Positions 1-64,000 of a DNA stretch of 64,000 nucleotides are shown here, piece by piece. This DNA comes from Ulota crispa (Eukaryota > Streptophyta > Bryopsida > Orthotrichales > Orthotrichaceae). A model generated the notes under the pieces. That model was given only the letters and a program-made list of their open reading frames with translations, was not told where the DNA came from and made no database searches. Where the stretch lies: the NCBI GenBank assembly GCA_963920765.1, contig OY987242.1, positions 7,466,789 through 7,530,788 on the forward strand, given 5' to 3'. Each line of letters starts with the position of its first letter. The stretch's first letter is position 1. The translations under genes were made by a program, and so were the position numbers.

Positions 1-29
1 CCTCGTAGGGACAAGTGGTCCTTTAGGGG
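1..29. mobile_element. Right end of a TTAA-flanked MITE
   Basis: The stretch ends in GGTCCTTTAGGGG followed by TTAA at 30-33, the same right terminus seen on many elements in this window. The left part lies outside the window. Confidence 0.4.
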
Positions 30-92
30 TTAAGGACTCTCAATGGGCTTTTGAAACTACCTGGTGTAAGCAAGGATTTGTTGTCCCCTTTG

Positions 93-1010
93 ACCCCTAA
101 AGTTTCATAAAAAAGCAATCAGAACAGGTCGTTTAGATAGCAAGGTTAAAAAAAGAAAAATTGAAAATGAATACTTGGTGCAACTCATCAAAGGATCTAA
201 TAGTAGACTACTTCATTATGATATAGTAAAAGGATGAAAGATATTTGCTTCTTAAATTGTGAGAGTTTAGGATTTGATGTGAGAAATAGTTTTTTTTGAA
301 GGCATTCAAATTATGGGCAGGTCTAATTTGGGATGACTTTTGCACCAAGAAATTCCACTATTTCAGTTGTAAATTTTCAAATTAACTTTTTAGTAGGGTT
401 GGTCATATGCCTAAATTTTTTCATAGCATTTGGAATTGAGGAACACATATTAAAAAAATAGAATACAAAACTAGCTTCAAGAAAATTCTCATATAAAGCC
501 ACTTTTTCAACAATTTTTAGCTTCCACATAAAATACTACTTTAGAAAACTAGATGGTGGAGCTTTAGGTTTTAGCTAGATTTAGAGGAGAGAAAAGGAAA
601 AAAGGAAATTGGCTAAAAGTTATGGCTTTGACAAGTTTGATCAACATAGGGTCACTTCCAACAAAGGTGAAATAAAGAGCAATAAGCAAAAATAGTTATT
701 TTTGTGGAACAAGGTTGGGTCAAATCTGGCAAGGAAACATCTTTGTCCCTCAAGTTTTAGGCAAGATCTTGAAATTTGGGTTGTGGTGTAAAAAATTCTA
801 CATGTGCTGCCCTTTGAGCAAACAAAGTTACATATTCCATCATAACTTCTTTTTTTACAAATAGAAATAGTTTGAATTTATTTACATTGGAAAGCTACTC
901 CTAGGGCAGACATCCTCTAACATTTTGTAAAGACTTACTTATTATCTATAAGTACTAGCTTGGCCAAATTTTGCTCTGTTGCCAAAAAACACAATTTGGA
1001 CCTTTAGGGG
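93..1010. mobile_element. Old TTAA-type (piggyBac-like) element, 918 bp
   Basis: The left end CCCCTAAAG and right end CCTTTAGGGG are inverted repeats. The flanking tetranucleotides are TTGA and TAAA, so the TTAA duplication has decayed. No coding region remains. Its length resembles the 934-946 bp elements at 13076 and 49941, but I could not align the interior. Confidence 0.45.
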
Positions 1011-1014
1011 TAAA

Positions 1015-1479
1015 TATCACATCTCATATGTGTTTATCACTCTTAAGTCGGGACCCACCATGAGAGCGTCATTGCAAAGTCAACATACTTGCTGCACTAA
1101 GGATGATCTTACCCTAAAATGACCTCATGACTCATTGCTTGGCCACTTGGAGGTCCATGCAACTCTAGGTACTAGGATTTCACACAGTTTACAACTAAGA
1201 TTCTGCAAGTTTGTTTTTTTTGGAATTTCATTGTTGTTGTTAATCCCTAAAGCATTGAACACCCTTTTTTGGCAACATAGCAATTTTGGGCTGCTCATTA
1301 CCAATGGATTTTTCATTTTTTTCTTTGAAATTTGCACACATGATTTGTCCAAGGAGTAGCTTAAAGGCCCAACAATTCTCATAACTTTTCCCTTCATGGT
1401 TCAAAAGTTATTACATGATATGTAGCTTTCTTTGCTCGGCGGGCAGCCAAAAAACTTCTTTAAAAATTAAATTTTTTGA
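1015..1479. other. Intergenic, degraded repeat
   Basis: No gene seen. Bases about 1130-1200 (a segment reading CTTGGCCACTTGGAGGTCC) resemble the interior of the TA-flanked MITE at 6179, suggesting a decayed copy without recognisable ends. Confidence 0.35.
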
Positions 1480-1830
1480 ATTTTGTTTTTTGAAATTGAT
1501 TCTTTAGTTTTCTATATACTTGGGAAGCTTTGAATCATTCCATTTTGATCAATGAGATTGGATTCTCTACTCTAAAATAAGCTTTGAAGTCCTTGATTTA
1601 CTCAATTTTCAATATTTTAGAAAAAAAACAAAATTGAAAGATGTAGATTGTTTATCACAACATTATAACCATTGGGATTGACATTTTCATTTCCATAATT
1701 AAGTTATTAACAATTTAGTGGTTTGAATCATTCTCTACTTCTTTTTACTTACTAATGTGTTTTCATGTGTTTTACAATTCCATATGATTTGAAAATTTTC
1801 AAGTGTGTACCCACCAACTTGTTTTGAAGA
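1480..1830. repeat. Partial inverted copy of the 13076-14009 element
   Basis: Read on the minus strand this segment matches about 13430-13715, including TCTACTCTAAAATAAGC and the run ending in TTTTTACTTACTA. The ends of the element are absent, so it is a fragment. Confidence 0.55.
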
Positions 1831-2452
1831 ACAAACCCAAAAAATTACAACCATTTTGGAGTTTTTTTCATACAAATATGACCTTGTGAAGTGCAGCTGC
1901 CCGGATTTTGGCAGAGACAAATAATGGCTTTTTGTTAATTTAAACTCAAATATCTAACAATCAACATGGCGAAAACTCCTGAATTTTTTTTCACATTTTT
2001 TGATACTAGTGTAATACAAGATCTTATAGCTACATTTGTGAAAAAAAGATTTTTTTTTCAAAAATTTAGTACTTGTACTAGAAATGGAAATTTAGGAGCG
2101 ATTTTGATGAAATTTGAGCTTAATGCTTTAGGGTTAAGCCCATTAAATTTTATTTATTGGAAGGAATTATTGATGAAAATTAATGTAAAATCGGTAAGTG
2201 TTTATGTAGTGTAAAATTTTGAGAAATTAGTGTGGGCAATCTGAATGCAATGTTTAGTGTAGTTTCATTGACCTGTTTTTGCCGAATCAATCAATATCCG
2301 GGGAAAATTGGTGTTTGAGTGTAATGTGTATGGTAGCCAGTCAATCCTCAAATGGTCAAGGGAAGGAAGTACACCATGTGTGTAAACTAAAATCGTGGAT
2401 ATTAATGAGCATAAAAACCATTCGGGGGGAATTTGCCTTCAGAAGCTTATTG
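1831..2452. other. Intergenic, one TA-MITE end
   Basis: No gene seen. At about 2222-2262 lies AATTAGTGTGGGCAATCTG followed by TTTAGTGTA, matching the right end of the TA-flanked MITE at 6179-6477. No left partner was found. Confidence 0.35.
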
Positions 2453-2788
2453 CATAATATTCAGTAGCCTGAAGAGAGGCTGCCTTTCCCTCTCTTCAGG
2501 TATCATCCACGAACTTCATTCTGACAAACAAAACAAAAAGTTTTTTTTTTTTTTTTTTTTCTAATTTAAAAAAATTCTGACATGACTGACCCCACATCAA
2601 TGTATGTGCACTAAACTAAGCTTCTTTTTCATAGACTCTCTGACAAATTCAGCCAAGTGTCTCCATAGCTAAAGATGGGTTTGGAATATTCCACACCATT
2701 TCATTTGTGGTGGATGAAATTGTGTGGAATATTCCACACCGCTTCATCCAGAGGGAGGCGCTGCCTGGTAGTGCTACTAAACGTTATG
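2453..2788. mobile_element. MITE with CATAAYRTTYAGTAGC ends, copy 1
   Basis: Ends CATAATATTCAGTAGC and GCTACTAAACGTTATG are inverted. The same element recurs at 15212-15489. The interior holds CCTCTCTTCAGGTATCATCC, a poly-T run, and two copies of the self-complementary core GTGTGGAATATTCCACAC. No clear target duplication was found, so the superfamily is unknown. Confidence 0.65.
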
Positions 2789-2911
2789 TGTATGCATGTT
2801 TTTGCTAAAAATGAATTTTGCCCATGTAAATTTCTCCTATTTGTTCATACAGATTTGATAGTACTAGTAGCCTCAACCTAATGTAAGGTTGAATGTTCAA
2901 ATATCTTTTTA

Positions 2912-3299
2912 GGGTCTTGATATTGCCACCCCTTTTTTGATACTGCCACCTCCTCTATTACATCATTGTTCAAATTTTATTGGTTTTTGAGGGCAATTTT
3001 TTTTTTGAATTTAGAATTAAATGTGTATCAAACCAAGCAATTTTCTGTAAGTGTTTTTCAAAATGATAAATAACAATCATTTTTTTAAAATGAAATTACA
3101 ACACTCTATTATCTTTTCTTATCAAATTTTTTTATTGATGTTTATCATTTTGAAAAAAACTAACAAAAAATCACTTGGTTCTATACATGTTTAACTCTAA
3201 ATTCAAAAAAAATTACCCCCAAAAACCAATAAAAATTGAACAATGATGTAATAGAGGGAAGTGGCAGTATCAAATAAGAGGGTGGCAGTATCAAGACCC
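2912..3299. mobile_element. MULE-type MITE with about 90-bp inverted ends
   Basis: The termini start GGGTCTTGATATTGCCACC and end GGTGGCAGTATCAAGACCC, and the inverted match runs about 90 bp inward. Flanks show the 8-bp duplication TCTTTTTA (2904-2911 and 3300-3307). The GGG...TTGATA end and 8-9 bp duplication fit Mutator-like elements; an 8-bp duplication would also allow hAT. It is non-coding. Confidence 0.8.
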
Positions 3300-3483
3300 T
3301 CTTTTTAACCATGGTATTTTCTAAACTTTTTTATCCTGACTTTATTATCCTGGATCAATCTTGTCATGTATATATTAATATATATTGCATTTTATGTCCT
3401 TTTGTAGTCATTGTGAAATTTGTAGCTAATAGGTTGAAAACCAACTTGAAGTGTGATATTATTGTGAGCATTAGTTCTTTTAA

Positions 3484-4361
3484 CCCTTTAATGACCACAC
3501 CCATTTTCACAAAACCCACTAAAAACAGGGGTTGTAAGTTTAGATGTGCAATTGACTCAAATATGGACCCAATTTTAGTAATCCAACCATATGAATGGAA
3601 AGTACACCTTGTTTACTATAAAGCATCAAAATTTTACCTAGATCTACTATTGGAGGTGAAACATTATAATAAATGAGTGAGCCGTATGTGGAAAATCTTT
3701 AGTGTTTCATGCTTGTGTGGTTTTGAATGTTAATGCTTCATGCAAGCTTTGATTGAAAAGAGCCTTACATTTCTAGAAAGCAAGATTTCCCACCTTTACA
3801 ATAAGACTGGATCACAAGGTGTAGCTAAGTGGACAAAAGGGGTAAAAAATCCCACTTTCTTTGCTACCCTAATACGGTTCTACAAGAAATTTGATGATTA
3901 TTTTGGAAAATCCAATTGGTGAATACAATCAAGAATTGGCCTTAAATGTAGGATGACAAATTTAAAGCCAAAATGACAATGTTATTTTATTTGATTTTCA
4001 AATACTACAATTATACTAGTACCATATATGAAAACAATACAAGCATATATCTTAAGCAATTTGAAATTCTTAGAACAGTGCAATTGGAATTTGACATTTT
4101 TCTTGCATACTTGATGTATTGTGTTGTTGCTTTGATCCATCTTTGACAAAAGATGGATATGTATTTTGAAACCATGGCGTATAAACACCATTATTTGTCA
4201 ACTCATATTCCTGATTGCATTGTTATTTTTTTAGATGGATGCAAAATTCTTGTGATCACATGCATTCTTCAAGACCAAATTCCAAATTATTGAGTGATTT
4301 CAACCTACAAGCCAAAAACCACTCCCAATGACCAAAATATGGTCGTGTGGTCCTTAAAGGG
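3484..4361. mobile_element. TTAA element, family B, copy 1 (878 bp)
   Basis: Perfect TTAA on both sides (3480-3483, 4362-4365). Left end CCCTTTAATGACCACAC, right end GTGTGGTCCTTAAAGGG. Related copies lie at 21469-22334 and, inverted, about 30345-31256. A short open frame runs from the left end (M at 3491) to 3676 and is also open in the inverted copy, but is broken by a stop in the 21469 copy. No transposase domain is recognisable. Confidence 0.8.
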
Positions 4362-4373
4362 TTAAAGAACTAA

Positions 4374-4895
4374 GGGCATCCCCACCAGTGGTTTAACCCT
4401 TAAAGGACAATATGGCATAGTATATACATTGTCGTATAATCGGTATTTGCTACAAGTAAGAAGTTTTAATTTGGGATCTCAAGTAGCCCACTAGAACCGC
4501 TTTGATCTATTCTCCAATTTTGCTATTAATCTTGAATGTAGTAAAGGTGTGAATCTATTCCAAATACAAGAACAACACCTTGTATTCTACTGGTCGCAGC
4601 AGCACACTTGGTCCTTTAGAGGCTAAACATGCTCAAAGTGGATGAAAAGTGTTGAGGCCCCTCTCAAAACACTTTGTCCTATTGTGTCTGGCAAGGGCCC
4701 TTCAGACACTATTCATCTTAAGTTTAGTGAACTTTATCCTCTACTTTCCTTGATAAGTAGTCAATTGATTATTTGTGGGGCATGTTGGAGTGCAAAGACT
4801 AGCTTTTTGAAAAACATGGGTGGAGATCAAGGGGCTTAAGAGCTAACCAAAACCGATGACTTTTTTTGAAAGAGCCCGGACCGGTGGAAATGCTC
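4374..4895. mobile_element. PIF/Harbinger-type MITE carrying a nested TTAA element
   Basis: TAA target duplications at 4371-4373 and 4896-4898. Ends GGGCATCCCCACCAGTGG and CCGGTGGAAATGCTC are inverted. TAA and G-rich ends beginning GRGCATC are typical of PIF/Harbinger MITEs. A TTAA element (4397-4622) sits just inside its left end. Confidence 0.75.
4397..4622. mobile_element. TTAA element, family A, inverted copy (226 bp)
   Basis: Left end CCCTTAAAGGACAATATGG, right end CTTGGTCCTTTAGAGG, flanked by TTAA (4393-4396) and CTAA (4623-4626). It matches 9905-10130, 12647-12873 and 21246-21464 in reverse orientation; the shared core reads TTTGGGATCTCAAGTAG here. Length is constant (219-227 bp) across the four copies. 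Confidence 0.8.
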
Positions 4896-4898
4896 TAA

Positions 4899-5259
4899 CC
4901 CTTGAACGTCACAAAAGTCCTTTGCGACCGTATGTATGGTTGTATGTATAGACGTATCTGAGTTGTTCTGAGAGGTTTCCAAATTATTTTATGCACCCAC
5001 CATCATACAACCCTTCAATATGTATGGTTGTAATACTTGATTTCCAGCTGATTGAAACTTCTGAATATTGGTTGCGATTGTATTTGGTACTGTAGCTCAA
5101 CATTCATTGTAGTGGCAAATGAAAGCATCGATGTCGCCTCGCCATTGAAAGATATGTGGAAAGAAATACTAGCATGGGGAGAAATCATTCGCAACTGGCT
5201 AATTTTTGCCACTAAAATGAATTCTGCCGTAGCTCCAGAGCCCAAGGGCCCTTCAGGGG
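4899..5259. mobile_element. TTAA element, family I, with an internal insertion
   Basis: Left end CCCTTGAACGTCACAAAAG, right end GGGCCCTTCAGGGG; flanking tetranucleotides have decayed (CTAA, then GCAAAA). The reverse strand matches 40594-40818. The extra length is due to a nested MITE at 5102-5222. Confidence 0.55.
5102..5222. mobile_element. Small nested MITE with ATTCATTNTAGTGGCAAA ends
   Basis: Left ATTCATTGTAGTGGCAAA and right TTTGCCACTAAAATGAAT are inverted repeats. The segment is missing from the related element at 40594-40818, which supports insertion. Superfamily unknown. Confidence 0.55.
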
Positions 5260-6178
5260 CAAAACAACAAAATTTGAAAATTTGGCAAGGCCTAAAGTCA
5301 AACCCCACAAGCTTCAAAATAATGATTTTCATGCATGCTTTTCTTGGCTGTGCAAAGTTTCAAAAATATGCTATTATTTGTCACTTATTATAACTTTAAC
5401 GCTTTGTGAAATGTTTTTTTTGTTTTTTTTTTGCTTGTTTTCTATATGACCAGCTTGAGCCAGCCCTGCCACCGAGGCACGGTACAACACTGACATGGGC
5501 TTCAGAGTTCAGACATAAGTTTAGAAACGGAATATCTTGTATACATTTGAACTGGTATCTACTGTAGTGGAGTTATGAGAAGCTTTTCATTGGCAAAATA
5601 ATTGTCTATAATGAATCTCAATACCGTCATTGAAAAAAGTAACACTTTTATTTGGATTCTTCGAAAAAAACAAATGACGTGGAATTGGATGAAAGTTGCA
5701 GGAAATGAGAAATTAGGAGGACATGTTTCTACAGAAAAATAGTGTCGGAGAACCAGGGGTGTGTACTTTAGAGGTTGCTCTAATAGCATTTCTTGCCACC
5801 TGTCAAATGAGCTCTTTGCATTCTACTTGTAATGACTTTTACGCTTCAAGTATCTAACACCACTATATTTGTTGATGTACAAGAGCGGGGTTTTTCAAGT
5901 TTAGTCACTTTTGTCAAATTTCAACTTTTTATGTGCCACCTTCATGGCCCATGTCACTCACAAGAAGCAAAAGTGAGGAAATTAGGGTAGGAGAGTTCTT
6001 TGGGGCTATTGTTGTAGGGACTTCACGCTGGGCTGCAAGGGAACTTCACATATGTTGCGCTACTTGCTACTCATGTCCCTCTCCAAACCTAATTTCCAAG
6101 GGCTCCATTTGGCAAATGGTAGGAGATCATGCAAGAGATGCTCTAAGTAAGTTGAAAATTTGATCTTGAATTTAAATA
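5260..6178. other. Intergenic, nothing recognised
   Basis: AT-rich non-coding DNA. Open frames here are short and show no known domain. No paired transposon ends were found. Confidence 0.4.
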
Positions 6179-6477
6179 CACAAAATAGTGCATTTAGGTT
6201 GCCTTACCTTGAAAAGTTACTTCATGCCTTATTGATTGGCCACTTGGATGCTCAATCAACTCTTTAAATATTAAGAATTCACATGATTTATAACCTAAAT
6301 TAGGTTAATTTGTCTTTCTTGCAATATTTTTGTTGCTAAGTCTTTATTGATGTTAAAAAATATTTGTTGTAATAATTATTAATAGAAATTATTGTAGTAT
6401 CAATACTGTATGAATTTATTTATAATATGAAATGTTGAGAAATTAGTGTGGGGGCAATCTAAATGCACTATTTCGTG
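6179..6477. mobile_element. TA-flanked MITE, CACNAAATAGTGCATTTAGG ends
   Basis: Left end CACAAAATAGTGCATTTAGG and right end AAATGCACTATTTCGTG are inverted. TA precedes the left end (6177-6178); the right flank has diverged. Better preserved relatives lie at 14781-15068 and 23071-23381. Confidence 0.65.
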
Positions 6478-6643
6478 GATAGCAGTTACCCAATCCCATA
6501 CACCTTTTTATTAATCCCTCCAGTACATTTAGAATTTTAGTTGAGATTTTCAAAGAGTACTATGCCCCTTCTTTTGGCTGCGCAATCATATATGGTCGTT
6601 GATGAAGCTTCCAAGCCAGAATCCCACGTGGAATCTGCAGCAT

Positions 6644-6646
<3 letters not shown>

Positions 6647-6675
<29 letters not shown>
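6647..6675. repeat. Poly-T tract (29 T)
   Basis: An uninterrupted T run, possibly a microsatellite or the tail of a minus-strand retroposon; no retroposon body was recognised to its left. Confidence 0.85.
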
Positions 6676-6720
6676 CTTCTTCTGAAACGATATAATTTCC
6701 CATAATTTTCTTTGTATTAA

Positions 6721-6959
6721 CCCCTGAGCGCACAGGTCATATTCACTCAAATCCATACCCTTGTGTACTTAATCCAATAAAAGTAATACCTAAGTAGAGT
6801 CAAATAGCTTGAATTTTTTGAGTGGTAGTAGACACATGCTTGGAGGGACATGAAAAAGTACAAGTCCTTTGACTTTACCATTAAGAAGAAGATAAGAGTC
6901 AAACATAGACATTTTTCAAAACTGAGCAACCACATATTGGTCGCTGGGGTGTTCAGGGG
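6721..6959. mobile_element. TTAA element, family C, copy 1 (239 bp)
   Basis: Perfect TTAA at 6717-6720 and 6960-6963. Left end CCCCTGAGCGCACAGG, right end TCGCTGGGGTGTTCAGGGG. A second copy lies at 20784-20996, sharing the interior AGTAGAGTCAAATAGCTTG. Non-coding. Confidence 0.85.
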
Positions 6960-7136
6960 TTAAACATTATTTAGTCAAGTTGGAACTTTGAAGTAATTTG
7001 ATATTTTGAAGCATTATAAGTTTGAAAATCTCTACAACATTGGGTGTCTCTACATTACTTAAATTTTGAAATTCAAAGGAAGGAAAAGGGAGAGGAAGAG
7101 GTAGCAAAAGGGTGGGGAAAAAGTCACATTAAACAG

Positions 7137-7166
7137 TTACGCAGCAAAGCGCGGGGTGCATACTAG
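7137..7166 (+). mobile_element. Helitron 3' end candidate
   Basis: A GC-rich stem-like stretch (GCAGCAAAGCGCGGGGTGC) is followed by CTAG at 7163-7166 and then T, as in plant Helitron 3' termini inserted between A and T. No matching 5' TC end was located, so the element may be truncated. Confidence 0.5.
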
Positions 7167-7239
7167 TTTCCCATAATTTTTTTGTATTAAACATTAGTTG
7201 AGTTGGAACTTTGAAGTTCTCCACAATAAAAGCAAACAA

Positions 7240-7674
7240 GGGCATCCTCAATGCACATGGGCACATGACAAACATGCCTTGAATACCAAGTCGGATCTTG
7301 GAATACCAAGCCATTATGATAGAAAAAAATTACAATTTGAATTACATTATTATTTTATTGTGACTATGTACAAAGATTTGGATTTGGACAATGGTTGATT
7401 TAGATACATCTGGTCAAGTGTTAGCTAGTTTCCATACAAATTAGGGGCCCTTTCCTTGTTTAGGCTTGATTTGAAGGGGCATTTAAAATTTTTGGAAGCT
7501 AACTAACACTTGATGGGATATCTGAATCAACCATTGTCCAAATCCAAATTTTCCATCGTCACAATGAAATAAAAATGCAATTCAAATGATTTTTAAATTT
7601 TTTATCATAATGGCTTGGTGTTCCTAGATTTGACTTGGTATTCCAAACCTATTTGCCGTGCAATGAGGACGCTC
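7240..7674. mobile_element. MITE with very long inverted arms (about 180 bp)
   Basis: Left arm begins GGGCATCCTCAATGCACATG, right arm ends CGTGCAATGAGGACGCTC. The arms match along roughly 7240-7430 and 7480-7674, including GGATTTGGACAATGGTTGA and its reverse complement. Ends resemble PIF/Harbinger. The 3-bp duplication is unclear (CAA versus TAA). Confidence 0.7.
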
Positions 7675-7800
7675 TAAGGGCATTTTCAATTCACAACCAA
7701 CATGGAAACTCAATACCAAGAGTACAAAAATCCCAAGGACCAAGTGCAGAGGCCTCTATCTTTTTTCTTTTTTTGTTGACCTTGTCTACACAACATGTAA

Positions 7801-7938
7801 GGGTATCTTTCCATGTGAGGGGGGTGGGGTAAAACTCACTGCTAATTGGTTAGATGGTAGTCCCAAAAAATTGGGACTCCCATCTTACCAATTATTGGTG
7901 AGCTTCACCTCTCACTCCCCTCACATGGAAGGAGGCCC
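7801..7938. mobile_element. Tourist-like (PIF/Harbinger) MITE, 138 bp
   Basis: TAA at 7798-7800 and 7939-7941. Ends GGGTATCTTTCCATGTGAG and CTCACATGGAAGGAGGCCC are inverted, and nearly the whole element folds into a hairpin around CCCAAAAAATTGGG. A relative of almost equal length lies at 18806-18944. Confidence 0.85.
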
Positions 7939-7941
7939 TAA

Positions 7942-8774
7942 GTGTGTAGAGAAATCCTAAAGTACTCTTGCACCTCCATTTTTAATTGTTGTAGGGTACT
8001 AAATCTAGCGAGAGCACTGCTCATTACCATTGTAATACACCCAAATTAAGGAGATTATTGTTGTTATCATCATCATGAGAAGACCTAGCATGTACCAAGC
8101 TTCCTTGCAAGACTTGCCTATCATATCAAAAATCCAATCAAGAGGAGAATAATGATAAGACCCCAATCTTCTTGATGAATGTAGTGATTGCATTGGATCA
8201 ACAAATAATTGAGGTTATTGTTTCAACACTGTTGTTATCATGTTGCACAAATGTTTGACTTATGGTACTCCAAAGGCAAAGTGTAATGTTGTTATAAGAT
8301 AAAAATTCAAGAGGTTCAAAGGGGGAATTAAAAGAAATAAGAAATCTTGAGAAAATATAGCAAATGAAATAAAAAAGAAGGTTGGCAACATGTTGAAGTA
8401 AGACTTCTGGATCATGCAAGCATGCTGAGCCTTCTTATGTATTTAAACTATTATTTTTCTAAATAAATGCTTGTAGACTTGTTATTTCATTCCAAAAAGT
8501 GAGATGTCATCCTTATGGCATTTTAAATATTGTTAGGCATGTTTTTTCACCTCTTTTTTTAATCTTTTTTCCTTTTTTATTTTGAAACAAGGATGTAGTG
8601 ACACTATTTAGGAACAAAACCACAATGCCATTTGAAATGGTGAAGAAAAAAAAACTGTGTGTTTCTTGAATCAAACACATTCAAACTTGTTCAACTTTCT
8701 ATGTGTGTCCATTTTTTTGTTCAAGTTGTTGTCAGTTGTTTTTTCATTTACTATTTTTATGAAGACTATAGAAT
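7942..8774. other. Intergenic, nothing recognised
   Basis: AT-rich DNA with only short open frames lacking known motifs, and no paired terminal repeats. Confidence 0.4.
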
Positions 8775-9134
8775 GTAATGCCACACCCTTGTGAGCATGT
8801 AATTTGTGAATTTAATGCTATTTTTTTTTATTCAAGTGGTTCATCATTAATTCAATTAGAGCATCATCACCTCCTTGACATAAAGAAGAACAAATACAAA
8901 TTTTTGTTGAACCTTTATTGCCCCATTGCTATTATTTTCAAGTATTTTTGCTTTAGATAACTCAAAAGTTTTTTATTTTATTTTTAGTTTCGAATTCAAG
9001 CACCTCCAAGTCCTTTGAATATAACCATAGAATGATAGAGGTGAAACAAATCTTTTATTTCAAATCAAAAAATAGAATTAAATTCTCACATTTCATACTC
9101 AAAGCACACCTTGAGGGTGTGGCGTTAGCAACTA
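8775..9134. mobile_element. Degraded relative of the MULE MITE at 49738
   Basis: The left side has ATGCCACACCCTTGTGAGC and the right side GAGGGTGTGGCGTTAGCAA. Interior segments (ATTTGTGAATTTAATGC, GGTGAAACAAATC) also match 24213-24594. Terminal GGGAATTGCTAAA is lost on the left. Borders are approximate. Confidence 0.55.
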
Positions 9135-9900
9135 TATATATATACATACATACATACACATATGTGCGTATTATATGAATACAAAATATATCTACAACAA
9201 GTAGAATGTTAAATTTTTATGTTGCTGCTTGAACATTAAAGTGTGTTTGACACATTGTTTGTAATAGAAAACAAAGCATTGGGCTTCCTATTACCATTTT
9301 TTCATTTTGATGTAGTTGCATTTCAAAAATAAAAATGCTACGCGTTTGATTGCACTGCCAAACGATGCTTGATCAATCAAACAAAAACATACACCCCACA
9401 AACTTATGGTTTTACACCACTAGGAATGAAAACTTACAAAGTTATCTATCTAAAGACAATCACATTGAAAGGCTGATTGATCTCATCCTTTTATTTCTTC
9501 AATATGTAAACTACTCTTTTATGGAAAATCCCACAGCAAAAAGCTATTCCTCTTTTGCAATGAGGTCCATAGCACCAAAAAGGAGAAAGAAAGAGATAAA
9601 ATGTAAAAATGTTAGGGAGATTTAGGACCAAGAAGCTCCAAATCTCTTCTTCAACTTCAAAGAAAGATAACTCAAACTTGGCGGATGTAGCCAAAAATCA
9701 AAGAAAATAATATTAAACATCTATTTAATTTCTCCTTTGACATGCTCAACTTCCTCCATGTTGAATTTGTGGCAAATTTAACTACTGGACTATCCAAAAT
9801 TCATAAATATTATGATTTAAAAAAAACATATTGCAATTGAAATATGTGTAAAACAACATGTTCCCCATGTGTTATTAAAACCTTAAACATTATGAAGACC
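9135..9900. other. Intergenic, nothing recognised
   Basis: A short TATATA/CATACA stretch at about 9136-9165, then AT-rich DNA without genes or paired repeat ends. Confidence 0.4.
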
Positions 9901-9904
9901 TTAA

Positions 9905-10130
9905 CCCCTAAAGGACGGAGCGTGCCGTTGCGACCAATAGAATACAAAGTGTTTTCCTTATATTTAGAATAGATTCACACCTTTATTGCATTTGAGATCA
10001 ACAAAGAAGTTGGAAAATAGATCAAAATTGTTGTAGTATACTACTTGAGATCCCAAACTAAAACTTCTTATTGGCAACAAATACCGATTATATGGCAGCA
10101 TATTTACTATGCCATGTTGTCCTTTAAAGG
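9905..10130. mobile_element. TTAA element, family A (226 bp)
   Basis: Perfect TTAA at 9901-9904 and 10131-10134. Left end CCCCTAAAGGACGGAGCG, right end TGTTGTCCTTTAAAGG. The core CTTGAGATCCCAAACTAAAA is shared with copies at 12647, 21246 and (inverted) 4397. Confidence 0.85.
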
Positions 10131-10134
10131 TTAA

Positions 10135-11607
10135 ACGTTAAAAAGGACTAGTGAAGTCACCATTTGCAAGTATATTGCACGTTGTTTGACATCTAAGCAT
10201 TAAATAGTGGGATATATCTTGATGATTTGCATAGTTTATGATCATATGCATGGGTAAAAAATGGCATGAATGGTCCATAATTAGTTAAATTTGGCATTTA
10301 GTATATTATTTTATACTTGTTGTATTTGTTTTTTATTCAAAAACATAGAAAATAATATGTAATAATGCTTTAACAATTTCATAACATGCAGGTTTAACAT
10401 ATGTCATGGCAAGAACTAATTCTCAACTAATGTTATTAGAGATCCACCAATTAGTGTATTCTCAACCAATGGACATGAGAAATTGAAATTGCTATATTCA
10501 GCACATTTTTTCACTAAATTCACCACATTGCATCATGTTTAAAAGTTCAAGAAAAGAAGATTGAATTTTGTATTTATTGGATGATCATGTAATGATCATG
10601 GCAGACATACTCCACTATTCATTTTCTTTTTCTTTACTACATCCACTCTTCCGATTCTTCTTTCTTTTACTTGGCTTAATTTCCATAATTTAGAGTGTTA
10701 ATAATCTTTAAACAAAGTACGTTTGCCATCATCACATTTTAGACATCCAAATTCCAACAAATACAAAATTTGACCTTATTTTTCTTTAAAGAATTCCTAA
10801 ACAGGGTGTGATGTGATGGATTTAGCAGAAAGTGTGGTGGACTTAAAAATTCCCATGACAAAAAACCGAATGGATTATGAAATTCCAGGAAAAAAATCTG
10901 ATCTAAATTATAAAAAATAACAGTCTGCAGAAGTAATAACAACATACATAGTAAGAAATATCTGGAACTGATTTGAAAGAATCTACTAGCCCAGCCAAAA
11001 AAACTTCTGAAGTCTAAACCCTGTGAAAAATCCAAAAGATACTCACTTTGGTATGATTCTTTTCTACTAATAACCACTCTAATTGAGGCTTTTCTAAATA
11101 GCAGTTCGTACAAGAGATTTGCCCGCCACACCATTTGTATAGTTTTTGTTTAAATTATGACTTTATTTTTCATATGGGTTTTAGTGTTTCTATTATATTT
11201 TATTTTGATACAGCCATCGACGTGTCAAATTTTGTGATAAGTTGTGAAGTGCTTATTATTAGGAGCCGGCAACAGAGAAATATTTTCATTTTTCTCCTTA
11301 ATTTTCTAGCACGTAAGGTATCATGTGTAGCTCAAATATTGAGTTCACAGAAACAGCCAACATGGCAGTCCTAATTTTGTCCACAAAACACCCCAAAAAA
11401 AGCTATTACCTTCAGAACCGACACTCCTGATTTACGGTAATTCTTTTCACTTATCCCCAAAAATATTTATCTTTTTATACCAATTGACGAAGGCAACAAA
11501 AAATTTAAGCATTTTATGGTAGAAAAATCTTAAAGCATTGTTCGGCAAAAATGAATCTTCACTTAATTTCTGCAATGAGGGGTAATTAGCTTCCATTTGT
11601 TCGTTTA
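10135..11607. other. Intergenic, nothing recognised
   Basis: AT-rich DNA. A minus-strand frame at 10739-11134 is open for 131 codons but is low-complexity, hydrophobic and matches nothing I know; I treat it as chance. Confidence 0.35.
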
Positions 11608-11900
11608 GAGCATTGCCGATGCACCAGTACTCTAAACGATTTACAAAATGTGTTACTTTCTTTTTGTTGCTGTAAAACTAGAACTTGTGATTATTACCAT
11701 TAGTGGTGCATAATGATATCTTTGAGTGATCACAGTAATATCAGGATTGAGAGATTGAACAACTAATGTAGAGTCCATTTGAAAACAAGCTAAAAAACAG
11801 TAATAAGCCACTCCTAATCTAGCTTATGAAAAAGAATTCAAGGCAATGACATGACAAATTTTGAATACTTTGCTGTTCTACCAATGACAAGTCTTCTTGT
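11608..11900. mobile_element. Partial copy of the long-armed MITE at 39583
   Basis: Begins GAGCATTGCCGATGCACCAG, followed by ACTCTAAAC, and contains CATTTGAAAACAAGCTAAA, matching the left half of 39583-40205. The right arm is missing or unrecognisable. Confidence 0.5.
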
Positions 11901-11936
11901 TTGCAAAAGCAAACAAATTCTTTGTTGTTGATTTTT

Positions 11937-12607
11937 CCCTAAAGGACTGAGCTCTTTTTTCTCCGAAAATCATTAAAAATTGTCATTTTTAGGGCAATGA
12001 GTAGAAAGGTAGAAAAAAAATGTTTTTTTTGAAAATCCAACCTTAGGATCTTGCCCTAGATTACAAGAGGTACTTGTTGGAAAAAAATCAACTCATTTCA
12101 GATGGAGAGGAGTGAGTTATTGACATCTGAAGTGAAAAAGAAAGTTTTTCATTCATGCTCAAAATTTCAAAAGCCTTTAACTGATCGTATAGCAAAAAAA
12201 TTACTCTACACAAAATTGAGGAACAAGTACATAAACCGCTCAAAAACTTAAAGTACCAAATTTTACAAGGGGCAAAAAGAATGGAGGGTTGGGAGTCCCC
12301 CAAGATGGGCACCTTCCACTCCACTCCTTTTTGCCCAAGTGTCCACACCTTGTGACCATAAGAGTTGACACTCTTTGGAGTCAACACCCACTTACAAAGG
12401 AGAAGCTAAGCCTAAATTGCCCCTCATTCCTTGGTTTTGATAAATTCTAGCATAACTTTCTCTTTAAACCTTGGAATGAAGAAAAAATTAGATGTCCGCA
12501 TAGATTTTTGAATTGCCCACCTTCAATAAAAGTTTCTAAAAACCACACAAAGTAGATTAGCCATATGTACATGCCCAAATGCCCAATTGTCCCTTGTCCT
12601 TTAGGGG
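11937..12607. mobile_element. TTAA-type element, family G, degenerate flanks
   Basis: Left end CCCTAAAGGACTGAGC, right end TGTCCTTTAGGGG; flanks TTTT and TTAT instead of TTAA. The interior matches, in reverse, 28100-28896 (for example CACAAGGTGTGGACACTTGG) and shares segments with 49941-50886. A minus-strand frame (12088-12387) overlaps the conserved part but has no recognised domain. Confidence 0.6.
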
Positions 12608-12646
12608 TTATCCAACCTACAAATTGTGAAAAAAGGTAGTATTTAA

Positions 12647-12873
12647 CCCTTTAACGTCTAAGTGTGCCGCTCTGACTAATACAAAATGAGATTTTTTTCT
12701 TGTATTTGGAATGGTTTTACACCTTTATTATGTTTGAGATTAACAAAGAAGTTGAAATATAGGTCAATACAATTCTAGCAAGCTATTTGAGATCCCAAAC
12801 TCAAACTTCTTGTTGGTTGCAAATGCCAATTATATGACAACATATAATGCTATGTCCTATGGTTATTTAAGGG
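12647..12873. mobile_element. TTAA element, family A (227 bp)
   Basis: Perfect TTAA at 12643-12646 and 12874-12877. Left end CCCTTTAACGTCTAAG, right end TATGGTTATTTAAGGG. Only 35 bp separates it from the element ending at 12607. Confidence 0.85.
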
Positions 12874-13075
12874 TTAAAGGATTGGTCATGCATGTGGAAA
12901 AATCATTTAAGTGATTGTTACTGAACATGTTGAAGTCAGGTGAACAAACCTCAAAATGCCCAAATCGGTTGATAGTTACATTGAGAAGAAATGAAAAAAG
13001 ACGACTAGCAGCATAGAGATTTGCTCCCACTTCAAAGAAAATTGGACCCTTATTTAATGCTTCATTCCTTGTTAA

Positions 13076-14009
13076 ACCCTAAAGGACCAAGCAATGTTTT
13101 CACCAAAAACTCTCCAAAATTGCCATTTGTAGGGCATCACCCAATTTGAAAATACAAACATTTTTATGCATGTGTAATTGTAGGACCTTGTAGTAGGATA
13201 GTTTGTAAAAATTTGGAAAAAAAAAATCAGAATTTTTCATCATGTGGATTGGAAGATACGACGGTTTGAATATTCAAAAACATCTTTTGAAAATCAGGCA
13301 GATACCTTTCAAAAGGTGAAATTCCTAAGGGAAAAAGGCTATGTGGGTGGTGCTTCTTTAAATTCCTTATTCTGGCTAATTAGGGTACATGCCAAAAAAG
13401 TTTCAAATCATTTGGAATTATACAACATATGGAAAAAAAAATAGTAAGTAAAAAGAAGTAGAGAATGATTCAAAACACTAAATTGTTGAGAATTTAATTA
13501 TGGAAATGAAAAATGCCAATCCCAACGGTCATAATGTTGTCATTGACAATATTCATCCTTTGGTTTGTTTTTTTTTCCAAAACATTGGAAATTGAGTAAA
13601 ATAAAGGACTTCAAAGTTTATTTTAGAGTAGAGAATTCATAACTGCCCGCAAAAAAAAAAAAAAAAAACCTCATAACTTTCATCTCATTGATCAAAATAG
13701 AATGATTTAAAGCTTTCCACATTTACATAAATCTCCTAAACCAATTTCAATTATTATTTTTTCAAAAAATGTGATTTTTAAAAATTTGCCCATGCTCCCT
13801 GCCAAATGAAAAAAAAAAACATATTAGGCCATATCTTCTCACTCATACTTTCAAATGTCATGAAATTTAGTGCATATGAAAGATAAACCTTGTTCCCACA
13901 TTCTAATATAATTTCAGCCTAAAATATGAAAACCTCCAATCACAAGTACCTGCCTAAAATTGCTAGGTTGCTTAAAATTAAAAAAAAAAAAAACTTGGTC
14001 CTTGAGGGG
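13076..14009. mobile_element. TTAA element related to family G (934 bp)
   Basis: Perfect TTAA at 13072-13075 and 14010-14013. Left end ACCCTAAAGGACCAAGC, right end CTTGGTCCTTGAGGGG. A fragment of the same sequence lies inverted at 1480-1830. It contains short poly-A runs and no intact coding region. Confidence 0.78.
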
Positions 14010-14013
14010 TTAA

Positions 14014-14780
14014 TAAATCAGAAGTGGTTGCTTTTTATTTCCAATTACAATACTATGATGGCCTTTGTTTTGCATTTCCAAAATTTTCCCATAATGTTTG
14101 CCATTTTTCTATGACATATAATCAAATCACTCCATGCTCGAATGCATTTATAAATGACAAGGGAGTTCTGGAAATGGACAGACATGCAATTATTTTCATT
14201 GTAGCTACTAATGAAAGATCGTCCTAGTTTTTAACGAGAGGTTATAAGAAGGTTGGGTGATTTTTTATAAACCAAAATCAATTCCAATTAAGCGAAAAAG
14301 GATTAGCAAGGAAGAATCCATCTGGTTTTGAAGGATTGAATGGTTTATTTTAAATCCCTAGTTTCCATATTGCATACTAGAGCCCTTCCAACGTCTTTGA
14401 TTTGCAAAGATTTGTTCCATTGGATATACTTTGAATTTTGAGTCGTTTTGTTTTTTTATTGAATCTTATACAAGCTTCTTCACAATACTAAAGCCCTTAT
14501 CTTTCAACGCAAGATTTTCGGTTTACTAATGAACATGTACAAGTTGCTTGCACAAAAAAATTAAGTTGCCTAAAAATAGTTGCAACTTCAAACACCACAT
14601 AATTTGTAATATACTAGTCTAAAGGAGTTGTTTCTCTATCAAAACAAGTTTGATGCTGAAGGGCTTGGCCCTTGAATATGTTTATATAAATACAAGATCC
14701 TATGATTACTTACTTGGGATCACAACAGTGCAAGATACTCGTATTTTCAAAGTTTTTTTTATAAATTGTGCAATTCCTTA
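14014..14780. other. Intergenic, nothing recognised
   Basis: AT-rich DNA without paired repeat ends or plausible genes. Confidence 0.4.
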
Positions 14781-15068
14781 CACTAAATAGTGCATTTAGG
14801 TTGGCCCACAGTAATTTTTTGACATTCTACATCACATAAGTACTTACTAGTGCTGCAGTGATTTTGTCAAAAAATCTTGCAATAAATATATTTTAAAGGG
14901 CTTGGCAATATAGAAAACAAACTAGCAGCATATAGGTAGTAAATCATATGAAATTTTAACATCTAGAGAGTTGCATGTGCCTCCTATTGGCTAAGTTATG
15001 ACTTGTGAGGTAACTTTCCAAGGTAAGGCGACCTAATTGTTAAGGCAACCTAAATGCTCTATTTAGTG
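14781..15068. mobile_element. TA-flanked MITE, CACTAAATAGTGCATTTAGG ends (288 bp)
   Basis: Ends CACTAAATAGTGCATTTAGG and AAATGCTCTATTTAGTG are inverted; TA at 14779-14780 and 15069-15070. The TA duplication suggests Tc1/mariner-like mobilisation, though the CACTA start could also suggest CACTA (3-bp duplications do not match). Confidence 0.75.
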
Positions 15069-15211
15069 TAGAACACATTCTCTAGGATTCAAGGTTTTGG
15101 AAGCACTTGGTAAAAACTTTTGCAGAATATTAGTTATCCAAAGCTTTATTCCCTACATATTAGTGTGGGAGATATGGTAATAGGCATAAACACAAAGCAC
15201 TTCATGCAGTT

Positions 15212-15489
15212 CATAACATTCAATAGCCTCAAGAGAGGCTCCCTTTCCCTCTCTTCAAGTATCATCCACAAGCGTCATCTTGACTTTTATATATATATAT
15301 ATAAAATTATAAAATTTTCTGATATGGTTGGCCCCCCACATCGACGTATGTGCACTAAACTAAGCCTCTCTTTCATAAACTCTCTCACAAATTCAGCCAA
15401 GTGTCCACATAACTAAAGAATGGTGTGGAATATTCCACACCATTTCCTTGAAGGGAGGGCAGCCTTCACTAGTGCTACTGAATGTTATG
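15212..15489. mobile_element. MITE with CATAACATTCARTAGC ends, copy 2
   Basis: Ends CATAACATTCAATAGC and GCTACTGAATGTTATG are inverted. It matches 2453-2788. The core 15421-15442 is a perfect 22-bp palindrome centred on GGAATATTCC. A short (TA)n run replaces the poly-T of copy 1. Confidence 0.7.
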
Positions 15490-16304
15490 TTGTTGCAATT
15501 GTTGGGCAACACTCATCAAAATCTAATAAAAAAGTTCATAAATAATAAATACGGCTAAATAAGATGTTGGCAAAACTTCAGTTTGTGACAATCTTGAAAG
15601 TGGAAAAGCCAATCTTGCGCTATTGCAATGAAACATTCAACATTAAGCTTATTGTTGGGCTCACATTTCACCTTCCGTTGGCATTCAAGAAGCTTTAGGA
15701 GCAATTTAACTATTCAAGATGCCCTTATATGAAGCAATGAAACCCTCTTACTGTATAGGGACTCAACTATATTATACTACATGGACTCATATAATATCTT
15801 GGCTTCATTGCTGAATAATGTCATGAGACACAAGTTTTTCATAAGACATATATTTTGTTGGACAGCTCCATTGTCACAAGAAGATACCCTTCAATTATTC
15901 CAGGCATTCAAATCCTCTTGTGGAAAGCAACAAATATAACGAGCAAAAGTGCAGCTGCATGATTGGTAAAAGTAAATTTACCCATTGACAAAAAAAAAAA
16001 AAAAAAAAAAACTTTGCTGACCCTGAGGTTCTATGACCTTATTGTATGTGGTTGCTAACCACCTTGTTCATCAATAGTTCCCAACTTTTGCCCCATTAAT
16101 AATGGTAAAAATAAATACACATAAGGTTTGAATATTTTATGCAAAAAGAATTGGGACTTGGTTCCAAGTTTGGTTTTTGCTGAGCCCTAATTTCTAAGTG
16201 AAGCCCCACCTTAGTAATGCTAAAGCTTCCAAAAGAGTGACCATTTCCAAGTGAATTTGGACTCAAGAAAACATTGTGAAGTTATAAATCCCAAATTGGG
16301 ATTT
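15490..16304. other. Intergenic, nothing recognised
   Basis: AT-rich DNA with a poly-A tract of about 20 at 15990-16011. No genes or paired repeat ends. Confidence 0.4.
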
Positions 16305-16435
16305 TCATTAAATTGGGAAAAAGTGACATTTTGGGACTTTTGGATTTTATGTTTTTTGAAGAGTATTCAATGAATACTCTTTAAAAAACATAAAATTCAA
16401 AAGTCCCAAAATGTCATTTTTTCCCAATTTAATGA
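16305..16435. repeat. Near-perfect 131-nt palindrome (65-bp arms, 1-nt loop)
   Basis: Arms 16305-16369 and 16371-16435 are reverse complements with three differences. In each, the left arm has G where the right arm's complement has A, so a plus-strand RNA would pair throughout with three G-U wobbles. It begins TCATTAAATTGGG and ends CCCAATTTAATGA, with GAGTATTCA at the tip. It could be a hairpin MITE or a small-RNA source. Confidence 0.9.
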
Positions 16436-17898
16436 ATAACAAGTTCAATTCATTAACCTCTTCACTAATTACATTTTGAAATATTACTTGGATAAGGAAT
16501 TTGGCCATGCACTGGTTGCCCATAAAATTAGTTGTTTCTATAAAATCCTTGGAATATGTAAGAGCATACAATTATGTTAAGGTAGCCGCACCCATCCTTG
16601 TGAGGGTCTCCATGCCTGTGACCTACGTCTTTGTCACAATGTTAAGACTGGCAAATATTTAAAAAAATTCATTATGGGTATCTCAGTGATGGTTGTGGGT
16701 GACAAAGTGATGGTTGTGGGTAACTAGCATGATTGTTAAAATTGAGTACCCCATCTCACTATTCAAGAATCAATGAGCCTTGCTTTTAGCATCTCCTACA
16801 CACAGCTTTACATTTCCAGTGATTTTGGACTTTGAAACATCTTTGTGAACAAATGCTTGCAATTGGAACCTTGAAATTGATACCAATATTTTTAGTTTCT
16901 TCTTGGTAACTTACAGTATTTTTTTCAAAATTAGTCAATTGTTTTACCTACTCCAAAACCCTTATTTTCATGCTTATGGGTGCAGCTACCTTAAGACCCT
17001 CATCAATGCAAACATAAAAATATTCTAGTCAAAACATGACTTTTGATTCACATAGAATTAGAACTTGGAAGTACTATCATTGGGAGCACATACAAAAACC
17101 ATATGGATTTATAATGAAATTTTGGATTTGGTGTTAAGACAACTATGTACACTTCTCACTAGAGTCAATTTGTATGGCAAATCACGTCTCAAGGAAAAGA
17201 AAATTATACAAATGGTCAATAGCTATTGAAATTCTTCACTCAAATTTTTTTAACATGGTGTAGTTTATTGAAGACACGAGGTTGCATTTATGAAGAAAAT
17301 TCAAATTTTCCTGTCATTCATTCACAGTGTCATAACGGAAACGGAGCATACAAAGTGAATGATCGCTAAGTTTAACTAAACCCTATCTTTTGTAGGCTAG
17401 GGCCACTCAACATTACGGGTATAGCCATTTTGAAGTCCAAAGAAGGTAACACATTTGATTGGTCACATTCCCAATACCAACCCCCTCACATCTTTGGTTC
17501 GAGTCATGGTCCAAATTTTGAAAGGTACAGTAATGGCCAAAAGGCAATATGTGGTAGGACTCCAATTCCAAATATTGAATCCACCAAGGAAAAGGTCATT
17601 TTTTTTTGCCATCGCCCATTTTCAAGCTTCATTGAAATACAACTGTCTGTAACAAACTTTATTATTTTGGGTACTTGACATTATAGGATGAAGTAGAAAC
17701 CTCAACAACTCTAGTTACTCTTTTGTTATTTTTCTCTGGAGTGTTTTAAAGAATTGAAACTACATCTTCAAATTTTTGGCTTCAACGCTTATAGACCTGA
17801 GAAAGAAGATCCCCATCTATATTTGAGGGCATTCATGAATGCTACAACATTGCAATATTGGTTTAGATGGCCCCAAGTTTTGATTGCCTAATGTATTC
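16436..17898. other. Intergenic, nothing recognised
   Basis: AT-rich DNA. A short direct repeat of GTGATGGTTGTGGGT lies at about 16685-16720. No genes seen. Confidence 0.4.
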
Positions 17899-18035
17899 CA
17901 CCACAAGAAAACATGTAAAATAATTGGTCCACAACTGCAAATCTTCACAATGATTATTCAATGACTTAATTAAGGTCATTGTGAACATTTATATTCACTG
18001 GGAGATAATCATTTAAAACATGTTTTTCTGTAGTA
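17899..18035. mobile_element. CACTA-type hairpin MITE (137 bp), decayed
   Basis: Left end CACCACAAGAAAACATG, right end CATGTTTTTCTGTAGTA; both are one change from the CACTACAAGAAAA terminus typical of plant CACTA elements. The 3-bp flanks are TTC and TTT. Confidence 0.5.
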
Positions 18036-18805
18036 TTTTGATACTAATCTCTTTGTGAACATCAAGGTTTTATTATAAATGCAACGCATGATACTGTAAA
18101 GGGATAAGGACTACCCCATTACCCATTTAGTTGGATTCCATATAAGCCAAACCACCAGAACTGGTATACACAAACCATAGCCAAACTCCAACTCTTGTAA
18201 CGTGCCCTCCAACTACTTTTTGAGTTTTTGGGAACTTAAATTGCTATTATTTCGATTTTGTCAAACAATTACAAGTTCCTCAATCTGGCTAGTATTATTT
18301 TCATTGATATGATTTGTAGATGTGTGACTTGAGATTGCTGTATTTGGCCCGATTGGATTTTTTTTGATTTTGAAGTGTTCAATTGATGTTCTTCAACCGT
18401 GATGGTTGTCTGACTAAGTTTTTTAAAACTCAATAACTTCTTGAAAGGCAGTGTACAGTTTGAAAAAATGCCTCCAAAGCACGAATGTCATATGGAGAAC
18501 CGACAGTTTAAAAAAACCCGTAGCTGCCCCCAATTGAAAGTAAGCTTACAGCCTGCCCACACTCACAGCCAAGCCACTCTACCACCACAACTACCACTAA
18601 CATATAATAATAATTCATAAGTTCATAACTATGGTCCTACAAAACTGTTGGGGGTAGGTCGGTTATCAAGACATGGGTAGGAGAGGGTTGGTTACTTTTG
18701 TTGGAAGTAAAAGAAGATACTAGCCTAGGGTCACTTTTCACTCGGAGTCAAGGCCATTTTTAATTGGAACCCTTTGAAATCAAATTTCGACACACATGGT
18801 ACTAA
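18036..18805. other. Intergenic, nothing recognised
   Basis: Slightly less AT-rich than its surroundings; no gene or paired repeat was identified. Confidence 0.4.
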
Positions 18806-18944
18806 GTGCCTCCTTCCGTGTGGAGTACGTATTGGTGAGGTTCACCGATTATTGGTGAGGTTCACCGTTTATTGGTGAGAAAAATAGTGTATCACATCTT
18901 ATCGATAATCAGTGAGCTTCATTGGTACCAACTCTAGGAGGCCC
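18806..18944. mobile_element. Tourist-like (PIF/Harbinger) MITE, 139 bp
   Basis: TAA at 18803-18805 and 18945-18947. Ends GTGCCTCCTTCCGTGTGGAG and CTAGGAGGCCC. The left side holds two tandem copies of TATTGGTGAGGTTCACCG. Related to 7801-7938. Confidence 0.7.
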
Positions 18945-18947
18945 TAA

Positions 18948-20783
18948 AAATAATTTCCACCACTCATCAAAATAAGATCTTAATAGAGGCTTTTCTGCAA
19001 AGGGGGCAAAATGCATTTGGACCAAGAAGATGAAAAAATAGTTGCACTTTTTAGATGGGAAAGAATGAAGAAGGAGATCATTTGGAGTTGTTGAGATTTT
19101 AATTTCATCCATTTTTAGTTAAAATAATTAAACCTTAATGAAGATTGAAAATGGCCACAAGATTACAAATTGTCCTTCCATTTTAGTGGAGCCCATTCTC
19201 GACCTTGAGGTTGGTTGTTAGTTCTTGTTGTTTGTGAATTCAAAATATTTTTCAAATTTTTCACCTTGACTCCTAGTATAATGATTTTGAGGTTGAATTC
19301 AAGAGTCAAAACTTTGGAGTTGATTTCACAAATTGAAACAATGAGAGACAAGGATTGAGACGTGCTTGTGCTTTGAAATGGCGTCAATTCTTGTGTAAAG
19401 TGCCCTACTTATTGGATTAGCATATGTCAACCTTTGTAATATATCTTGACTCTCAAACAAATTGGTCGAAATTCAAAACAACATTATACATGGTGGAGAT
19501 GGAAGATAAAAAAACTTGAAAAATGAAAATCTTGTTTCACTAACCTTTTTAGACTCCTTGTTTAGCTAAAATTGATTTATAAAAATTTAACTTTATCTCT
19601 CTAGTGTAATTGATTTGTGGACACCAATGCCATACTCTTTTTAGAATCATCGGATCCTTGCCAATTGGGGAGGTTTTGCACTAAAAACTATAAGAAAATC
19701 TTCTAGTAGTTGAAGGGGACACATGCGATGAAGGGCAAGATCCAAATTGAGTTGTCCTGTATTTTGTTTTATAAACGTAGTTGTATGTACAAGCAAGTCA
19801 CTTGACACTTCAAACCACCATTGACCATTCCCAATTTTTGATTTAACTAAACCGCCCTTAGTGACTTCGGGTCCAAATCCCTTGTTACATACCGCATTAG
19901 GTTTTCCTTCTTATACAAGTGCACAAATAAATTATTCAGCTTATCTCAAAAACTCCACCTCTACAATGCTTCATTCCTTGCACTCTTAAAGGTTAAGACC
20001 TCAATGCACCCGGTAAACAAGCCTTGAATAGTCACAAGCCTTGAATAGCATGACTAATCGTTAAGAAGACAAAAAAAATAGAATTTGAAAATACTATTAT
20101 TTGAAAATGAATTAAAACTCTCATTATGAAAACATGAGAAAATTTGGGTATAGACATTAATTGATTCAAATGCATTACATATAATATTAGCTAACTTCCA
20201 TAAAAAATTAGAAGGTTTTCTAAATCTAGTCCAAAGAAAAGAAATTTCAGCCGAACACACCCCGATGAAAAATGATAATTGTGATGTCCCACTTGGTTGT
20301 GATTTCTTTTTTTTGGTCTTCTTTTGAAGGACACTCTAATTTTTTCAAGAAGTTAGCTAACATATATTGAAATGTATATAGATAAAGTGATGTTCAAACC
20401 TAATTTTCCTATGTTTTCACAGTAAGGATTTCAATTTCTTTTCAAATATTTATAAGTTCCGTTATTTTGATTTCTTGTCCATTTAAAGATCAGTCATGGT
20501 ATTCAGTAACTGTATATTAGGTGCATTGAGGATGCCCTAGCAAGAAAAGACCTTCGATTAAGAAATTGAAACAAGAAACTGTTGAATTCATTGATGGTGC
20601 AAAACTGGTTATAAAATGAAACAATTGGCTATAGATGTGTCGAACACCTAGTCTACGTGCAATTTGAATTGCAAAAAGCCATTTAGTGAGCTGGATCTAT
20701 ATTTACACATCTATAAAAAGTTAGTTCAAGTTTACCACTGGATCACCGACATTCCGCAAGAATCCTTTTGCATTAACCCTTAA
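18948..20783. other. Intergenic, nothing recognised
   Basis: AT-rich DNA. Short open frames at 18909-19112 and 19163-19387 (minus) carry no known motifs. No paired repeat ends. Confidence 0.4.
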
Positions 20784-20996
20784 CCCCTGAATCTATACCC
20801 TTCTGTACTTAGTTCAATAAAAGTATTATCTAAGTAGAGTCAAATAGCTTGATTTTTTTGAGTGGTAGTAGACACATACTTTGAGGTACATGAAAAAGTA
20901 CAAGTCTTTTGATTTTAACAAGAAGAGAATAAGAGTCAAACGTGAACATTTTTCAAAACTGAGTGCCCCATTTTGAGGTCCCGGGGTGCTCAAGGG
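20784..20996. mobile_element. TTAA element, family C, copy 2 (first in a chain of four)
   Basis: TTAA at 20780-20783 and 20997-21000. Left end CCCCTGAATCTATACCC, right end GGGGTGCTCAAGGG. It matches 6721-6959. Its right TTAA is also the left TTAA of the next element. Confidence 0.82.
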
Positions 20997-21000
20997 TTAA

Positions 21001-21241
21001 CCCTTGAGCGTCTAGAGTTGAAACGAGAGAAGCTTGACTTGTGTGCAATCAAAGTGCCCCTAATGACTGAATAATACAATTCACAAGATCTGACCATATG
21101 AATTGTTAGTGGAAAGAGTATCCATCATGCTAGGCTTGATTGGAAGTCGTTTCACCGGACATGCAATGAGATTATAACGGTCAAAATTTAATTGACCCAG
21201 CTTTTTGAGCGACAATATATTGTCACTCGAGCGCTCAGGGG
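21001..21241. mobile_element. TTAA element, family D (second in the chain)
   Basis: Left end CCCTTGAGCGTCTAGAG, right end CACTCGAGCGCTCAGGGG. TTAA at 20997-21000 is shared with the previous element and TTAA at 21242-21245 with the next. Its interior matches no other copy in the window. Confidence 0.8.
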
Positions 21242-21245
21242 TTAA

Positions 21246-21464
21246 ACGACCAAAAGGCCCTTCACGACCAATACAATATGGGGCATTTTTCTTGTATTTG
21301 GAATGGATCCACACCTTTACTACATTTGAAACCAACAAAGAAGTTGGAGAATAGATCAATGTGGTTCTAGTGAGCTACTTGAGATCCCAAATTAAAATTT
21401 CTTATTGGTAGCAAATGAAAATTATATGTTAGCGTATATACTATGCCCTATGGTCGTTTAAGGG
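21246..21464. mobile_element. TTAA element, family A (third in the chain)
   Basis: The right end TATGGTCGTTTAAGGG is intact; the left end reads ACGACCAAAAGG, apparently missing the first few bases of the usual terminus. The interior CTTGAGATCCCAAATTAAAA matches other family A copies. Confidence 0.75.
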
Positions 21465-21468
21465 TTAA

Positions 21469-22334
21469 CCCATTAAAGACCACACACATTTTCCCAAAAT
21501 CCACAAGAAACCGAGGCAATAAGATTAGATGTGCATTTGAAACAAATATGGACCCAATTTGAATAATCCAACCGTACAAATGTGAAGCAAACCTTGTTCG
21601 TTGCAATGCATCAAAATTTTAGCTAGATCTACTGTTGGAGGTGAAATATTATAATGATTGAGTGAGCCGTATATGGAAAATCTCTAGTTTTTCATGCTTG
21701 TGTGGTTTTGAATGTTAACACTTTATGCAAGCTTTGATTGAGAAGAGCCTTACATTTCTAGAAAGCAGGGTTTCCCACCTTTCCAACAAGACTAGTTTCA
21801 CACAAAATAGACAAAAACAACAATCACAAGGTGTAGCTAAGTGGTCAAAAAGGGCAAAAAACCCACTTTCTTTGCTACCCTAAGACAGTTCTACAAGAAA
21901 TTTGATAATTGTTACAAAAAGTTTGATTGGTGAAAGCAATCAAATAGCCTTAAATGTAGAATAATTTTTAAAAAACAAATCGATAGCATCAGTTCAATGG
22001 ATTCTCAAATAGTACAATTGTACTACTATCATATAGAGAAATAATACAAGCGTATTTCTTGAGCAATTTTACTTCTTGAATATTTGATGTATTGTGTTGT
22101 TGCTTTGATCCATCTTTGACCAAATATGAATATGTATTTTGAGGTCATGATGTATAAACATCATTATTTATCAACTCACATATCTGATTCCATTATTGTT
22201 TCTTGGGTTAGATGCAAAATTCTTGTGATCACAAGCATTCTTCAAGATCATTTTCCAAATTAGTAAGCAATTTTACTGTATAGGCCAAAAACTACTCTCC
22301 GGAACTAAAATATGGTTCGGTGGTCTCTAAAGGG
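21469..22334. mobile_element. TTAA element, family B, copy 2 (fourth in the chain)
   Basis: TTAA at 21465-21468 (shared) and 22335-22338. Left end CCCATTAAAGACCACAC, right end GTGGTCTCTAAAGGG. Matches 3484-4361 along its length. The short frame open in copy 1 is interrupted here. Confidence 0.83.
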
Positions 22335-22549
22335 TTAACAGTTTACATTTTTTTACCTTGATGAGAGAATTTCGACTGCTAAGAGAGAGGGTAAAAAAAA
22401 CTCAAACATACAAGATTACATTATATTATTAAACCCCTAATGGACTGGGGCCCATTGCCTGATAAACGATTTATTTTTGGAGGAGCTCATTGAAATGGTC
22501 AACACCTTCAACTTTTTGAATTTGATGTTAGAGAAAGTAAATTGTAGTA

Positions 22550-22873
22550 AGGTAGTCCGCTCATAAACTGTCCAGGCATTAAAATTGGCCACCTTCTTAA
22601 ATGTACTTGTGTTGTACATGTTTTTTCAGTTTTCAAAATGTACAAGTGGTCTACATTTGAGGAGGTGGGTGGATTTAGAGACTTATGACCTTTCCACTTT
22701 AAAACTTCATAACAAATTCCACAAATTTTCAAAAAATATGCATTAACGATGTCAATTCTTCTTGTCTTTCAAAAAAAATTTACTCAAAAAACAGTTCAAA
22801 AGATTTCAAAAGATTTCACCTCCCAAAAATTCAGTTTCAGCCCTTAGATGGACGGTTTATGAGCACACTACCT
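22550..22873. mobile_element. TA-flanked MITE, AGGTAGTNNGCTCATAAAC ends (324 bp)
   Basis: Left AGGTAGTCCGCTCATAAAC and right GTTTATGAGCACACTACCT are inverted (the two right-end bases after GTTTATGAGC vary); TA at 22548-22549 and 22874-22875. A single end-like match, GGTTTATGAGCCTCC, occurs at about 55497. A left-type TTAA terminus (ACCCCTAATGGAC) lies upstream at 22433 without a partner. Confidence 0.6.
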
Positions 22874-23070
22874 TACTTATGTCAATTTCAACCATATCCA
22901 TCATATTTCAGCTGGACTGGAGTAGTATTTATAGATGATGTAACGTTTTGAACTTCAAAAATGTCTTTGAGTTATACATGCTTATGATCTTTTGATTTTG
23001 GAATCTAGTGAAATGAACTTTCCAATGATCTTTAACAATCAGTAATCAATGATTTCAGTATCTATTGCTA

Positions 23071-23381
23071 CACCGAATATTTAGTTGAGGTTGTACCACA
23101 CTAATTTCACAATAATTTCTGTACCGTTTTGCACTATATAAATATTTACTGCTGCTATAGTAATTTTTATCAAAATATATTTCAAGAAATAAAATTTAAA
23201 GGGTTTGACAACAACAAAGGTATAGAAAAATAAATTAGTTGTGTCCAAGTCGTAAACCACATGAAATCCAAGTATTTAAAAAGTTGCATGCACCTCCAAG
23301 TGGTCAAGTGATGAGCCTTGAGGTAACTTCTAGGAGTAAGGTAACCTAATTGTGAAGACAACCTCAATGCAATATTCAAGG
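23071..23381. mobile_element. TA-flanked MITE related to 14781 (311 bp)
   Basis: Left end CACCGAATATTTAGTTGAGG, right end CCTCAATGCAATATTCAAGG; TA at 23069-23070 and 23382-23383. The interior AGTTGCATGCACCTCC matches the 14781 element. Confidence 0.65.
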
Positions 23382-23389
23382 TAACTTCA

Positions 23390-23391
<2 letters not shown>

Positions 23392-23430
<39 letters not shown>
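23392..23430. repeat. (TA)n microsatellite
   Basis: Uninterrupted TA dinucleotide repeat of about 39 bp directly after the TA-flanked MITE. Confidence 0.95.
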
Positions 23431-23433
<3 letters not shown>

Positions 23434-24114
23434 TAAAGGACTCGTGCACCCGCTATTCCGGCAAAAGGTTAAGGTGCCCATGCAATCTCCATGCCATCCC
23501 CTATTCACACAAAATATTCCATGGAATAATAGGGGGGTTCAAACATGAAATCTGGCTTACGAGTTTCTCACCTCATAGGATCCCCGTTCACTAGTGAATT
23601 ATTTTTGTTCACACCTATGCCAAAAGTTTGACACACTCGTGGATTTGCGATTAGGATTTTGTGCGCAAGTAGGGGGTTTGAGCTTCTGAGACAAACGTGA
23701 GGATGGGACGTGCAAAAGCGAGTTTCTAAAATTCACTCCTCAAGTGAATCAAGTTAGGAGTGAATTCCACGGGTGAGTCACTTTGCTATTCACTAGTAAA
23801 TTCACAGAGATGAATTGCGACTTGAGTCACCTGAAAAAGTTTAAGTTTGAAGCAACCTAATATGAACTCCAATTCAATATTATATTCAAATCAATTTGCC
23901 TTTTCATCTTTCTCCCCACCCCTTTATATGTGAATTCCAAATTCAAGTCAGAAAAGGATTCAATAGGTTCTACCAAAGATATCCTTTCACTCACAACACC
24001 CATGTTCATCATTTTGCCCCTTGGTCATGAGCCAATCACGAATATTTAAATCATACTTTGCTTGCAACTACCCAACTAATAAAGATAAGATTATTATATA
24101 GGTAAGATAGATAT
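23431..24114. other. Intergenic, nothing recognised
   Basis: Moderately AT-rich unique-looking DNA with repeated GTGAATTC-like words at 23740-23830 but no gene. Confidence 0.4.
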
Positions 24115-24131
24115 GAGAGAGAGAGAGAGAG

Positions 24132-24199
<68 letters not shown>
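24115..24199. repeat. Compound (GA)n(TA)n microsatellite
   Basis: GA repeats to 24136, then TA repeats to about 24199. Open frames on both strands across it are artefacts of the repeat. Confidence 0.95.
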
Positions 24200-24205
<6 letters not shown>

Positions 24206-24212
24206 GTATATA

Positions 24213-24594
24213 GGGAATTGCTAAAGCCACACCCAAAATGTCACACCCCCTATAAGTGTGTATTTTGCAAATATAATGCTAGTTTTTTTATATTCAAGTG
24301 GTCCATCATTCATTCAATCAAGGCATTACCATCTTTAGGAAAGAAAGAAAAATAAATGATTTTTTTCGTTGAACTTTTATTGCACCATTGCTATTTTTTT
24401 GATATATTTTTGCTTTAAACATGTCAAAAGTCTTGTATTTTTAGTTTCAAATTTAAGCACCTCTCATTTTTTTGAACACAACCTTAGAATGATAAAGATG
24501 AAACAAATCTATTGATCCAAATTTAAATAATCAACTTTAAATTCTCATAGTTCATGGTCAAAGAACACATTGGGGTGTGGTGTTAGCAACAACC
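24213..24594. mobile_element. MULE-type MITE, relative of 49738, right end decayed
   Basis: Left end GGGAATTGCTAAAGCCACAC is well kept; the right side has GGGGTGTGGTGTTAGCAAC. Interior is shared with 8775-9134. The right border is approximate. Confidence 0.6.
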
Positions 24595-24752
24595 TCGTTT
24601 TTGTAACCAAAACACACCAAAATCCAGTTTCCAAAACTAAAATAATAACGTCATTTTAGACAAACCTTTGAGATTTATTTACATTGCATTTGAGGGTAAA
24701 TACAATTTTAAGTAATAACATTTAGTTACTTTTCATTAAACTTAAACCTTAA

Positions 24753-25291
24753 CCCCTAAGCGCCCAACCGACCATTTTCTGGTGGCTACCTGTTTTTTTG
24801 GGCTGCCCAAGACAAAAAAAAAAATTCTCAAAAAAATGTTTGTTTTTGTAGTAGAAAATCAAATCTACTTTCCAATTTTAAGTTGAATCATGTCAATCCA
24901 AGTTAAACTTCACCAAGGAGAATTTTTCAAAAACAAACACTTCAATATTTGCTAGTGTTGTAAAATTTATTATTTTGGGAAACTAATGATGTTCTTTGCT
25001 TTCAAAAGATTGCATTTTTGAAGTTTAGGATAGAATGTTTATTTTTAACCAATCATACCAAAATTTGAAATCTATGAGTAAAATTTGTAATTTTAGTGAA
25101 TATCAAATGGTAAATGCTTCTAAATTCATTACATAAAAATCCAAAACTTTCTTTGAATGTTTGACCATTCGAATAATTACTAAACATCATGATTCTTATT
25201 TTCTCTTTAGAAGCAAACTTCATCAAAATTACAAAAGTACCATTTTATAACACATCTATGTTTTGCCCTTACCCCCTTGGGCCTTTAGGGG
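24753..25291. mobile_element. TTAA element (539 bp), CCCCTAAGCGCCC end
   Basis: Perfect TTAA at 24749-24752 and 25292-25295. Left end CCCCTAAGCGCCCAACC, right end TTGGGCCTTTAGGGG. Interior AT-rich, no coding region. Confidence 0.78.
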
Positions 25292-25485
25292 TTAAAACGG
25301 TGGATGAAGTTCAATGCATACTAGAAAAAAACATAAGGAGAGTAGGAAATAGTTGATATCGGAGCAAAGGATATCCTGGCCTTTCAGCAACCAGCCGCTT
25401 CTTGAGAGAAACATGAAACCCACTAGCTTTCACAAACAGTCTAAGTTGGAAATTAACGCGAATTAGAATTAGTACGGGGACAACC

Positions 25486-25560
25486 ATGATAATAATATGG
25501 AATACAAGAGGTCTAGGAAAACTCAACGTGGATTCCAAATTTGTGCAAGTCAAACCACCA
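25486..25560 (+). pseudogene. Possible LINE (L1-type) ORF2 scrap
   Basis: A frame opening at 25486 reads MIIIWNTRGLGK, resembling the opening of the apurinic endonuclease domain of plant L1-like LINEs (WNxRGLG motif). The frame ends within about 30 codons and no reverse transcriptase follows. If real, it is a badly truncated fragment; with so short a match, chance is possible. Confidence 0.35.
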
Positions 25561-25726
25561 ATTATTTGTGGATAAAGGTTTGTGTGGGTGAGTAATTAAT
25601 GTAGCCTTCAATATTGCTTTCATGGAGCCAAATGTGAAGTTTACAAATTATGTGGGCATGTGGCCCACATTGTATGTGAAACTTTTGTAATGTAGAGTTT
25701 TTCTTTCTAGTCACTTGTGAGTCACA

Positions 25727-26175
25727 CCTACACTACTATGAAAGAGGATACCCCTTTCTGGTTTTGTATTTTTTTTTCAAAATCTTATAAATTTTTTTGG
25801 GGTAAGATGAAGCAATAAAAAACACCTCAAATTTAGAACATCAAACATCTTCCAACCATGTTCTTTTCCAAAATATCCTAATTTTTTTTGGTGGAAGTTG
25901 AAGCAACATTAAATGTTCTAAATATAGAAGACCAAGTGCCCTCTAACCATGTGCTCAAAAATCAACAAAACACCAAAGGCTCCCTAACAAGGTATCAAAG
26001 AGCAGCTTTGTGATGAAGACATTTCCTAATTTTGTTTTCAATAAAAGACCAAAACAACTATGTATTAGGGTCAGATTCTAAACTAGTTGTGAGATATCAA
26101 CTTTTTATAAAATTGAATGTTGCATTACCCACCCACGTCCAACTAGCACTAGCGCATGCAAGTACTGTATACTAA
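25727..26175 (+). mobile_element. Helitron relative of 36060-36562, ends decayed
   Basis: The left border reads A then CCTACACTACTATG, close to the 5' end of the 36060 element; the right border has GCATGCAAGTACTGTATACTAA, ending CTAA. Internal segments such as GGTGGAAGTTGAAGCAAC are reverse complements of 36380-36420 type sequence. Confidence 0.5.
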
Positions 26176-26681
26176 GCTTAGTGGTAGAATACTGTACCTA
26201 AAGACAAGACTATTGGAATGCAACGGGTTTCAAAGTAAGGATACACAAATTTCTTCAATTCTGCAAAAAAAAATATAGGAAAATCTAGCTTGGAAAACTG
26301 GCTTGGATTTATGTTAAATTTTTCTTACCTACGTAGGCAAGGGAAAGTATTTGCCAAGACCTATGAGTGTGCCTCCAAATAATAGTATGTTCTACAACAA
26401 ACATTGTTTTATTATGATAAAATCTATGCCAATTCCCGCACATTTTGGACGATAAACATTTGTAGCTTTGATAAACCCTACTTGAAACACATTCTTGAAA
26501 CTCCACATGTGCCTTATTGATCGCTATAGGGATAAGCAATTTATTTGAAATATTTCTTGAAACCTGGCGTTTTTGTGTTATTTTAATTGCCAATATTCAG
26601 GCCAACAACACTAGGTTTGTTGACAAATCGGAGTTTGTAGAGTTAAGACGTTGAACATAGTGTAAAGTACCATGAAATTTT
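26176..26681. other. Intergenic, nothing recognised
   Basis: AT-rich; a 94-codon minus-strand frame at 26309-26593 has no recognised motif and I treat it as chance. Confidence 0.35.
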
Positions 26682-27003
26682 GGGAAAATTTCTTGGACAC
26701 CCCTGAAGTTTGCAATATTTGCATAGGCACCCCTGCTTTTTTCAGAAATTGCACAAATACCCTAGGACCAAAATTTTCAAAGCTTTGTTTTGTTGTGCAT
26801 GCCCCTTCCCTTCTTCCTTTGTGTGGAAGTTGTTTCCTTTTTGTTTCATTACATTCCCTTAGTCAACACTAGCCATGAAGGAAGTACAAGCACAACATAT
26901 AAATGCCTAAAATTATGGTCCAAGGATGTTTGTGATATTTCTGAAAAAGGAGGGGTATCTATGGAAATATTGCAAATTTCAAAGGTATCCATGAAAATTT
27001 CCC
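26682..27003. mobile_element. MULE-type MITE (322 bp)
   Basis: Left end GGGAAAATTTCTTGGACACC and right end GTATCCATGAAAATTTCCC are inverted, with the match extending about 80 bp through ATATTGCAAATTTC. Flanks TGAAATTTT and TTATATTTT agree at 7 of 9 positions, a decayed 9-bp duplication. Confidence 0.75.
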
Positions 27004-28099
27004 TTATATTTTTACAACTACTCTAAAAATCAATGGCAAATTACTTTTTGCCATATTGAACCTATATTGGTTAAAAAATTGTGGTTGTATAAACCTTGGG
27101 CCATTATAATGAAAGTTTTAAAATCACAAATTTTGAAAAAAATTGAATCCCTACGTGCTCCAAAGTCCATATTTGGGAGAATGAATGAAATTTTTTGTAG
27201 TGTTGTTTTGTTCAGATGAATTCTTATACATATTAAGTAATGCTACAATTTTAAAAAATTCAATTCAATTTGAAGACAAACTTGATGAATTTGTACTTGG
27301 TATTGTATTTACACATCAATAGACTGTATACATAACCATGCAAACAATCAAATAAAGAATTGGATTTAAATGATGGAATATGTGAATTGAGAAAAACGAA
27401 GTATGTTAACAAAAACACCTCATAATACAAAAAAAGGGGTTGTTTAATTTTTTTTAATATAGGGTCTGTAATCATCAAACAATAATTGGTAATATTAAGA
27501 AGTTAGCATGAAATCAATGAAGTGAAGTATCTGACAACAACAAAAATGTATGCTATCTACTTTAGTCCGTAGTACATCCTCAAGGTAGTCCAAAGGACTT
27601 GTTCTTATCTTTTTGTTTCAATATGTCCATTCTAAATGAAAGTTCTATAACATCCGTAGTAGGGGGTATCAATATCAGTAAGGTGAACAATTACTCATCC
27701 TATTTCTTTTACAATGAGAAAACAATCCAAAATACAAAAGAATGCATTTTTTTTTATGTTGCCAAAATTGGGAAGGATTGACATGATCTTAGTACACGGC
27801 TTAAGCCCATCTTATGCTTGAACAGGAAGATTAGCTTAATCCTTTGAGTCAACATGAATCCGTTGTCTAAGATTTGAGAATAACAATCTTTAGAAAGAAG
27901 AGTTTTTTATTATCCCAAACTCCCAAAATCATTGTTGAGCACTAATCAATATTTTCCGTGTAGAACTAACTAATATTTTATTACTCAGCTCCATTTTTGC
28001 TTTGCTATAAATCACAACTACTTATTATCACAAGTGTTACACATCTGGTATTAACTCCCAATTTACCTTTGTGGAGGTTTTCTAGCTTCTGTTTCAATG
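27004..28099. other. Intergenic, nothing recognised
   Basis: AT-rich DNA with only short frames and no repeat ends. Confidence 0.4.
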
Positions 28100-28896
28100 A
28101 TTTTAAAGTTTTTCTTCATTATGATATTTAATAAAAAGGTTATGCAAGAATTTATCAAAACTAGGGGAGGAGGGGTAGTTTGGGCATGGCCTCTCTTTTG
28201 TAAATGGGTGTTGACTCCAAAGAGGGTAAGTTCTTATGGTCACAAGGTGTGGACACTTGGGCAAAAACAGAGGAGTGGAAGGTGCCCATCTTGGGGGACC
28301 CACAACCCTGCATTCTTTTTGCTCGTTGTGAAATTTGGTACTTTATTTTTTGGAGCAATTTATGTATTTTCTTATTTATTATTAATTTTCTAAATGTAGT
28401 AGGCTAAAAGTCCTTGCTTTTCACTGTTTAGGTTAGTGAAATTCAAATGTTTGAATTTCACATAAATCCTCCAATTTTGCCTAGTATATTGGCAATTTTC
28501 AAGACCTTCAAGCATTCAAAGATATTTTGGAGTATGTTGGACACTTCCAATTTATTTGAAATTTCTCCCAAACATGCCTTACTTGGTCTTCCACATGGAA
28601 AATTTAAACCTCAACTTTGTGTAGAGAATTTTTTTTGCTATAGAAGCGATCAAAGGCTTCTAAATCTTTTGGGTAGGAAGGAAAGAAACTTGTCTTTTCA
28701 CTTCGGATGTCAATACCACACTCCTCCATCTAAAATGTGATATATTTTTTCAAACAAGTATCTCTTCTAATCTAGGACAAGATCCCGCAGTTGGAATCTC
28801 AAGAAATAAACATTTTTTTCTACCTTTCTACTCATTGCCCTAAAAGTGGTAGTTTTCAATGGCTTTTGCAGGAAAAAGAGCTTAGTCCTTTAGGGG
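28100..28896. mobile_element. TTAA-type element, family G, inverted copy
   Basis: The right end CTTAGTCCTTTAGGGG abuts TTGA (28897-28900). It matches 11937-12607 in reverse (GGTCACAAGGTGTGGACACT). The left border is approximate. A plus frame at 28447-28740 (97 codons) is also partly open in the reverse copy at 50222-50422, sharing the residues NPPILPS, but shows no known domain. Confidence 0.6.
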
Positions 28897-29232
28897 TTGA
28901 CCCCTAAGCGCCTAGGCCGTATCCACCAAAATCAAGGTTTTTGGAGACCGACAACTTTGATGCATTATATCTCGGTCAATCGGATGATCCACAAAAAATG
29001 ACCTTTGAAAATAGTGGAACACCTACTTAGAAAATGGCTTGCAAATTTTGGGAACAATGTCCTTTAGGGGTTGACCCCTAAGCGCCTAGGCCGTATCCAC
29101 CAAAATCAAGGTTTTTGGAGACCGACAACTTTGATGCATTATATCTCGGTCAATCGGATGATCCACAAAAAATGACCTTTGAAAATAGTGGAACACCTAC
29201 TTAGAAAATGGCTTGCAAATTTTGGGAACAAT
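28885..29232. repeat. Exact 174-bp tandem duplication
   Basis: Copies 28885-29058 and 29059-29232 look identical base for base. Each contains the right tip of the family G element, the TTGA joint, and the first ~158 bp of the next element (CCCCTAAGCGCCTAGG). The duplication therefore post-dates the meeting of the two elements. Confidence 0.95.
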
Positions 29233-29836
29233 TTACCGCGGGAGATGGGAGATTATAACATTTGATCAAACTACATGTGATGACAGATTTTCATTTTTTG
29301 GTAGGTAGATGCTATTTGATGATTTTTACAAAATTCTATAAGCCCTGGATTCATCTCAAATTTTGTGAGCAGCAAGATCAAATGTGAATGCACTTGTAAA
29401 CTATTGAAGATTGCAATTCTTTTTATGTCAAGTTTTAGGGCTTCAAATTGCTAATGAACGGAAAACAATGACCGGCACATTTGGTGATAGTTGCCATAAT
29501 AAGGGTCTAGAACATGCTTGAACCCTTGCCAACAACTTTCCCGCTACCACAAAGCTTACACAAGGAAGCTTGCATGGGATATTGACCGGTTGCAGCATGT
29601 AAAACGTTGCTTGCTAAACTACCCCTGTTGCCCAGTACGATGTTACGCCAAATCAAATCTTTGGCAGCGCTTATATAACAATTTGGCTTTCCTCGCCATT
29701 ACTCCATTGGCATAAACAACTTGAATGCCTTCATAATTGTAGTTTACAACCAGACCAAAAAATTTAGATCCAGTGACTCAAAACAAGATTTTAAAATGTG
29801 GAGCGACCAGAATCTGGTCGCTGGGGCGCTCAGGGG
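28901..29836. mobile_element. TTAA element, family E (936 bp incl. duplication)
   Basis: Left end CCCCTAAGCGCCTAGGCC after TTGA (28897-28900), right end TCGCTGGGGCGCTCAGGGG before TTAA (29837-29840). Without the internal 174-bp duplication it would be about 762 bp. Non-coding. Confidence 0.75.
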
Positions 29837-30344
29837 TTAACACGATTGTGTGCTAAATAGACAATTTGGACATATGTTGCTTGCTAAACGCGTAAATGGA
29901 CAAAGGTAGTGATCACGCGATGAGGAAGGACATGTGGAAGCCATACATTAAGAAGTGAAATGACAAAAGTAGTTGTCATGCACTGATTGACTTCATGTTC
30001 AGGTGATATAATTAGCCAGTAAAAAGAGATAAACATGCTGGCTGTCCACGTAATCGGCTATCTAGATTCCAAAGTGCAGTCTAAAGTCAAGACCTTTGAG
30101 CCTGAGGCCACCATTTCTTGAGAATCTTTCTGACATTCTCAAAAGCCTAATATTTACAAGCGTGATATTAGTAATAAAAAGAAAACTTGGAGAACAGTAA
30201 ACCTCATCCTAGTCCTAATTGCTCACGCTGATATTAATTGCTCCGACAGCCTTTTCATAGGGCCAAGGAGAAAGAGTTCCGCTCTCCCCGCTTCTCACAT
30301 GCCAGTAACCACGGTAGGGAACGAAATGACTTGCTCCGAGGTAG
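29837..30344. other. Intergenic, nothing recognised
   Basis: More balanced composition than the neighbouring elements, but no open frame of note and no RNA gene recognised. Confidence 0.4.
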
Positions 30345-31256
30345 GACCATATTCCTCCTTGTCCACCCGATCATATTTTGGTCGCTGGGAGTGGTTTTTG
30401 GCCTGTAGGTTGAAATCGCTCAATAATTTGGAATTTGGTCTTGAAGTATGCATGTGATCACAAGAATTTTGCATCCATTTAAAAAAATAAAAATGTAATT
30501 GGATATGTGAGTTGACAAATAATGGTGTTTATATGGCATGGCTTCAAAATACGTATCCATCTTTTGTCAAAGATGGATCAAAGCAACAACACAATACATC
30601 AAGTATGCAAGAAGAATGTCAAATTACAATTGCACAATTCTAAAAAAATTCTAATTGCTTAAGAAATATGCTTGTATTATTTTCATATATGGTAGTAATA
30701 TAATTGTAGTATTTGAAGATCTACTGAAATCCTGTAGTCATTTTGGTTTTAAAATTTGTCATCTTACATTTAAGGCCAATCTTGATTGTATTCACCAATT
30801 GGATTTTCCAGAATAATTATCAAATTTCTTGTAGAACCATTTTAGGGTAGCAAAGAAAGTGGGATTTTTGACACTTTTTATCCACTTAGCTACACCTTTT
30901 GATTGCTATTTTTGCCTATTTTGTGTGAAACTAGTCTTGTTGGAAAGGTGGGAAACCCTGCTTTCTAGAAATGTAAGGTTCTTCTCAACCAAAGCTTGCA
31001 TGAAACGTTAACATTCAAAACTAAACAAGAAAGAAACACAAGAGATTTTCCACATACGGCTCACTCAATCATTATAATATTTCACCTTCAACAATAGATC
31101 TAGCTGAAATTTTGGTGCTTTAAAATAAACAAAGTGTACTTCCCATTTGTACGGTTGGATTTTTGAAAATGGGTCCATATTTGAGTCTATTTCAAATCTA
31201 AACTTACAGCCCCTATTTTCAATGGATTTTGTAAAAATGGGTGTGGTCATTAAGGG
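30345..31256. mobile_element. TTAA element, family B, inverted copy
   Basis: Right end GTGTGGTCATTAAGGG before TTAA (31257-31260); the left end is worn (about 30345-30370, then GGTCGCTGGGAGTGG). It matches 3484-4361 in reverse throughout. Minus frame 31065-31250 is open and agrees with the 3491-3676 frame at 44 of 61 residues by my count. Confidence 0.72.
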
Positions 31257-31311
31257 TTAATTGAGCTATATCACCCTAGCACCACGAAAAATGCTATCAC
31301 AATAATTAAGA

Positions 31312-31791
31312 GGGATTTGATGTGTATCACACCTTTTCAATTATTGTACAACACCCCAGAGTAAATTTTAGATTTCTACCATTAAAAAGCTGAATTTGGA
31401 AATGTGAAATTCAGATTTGGACTTACAGACCATGATTTAATTTAGAACCACAAAAAAAGTTGCAATTTAACAACACCCAATGAAAAACTTATTTTTTTAT
31501 ACAAACAAAAGTAAAAGTAACACTTTTCTCCCTAGCTAAATTTGTTCATTGGGTGTTGTTAATTTTTATGGTTCTTGACCAAATTATGGTCACTAAGTTC
31601 AAATCAGAATTCCAAATTCTCAAATTCAGCTTTTTGATAGTAGAAATCTAAAATTTACTCTAGGGTGTGGTACAGTAATTGAAAGGGTGAATTCCAAATT
31701 CTCAAATTCAGCTTTTTGATAGTAGAAATCTAAAATTTACTCTAGGGTGTGGTACAGTAATTGAAAGGGTGTGGTACACATATCAATCCCC
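31312..31791. mobile_element. MULE-type MITE (480 bp) with internal duplication
   Basis: Perfect 9-bp duplication TAATTAAGA at 31303-31311 and 31792-31800. Ends GGGATTTGATGTGTATCAC and GTGTGGTACACATATCAATC(CCC) are inverted, with long sub-terminal inverted homology (TTGATAGTAGAAATCTAAAA). Carries an exact 82-bp tandem duplication near its right end. Confidence 0.88.
31607..31770. repeat. Exact 82-bp tandem duplication
   Basis: Copies 31607-31688 and 31689-31770 look identical. Each runs from GAATTCCAAATTCTC to AATTGAAAGGGT within the MULE-type element. Confidence 0.95.
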
Positions 31792-32698
31792 TAATTAAGA
31801 TTATGTAAGTTTTTGGCGTTCTGCGGGAAATCCATGCTTCATAAGAACGCTGCGAAATTTTAAGAAAAAGAATGCTGCCGGTGCATTTTTATTCATTCAG
31901 TCAAATGCAGCAGCGAATGATCGGAGCGAAAATTGTACGCAGGCAACCTAAAGTGGGCAACGTGTCGCAAATGTAGAGAAACAATAATGTGATAGCTGAG
32001 ATTTGTATCAACAAATGTTTAGTAAATCACACTTAATACGTATTAAGCATCGATACCATGAATCACGCAAAAAAACCCGTATGACGTGCAGAATATTAAC
32101 GAGCCTTTGAAAAAGTACAAGTATGAAGCAGATTATTTTGTACCTCTCACAACCCAGCATAACCGTATCCTCCAGTATAGGAAGATACAAGCACATAATC
32201 AAAATTCACAACGTCACTAATATGCAAATCTGCGAACCTCAATGCAATAAGATGCTACTGGTAACCTTTAGATACAAAATTAGCTTGCGAGATAATAGCA
32301 AAAATATGCAATTGCATATTGAAGAGTTACAGATCAGATATGCATATGCCCCTACCGGACATACCAAAATGCAATCGATAAAAAGAAATGCATAGAAAGC
32401 AAGCAGATTTCATCAAAACAATATATTCTCTTCTAAAACACTGAGAAACATCATTGCGACTGTTATCAGCAAACGCAAAACTCAAATGCAACGGAGCCAG
32501 CTCAGTGTAGGCATCGCAAAAGCTTTTCGAAGAGAAAAAGTAGCCCTAGACCCTACCCCATTTACGCCTGCAAAAAAGTTCAAAAAGTACGATATCAGAA
32601 CCATTTACTGTTACTGCTAGTAGAGTCGAATATTTGAAATATAACTACCGGTATCTCTCATATACCAATAAAAACAACAGGTGAATTGAGCAAATAAT
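31792..32698. other. Downstream region of ARF1
   Basis: More balanced composition marks the start of the gene island. The stretch next to 32699 probably includes the 3' untranslated region of the minus-strand ARF1 gene. AATAAA-like words on the minus strand occur near 31888. No other gene recognised. Confidence 0.4.
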
Positions 32699-34971
<2,273 letters not shown>

Positions 34972-35433
34972 GAGCATCTCCACTTCAAACGTAACAACTT
35001 ACGCACCCGCGACTGTCGCAGGAAGTGAGAACTCCTAAGCTCCACCGCATCCACGTCAAAGTTTTTCCCGAGTTTTTGGGTAACGGTACAAGCTCCCGTC
35101 CACACCACTCTCTAGGTCTCTTGCGTTCACATTACAACTCACAAGCGGACTCCAATAGGTTGAGGCTTGTTCCTGCTCGTTTCCTTTCTTGGTGCTAGAA
35201 AGATGAAACGACGAAGTAGTGCGAGTGTGCGGTGGAAGAGCGCCCAAAAGGGTAGAGCCGATACGTGAAGTGGCCTGCATGGTAGCCCGTGAATTTTTTG
35301 ATTGTGTTCGATGTTGCAGAAATGGGGTGAAGATGCCTGAAGGAGGACATACCCATTTTGATCGGCACTCAATAACGCACCCTATTTTTGAGATATTCAC
35401 CTTTCACTCTTGAACCCAAAGTGGAGCAAATTC
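34972..35433. mobile_element. PIF/Harbinger-type MITE near ARF1 (462 bp)
   Basis: TAA at 34969-34971 and 35434-35436. Left end GAGCATCTCCACTTC, right end AAGTGGAGCAAATTC are inverted with a small gap. The interior is unusually GC-balanced and holds frames on both strands without known domains. Confidence 0.6.
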
Positions 35434-36059
35434 TAATTACCACATGTCAGTTGCAAAGCTGCTTTGGGAGGATTGGGATTAGGACCATCAAGTGCCATTA
35501 TAGGAACACATCCAAGCAATTTCAAGGTTAGTATAGAGCTGCTTTTGGGGATTCTATAAGTTGTAACTTTGTCCTTTAATATATAATATTCTATAATATT
35601 CTTTTTCACAAAAATGACATTCCAAGATAGCTTGTTGAAAGGCTAATCCTACAGATTTTTTTTCCAAAAAAATTCCATGGGGTACCCTAAATCCTTAAAT
35701 GCTCAAATGCTCAGAATGGGTATGTCCATCTTATTGTTAGTGCAGTGAGTAACAATTCACTGCTTGCCGCTCGTTGCTCACCTTTTGGTATTTTCAAGCT
35801 CACTAATTGTCCTCCAAGAGTGCACTTTTTGAGCCTCTTTTTAGTACATTAAAAACCCACTATGTTTGATTGTCCACTACAAATTTTTTCACAACTTCGG
35901 AGGCAAACCTTCTTTGGTTTGTTGGCCTTCAATCTATAAAGCAAGAACAATGTTTTTAATTGCATTCCTGATTTTTCATTTTTCAAATTGAATGTGCCCA
36001 TGTTTGTAATTAAGTTTTGTTGATGTTTACAGTATAAATTTTAATAGTCTTTAATTTCA
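35434..36059. other. Intergenic, nothing recognised
   Basis: AT-rich DNA without genes or paired repeats. Confidence 0.4.
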
Positions 36060-36562
36060 CTAGTATACAAAGCACACGCTTTGCATGAGTTGAACATATA
36101 TGGGAAACGTAACATTCAAGTTTACAAAAAAATAGCATCTCACAAATCAATTGGTTTAGAATCTAATACTAATGTACTTCATAGAAAATAAGTATCTCAT
36201 AACTAGTTCAAAATCTAACCTTGATGCAATGTCATTTCTGCTCTTTTTTAAAACCAAAATAGTAATGATTGCCTTAATCACAATGCTACTTTTCAATACT
36301 TTGCTAGGGGACAATTAGTGTTTTGTTGGTTTTCTAACACATGGTTGGAGGGCATTTGCTGTTCTATATCTCATACATCTTTTTTTGTTTCAACTTCCAC
36401 CCAAAAAAATTGGAAGATTTTGGAAAAGGACATAGTTGGAAGGTGCTTGATGTTCTATATCTAAGGCATCTTTCTTGTTTGACCTTCCACCATAAAGTTC
36501 TAGAAGGTTCTAGAAAAGGGCAAAGAGTGAGTGAGGGTTAGACTCCCACTTAGTAGTGTAGA
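36060..36562 (-). mobile_element. Non-autonomous Helitron (503 bp)
   Basis: Read on the minus strand: host A, then TCTACACTACTAAGTGGG at the 5' end; at the 3' end a hairpin CAAAGCGTGTGCTTTG is followed by TATACTAG and host T. A^TC...CTAG^T with a hairpin just inside the 3' end is the Helitron signature. A related copy lies at 25727-26175. No Rep/helicase coding. Confidence 0.8.
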
Positions 36563-37405
36563 TAGATAGATGCAAGTTTGCCTCATGCAATTCAATCAAG
36601 ATAGTAGATAGTTTTAAGTTTTTTGATTGATAGAATAAACTTGGGCAACATAGATAGCCAAAAGTTATATCTTCTTTATTCTAAAAAAATTTGTGTTTGA
36701 TTTAAATGATCCAAAAAGAATACTACTTTTTTGAAACTTTAGGTTTTGAAGAAGTACAATTTAGAATAACTTTTTCTTAGGCCATTTTAGCATTATTGTG
36801 CACCAGTGTAATAGGAATTTATTATTTGTATCTCATTTCATAAAGACTCACCTTTTAAAATTTGTTTGCATTGTCATTGTTAGCAATCATACATTCATTT
36901 TGTCATCTTTACTTCCTTCTACTATATGTACTTTCAAAAAATGCATATAAAACACTTACTACAAAAATACTATTCATATACTCTTGGCTTCTTTCTTGTT
37001 CATGATTTGCTCTCTCCAATTGTAAGCTATACATAGTTTTTGAAAGATGACACTTTTCTATAAAGAATGATGAAATTTTAACATTTTTGCACCTGAACTT
37101 CATTATCCTACAATTAGTCAAAAAGTCCATTATAAATTGAAGAAGGGCGCATTCTAGTTGGTTTATTATAACATTCTACAATTCAATTTAGTATATTTAA
37201 AAAGAGGTTATGTTTGGACAATTTTAGATTTTGAACAACCAAAGAATTATAGAAGTAAATTAGTTGAAAATTCCATTACTATGAATTTCTTATTTATGAT
37301 TTTCTTAATCTCCATCATAAATTAAATTTTAGTGGAAAGATGCAAATATTTACATTCATGAATATTATTAGAATGTGCCTCAACAAAGTGTTGTTTAGTC
37401 ACATA
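36563..37405. other. Intergenic, nothing recognised
   Basis: AT-rich DNA, short frames only. Confidence 0.4.
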
Positions 37406-38249
37406 CTAGTATATAGGCACGCACTTTGTAAGTCAAAATCTTAGTATTTTGTTGGGTTTTTTGCACAAAAAATGCTTGATTTAATGTATCTAGGGCGTCC
37501 TTTGTTGCTTCAGCTTACACCAAAAAACTCTAAAAAATTCTAGAAAAGGGCACCAAGTTAACCCCTAAATGCCCAAGCCCTATCTAGGCTTCTTGGACTA
37601 TCCATGAAACTAAACAATCAAGCAACCTTTTCATAAATTCCATCAAGTTTTTTTCAATTGTAACCATACAAATTTAAACTAAGCATGTTAAAGATCACAT
37701 GGAAATAGAAAACACATCAATACCACTTATAGTTTGAAAGATAAAAACGTTTGAACATGAGGGTGTTAAAAGTGCAAAAGTGACTTAAAGCTTTCTAATC
37801 CTCATTTCAAATGTCAAATCTGAAAAGTTGGTCCCCGAGTTGGTCACTAAAAAATATGAGGTTTCAAGTCATTACATGTCTAACTCTAATCAATTTACGG
37901 TTTTTAAAATCTTCTCCTACTAATTTTTTAAATAGATTTCTAATATGGATTTTTCTCCAAGCTCTAGTGTATTTAAGGCTCATTTTCAAGATCTTCCTAC
38001 ACTAAAAAACTCAAGATTGTAGTGGACATCTTTGTACAAAATCTTGAGTAGAAAAATCATCAACTTTCATTTTCAAAATCAAATTTTTGATGTTGAAAGT
38101 AGACTTCAATACAAACTTATATTGAAAAAAATATTGAAAATAATGATTTGATAAGTTTTATTCATTTTCAAATTTTTGTAAAGATCCAAATCTGGTCGCT
38201 TGGGCATTTAGGGGTTAACAAGGAAAATCCTCCCACTTAGTAGTATGGA
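37406..38249 (-). mobile_element. Non-autonomous Helitron split by a TTAA element
   Basis: Minus strand: host A (38250), TCCATACTACTAAGTGGG at the 5' end; 3' end ACAAAGTGCGTGCCTATATACTAG followed by T (37405). The two halves are separated by the TTAA element 37562-38214; without it the Helitron is about 187 bp. Its 5' end closely matches that of 36060-36562. Confidence 0.75.
37562..38214. mobile_element. TTAA element, family F, inside a Helitron (653 bp)
   Basis: Perfect TTAA at 37558-37561 and 38215-38218. Left end CCCCTAAATGCCCAAG, right end CGCTTGGGCATTTAGGGG. It is an inverted copy of 43595-44227 and 51475-52117. Confidence 0.87.
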
Positions 38250-38454
38250 TTTATTTAATTTAAATTTACATATTTTTAATATATCTTATTTCTATGATAG
38301 TCTTGATTTTGGTAGTTGGATAGTTGGGTGTATGTGCTCCAAGAAGATTAAATGGCAGTTATGGTCGACCTTGGGGATGGGATATACACGGGGATAGGGA
38401 GTGGTTGAGGGAGAAGGAGACAAACCACTTAAACTTTCTTGCACGATAACCTTC

Positions 38455-38485
38455 CACCAGAATGGCGGGTGCACAAGTCCACTAG
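38455..38485 (+). mobile_element. Helitron 3' end candidate
   Basis: CCACCAGAATGGCGGGTGC followed by CACTAG (CTAG at 38482-38485) and T. The small GC stem just before CTAG fits a Helitron 3' end; the 5' end was not found. Confidence 0.4.
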
Positions 38486-39582
38486 TTCATAATCAAAACA
38501 CAAGCATCCTTTGTATAAAGAGTTTTTTCCACTTTGTGTCAAACAAACTATAAGCACCAGTACCATAAATGTCAACAATAATACAAATTCTTTTAGTATG
38601 AAGACGTTTTAATGCTCAAAAGAACAATATTTGATATGACTCCAACTCTAATACTCATTTTTATCAAGAATAGAAGATTAAAATGCTGCTTTGGGATTGT
38701 TGTCATGTTTCATTATAATTAAAAAATAAAAATAAAAAATTAATTTTAAAGGACAAAGGAACTTGAAGTTCTAGTAGATTTGATAAGTCTCTTGCATCGT
38801 TTTTATTTTCCTGAAATTTTCAAATCTTACACGGTTATGATCTCAGATTCTTGGTCTCAAGAACATGGGCGAAAAGACCACTTCTGCTCTTGTATTACAA
38901 CGTATGTTTGAGATGATCTCTGAGACCAATATGGGATGAATTTTTAAATTCAAACTGTCCGAAGTTTGGATGACCACAATTCTTTTACTCCGTATTAAAT
39001 TGACCTCACTTTTAGCATTTTAAACTACACTATTTTATAAATAAAAATTTCAATTTAAAGTCAAAACTAAAACAAAGAGATGATGTGTTATTGCGAACTA
39101 ACCAGTTGGCCAGATGAGAAAAGCCGTGTGTGGATTATCTTAAATAAGTTAGGGCATGGCTACGCCTCCAGGAAGGCGGGTTGCTTGAGTTTCAAGCTAA
39201 ATGAGCCTATGAGCAGTGGACACGTGGGACCATATACAATCTGCCACACCAGGCCTGAACTTTCTTAATCCGGGTGTCAGGGCTCTAGAGCTCCGTCAGT
39301 CCGCTCCTCAAAGGCAGCCGAATTGGAGGAGACAAAATTGGAAATTCAGTACATATAGCTATTTTTATTTTCACCTTCTCTAACATCACATCTTCTGATC
39401 TCTCACCCAACCATTAGGGCATCACATAACATTGTTAAGACTGGTGTTCCCTTTTGCTCCCCCAATATGAGGAGCCCCCCAGCAAATGGCCTTCGCAAGC
39501 TCAACAATTCAAATCTATAACTAAACTTTCCTCAGGTATCGTAGAGGAATATTCCTCCACCTGGGGAGGTATACGGCCTGGT
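38486..39582. other. Intergenic; GC-richer patch with small frame
   Basis: AT-rich to about 39075, then a more balanced patch (39080-39560). A 62-codon frame at 39080-39268 is unlike the AT-rich surroundings but matches nothing I know. Possibly a gene relic; I do not call it. Confidence 0.3.
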
Positions 39583-40205
39583 AAACAATGTTATGCATCA
39601 ATCTAGCACTCTAAACAATTCACTAATTGTGTTATCCTCTTTTGTATGGTGTAAAATTAGAGCTTATGGTTATTGTCATCCAGAGCCACTACAAGAGAAC
39701 CATGGTCAAATTTACAAAAAGTTGACAAGAAATGTGCCCTAATCTACAATATATTGTAGATTAGGTCATAATTTTTGTCAACTTTTTGTAAATTTGACCA
39801 TGGTTTTCTTGTAGTGACCGTATTCAATTTTTTTGATAATAGACATAATAATATATGGATTTTGAAATTAAACAACCGAAATAGAGCCCATTGAAAACAA
39901 GCTAAACAAATAAAAGAGATAGCAAATCATGCTTAAAAGAATTTCATGGTAAATGTATATTAAATGTTCAAACTTTATTGTGCCATTATCATAAAATTTC
40001 TTTCTTAAGCATGATTTGCTATCTCTTTTGTTTGTTTAGCTTGTTTTCAATGAGCTTTATTTTGGTTGTCCAATTTCATTATTGTGTTTATTCAAAGATT
40101 TTTTTTGAATACTTTCACTGATAGTAATTGTAAATTCTAATTTACACCATGCAAAAGATAGTAATACATTTAGTGATTAGGTTAAAGTGCTAGATTGGTG
40201 TTGCT
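39583..40205. mobile_element. Long-armed MITE carrying a CACTA hairpin (about 620 bp)
   Basis: Left arm GCATCAATCTAGCACT at 39595, right arm AGTGCTAGATTGGTGTTGC ending 40204; inverted homology continues through GGTGTAAAATTAGAGC and an inner pair around AGCAAATCATGCTTAA. A partial relative lies at 11608-11900. Exact borders and superfamily are uncertain. Confidence 0.65.
39687..39816. mobile_element. CACTA-type hairpin MITE (130 bp), nested
   Basis: Ends CACTACAAGAGAACCATGG and CCATGGTTTTCTTGTAGTG; nearly the whole element is one palindrome around CTACAATATATTGTAG. Termini match plant CACTA elements. Flanking triplets AGC and ACC differ by one base. It lies inside the left half of the 39583 MITE. 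Confidence 0.82.
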
Positions 40206-40593
40206 TTAAGCTTAGTTAAATTTGCAAGCATTTTAGCTACCAATTGCGTGCAAAATGCTGTGCTATTGAGGTTGCATCACCAAGTTGCTCTTTAAGGGGA
40301 ACCCCAACTAAAGTTGGAATATAAGATCAATTATCCAATTGAATCAGTTGATGGGCCCTTTGATGTTGAGGCTTCTCCACGTAATCTAAAATTTTAATTT
40401 AGCACCACTAAAAATAACCATAATTATGGTTTATTTTTTAATTTTGTGAGTTTTCTTTGCTCAAGAGAAGACATGAGGAATTAATAATTGGGATGAATGA
40501 GGGATTGGTGGCTCATGAAGCTTGCAAAATGCTTTGGTTGGCAGAGCAGCATTCAAAGAATTTGCGACATGGCGTGGAGTGTCCTTAGGTTAA
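40206..40593. other. Intergenic, nothing recognised
   Basis: AT-rich DNA, no gene or paired repeat. Confidence 0.4.
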
Positions 40594-40818
40594 TCCCTCA
40601 AGGGCCCTTGGGCTCTGGAGCTACGGTACCAAATATGGTTGCAGCCAATATTCAGAAATTTGAATTAGTTGTAAATCAAGTGTTATAATCATACGTATTG
40701 AAGGGATGTATGATGGTGGGTGCATAAAAATTGAGAAGCCCTCAAAATAACTCAAATACGTCTGTACATATGGTCATGAATACATACAACTGCAAAAGAT
40801 TTTTGTGATGTTCAGGGA
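40594..40818. mobile_element. TTAA element, family I (225 bp)
   Basis: Perfect TTAA at 40590-40593 and 40819-40822. Left end TCCCTCAAGGGCCCTTGGG, right end GTGATGTTCAGGGA. It is an inverted, uninterrupted copy of 4899-5259. Confidence 0.8.
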
Positions 40819-41185
40819 TTAAAAGTGTGAATTCAAATTATTGTGAAGATATCTTGCATTGTTAAGACTTTTACACTTGTTAAAATAATATAAATAATTT
40901 ACATTGCATTTGATATCTATATTTTAGAAAAAATGCATGCATTTGTTTCAAAATATGCATATGGAAGTTTTTGATTCCATAAACCAAGAAGTACATTGAG
41001 CTTTTTATTATTAACCATCTCTAACAAAAATTGTAATGAGTTCTTTAGTAAGCAGGAGTTTATACATGGTGAAGTAAGAATTGTAAAATTTGTTGAACAA
41101 TATTGTATACATGTACTACTATACAAGAAATTTATTGGAGGGTTGTGAAATTCTAAATTTTAGAATACTGTGACAGTATTTTCAA
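40819..41185. other. Intergenic, nothing recognised
   Basis: AT-rich DNA, no gene seen. Confidence 0.4.
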
Positions 41186-41603
41186 GGGAGTTGATACATG
41201 TACCACCCCTTTTTGACTATTATACCACACTCTACTATATATGGTCAATATTTACAATATTAAAATAGGTGCAAACCACAAGAAAATACCACTAATTTGA
41301 AAATGCAACTTGACATAGAAGTTGCAATTTTAGTTTAGTTTTTAACTTTAGATCCCACTCATAGTATCAATCAAAAAATCTAAATTATGTTTGGTTTAAT
41401 TCCTACTTTTTTAAATTGATAATATGAGCAAGATTAAGAGCCAAAAAAATATAAACAAAATTGCATCTCCTATATCAAGTTTTATTTTCAAATTATTAAT
41501 GTTTTTCTTGTGATCTACACCTATTTTAATATTGTAAATATTGACCATATATAGTAAGGTGTGATTGAATAGTCAAGAAAGGGTGGTACATGTATCAATT
41601 CCC
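41186..41603. mobile_element. MULE-type MITE (418 bp), perfect 9-bp duplication
   Basis: TATTTTCAA at 41177-41185 and 41604-41612. Ends GGGAGTTGATACATGTACC and GGTACATGTATCAATTCCC; inverted homology runs about 85 bp inward through GGTCAATATTTACAATATT. Non-coding. Termini resemble 2912 and 31312. Confidence 0.9.
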
Positions 41604-43008
41604 TATTTTCAATTGAAAACAAAATTGTGTTTGTAAATTGTTACAAAATGGTGACTTTGAAAAGTAAATACCAATAGATGTCAATCAATTGAAGATAAAT
41701 TCTTTTTGAGAAGAGAATATTATTTGAGTACCAACTTCTATCAACAAGCTTTAGAAAGTAGCTACTTGAATTAGATTCTTGTAAAGCTAGTCAAAGTTTT
41801 AGAAACATGTAAATATAAAGTCAAGTACCTTCATACTTTTGCGCACATAGTCAATTTACAAATGATGAGTTATTTGTGATGTCCTCATCTTTTAACTGAT
41901 TTCTATTCATGATTTACCAGCAAACACTATTTTAATACCAAGACACATGTGATAAATGAGAATGATGATTTTATTCATGGATATTTGAATATAAACTGGA
42001 AGCATGGTAACTTATGATATTATGAAAAACCCAAGAACTTGTGTTTAATATGTCCACATTTCTAGTGTCTATAAACCCCTAAAGGTCATCGGATTTCTTC
42101 ATTTTTGAAGATGTATAAAGATTCCTTTCATAGCAAATAACAAGGAAGAAAATTATAGAGTTGATGAGCAAGTATTGTAGATTTTGAAGTCCATCACATG
42201 TTTGAATGGTTGTATTTGCCAACATTACTATGGAAATGTTGATTTGAAATTCAAAATTCATTATATTTTTCAACTCTTATTGCAAAGATTGTATTGATGA
42301 TTTTAGAGTGAAACTTGTTAGAATAGAGTTGATTAACAATGATCTCATTACCCCTTTACTTGTATTGCGCACACCCAGGTTTATAAAATAAAATCTAGGA
42401 CACAAATGTTTGAAAATCTAATCTCTAACATTAAGTAGGTCCCTTCAACTAATAAAGGGATTACTTATAGACTTTTGTGCAAAATCTCCCATCCAAGTAG
42501 TTTGATCATTCTCAAAACTCCTTGGGCAAAGCAAGGGGACTTGTGGGTCATATTTGTAGATAAGGTGTTCCCAAATCTCCACAAATCAATGAATTTTTTT
42601 GATACAACTCATTCATAAGTTTTTCATATACTTGTATTTCAATAGTTCTGCTAAAATGCACATTTTAGCATATTTTGATTCGGCTACTTTGTAGTACAAT
42701 CACCTCGAGGAGGTATTTCCAAAAAGAAGAGGCATACTTAAAAATGGCTTTTGATTATGAGGAATTAAATAGTGGAATCATAAATCAATCCCCCTGCATA
42801 TCACTTGGGCATACAAGGTTAAGGATTAGATTTTGCTTTCAGATTTCAGTTTGTTTAGAATTTCATATTATTGCATTTTCTATTTTGTAACACGAGAGCC
42901 ATTTGAAAGTAGAAAAAGATTTTTATTATGCCTATAGTTAAAAGTGGCAACTTGTTAATTTTAATTTGATATGCTTACTAGTACGCTTACTAGCATATCA
43001 ACTCCAAG
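41604..43008. other. Intergenic; single TTAA-type end at 42075
   Basis: AT-rich. CCCCTAAAGGTCATCGG at 42075 looks like a left terminus of the TTAA families, but the flank is ATAA and no right end was found. No gene. Confidence 0.4.
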
Positions 43009-43082
43009 GCTTGTAGGTTAACCGGTTCAAACGCACCACTCGTGATGGTGATATTGCAAGTTTGAGTCCTACTAAGTTTACC
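43009..43082 (+). pseudogene. tRNA-Thr(CGT)-like pseudogene
   Basis: An A-box-like TAGGTTAACCGG is followed by a perfect 5-bp anticodon stem CACCA/TGGTG with loop CTCGTGA (anticodon CGT) and a B-box-like AGTTTGAGTCC. T and acceptor stems pair poorly, so it is a decayed gene or a tRNA-derived SINE head. Confidence 0.55.
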
Positions 43083-43280
43083 TTCTATAAAACCAAACTA
43101 AAAAAATAAATTGAAATTAATGTGGAACACATTACGCTTTGAATCCCAGGTAGTATATTTTTCTCTTTGCTCTGCAAGTCATTGTTGTTTTTACTAATTA
43201 TCATCATCAAAGTTCATAACGATACTATATATACTATATGTATGTGTGTATGTACGTATGTATATATGTATGTATATTTT

Positions 43281-43353
43281 GGGTGTATAGCTTAATTGGT
43301 AGTGCAGTGGACTCTTAACTTAATGGGTGCAAGTTCAAATCGTGCTTTACTCA
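43281..43353 (+). pseudogene. tRNA-Lys(CTT)-like pseudogene
   Basis: TAGCTTAATTGGTAGTGCA resembles the D arm of plant tRNA-Lys, ACTCTTAAC gives anticodon CTT, and AAGTTCAAATC resembles the T loop. The acceptor arms GGGTGTA and TTTACTC pair at six of seven positions counting G-T. The anticodon stem is broken. It lies about 200 bp from the tRNA-Thr-like sequence, after a short TATG-rich repeat. Confidence 0.6.
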
Positions 43354-43594
43354 AATGCTTTAAAAAACATGAATGTTACAACAAATATCAACTATAAATT
43401 TAGAGTTATTTGCTTCTTTGCTACATATATGTACTATCCAAAAGTCTCTCTTCAAGATGCTACCTGAGGCATTTCTTTAGTTTCTTCTCAATGGAATGAA
43501 CTTGAAAATGCTACCCAATTGTTTGTTTTCCACATATTTGTTGGACTATCACCTCCAATAGCAGAGGCAAAAATTTAATTCATTGGATGTTTAA

Positions 43595-44227
43595 CCCCCA
43601 AATGCCCACGGCATCAAATTTTGGTGTCGACAATATTCTGAAGTTCAATAAACCTAACTAAGTTGCTATTTTTAGTAGTTTATATTTTGGATTTATTCTG
43701 TGCCAAGTCTAGTTTTGGGATCAACAATTTGATTTTGAAAATGATTAATTATGAATTTTTTGTTCAAGCTTTTGTGCAAGGGTCTTGACTTTCTCTAATG
43801 TAGAGAGCTCTTGGAAATGAGCCTCAAATACACTAGATCTAGGAGAAAATTTTACACTAAAACTTCATTTAAAAAAATTGTAGAAGAGATTTTGAAAAGC
43901 TATGAAGTGATTAGGGTTATTTATGTTATTTCTTTTAACCTTGTATTTTTTTGGTGACCATTTTTTAAATCCAACATGTGAAAAGAGGATTCAAAGGCTT
44001 CAAGTCATTTTTGTAGTTTTAACACCCTCATGATCAAACATTAGTATCTTTCAATCCACAAGTGATATTGTTGTGTTTTCTTTATCAATGTGACTTCTAA
44101 CATATCTAGCTTGAATTTATACGGCTACAATTTAAAAGAACTTGATACAACTTATTAAAATGTTACCTTTTTGTTCAGTTTGAAGCAAATTCCTAGAAGC
44201 TCAAAAAAGGCCTCAGGCATTTAGGGA
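43595..44227. mobile_element. TTAA element, family F (633 bp)
   Basis: TTAA at 43591-43594 and 44228-44231. Left end CCCCCAAATGCCCACGGC, right end GGCCTCAGGCATTTAGGGA. Collinear with 51475-52117, inverted relative to 37562-38214 (shared GGAAATGAGCCTCAAATAC). Confidence 0.87.
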
Positions 44228-45739
44228 TTAATGTTTGTTCTGCCACGTTTGTTGGCTGTGGACCGTACAAAGGAAGCTATGCATTACAAGAAGCTAGTGT
44301 GAGGAAATTTGGATAAGTACCTTACTCAAGAATTAACCTAACGCTACATGGACAATGCCTTCGAAAACACACACTTGTTGGAATTCCAAGAGGCAAAAAT
44401 ATTTTACCAATGGATTCTATTGTGAGGCTAAAAAAAATTAACTAATGGATTCTACTTTGAGTCTAGAAAAAATTAACTAGTGGATTCTATTATGAGGCAA
44501 AAATATTTAAGTCATTTAGCAATTATTACTATTCATACAATCCAATGAAGAATTTTGTGCACACATATTTCATTTACATATATCCCATTGAAATGAGTAA
44601 CGGGCAGCTATGAAAATCTATTATTGGCTGCTCAGCGTCCAGAACTCCAGGTCCCGAGGCTTCTTTCCAGGTCTAAATCAATGTGACTTGCTTGAGTCCA
44701 GTCATGATTGAGGAGCGTCTTCAACACTACCTACATTATTGTCATGCTTCTCCCAAACGTCCTCGTATCCAGCTCCCACCCAGCGCACATACAGAAAGAG
44801 GAGTCCATCAATCTACTCTTGAATATAAAACGCCAGATTTCGGTACTCCACACTCATGTATCCCAAGCAGCGTCACTTCACCATTCAATCACACAACGAA
44901 TGGTAAACAAAAACAACGAGAATAATGAAACCTAGCCTTCCAACTAACTACTCGTTGTTGGAGACTTCCTTCCACAATGCAGGTCACATGAAATAATCAA
45001 AAACAAGTTTCGTCACCAATATACAAAAACCCCTCGATATCTTTCATATTTCGTCTCCTGGACAAAAGCAGTCCAAGGAGAACACCAATCAACAATCTAC
45101 TTTGAAATGAACTTGATATCTAAAGAATGGAATCGTTGAGGTCATGCCTACAACAAGAAAAGCGCAAATCTCTACAGCAATGGCTAAAGTATGAGGGAGT
45201 GAAATCTCCCTTCCTGTTCAAAGATCAACCCGTCTGCAATTTCTATACAAGTAGCACTACGCTTTGTGATGGACGTTGGTCCCCACTATCATGAATTCCT
45301 GAAAATAAGTGGAATGTTTTCCTTCGAAGTAGTAGAAGTGGCATAAATGGTACATGAACAGTCTCCATAGCGGCAGCCTGTCACCAATGATGAACGGCGT
45401 AATGAGAAGCACAATTTAAGGTAGGATCTCTCCTTCGTAAATGCTATGACATGAATATCAGGAAAGTATGGAAATATGACTTAAGAAATCTTACGTTGCT
45501 GTAATGAGTAGCCGCTGCCGTCTGTAAGCCCACACGAAACTACATGTGTTGTCGTTTCAACGTTGAGGTGGAATTACTTCCGTTTAAACATTCACAGCTA
45601 TGTTTCAATTCACCTGCAGTCATTTTGAGAAGCCATGGTACTAGCCAAAGGGGCAACAACAACAATTCTGCTAAGTTTCGGTCACTGAAACTCCTTGTGA
45701 AGGTCTAGGAAAAAGGTTCCAATCCACAACGATGCCACT
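44228..45739. other. Region downstream of SHMT
   Basis: AT-rich to about 44620 with three degenerate copies of TTAACTARTGGATTCTA (44395-44500). From about 44640 composition becomes gene-like, and it may hold the SHMT 3' untranslated region or a further 3' intron. No separate gene recognised. Confidence 0.4.
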
Positions 45740-48385
45740 TCAATGCGGCACGTCAAACCCAGGCATTTCAAACGCAGTTGCAAACTCCTCCACTTTTGCC
45801 CTTAATTCCAGAATGTCACCATTGCTAAAAACTTCACCCTTAATAAGCGCCTGTATGTTCCCTTTGTATAGATTTGCAGCAATTTGCACAGCCCTATAAA
45901 GAAACTCTGCAATTACGTCAAAGTCTCCATCATTGCAGCCACGAGTCGTCATAGCTGGGCTTCCGATTCGCACACCACCAGGCTGCCAAGAGCTGCTGTC
46001 TCCAAAGACCGCAGTTTTGTTCACTGTGATGTGACACGCTTCACAGACTTCTTCGAAAGAGTTCCCAGTGATGCCGAAAGGCCGAAGGTCCCAAAGCAGT
46101 AGATGATTGTCGGTTCCATCTGTGACGAGCTTGCATCCTCTCCTCTTCAGAGCCTCTGCAAGAGCTTGAGCATTTTTCTTCACTTGTTGGATGTAATCCT
46201 TATACTCTTTCGAGCCTACCTGTTTAAGGGACACTGCCAAAGCTGCAATATGGTTGTTGTGAGGACCTCCTTGCAACGTAGGATGAATTGCAAAGTTGAT
46301 GTCTCTCTCGAGGCTGTAAACACCGTCCCCTAATCTGCCGGGAGCCTTCACACCTTTTCGAAAGAAGACCATGCCCCCCCGGGGCCCACGAAGAGATTTG
46401 TGAGTGGTTGTCGTAACCACATCACAGTAATCAAATGGGCTGTCACATTCTTGTGCAGCCACAAGCCCACTTATGTGAGCCATGTCACACATAAGAACAG
46501 CATTGATTTTGTCGGCCACTTGGCGAAAACGAGCGTAATTCCATTCTCGCGGGTAGGAGCTCCCACCGCAGATCAATAACTTGGGACGGTAGAGAAGCGC
46601 TATTTCCTCCATCTTGTCATAATCGATAAGACCTGTATCCGGATGAACCTTGAATGGTAGCGTCTGAAAATAGATGGATGCTGCCGAGATCTTTTTACCA
46701 CCCTGGGTCTGATATCCATGGCTGAGGTGACCTCCGGATAAAACGTCCAATCCCATGATGCGATCATTCGGCTGCAAAAGTGCAGTAAAAACAGCAAAAT
46801 TTGCTGAAGAACACGAATAGGGCTGCACGTTGACGCCCCATTTTCCTGAATCAAGATGAAACGCTGCTAAAGCCCTCGTGCAGCAGAGAGTTTCGATCTG
46901 ATCAATGTATTCATTTCCCTTGTAGTACCTACTGCCAGGCAAGCCTTCTGAATACTTGTTTGTGAGGTGACTTCCAAGTGCTTCAAAGACCGCCAGCGAC
47001 GTGAAATTCTCCGAAGCAATTAACTCAATCCCTCTCCACTGTCTGTGCTTCTCTCTCTCCATTACTTCCCATAAATCTGGATCCACCTCGGAGAGAGATC
47101 TATTCCCCCACTCCCGTACCCCTCGTTTCCGTGCTGTGCGGTCTTGGTACTGATACGGTGTATGGTTTCGGCCTCCTCTCTGTCCCAGACTTGGTGGGTG
47201 ATTAGGCATAGGCCTCGAAATGCTATTCTGAAAATGCTCTGGCACAACAACAGCACGAAAGGCGCCAAGAGACTGACCCTGCATCAAAGGTTGGGAATTT
47301 CGAGGCGAACTCTGATACATGACAGGCGATTGCTGACCGCAGGAGGGAGAAGAAGGGCTTCGTCCTCCCATGACCTGAGTCGCTGGCGCTGAAGGAGCTC
47401 GGAACTGACGACCCTGCAGAGGCGTCGCCTTCCTTTTCACTCGCTGAGAATTGTTGACAGGAGAAAATCCCATCGTCCCGCCAGTGCTTTGAAGGAGATG
47501 CTGACTACCGTCCCTAGTTGTAACTTGCATGATCGTCTCTCCCTGGAAAATTCCGTCAAATCACACATCAGAATAAACAAGTAATGAAACTTCACTAGCC
47601 AAAACCTCACCCTGAAATTCACAACGGTCATAAAACTGCACTTACAAGACCTAAGTAGTTCGCATCCGCTAACTCCAAATGCTTCCAGAAATCAGCATTA
47701 GAACTATTCCGTTCCACTCACAAAAGCAAGCAAAAATGACAACATAAAGCCGGCTGAGAGCGTTCAGAATGGCCAGGAACGCAAGACGGAATAACGGACT
47801 CTTTCCTGCGTTACATTAAACTCTACTCTCAACACACAGCCGAGACATCTATTCGAGAGGAATGGACTTGCCGAGAGTAGTATTCAATAAATTATGTAAA
47901 CATCCCTTTCAGTGACCATGGAAAGTTTTTGTTAACAAAAGAACAGATTTTTCCTAATTTTTCAGTTGATCAGACTGACAAAATCATGATTCTGATGGAG
48001 CCACGCTTAATGCTGCTAGAACGTATGAAGAACATCACGATTCACAAGTGCTGGTAAAATAATAACAAAAATCGAGCCACATAAACTCCTCATACAATCC
48101 ATTCAAAGCTCTAAAAAGCATGACGTTTTATTTGATCATTGTAGTCTTGTAGGGGATAGTATTGCAGAAGCAAAGAGAATCCCCCGAGAAGCACCAACAT
48201 ATTAGAAGCCATTCCTGCCTTCCCAATTAACTCGATTCTCGTCGCAACCGACACGCTTGCATACCATAAAATACCTAATTAAAAATATTTGCAAAACATC
48301 GTCCATACCTGACTAAGATCGCTTGTCATATTCACGCCAGATAAAGTAGGTTGAACATTGTTGACATGCTCCAACGAAGAACTCA

Positions 48386-48416
<31 letters not shown>

Positions 48417-48470
48417 AATCATTTGCACCAATCCCAGCGACAGACTTGGCTTAATTTCTCCAACATCCAT
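45740..48470 (-). CDS. SHM7: Serine hydroxymethyltransferase, long N-terminus (SHM6/7 type)
   Basis: Two exons on the minus strand: 48309-48470 and 45740-47542, joined by a 766-bp GT-AG intron in phase 0, giving about 654 aa. The PLP enzyme interconverts serine + tetrahydrofolate and glycine + 5,10-methylene-THF. The catalytic domain is about residues 201-654: [40 protein letters not shown], and the PLP-lysine motif [16 protein letters not shown] (Lys about 436), all intact. The first ~200 residues are low-complexity, Pro/Ser/Gln-rich, with ten glutamines (about 19-28) and basic patches RVKRK and RTARKRG. This architecture fits the plant SHM6/SHM7 class rather than mitochondrial or plain cytosolic SHMT; the basic patches suggest but do not prove nuclear location. 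The start at 48470 is chosen because [13 protein letters not shown] resembles the MD...SLSLG start I recall for SHM7. The frame is open about 23 codons further upstream without an ATG. Symbol tentative: SHM6 and SHM7 cannot be told apart here. Confidence 0.93.
48387..48416 (-). repeat. (CTG)10 trinucleotide repeat encoding polyglutamine
   Basis: Ten uninterrupted CTG units on the plus strand read as CAG codons in SHMT exon 1. Pure repeats of this kind are usually length-variable between individuals. Confidence 0.97.
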
Positions 48471-48516
48471 CTTCCTCGCCAACGAAGAAATGTTCGCTAC
48501 AACCTTACTTTCGAAC

Positions 48517-48543
48517 TCACACTCTTGCCACGCCCTTCAACAT
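48517..48543 (-). promoter_or_regulatory. Short upstream ORF in the SHMT leader
   Basis: ATG at 48543 opens an eight-codon frame (MLKGVARV, stop at 48517-48519), 46 bases before the chosen SHMT start and in another frame. It could reduce translation if the leader begins upstream; the transcription start is unknown. Confidence 0.45.
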
Positions 48544-48981
48544 GAACCAGAACAAGCTCTTAAACAGAAACACCTCCAACGGACAAACAAAATAGCAACA
48601 ACAACAGGGCCTTTCAAAATTGATTTACACCGTCCTTCAATTCCTAAAACAGACTATCCGATGCGACAATAACGACAACAACAACATTCGTCCTCCCATG
48701 GGAAGAAACAGAGTGCTCTCTCTGTCTCGACCGACCGTTTCAACCAAGCAAACATCTGCCAGAAACGATCTTATTACAGACCAAACTGGATTTTCCAAAG
48801 CTCAGCAAAATTGCCTACACCACTTGTCAATGGAGAAAGAAACCCTAGCCACCGAGAGGAGGAAGGGTTTATGCAGCGGAAATAATATCTTCTCCTTCAA
48901 TATAAGTTAAGGAAACAACTGGAAAAAGCGCCGTTCTGAGATTGCGTCCAGGTTCACGAGGCGAAGCTGCTTTCCGGCTTC
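48544..48981. promoter_or_regulatory. SHMT upstream region
   Basis: Gene-like composition with repeated CAACAA words; probably SHMT leader and promoter on the minus strand. Another minus-strand ATG lies near 48698. If the small plus-strand frame at 48982 is real, this would be a shared divergent promoter. Confidence 0.35.
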
Positions 48982-49260
48982 ATGGAGCAACTTTTGCTCA
49001 AGATTCTACCACTTGTGCGCAACATTCAGAAACTCCGTTTTGCACCTCAAATGACTTGTACAAACTTTGAATTTATGCGAGCAACGACGTTTGCGGTGCT
49101 CAAGGAGGTGAAGGCTGCTCCTGATTCAACGAATTCAGCTGGCCCTGCTCCGATTTGGCCTGAATTCGTTGCGAATCGCGCGCACAGGCCTAACAACTGC
49201 CCTCCAAGTGCATGCATCTGCAAATCTGGACTAGATGAGGCTCATGAATGTCCTGATTGA
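48982..49260 (+). CDS. Unrecognised 92-codon ORF upstream of SHMT
   Basis: An ATG-initiated frame of 92 codons with balanced codon composition, divergent to SHMT. The start is hydrophobic (MEQLLLKILPLV) and the end cysteine-rich (NCPPSACICKS, HECPD). I recognise no family. It may be a small gene, an exon of one, or chance in GC-richer promoter DNA. Confidence 0.22.
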   Translation: MEQLLLKILPLVRNIQKLRFAPQMTCTNFEFMRATTFAVLKEVKAAPDSTNSAGPAPIWPEFVANRAHRPNNCPPSACICKSGLDEAHECPD

Positions 49261-49737
49261 GAACCGGGTATGGATAACACCTTATTCGTAGAGGTGGGGC
49301 TGAACGTCAATAGTAGGGTATCTGTGTCAAACGGCCCCTTCCTTGGCTCTCCACGGCCTTCCATGCCCTTCCAGGCCTTCCGTGCAATGTAAGAGCCACG
49401 GGGAGAGCCGAAAAACAATAGAAAGCCAAATGAAATGAGGAAAAAACCGATTGAAAACTAAATCAACAGGCTCAGAGCCGATTAGGGAATAGTTGGTGCA
49501 TGTACTAAAAAACCAGATGGAAATGAGAAATGTAAGCTTTTTGCAGAAGTAGATCAAAAATTCTTCACATGTTGCTTCCGTGGCCTTTTTTGGAACATAG
49601 ACGCCATGTAAGTTATGAATAATAACGTGTTCATCATCTCTACCATTCTATCTATTTAGTCTATATCATAAAGCCTCATGTATTTGACTATCTCATGATA
49701 TTATTCTCTTTTAACACCTTAAATTCAATCTTCTTTA
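49261..49737. other. Intergenic, nothing recognised
   Basis: Contains short repeats of GGCCTTCC type at 49325-49385; becomes AT-rich after 49560. No gene. Confidence 0.4.
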
Positions 49738-51034
49738 GGGAATTGCTAAAACCACACCCAAAATTGCTAATGTCACACCTCAAGGTGTGTTTTGAGCATG
49801 AAATGCAAAAATTAAGTACTGATTTTTTTAAAATTTGTATCAAAATATTTGTTTTACCTCTTTCCTTCTACTGCTACATTCAAAAAAATTGGAGGTGCTT
49901 GAATTTGAAATCAAAAATATATGACTTTTGAATTACTTAACCTCTAAAGGCCCAAGCCCTTTTTTTGTGAAAATCACTCAAAACCGCCACTTTTGGGGGA
50001 GTGAGGAGAAATGTTTTTTTTTTTTTTTTTTTGGAAATCCAACCAAAAAATTTTGCCCTAGACTATGGGAGGTACTTGTGGGAAAAGAATCAGCTCATTC
50101 TAGTTGTAGAGGAGTGAGATATTGACATCTGAAGTGAAAAAAAAAAGTTTTTTTCCTTGCTGCCCAAAACCTTCAAAAGCCTTTGACGGCTCCTATATCA
50201 AAAAAATTGCTCTACGCAAAGCTAAGGTTTATTCTTCCCATGTAGAAGACCAAGTTGGGTAAATGTGGGAGAATTTTCAAATGAAACGGAGGTGTAGATC
50301 ATACTTTGTAAAATCCTGCAATGCCATAAGGTCATGAAATTTGCATATACACTAGGCAAAATTGGAGGATTTGTGTAAAATTCAAAAACCCAATTTACTT
50401 TGATCCAAATGGTAAAAATCAAGGAATCTTAGTCTACTACAACTTACCCAGAAAAGAAGTCAAAAAACAAATACACAAAGAGCTCAAAAAAGTAAAGCAA
50501 CAAGTTTTACAAGGGGGAAAAAGAGTGGAGGTTTGGGAGTCCCATACCTACCCGCAAACTAAAACTTCTCATAGCTTTTATCTCATCTACCAAAATTGAA
50601 TGATTCAAAGCTTCCCAAATACATGAAAATTTGAAGAACTGATTACTAAAAAAATTTAAAAAACGTTGCAATTTTTTTTTTGGTGCCCGATTCTCCCTTG
50701 TTATTCAGTTATTCATGCATAACTTCTTCAATAATTGTCAGAATGGAGAAAAAATTATACTCCCACATAGGTCTTCACATTCTCTACCTTCAATAAAAGT
50801 TTCAGAAAATCATGCAAAGTAGATTAGCCATAGGTACCTGCCCAAAATCCCATTTGTCCCCTAAGGGGACAATGAGCCTTTAGGGGTTAAAGTAAAAGTA
50901 TGTTATAAAAAGATGAAGCAATGGTGCAATAAAAGTTTAGCAAAAATTTGTATTTTTTTTAGCATTAAATTCTCAAATTACATGCTCACAAAGGTGTGGC
51001 ATGAGCAATTTTGGGTGCAACTTTAGCAATTCCC
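49738..51034. mobile_element. MULE-type MITE split by a TTAA element
   Basis: Ends GGGAATTGCTAAAACCACAC and TGCAACTTTAGCAATTCCC are inverted for about 45 bp. Flanks TCTTCTTTA (49729-49737) and TATTCTGTA (51035-51043) agree at 7 of 9 positions. Removing the nested 49941-50886 element leaves about 350 bp, matching the relatives at 24213 and 8775. Confidence 0.8.
49941..50886. mobile_element. TTAA element, family G, nested (946 bp)
   Basis: Perfect TTAA at 49937-49940 and 50887-50890. Left end CCTCTAAAGGCCCAAGCC, right end TGAGCCTTTAGGGG. Shares TTATTGACATCTGAAGTGAA-type sequence with 11937-12607 and, reversed, with 28447-28740. Confidence 0.82.
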
Positions 51035-51474
51035 TATTCTGTATTATAAAAAATTGGGTGTCAAACATTGGGTGTGTGTTTGTTACTCAAATTTGAAATT
51101 CAAAAAGGAAGGGAGTGAGAGCAAAAAGTAGAGAAAGAGAGGCTCAAAAATGTAAAATTCAAGTAAAAATGGAGAGGAAAAGGCATGAAAAGGAAAGGTG
51201 AATAGTCACATGAAAAGTCACCTTAAGTTTAGAGAGACATGGCTTGAAGCGTGTGCATGGCATATTTGCTTTGTTAAAATGGAGCAAATAAGAGCAAAAG
51301 CACAAAATCTCTACAATTTGGGAAAAAGGGAGTTAATCGTAGGAATCAGCAACAATAATGCTTAATGAAAAAAGGTTTGTTTTTCTTATTATTTGAGAGA
51401 GCAACTGTCAAAAAAAATGTTTGCTTCCCCGATACTTATACATGTGAGCAATGCACTGGAGTATGAAAATTTAA
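51035..51474. other. Intergenic, nothing recognised
   Basis: Purine-rich AT-rich DNA (GGGAGTGAGAGC..., GAGAGG) similar to 7070-7130, suggesting another old repeat without clear ends. Confidence 0.35.
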
Positions 51475-52117
51475 CCCAAAAGCGTCATTGGGACAGAAAT
51501 TGTCCTCAACCAATTTTTGAGGTTAAATTAAACCTAATCAAATTACAAATTTTAGTATATTATATTTTTGAAAAGTTCTTTATGAAGTTTAGTTTTAGCT
51601 TCAACAAACTGATTTTGCAAATGATTGACTATGACTTTATTGTTCAAGATTTTGTGCACGGGTGTTCATTGCAATCTTGATTTTATGTAGTGTTGAGGGC
51701 TCTTGGGAATGAGCCTCAAATACATTAGATCTTTTAGAAAAATCCACATTAGAAATTCATTTAAAAAGATTGCAGAGTAGATTTTGAGAAGTCATAAATT
51801 GATTGGGGTTATGCATGTTAGGCTCTTTAACCTCATATTTTTGGTGGCCAACTTTTTTGATTTGACATGTGAAAAGAAGATTGAAAGACTTCAAATCACT
51901 TTCACAGTTTTAACACGCTCATGATCAAACATTATAATCTTTCAATTCATAAGAGTTGTTGTTGTGTTTTCTTTTCTAATGTGATCTCTAACATGTCTAG
52001 TTTGATTTTACACAGTTACAACTCAAAAAGAATTGATACAACTTATCAAAATATTGGCTTTTAGTTCAAATTAGAGAAAATTCTTAGAAGCCCTGGAAAT
52101 GCAATGTCACTTTGGGG
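51475..52117. mobile_element. TTAA element, family F (643 bp)
   Basis: TTAA at 51471-51474 and 52118-52121. Left end CCCAAAAGCGTCATTGGG, right end AATGTCACTTTGGGG. Collinear with 43595-44227; its termini have diverged more. Confidence 0.8.
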
Positions 52118-52263
52118 TTAAACGTTGTTGTAGTCATTTTGTGGTTTTTGGATGATTGAATATTGCTCTAAGAGTGATTTAACACTTTTTCTCATCCAAG
52201 GTTTTGTTGGGATATGAAAGAAGCAATCTAGAGCATGTTGATAGGTAGCTTTTATATGCACAA

Positions 52264-52909
52264 TAGTGGGTGTCAAACCTGGCTATTTTCCACCCAACAA
52301 GTTTGGCTAGGTCCACCCCACAACTCAACCGCTTTTTGAAGTTATAAGGCATGATAACTTCATCACCCACCTCTAGAGGTGGTTGAAAACTTAAACTAGT
52401 TATGACCTCTCTTTATAAAAGTTATCAAGTGATCTTGTAGCTCTCTTCTAAAGGGAGACTGTGATACTAAAGAGGGAGATTGTGATACTAAAGAGGGAGA
52501 TTGTGATACTAAAGAGGGAGGGTGTGACATTAAAGATGTTAGTGTTATTACTAATCATACTACTAAAATCTCATTACTCTATAATATCACACCCTCCCTC
52601 TGTAATATCACACCCTCCCTCTGTAATATCACACCCTCCCTCTTTAATATCACACCCTCCCTCTTTAATGTCACACCCTCCCTCTTTAATGTCACAGTCT
52701 CCCTATTTAGTATCACACATCAATCTTTGTGACATTATCCCATACATAAGTTTTGAAGACTTACTCAAATTTTTATCAAGTAGTTTGTGAAGCTTTGAAA
52801 GGGTGATAACTTTGGAGAATTTGGTTCAGTCACCACCCTGTAACTTTACAAAAAAATCCAAACAAAGTTATCCAAAAACCTTCAAATATGCCAGGTTTGA
52901 CACTCACTA
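52264..52909. mobile_element. Foldback-type element (646 bp)
   Basis: Outer ends TAGTGGGTGTCAAACCTGGC and GCCAGGTTTGACACTCACTA are inverted. Inside lie AAGTTATCA-rich sub-terminal repeats and oppositely oriented 21-bp tandem arrays. Flanks TATGCACAA and ATGTTCACAA may be a decayed duplication of about 9 bp (MULE-like). Coding absent. Confidence 0.7.
52448..52719. repeat. Inverted pair of 21-bp minisatellite arrays
   Basis: Left array (about 52448-52533) repeats AAGAGGGAGATTGTGATACT(A) about four times. Right array (about 52581-52719) repeats the reverse complement unit (ATATCACACCCTCCCTCT..) about six and a half times. A short AT-rich spacer separates them, so the region can fold into a long stem. 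An apparent 109-codon frame here is a by-product of the repeat. Confidence 0.9.
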
Positions 52910-53458
52910 ATGTTCACAAAAGGGTTCCACTTGCTAATTGATTTGTAAGGATGCACCACCGTGTAGTGTATCTTGAATTTTGAGGATCTTTTTACCAAAA
53001 CTCAGTGTGAGTTATTAACTCCTAAAATTCTTTTGTGTTCAAAGGCCAAAGATGCTTCAAAATACTAGTCCCAAAAGCAAGGTCAATATCTTTATTGAAA
53101 ATTACTTTTTAACAAATTCAACCATAGGATCCTTTGGTTGACTTGCACAAGTATATTGTCCCAAAATTTCAAAATGAATATCCGTACCAATTGTAAGTTC
53201 AATGTACCTAAATTTGGCTTTTCTAGTCCTTCCAAAAGGTGAAGTTTTGTTTTTCAAGCTTTTTAGAGAAAAACACATATGTTATATTTCTTGGGCAATT
53301 TTGGCAATACGTTGGAAAATGAGTTGAAAGCATATATAAAAACTTCAACCAAAAAAAAATTTGGATTCATTTTTACAAAAAGTTGTAAAGTGAAAGGGTA
53401 TTGGTGAATGAAAGATATAACTAATATGCTAATAAATTTTGGAAGAATTTGAAAATTG
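52910..53458. other. Intergenic, nothing recognised
   Basis: AT-rich DNA, no gene or paired repeat ends. Confidence 0.4.
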
Positions 53459-53900
53459 TTAACCCCAATGATGAGAATGCTCTAACAGACAATTAGTAAC
53501 TTGAGTTTTCATTTTCATTTGAAAATTTTCAAATTTGAGAGTAAAAGATAATTTCATATGTTTTTTCTACCCTCTTCCTACCTTCATTATTTGCAAAATA
53601 AAACTTCTTTTAATTCTTACCTCATTATTTGGAATTGAGTAATTCAATTTTTTTGAGTAGGTATACAATTCTATAAAAAAATAGAGTATATTTTTTGCTG
53701 CCCGGTTTGACATTGAAATTGAAAAGACCTTCTAACTTTTGCATTACTTACTGGAATGACATGAAATAAAGCTTCACATGTAGATTATGATGAGTAGCAT
53801 CCATCATAAAAATTTCATAAAAAATTTCCAAATTATGAAGTTAATAAAGCCTGCCCAAATTTTCATAAAGCCCAAAGTGGGCTCCTTGGTCCTTTAGGGG
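53459..53900. mobile_element. TTAA element with uncertain left end
   Basis: The right end CTCCTTGGTCCTTTAGGGG before TTAA (53901-53904) is typical. A possible left end is TTAACCCCAATGATGAG at 53459, but it matches the right end poorly. The interior has GCTGCCCG and CATGAAAT-type words like 13620-14009. Confidence 0.4.
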
Positions 53901-53904
53901 TTAA

Positions 53905-54372
53905 AATGATGCGTTTTTAGTTTGAGTTTAACTAGCAATAGAAAGTTTACAAGATATAGTTTCTCATCATATTTTGGGTTTCTGAAAATTTTAAGTTTTG
54001 AAATTTGTATTACTATCACAAGTTGAATACCTATTACCATGGAATGGTTACTTTTTCTAATTTTACCATGGGGAAAAAAATTCCATCATGATGATCTTCA
54101 TATTGATTTACATTCATGATTAAAAAATTGGCATAACGGAATACATTTTGTAATTAATATGAATTTCTTTAGCATTTGCTTCAAAAAATTACAATAGTTT
54201 CAAATTTTCACTTATATCTATGAATATTTTCTATACATGTTGTATGCACATACCTTCTTATATTAAATTTATAAGATTGAATTTTAATGTTGATTATATT
54301 GCCAAAATCACTCTTAAAAGATGATTGCAATTCCATAAAAAAACCCATGGTTGTAGGCCCGTCATTTAAGGG
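53905..54372. mobile_element. Probable TTAA element chained to the previous one
   Basis: Right end GGCCCGTCATTTAAGGG before TTAA (54373-54376). The left end AATGATGCG directly follows the TTAA at 53901-53904 and seems to lack its first bases, as at 21246. Non-coding. Confidence 0.4.
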
Positions 54373-54376
54373 TTAA

Positions 54377-54873
54377 CAAAAAAAAAAAGTTGACATCCAA
54401 AAATTATTACAAATAATTATAATTGAGGGTATGTTAATATTTATCATTACTTTAAAATGTGCCCATGTTTGTAATAGTTTTGTGATTTTGTATCTTTACT
54501 TATGAATTCCTCTTCTATTACCCTTTGTCACATTTACAATTATATGCAACACTCTTTACAAGTCAAAGATGCTTCTAAACATCTCTCCTTGCAATGATAA
54601 TAAATGCATAAAGAGATTCTTTGTATCAAAATTTCAAATGTGAAAAGTATTGATCATATATCTAAACTTTTCTTTACTACTATTCACTAAGTTTGTGTTT
54701 TTGGTAAACAATATTGGCCTAGTGTTGTGAGTTGCATAGGCTAATAGTTTTGTACAAACTTTTGCCTTCAACAACATCAAAGCGTGATACTATGTCATAG
54801 CTACTCAATAAAAAAATTATTTTGCATCCAAAAAGGTATCAACATCCAAAAAGTAGAGTTCATCTAATACATA
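54377..54873. other. Intergenic, nothing recognised
   Basis: AT-rich DNA, no gene or paired repeat ends. Confidence 0.4.
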
Positions 54874-55223
54874 CTCCCTCCTTCCCAAAATGATCTTCGT
54901 GTTGGCCTTTATTTAGTGTCCCAAAATGATCTTCTTGTTGGAGGAGGAAGGGAGCTAGAGACACTTGCACATAGTCCAAAAGTATGAGCATGCTAACCAA
55001 TCCCATGATATCAAGTGAGTGGCTACCGGTGCTCTTCAAAAATACCTCAAAAATTCAATTTTCAAGCACTTTGAAACCACATTTTGAAAACTAATTTGAA
55101 ACTCAAAATTTTAAAACAATAGGAGGACATCAAACTCTATTCATAGGCCAATTTTTTTTTGAAAAATGGATCTTTTGAGCTTAATTTATAACATTTTGTA
55201 TAATAGGAAGATCATTGAGGGAG
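54874..55223. mobile_element. Stowaway-like (Tc1/mariner) MITE (350 bp)
   Basis: TA at 54872-54873 and 55224-55225. Left end CTCCCTCCTTCCCAAAATG, right end GATCATTGAGGGAG; CTCCCTC with TA duplication is the Stowaway hallmark. An internal direct repeat of CCCAAAATGATCTTC lies in the left arm. Confidence 0.72.
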
Positions 55224-55225
55224 TA

Positions 55226-55847
55226 TTACATTTAGATTTTAAGAACATCCAAATTTATATGTGATATACAATGCAAACACAAGTTTGACTAAGTTTTAAT
55301 GATATTCCATTTTTAAAATTGAAGAATTTACGAAGTCTTTTAAATACTGTAATTTTTGTGTTCTAAATTTCAAATTGTGCTAATTACCATGTTTTTCATT
55401 TTGTTTTTTTATTTTAGTTTGATATTACAGAAAAAATCAAAATGACCAAATTTTGTTCAAATCCTAAATTTTGGTACAATTTTCAAACATTGGTCGGTTT
55501 ATGAGCCTCCTAAGCTTACCTCATCTCCCCAATCTGACGAGAGGAACAATCTGATCCAGCCAACGAGCTCGATTGAGAACCCGACATTTTGTGATGCCTA
55601 GTCTGGAGGGAACGTTTGGGTCGGTTTCAAAAGGCAAGCGGCGGACCCAGATAAGTGATGCATCTGACGGACGGGATGACCCGGGGCCTCACATATGGAA
55701 TTAAGAAGGATTGACGCCCTGTCTCATGAGTAGTTCCGGATGTCAACTTCACGCAGTCCGCCGAATGTACCTGAGCCGAGGAGCTCGACGGAGACCCGGA
55801 AGGGGAGGACATGTGCCAGGGGAGGGTAGGTGCCGGACGTCAGGGCG
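55226..55847. promoter_or_regulatory. NAA15 upstream region
   Basis: AT-rich to about 55500, then a sharp change to GC-rich DNA leading to the NAA15 start. Probably promoter and start of the leader. Minus-strand frames at 55627-55812 and 55840-56196 are likely chance in GC-rich DNA. Confidence 0.4.
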
Positions 55848-56140
55848 ATGCCCCTGTCAGCCCTAAAGGGCATGGGTGAGAGCGTCGGTGGTGATGCGAG
55901 AGACGAGCGGTACTCGGGGAGGCAGGCGTGCGTTTTACTGAGAGACTAGGGATGGCGGAAGTCGCGGCGAGACCAGTCGGCGAAGAAACGACGGCCCCAA
56001 TCCTGTCGCGTCTGCGAATTTGATTGATGTTCGCGGGGACGGACGTGAGAAATACCGATAAGTCGTCATATTCTTCAAGGGTTTCTTTGCACTTCTGGTG
56101 CTGGATTGCTGATTCCCGTCTCCCGTTGTGCCGAGAATAA
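55848..56140 (+). promoter_or_regulatory. NAA15 leader with up to three upstream ORFs
   Basis: Three ATG-led short frames precede the main start: 55848-55949 (MPLSALKG..), 55952-56023 (MAEVAARPV.., 23 codons) and 56027-56140 (MFAGTDVRN.., 37 codons), the last ending six bases before the NAA15 ATG. Whether all are in the mRNA depends on the unknown transcription start and any leader intron. Confidence 0.4.
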
Positions 56141-56146
56141 GCAGCA

Positions 56147-59100
56147 ATGGGCGGTCCCGTGCTGCCTCCGAAGGAGGCCAATCTCTTCAAGCTCATAGTG
56201 GTATGGATTCGACAACTATTCGATTCATGATTTTCCCTGTTTTTTTCTCATTATGTTTATTTTTACTCCCTGTCTGCGTACAGGTTGTGTTGTGGAAAAG
56301 ATTTTGGATATAGAGGATATTCGGGACTTCGATAGTAGTGCATCTTATGTTGTTTTAGGGTAACGGATTGTTGTCGTACATCTGGAATTTTGCTTTGTTG
56401 TCGTAGATTGTGAATTCCACCAGCTCGAATGAGAAAAATTGTTCCTTTGAGCTTAATTGGATTTTATACTTCTTTGACCTGTGTTCTAGCAATTACTGAC
56501 GTGGTTAAAAGTGTAAGTTGGACTGTAGGATTGTAGTTTGGATTGAAGTGCTGTGTTCTGACATTTGAATGTACATTTTTAGAGCACGCTCTGGGGTTTG
56601 GGAACCTTGGATAGAGTTCATGGTCTGAAATCGTGATATTAAGAATGACCTAATTTACGTTCTATCGATGTAACAGGGATTCTGAGTGCCAAGTAGCTAC
56701 TTAGTGCTGTTACCAAGGATGCCCTTTATGCAGTTTGTAGTTAAATTTCACGATAATGTAGGCCGCGTCGAATAAGAATAGTCTTCTGAATAGTAACTTA
56801 TTACAGATCTAACATATGCATTCGTTTGGAGCTAAAGTCAACGCTGGTAGTAAATTTCTGATTTTGGCCCGAATTCTTCAACACCTTCGCGTTTATTTAT
56901 TTATTACGGGCTTGTGAAGAAGCTGTGAAGTTGTCCAGTTTCTATCAAATGCTAAAAATGGAAGAATTAGGGTTTAAGGATTAACTAAGCAGGTAACAAT
57001 GGGAAGATGGTTTATCACTTGGTGAGTATGTTTTCTGTAAGATGAAGCGTATTTCGACGCATCACCACTATGGTAATCTTTTAGAATCCTGAAGTTTGAA
57101 GTACTGCATCATTGTACAATTTTTGAAGTATGTATCGTTTGTGTGGTGTGCCCAGAAATCGTATGAAACGAAACAATACAAGAAGGGACTGAAAGCTTCT
57201 GATCAAATTCTTCGAAAGTTTCCTGAGCATGGAGGTAAGCTCGTGTGTTCTGAAAGTATCTTGGACACTTGAGAAACTCATATTATATTGACAGGTTGTG
57301 CTTGATTTTAGGTCTTATACTGCTTCAGCTAAATCTTCGAGTTCAAGGGAGTGCTTATTATTTGAACGTGTGATGTATGCAGAAACCCTGGCGATGAAGG
57401 GTTTGACTTTGAACTGCATGGACAGGAAAACAGAGGCCTATGAACTCGTCCGTAAAGGTTTAAAGGTAGTTGTCTGAGGATTTTGCGATATGAAGTTTGG
57501 AAAGCTTTCCACCCATGTTCGTATGAAATCTTCTATTTGAGCCCAGTTCTTTCCTTTCAATCATTCTATGTCACTTAACTGATCATGTTCAATTCACGGC
57601 TTTCGTATTTGTGCAGAACGATCTGAAGAGCCATGTGTGTTGGCACGTTTATGGACTTTTGTATCGGTCTGACCGGGATTACCGTGAAGCCATCAAATGT
57701 TATCGGTGTGCTCTCCGAATCGATCCAGAGAATATCCAAATTCTCAGGGATTTGTCACTGCTTCAGGTATGTTGTCGTACGTTCTATTATTGGTCCTTTA
57801 ATTTCTTCTCACTGGATAAAAAATAATGGAAGCACAAGTTATACCTTCTTGTTCTCTACGTAGTTTTTGATGCTGAGTGTGGGGAACGGCATCATGTAAT
57901 CAACAGGCTCAAATGCGGGAGCTACCTGGGTTTGTGGAGACCAGAAGGCAGCTTCTAACACTGAAGCCTAGTCATCGCAATAATTGGATCGGCTTCGCCA
58001 TTGCGTATCACATAAATAACGAGTAACGTCCTCTACAACGATCATATATGAAAAGTTTGGAAGCATTTGTGATACTTGAATTTTCTTGAGTTTTTATGTT
58101 ACACCAAATAACGCCAGGCAATTTCTGGTTTCTAAATTGTAACAATCTATGAGTTTGTGTTCTCTATTAGGCCTGCAATGGCTGCAAACATATTGGATGC
58201 TTATGAAGGGACCCTGGAAGAGGATTTTCCTCCTGAAAGTGAGCGCTATGAGCACAGTGAAATGCTATTGTATAAGGTAATGGATTTTTTTCTTCCGATA
58301 TACTAGGAGTTTTGATCATCTGATGCAGCGGGAATGTATTCGTATGTCATGAATGTCTCGTCGGCTTTGGGTATTCACGATTTTGTTCATGCTCCTTACA
58401 TCTGTTTACTTGTGAAGTGTCGGAGGAGCCTACCAAGTTTTTGTTTTTTCATGTTGGATGCTTTTGTGATTGAGTGATTATAGTATTGGCACTTTTGTGA
58501 GCCTCTTTTAATTTTTTTTTGTAGTTTTGGTATGAGAGGGAAAGATGTTCTAGATTGATTTAGCTTTCAGAATGATTATCTTTATTTACCGTGGAAACTT
58601 TGCTTGAAGTTAGGCCACTGTGTTGGAGGAAGCAGGACAACCCGAGAAGGCATTGAAAGAGCTTGCAAAGAAAGAAGGGAAAATTGTTAGTCAGTTGCTT
58701 CGGTGCCCATCTATTTTCTCAAAAGGAATACTTCTCTGTAAAGAATTGCTTGTCAAGTTCTTACACAGCTCTTTCTTTAGAGATTTGGTGTCCTGAATCA
58801 GAGTAATCAGTACTTTTACTTTGTTGAATTTCCTTCCAAACTTGCCAAGTTGATTGAAAATTGCTGTTTAATTGCAAAAAGAATCATTGGGATTATGTTT
58901 ATAGAGAATAATTTTCTTTGTATGAAAAATCATTGAACTGATTCGTGAACCAGGTGGACAAGTTGGGTCTTCGAGAACACCGGGCATCTCTGAACTTGAA
59001 AACAAATCGTGTAGCTGAAGCAGAGGATATCTATCGAAAACTTCTTGACGTTAATCCTGACAATTACTAGTAAGTTGTATCTCAAATCACAGCTTAGCGA

Positions 59101-62100
59101 ATTAATTATATTTGTTATCTCTTTGTTTGTGTCTTTATCATCTAGTGAAGTCATATATTTGTAGCTTTGAGGAAATAACGTGTTGGTACAATTCTTGTTT
59201 AATGAATATTCTCATCGGCTGTTTAACTGGAATAAACGTCGTTCTGGATGCAGCTACTACGAAGGCCTGCAAAAATGTGTTGGATTGCTGTCAGATGGAG
59301 AAGTATTCACTGCAGAGCAGGTGACGAAGTTAGTGGATCTTTACAACGACCTTCGCGTAAAGTATCCTCGCTCTGCTGCTGCTAAGGTCAGTCTTTAAAT
59401 CTTATGCATTTTTACTGTTTTCAATCATTCGTACTTCAGTATTTCATCTTGGCAGTATGGAAATTGTTAGCTATCATCTTATTTCTGTTTATAAATATTT
59501 GTTCTGGTGTTGCAAGCTTCGTCGTTGTGTTTTTCTATGATACCGCATTCTCTGACTCTGGGTCGTCATTGAGAAATGCGCAGCTTTTGCGAGACTTTCT
59601 TCAGTTTAGTTACACATGCTTATTTATTCGATGCCGTGTTTGGGCCGGTAACCTAACGTTTGGTTTGACTTGAATATAAGATCTGGGTCCTGTGTGCAGC
59701 GTATCCCCTTGGATTTTTTGGAAGGCCATGCATTTAAAGCAGCAGTTAGTCTGTATGTTCGCCCATTTTTGAAAAAGGTTGGGTTCTTTCCTTTGCTCTA
59801 TTTTTTCTGTAGTTATTCATACATGTAAACTTGCACGAATGCATGATCGTGCTTGGGACTTGAATGGGTGTGTTATCGTATTTCTTGCTTGCTGCTAATT
59901 TTATGTTGATGTTTGTTTCCAGGGCGTACCCTCGCTTTTTACCGATCTTCGTCCTCTTTATAGTCATCCTGGAAAGGTACGATGCTTTTTTCTTACAAAT
60001 CTGAATATAGTCCGCCAAGATTCTTTGAAAATGTGAAATTCCCTGTTAACGCATTGATTTAGTGTACTCGTTGGTAGATTTATTCTACTTTTTGCTAGTA
60101 CTAAAATTGATGGGTCCGTAGAGAAAGATTTACATCATGGCATTGTACTTTATTATCCCTTTATTTCCTATATTTATATGCAGTTTTAAGCGCTTTTGTA
60201 GTCTGAAATCTGTGTTGGTATTTTCTTTCCTTTTGAGTTGTGTTTGCAGGTGGAAATTTTGGAGGAAGTTTATCTTGAAGTCTTGTCTTCCCTTGAGACT
60301 TCAAAAACCTTTCCTGGCAGGTATATTGATGGTTTTTTTCTCCTTCTAATCTCCAACTAGTAATCAGTGTGACTTGCTATAGCATTTGATGCGAGGCTGG
60401 TATGCTGTCCATAGCCTCTCTGCTGTCCTTATGGTATGCTGCATGGTACGGAGAATCCTTGGGACTATCCACCACATCTTCGGAAGATTAGGGAAAGCTT
60501 AGTCTGTTATACTGTGACGCGCGACTTGAATTTCTAAAAAAAAATTCCTGTACTTCTACGCAGTCCTTATTGTTGTGAGGATGTGCTTGTTACCAACGAA
60601 GTTGCTTCTTTGTCAAGCACATTCAGTGTATTAAATTTTGAACAAACAAGATTTCTTGAGAGTTAATCGGCTGCCCTTTTTTCATTTTTCAGTTCTGATA
60701 CTGAGTTTCCTTCAACCTACCTGTGGACTCTTTATCTTCTTGCTCAGGTATGCTGTCCTTAAACTTTTTAACTTTTGTGTGGATCATTTGATTTGATTGA
60801 AATCTTCCTTGGTTTCAATGAGCAAATCTCACATCTGTTTCTGGTGGTGAAACCTGCTGCAGCATTTCGATCAAAGACGACAATATGAGAGGGCTCGTTC
60901 CTATATTAATCAAGCAATCGAGCACACCCCAACTGTTGTTGACTTGTATCTTGTGAAGGTGCTAATTCTCTCATACTCTGATTCTAGTTTTGGATGTAAA
61001 ATATCTTCTGTGCGTTCCAAGTTAACTTGTCGGAAGGCACGCTTGAGAGAGTTGGTCATTCTTCTGCTTCAAAGCTGGAGTAGGTCCAAGTCTAAATGCT
61101 GTTTAATGACATGTTCTTCTGAAGAACAAATGTAAATGTTTTGAGCCATGCGGGTCCTGATTGGTTGCTGTCACCGCAGTTTGGCACGTTCTAGATCGTT
61201 CTACTTGGTTTTCTTGACATACTTATGTTTTGCTGGAAGTGTTAATGTTACCTGCCACGTTTCACAGGGAAGAATATTGAAGCATGCCGGGGATCCAGGG
61301 GCCGCCGCAGCTTTAGCCGATGAAGCACGAACTATGGATCTTGCAGACCGGTATTTGAACAGCGAATGTGTGAAACGCATGCTTCAAGCTGACCAGGTAT
61401 TTTTGGTTGATTCTGGTAAATTTCTTATACGTTGGAACCGTTTTGTAGCTTTCTTTGTTCAATTATGTGTGTAAATATTCATATCTGCAAAATTATCTTT
61501 TGTTGGAGTAAGAATATCGGATACTGAACCATTTACTGCTGTGTTTACCTTAGGTTGAGCTTGCGGAGAAGACTGCTGTATTGTTTACCAAGGACGGTGA
61601 TCAGCACAATAACTTATTTGACATGCAGTGTATGTGGTACGTCATGGATTCGCTTTGAAAAGCTGGGACCTAAAGCTTACAAGCTATCATGTATTTCGTT
61701 TCGTTTGCTAGAGTTTAAAAGATGACTTTTCTCTTTCTTGTTTTCCAGGTACGAGTTGGCATCTGGTGACAGTCATTTCCGACAAGGAAACATGGGTAAA
61801 GCTTTGAAGAAGTACTTGTCTGTGGAGAAACACTACAATGACATGGTCGAGGATCAGTTCGACTTTCATACATATTGCTTACGCAAAATGACTTTGAGAG
61901 CATACATCCGGATGCTGCGCTTCCAGGACCATCTTCATTCTCACCGATTCTTTTTTAGGGCTGCCACTTCGGCCATCAGGTATTTTCTATGTTGCGATGT
62001 CGTGCTATTATTCGAATCTCTTTGTAGTTCATCATCTTTGCTGCTTCTTTGCTTTACTAGGTTTGTAGAATCGTTACTTGTGATTATTGAATTTTTTTCT

Positions 62101-63978
62101 TCTAATGTCTTTTTATAAGTACTCCTGTTGTGTACTGGCACCGACGGTTTGAGTTGCATATTATTTTACTTAATCTCAGTTTGTTAAAATTGACGACACT
62201 CATTTGGCCTTTCAGATGTTATATTAAACTCCATGATTCACCCCCGAAGGCTGCAGCAGAGGAGCAAGAAGCAGCTGTAGCAGGTTTGCCTGCTGCGGAG
62301 CGGAAGAAGATGCGGCAAAAATTACGCAAAGCTGAAGCGAAAGCTAAGAAGGTATGTGACGATCTTTGAAGCTTAATGTTGGGGCAGTCGAAACGTTGTG
62401 AGTTTTCTTTATTGGAATTTCAAAACAAGATGACTAGTTTCATTTCTGAGCTTTGTTTCTTCGAACGTTCATTCCTTTCTTGTGCAATGCCAGGAGGCAG
62501 AAGATAAGGCAAAGGAAGAAGAATTTGCTGCTACCGTGGCAACCAAAGGAGGGAAAAAGAGTACACAGGCAGCTCGACCTGTAGATACAGATCCAGATGG
62601 TGACAAGTTGATGCAAGTATGTGCATTCTCTCAAAAATATTCAATTTTGATGCGTCGCCATAAAATGTGTTATCTTCTCAGTATCTTTAGTTTATTTATG
62701 AAGTGGTAGCTTGCTACCGTCCTCAAATATGATAATGCGGTGTTAACCATTTGCGGTCATTTGCTTTGTTTCATCTCTGCTCATTTCTACAGGTTGAAGA
62801 TCCCTTAGGTGAAGCACTTAAATATTTGAGACTTTTGCAAGAGCACTCATCAGACGCTCTTGAAACTCATGTTCTTGCTTTCGAAGTTTACTTCAGGAAA
62901 GGCAAGAAACTACTCGCTCTTCAGGTACGCCAGTTCTCTTCCTTCTCAAATGTAAAACATTCTTGACCATTTGTACATCATTGCACCATCCTGACAGTTG
63001 CCTTATTTCGCATCTTAGCATTTAAGATCACCGGAACAATCCTTGTAATTGAACAACGTTGTGGGTTCTCAGGCCGTGAAGAAGCAATTGACATTGGATT
63101 CAAGCAGCCCTGATGTACACCGTTGCTTGGTGAGTTTAATTTATCGACAATTTTTTATATGCTCAGTAGAAATTTAATGACATTTACAGGAAGAGAGGCG
63201 GCCAGCATTCCCGAGTATCTGCTTTCTAAAGTCTCTGGTTTTCTCTTTTGTGTTGCCAAATCCAGATACGCTTGTTTGAATTCTTGGATAAGCTTCCAAG
63301 CCCAAACTCTCATGCTGACAATATTATCAATGACGTGATTGTCACGGAGAGAGCATCTCTCAAGTAAGATTTATAGTTCTTTGTACTTGTGATTGTTTGA
63401 GATGTTGTCTTGAGTCTCGGTTGCCAGAGTTCCAACTAAAGTTGATTAAAATACTAATTGATGTTACCTTAAAATCTGAATGCATCTTCCTTTAAGGCTG
63501 TACTGTTTTAACTTTTAACTGACCTTTTTTTTCCTACAGAGAACTTGGAAATAAATCTCTGCTGGATTCAAACAGGGAATTCCTTGAGGCTCACAGTGGT
63601 TAGTTGCATTGTCCTTGCACATTTTTTATTTGGAAGCTTTCTATGCTTTATGTAGTGTTTGGCACAAATTTGAACGTCTAATACGAATATCTTCACTTGT
63701 AGTTATTTTCTTGATTGTATTACTTGTATTTGTCTCAGCATATGACCTCTATTGAAAGCCCAAACCAGTTTGACATGGATTCTACTCTTTGTGAATGGCA
63801 GATTCTCTGAATCACAGGGCTGCTGCAGCAGAGATTCATCTCCTTCTCTGCCCTGCTGGGAAGATTGATGCAATCAAGATCATTGACGACTCGGTTGAAC
63901 ACGAATGGCTTCTCAAGGATTGCGTAGCTGTACATCAATTGTTGGAGATTTCTTTCAAAAATGCTGAAGCTGCATCAA
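56147..63978 (+). CDS. NAA15: NAA15, auxiliary subunit of N-terminal acetyltransferase A (3' end outside window)
   Basis: Twenty-four exons with GT-AG introns and an unbroken frame: 56147-56200, 57156-57234, 57383-57465, 57617-57766, 57907-58022, 58171-58276, 58614-58685, 58954-59069, 59254-59386, 59700-59777, 59923-59976, 60250-60320, 60693-60747, 60863-60958, 61268-61396, 61554-61636, 61749-61979, 62216-62351, 62494-62616, 62793-62924, 63073-63129, 63266-63363, 63540-63598, 63802-63978. This gives about 829 codons of a protein usually near 900 aa. NAA15 is a TPR-repeat scaffold that wraps the catalytic NAA10 and anchors NatA at the ribosome exit for co-translational N-terminal acetylation. 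Family landmarks: [20 protein letters not shown] start, [79 protein letters not shown], and a Lys-rich helix [16 protein letters not shown] near residue 597. The start has a G at -3 and +4. The donor at 63979 is preferred because read-through (SKLTETVS) is unlike the family, which continues S-R-W. No defects seen. Confidence 0.96.
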
Positions 63979-64000
63979 GTAAGCTGACTGAAACTGTATC

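What the first reader, a model, noticed from the sequence alone, without database searches (positions are those of the whole stretch)
1..54376. Many TTAA-flanked, CCCY-ended element families make up about a fifth of the window
At least two dozen elements have TTAA (or a one- or two-base decay of it) on both sides and inverted ends of the form CCC(C/T)T(A/G/T)A(A/G)(C/G)G(A/C)CC. Interiors fall into at least nine unrelated families (about 220, 240, 360, 540, 650, 880, 940 bp), yet termini are nearly interchangeable, as expected if one transposase moved them all. TTAA targets and CCC ends are the piggyBac signature; Kolobok and some Sola elements also use 4-bp TTAA-like targets and are alternatives. 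I do not know piggyBac-type elements to be prominent in plants, so a burst of this size in a plant genome would be notable.
Basis: partly seen in the sequence, partly recalled or inferred. Interest (0 to 1): 0.75.

Follow-up and report, generated by a model that had tools for sequence, protein, structure and literature searches.

The report
piggyBac-type mini-transposons in a plant genome
About a fifth of this stretch of plant DNA consists of old, gene-less jumping-DNA copies whose ends and landing sites look like those of piggyBac, a kind of transposon known mainly from animals and rarely described in plants.

Summary
I count 26 elements, 20 with both ends, covering 21-23% of the window. Ends read TTAA + CCCYTDARSGMCC. 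In a search blind to the flank, 24 of 36 terminus matches follow exact TTAA and 31 follow TTAA within one mismatch. Empty sites were found for 3 of 22 intervals tested, and one element's own terminus is split by nested insertions at TTAA; both fit a 4-bp duplicated target.

New here: one end of many families carries a palindrome centred on base 25, where T. ni piggyBac carries its transposase-bound palindrome (PMC7351741). Kolobok is excluded by its 5'-RR termini, TA and TWA types by the near-fixed outer T.

No transposase was found in the ORFs scanned, so piggyBac kinship rests on DNA ends only. SHMT6/7-like and ARF1 ORFs point to a plant; the species is unknown. Copies differ by K2P 0.12-0.45: long, old activity rather than one burst. 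Two plant MITE surveys searched here mention neither piggyBac nor TTAA, though other papers list piggyBac for plants in passing.

The parts
1..33 (.). right end of an element cut by the window start
   Evidence: TTAACCCCTAAAGGACC, 17/17
90..1014 (.). element E90, 925 bp, decayed TTGA/TTTA flanks, weakly similar to F940
   Evidence: ends 11/13 identical; matrix scores 9.0 and 18.6
1240..2137 (.). F940 copy, 898 bp, inserted in an older repeat (empty site found)
3480..4365 (.). F880 copy 1; palindromic end at 4365
4393..4626 (.). F240 copy 1
4895..5263 (.). F360 copy 1, decayed flanks CTAA/TTTG
6717..6963 (.). F215 copy 1; palindromic end at 6963
9901..10134 (.). F240 copy 2
11934..12611 (.). 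F950 copy, left end decayed (boundary approximate), internal deletion
12643..12877 (.). F240 copy 3
13072..14013 (.). F940 copy, 942 bp
20773..21468 (.). F240 copy 4, whose left terminus is split at its internal TTAA by two nested elements (20780-21245)
   Evidence: pieces TTAACCC-TTAA and TTAA-ACGACC; rejoined with one TTAA they match the right terminus
20780..21000 (.). F215 copy 2, nested
20997..21245 (.). element E20997, shares TTAA 20997-21000 with its neighbour; palindromic end at 21245
21465..22338 (.). F880 copy 2, shares TTAA 21465-21468 with F240 copy 4; palindromic end at 22338
24749..25295 (.). element E24749; palindromic end at 24749
28106..28900 (.). F950 copy, far end truncated (boundary is where the alignment stops)
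28897..29840 (.). element E28897/29071; perfect palindromic end at 29840; includes most of a 174-bp perfect tandem duplication
30363..31260 (.). F880 copy 3, palindromic end truncated
37558..38218 (.). F650 copy 1, ends 13/13 identical; empty site found (paralogue reads TGAG)
40590..40822 (.). F360 copy 2, internally deleted
43591..44231 (.). F650 copy 2; palindromic end at 43591
49937..50890 (.). F950 copy; palindromic end at 50890; empty site found
51471..52121 (.). F650 copy 3
53460..53904 (.). element with clear right end (53904, palindrome at bases 18-32); left boundary uncertain (one candidate TTAACCCC starts at 53459)
53901..54376 (.). element with clear right end (54376); left boundary uncertain

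Best explanation
These are non-autonomous (MITE-like) elements moved by one piggyBac-superfamily transposase lineage, or a few close ones, of the plant host. Inferred mechanism: the enzyme recognises about 13 bp (CCCYTDARSGMCC) at both ends and, in many families, a palindrome at about bases 15-35 of one end (half-site often GCGACCA), probably through a C-terminal cysteine-rich domain. It excises the element and inserts it at TTAA, leaving a TTAA copy on each side. DNA that acquired such ends could be mobilised, which explains many interiors with common ends. Shown here: the ends, the 4-bp TTAA target, empty sites, nesting, the palindrome position. Inferred: the transposase, its binding, its source.
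For: Excess of ends. TTAA-blind test, 24 of 36 exact and 31 of 36 within one mismatch. Junction-spanning empty sites at 1240-2137, 49937-50890 and 37558-38218, 3 of 22 intervals tested, plus the split F240 terminus at 20773/21242. Information at most 0.2 bits per base outside TTAA, 1.45 or more within it. Published piggyBac signature: TTAA, CC[C/T]T, 12-19 bp TIR, CC..GG. Palindrome pairing over 13 groups is highest at centre 25.0 among 160 centres (0.511; next 0.445) and no set of 1000 random anchors reaches it; with one copy per group 0.527, none of 2000. T. ni piggyBac: palindrome in bp 17-33, groove narrowed at ~bp 25. GCGACCA: 7 of 7 window occurrences lie within about 48 bp of an end, 0.25 expected.
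Against: No transposase among the ORFs scanned: 143 of the 199 of at least 62 aa, and 139 of 46-61 aa from chosen stretches. Simpler palindrome counts are weak: 17 of 46 ends against 9.8 expected at the lowest cut-off (control windows further in: 6, 12 and 8), 5 against 3.1 at the next; without grouping, centre 25.0 is only third by mean pairing (z 1.9). F940, E90 and E54376 show no clear palindrome at 25; F240 and F360 have a half-site or a shifted palindrome. Exact TTAA stands in only 1 of the 6 empty-site paralogues; the others read CTAA (2), TCAA, CCAA and TGAG. 19 of 22 intervals gave no empty site. The seven GCGACCA are not independent: two are halves of one palindrome, two are copies of F240, and one lies in a zone that I added after seeing it. 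The end matrix was built from 36 ends that I chose. No relatives found elsewhere.
Confidence: 0.85

Rival explanations
1. Kolobok-superfamily MITEs, which also duplicate TTAA.
For: Same TTAA target; Kolobok is listed from chlorophytes and red algae.
Against: Kolobok termini are 5'-RR..YY-3', and Xenopus Kolobok ends are AG or AGGRR; here base 1 is C in 34 and base 2 is C in 36 of the 36 ends chosen for the matrix.
Confidence: 0.03
2. A different TTAA-targeting transposase, for example Sola3 or an undescribed plant superfamily, with ends that resemble piggyBac by convergence.
For: No transposase seen; piggyBac is described as only occasional in plants, e.g. red algae.
Against: Three end features agree with piggyBac: TTAA, CCC termini, palindrome position. 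The palindromes of T. ni piggyBac and piggyBat also differ in sequence from each other. That Sola3 uses TTAA is recalled; its termini could not be checked.
Confidence: 0.09
3. Tc1/mariner (Stowaway, TA) or PIF/Harbinger (Tourist, TWA) MITEs that happen to sit in TTAA.
For: These are usual plant MITE types; a TA reading gives the same restored empty sites.
Against: The outer T and the inner A are both nearly fixed: 33 of 36 and 32 of 36 in the TTAA-blind list. A TA or TWA target would leave the outer base free.
Confidence: 0.02
4. Segmental duplication, or a longer fixed sequence, rather than transposition.
For: A 174-bp perfect tandem duplication covers one junction.
Against: Between family copies, self-alignments run at most 9 bp past the TTAA, and several stop inside the element; flanks carry little information; empty sites exist.
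Confidence: 0.01

Closest known systems
piggyBac superfamily: T. ni piggyBac (PMC7351741, passages seen)
   Same: TTAA target; palindrome whose centre lies near bp 25 of the left end; asymmetric ends. CCC termini for the superfamily
   Different: palindrome half-site here is often GCGACCA; T. ni has the repeat in both ends, differently placed; no transposase seen here; plant host
piggyBat of Myotis (PMC11707139, passages seen)
   Same: imperfect palindrome just inside the tip, on the left end and not the right, unrelated in sequence to that of T. ni
   Different: piggyBat has three such sites on its left end, is autonomous and mammalian
Coral CMITEs (PMC2872659, passages seen)
   Same: non-autonomous; TTAA; several families with CCCTTT or CCCCT ends; tandem arrays
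   Different: CMITEs are about 100 bp and share their interior more than their ends; here ends are shared and most interiors differ
Kolobok / T2-MITE (PMC9587614, PMC6004289, passages seen)
   Same: TTAA target
   Different: 5'-RR (AG, AGGRR) termini

Membership tests
piggyBac superfamily | 4-bp TTAA target site duplication | tested here: met
   TTAA-blind ends; empty sites for 3 of 22 intervals and the split F240 terminus
piggyBac superfamily | CC..GG termini, CC[C/T]T motif | tested here: met
   36 chosen ends: C1 34, C2 36, C3 33, C or T at base 4 35; definition
piggyBac superfamily | TIR of about 12-19 bp | tested here: met
   9-13 of the first 13 bases identical in 13 of 16 elements listed; the other three are F940b (5; its ends differ by a 1-base shift) and two with uncertain left ends (6, computed one base off register, and 2)
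piggyBac superfamily | subterminal palindrome near bp 17-33 of one end (seen in studied members; not a formal criterion) | tested here: met
   centre 25.0 first of 160; weaker without grouping; not in all families
piggyBac superfamily | DDD transposase of the superfamily encoded by an autonomous partner | tested here: inconclusive
   none among the ORFs scanned; no genome held
piggyBac superfamily | precise, footprint-free excision | not testable with these tools
   needs an assay or polymorphic alleles
Kolobok | 5'-RR..YY-3' termini | tested here: not met
Tc1/mariner (Stowaway) | TA target with free outer base | tested here: not met
   outer T in 33 of 36
PIF/Harbinger (Tourist) | 3-bp TWA target | tested here: not met
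   all four TTAA bases near-fixed at both ends
Sola3 | its own transposase and termini, with TTAA target (recalled) | not tested
   the paper looked up is not held

The most novel reading that the evidence does not exclude
A plant lineage has hosted its own long-lived piggyBac transposase clade, with its own palindrome specificity (half-site GCGACCA), which cross-mobilised about ten unrelated non-autonomous families and built a sizeable share of the genome. Such a system is missing from the list of superfamilies into which plant MITEs are usually sorted.
Probability: 0.5. Interest if true: 0.75.

Novelty: new member of a known kind. Interest (0 to 1): 0.6.

Why it matters
[quoted passage not shown] its main text, and that of a 2025 review of plant MITEs, contain neither 'piggyBac' nor 'TTAA' (PMC12550479; PMC12595863). 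If piggyBac-type elements fill a fifth of gene-bearing DNA in some plant, annotation pipelines may be missing a superfamily. The plant would also be a place to look for a native plant piggyBac transposase (plant work so far uses an animal-derived one: titles cited), and for a case of horizontal transfer or ancient retention. The base-25 palindrome, kept in position while its sequence varies, could serve as a DNA-only mark of piggyBac-moved elements.

Tried and rejected
Own-genome search: not run, no genome held. Scans for the ends in viral contigs and prokaryote genomes: 0 matches each, as expected for a plant repeat and therefore uninformative. Transposase search by Pfam on stop-to-stop ORFs: 143 of the 199 of at least 62 aa (56 left out by hand, mostly over the ARF and SHMT genes), and 139 of 46-61 aa from four stretches. 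Convincing hits were SHMT, Arf, NatA auxiliary subunit and TPR only; the rest (e.g. Engrail_1_C_sig 2.6e-4, CRM1_repeat 7.8e-4) I take as chance. The other ORFs were not scanned (402 of at least 50 aa in all).

Considered and rejected: Kolobok, TA and TWA types, segmental duplication (see rivals). General hairpin enrichment at the ends was weak; only the position-specific, family-grouped test is convincing. Excess of neighbours sharing a TTAA: three shared junctions (20997-21000, 21465-21468, 28897-28900) and one insertion inside a terminus (20773/20780). A rough hand estimate from 445 TTAA sites gives about 1-2 expected, so I claim no preference. The left boundaries of the elements ending at 53904 and 54376 stay unresolved.
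Full report
Observation. The window is 64,000 bp, about 35% G+C. The motif TTAACCCYTDARSGMCC, scored on both strands, matches at 15 or more of 17 positions 35 times against 0.4 expected, and at 14 or more 47 times against 3.4 expected (10 first-order Markov resamples). A second scan looked only for the 13 terminal bases (12 or more of 13) and ignored the flank: of 36 hits, 24 follow exact TTAA and 31 follow TTAA within one mismatch. Six of the 36 rows are redundant or not accepted (named in the observation check); without them the figures are 24 and 29 of 30. Self-BLAST gives the families and a position matrix, built from 36 ends that I chose, gives further ends.

Inventory. Twenty elements have both ends and six have one. 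Families with several copies are F880 (3), F240 (4), F215 (2), F940 (2), F950 (3), F650 (3) and F360 (2). E90, E20997, E24749, E28897/29071 and the elements ending at 53904 and 54376 are single, and one more is cut by the window start. They cover 13,567 bp (21.2%), or 14,484 bp (22.6%) with the uncertain block 53460-54376. F940 and F950 share 58-87 bp of interior and E90 is weakly similar to F940, so the number of unrelated interiors is about ten rather than thirteen.

Target site. Base use outside TTAA carries at most 0.2 bits per position over 36 flanks, with a slight excess of T next to TTAA (18 of 36); ends inside the clusters at 20773-21468 and 28900 were left out of that list. TTAA itself carries 1.45-1.47 bits per position and the CCC 2.0-2.5 in the 36 chosen ends. 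I joined the flanks of 22 intervals with one TTAA kept and aligned them to the rest of the window. Junction-spanning alignments appeared for three insertions; a further hit, for 21465-22338, is only that element's own flank, and the other 18 gave none. The three are 1240-2137 (paralogues read TCAA, CTAA and CCAA), 49937-50890 (CTAA and TTAA) and 37558-38218 (TGAG). So exact TTAA survives in one of six paralogues. At 49937 and 37558, and for one of the three paralogues at 1240, there is no gap right at the junction, which fits a 4-bp duplication; two of the 1240 alignments have gaps nearby. The cleanest case is internal: the F240 copy at 20773-21468 has its left terminus split as TTAACCC-TTAA and TTAA-ACGACC by two nested elements, and rejoined with one TTAA it equals its own right terminus over TTAA and 13 bases. 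Since TTAA contains TA, empty sites alone do not exclude a TA duplication; the near-fixed outer T does (33 of 36).

Ends. The termini read C C C C/T T A A A/G. G A/C C C. Between the two ends of one element, 9-13 of the first 13 bases agree in 13 of 16 elements listed. Several family pairs share more at one end: E24749 with E29071, E24749 with F215, E29071 with F215 and E20997 with E29071 align over 39-40 bp at 77-85% identity, and F650 with three of them over 26-30 bp; E20997 with F215 aligns over 15 bp only. That end carries a palindrome, for example AGCGACCAGATTCTGGTCGCT at 29840, TTGTCCCCTTAGGGGACAA at 50890 and AGTGACAATATATTGTCGCT at 21245, all starting at base 15. Averaged by family and taking the better of the two ends at every centre, pairing peaks at centre 25.0, first of 160 centres (0.511; next 0.445). 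No set of 1000 random anchors reaches it; with one copy per family the value is 0.527 and none of 2000 reaches it. Less structured tests are weaker: 17 of 46 ends with some palindrome in bases 13-40 against 9.8 expected and 6, 12 and 8 in windows further in; ungrouped mean pairing puts centre 25.0 third, although it has the most ends with 5 or more of 7 pairs, 7 of 46. The half-site GCGACCA occurs seven times in the window, all within about 48 bases of an element end, 0.25 expected by area; two are halves of one palindrome, two are F240 copies, and one lies in a zone (30355-30395) that I added after seeing the truncated palindrome there.

Comparison. In T. ni piggyBac a cysteine-rich-domain dimer binds a palindrome within bp 17-33 of one left end and narrows the minor groove at about bp 25; the same repeat is in the right end at another distance (PMC7351741, passages; PMC11707139, passages). 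In piggyBat the palindrome is unrelated in sequence and is found on the left end only. A conserved position with differing sequence is what the window shows across families. Published piggyBac hallmarks are TTAA, CC[C/T]T and 12-19 bp TIRs (PMC2872659, passages) and CC..GG termini (PMC10045372, passages). Kolobok shares TTAA but has 5'-RR ends (PMC9587614, passages; PMC6004289, passages). Coral piggyBac MITEs form tandem arrays, as do the shared-TTAA neighbours here.

Host. The 606-residue ORF at 45743-47560 (minus strand) is a serine hydroxymethyltransferase whose best solved relatives are named SHMT7 and SHMT6 (that these are from Arabidopsis is recalled). The ORF at 34222-34623 (minus strand) holds an ARF1 exon whose best match is 3aq4 (Arabidopsis, recalled). 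Six of the ORFs scanned match the NatA auxiliary subunit (which does not show which ones; I recognise the ORF at 61726-62118 from memory). Elements lie on both sides of the ARF1 and SHMT ORFs in one window, which speaks against contamination. The species is not known, and no genome is held.

Transposase. None was found in 143 of the 199 ORFs of at least 62 aa nor in 139 shorter ones; frames with stops could not be scanned. The elements are at most 954 bp, too short for a transposase of 500 aa or more (sizes).

Age. Pairwise K2P distances between copies run from 0.12 (F880) to 0.45 (F950). With a plant rate of about 7e-9 per site per year (recalled) that is roughly 9 to 32 million years. The spread points to prolonged activity, not one burst.

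Literature. Of ten searches of an open-licence library, eight bear on plants or TTAA elements; two searches asked about piggyBac structure and Sola3. In the listings shown, which were capped at 8-40 papers, I saw no report of abundant piggyBac-type MITEs in a land plant; most subscription papers are not held. The main texts of a 207-genome plant MITE survey (PMC12550479, passages) and of a 2025 review of plant MITEs (PMC12595863, passages) contain neither 'piggyBac' nor 'TTAA'. Against novelty: one abstract says that piggyBac has been isolated from 'insects, fungi and plants' (PMC10813416, passages), one plant review lists PiggyBac among plant superfamilies (PMC10794571, passages), the C-fern paper lists PiggyBac at 1,230 copies and 0.00% (PMC6890710, passages), and a beetle paper calls it occasional in plants, e.g. 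red algae (PMC12732532, passages).

Verdict. Real, mostly well-bounded TTAA elements with piggyBac-type ends, including a palindrome at the published position, in a plant-like contig. New member of a known kind by anatomy; the interest lies in the host and in the amount. Membership by descent waits for the transposase.

Noticed in passing
window 8777-9132, 24237-24590, 49764-51002: Another repeat family; GGGAATTGCTAA stands at 3 of the 6 ends printed, and the third copy is interrupted by an F950 element.
   Followed up: partly
window 6189-6477, 14781-15063, 23108-23376, 1093-2259: A further old repeat, interrupted by an F940 copy in the last place.
   Followed up: partly
window 28885-29232 and 31607-31771: Perfect tandem duplications of 174 bp and 82 bp in otherwise old sequence: very recent events or assembly artefacts.
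   Followed up: no
window 43007-43082 and 43281-43353: A tRNA-Thr(CGT) gene and a second tRNA match about 200 bp further on, same strand.
   Followed up: no
window 52452-52718: Two neighbouring arrays of 21-bp repeats.
   Followed up: no
window 12221/12225 against 28369-28609 and 50220-50466: About 240 bp present in two F950 copies is missing in the third; the shorter copy has no TTAA at the break, so probably a deletion.
   Followed up: partly
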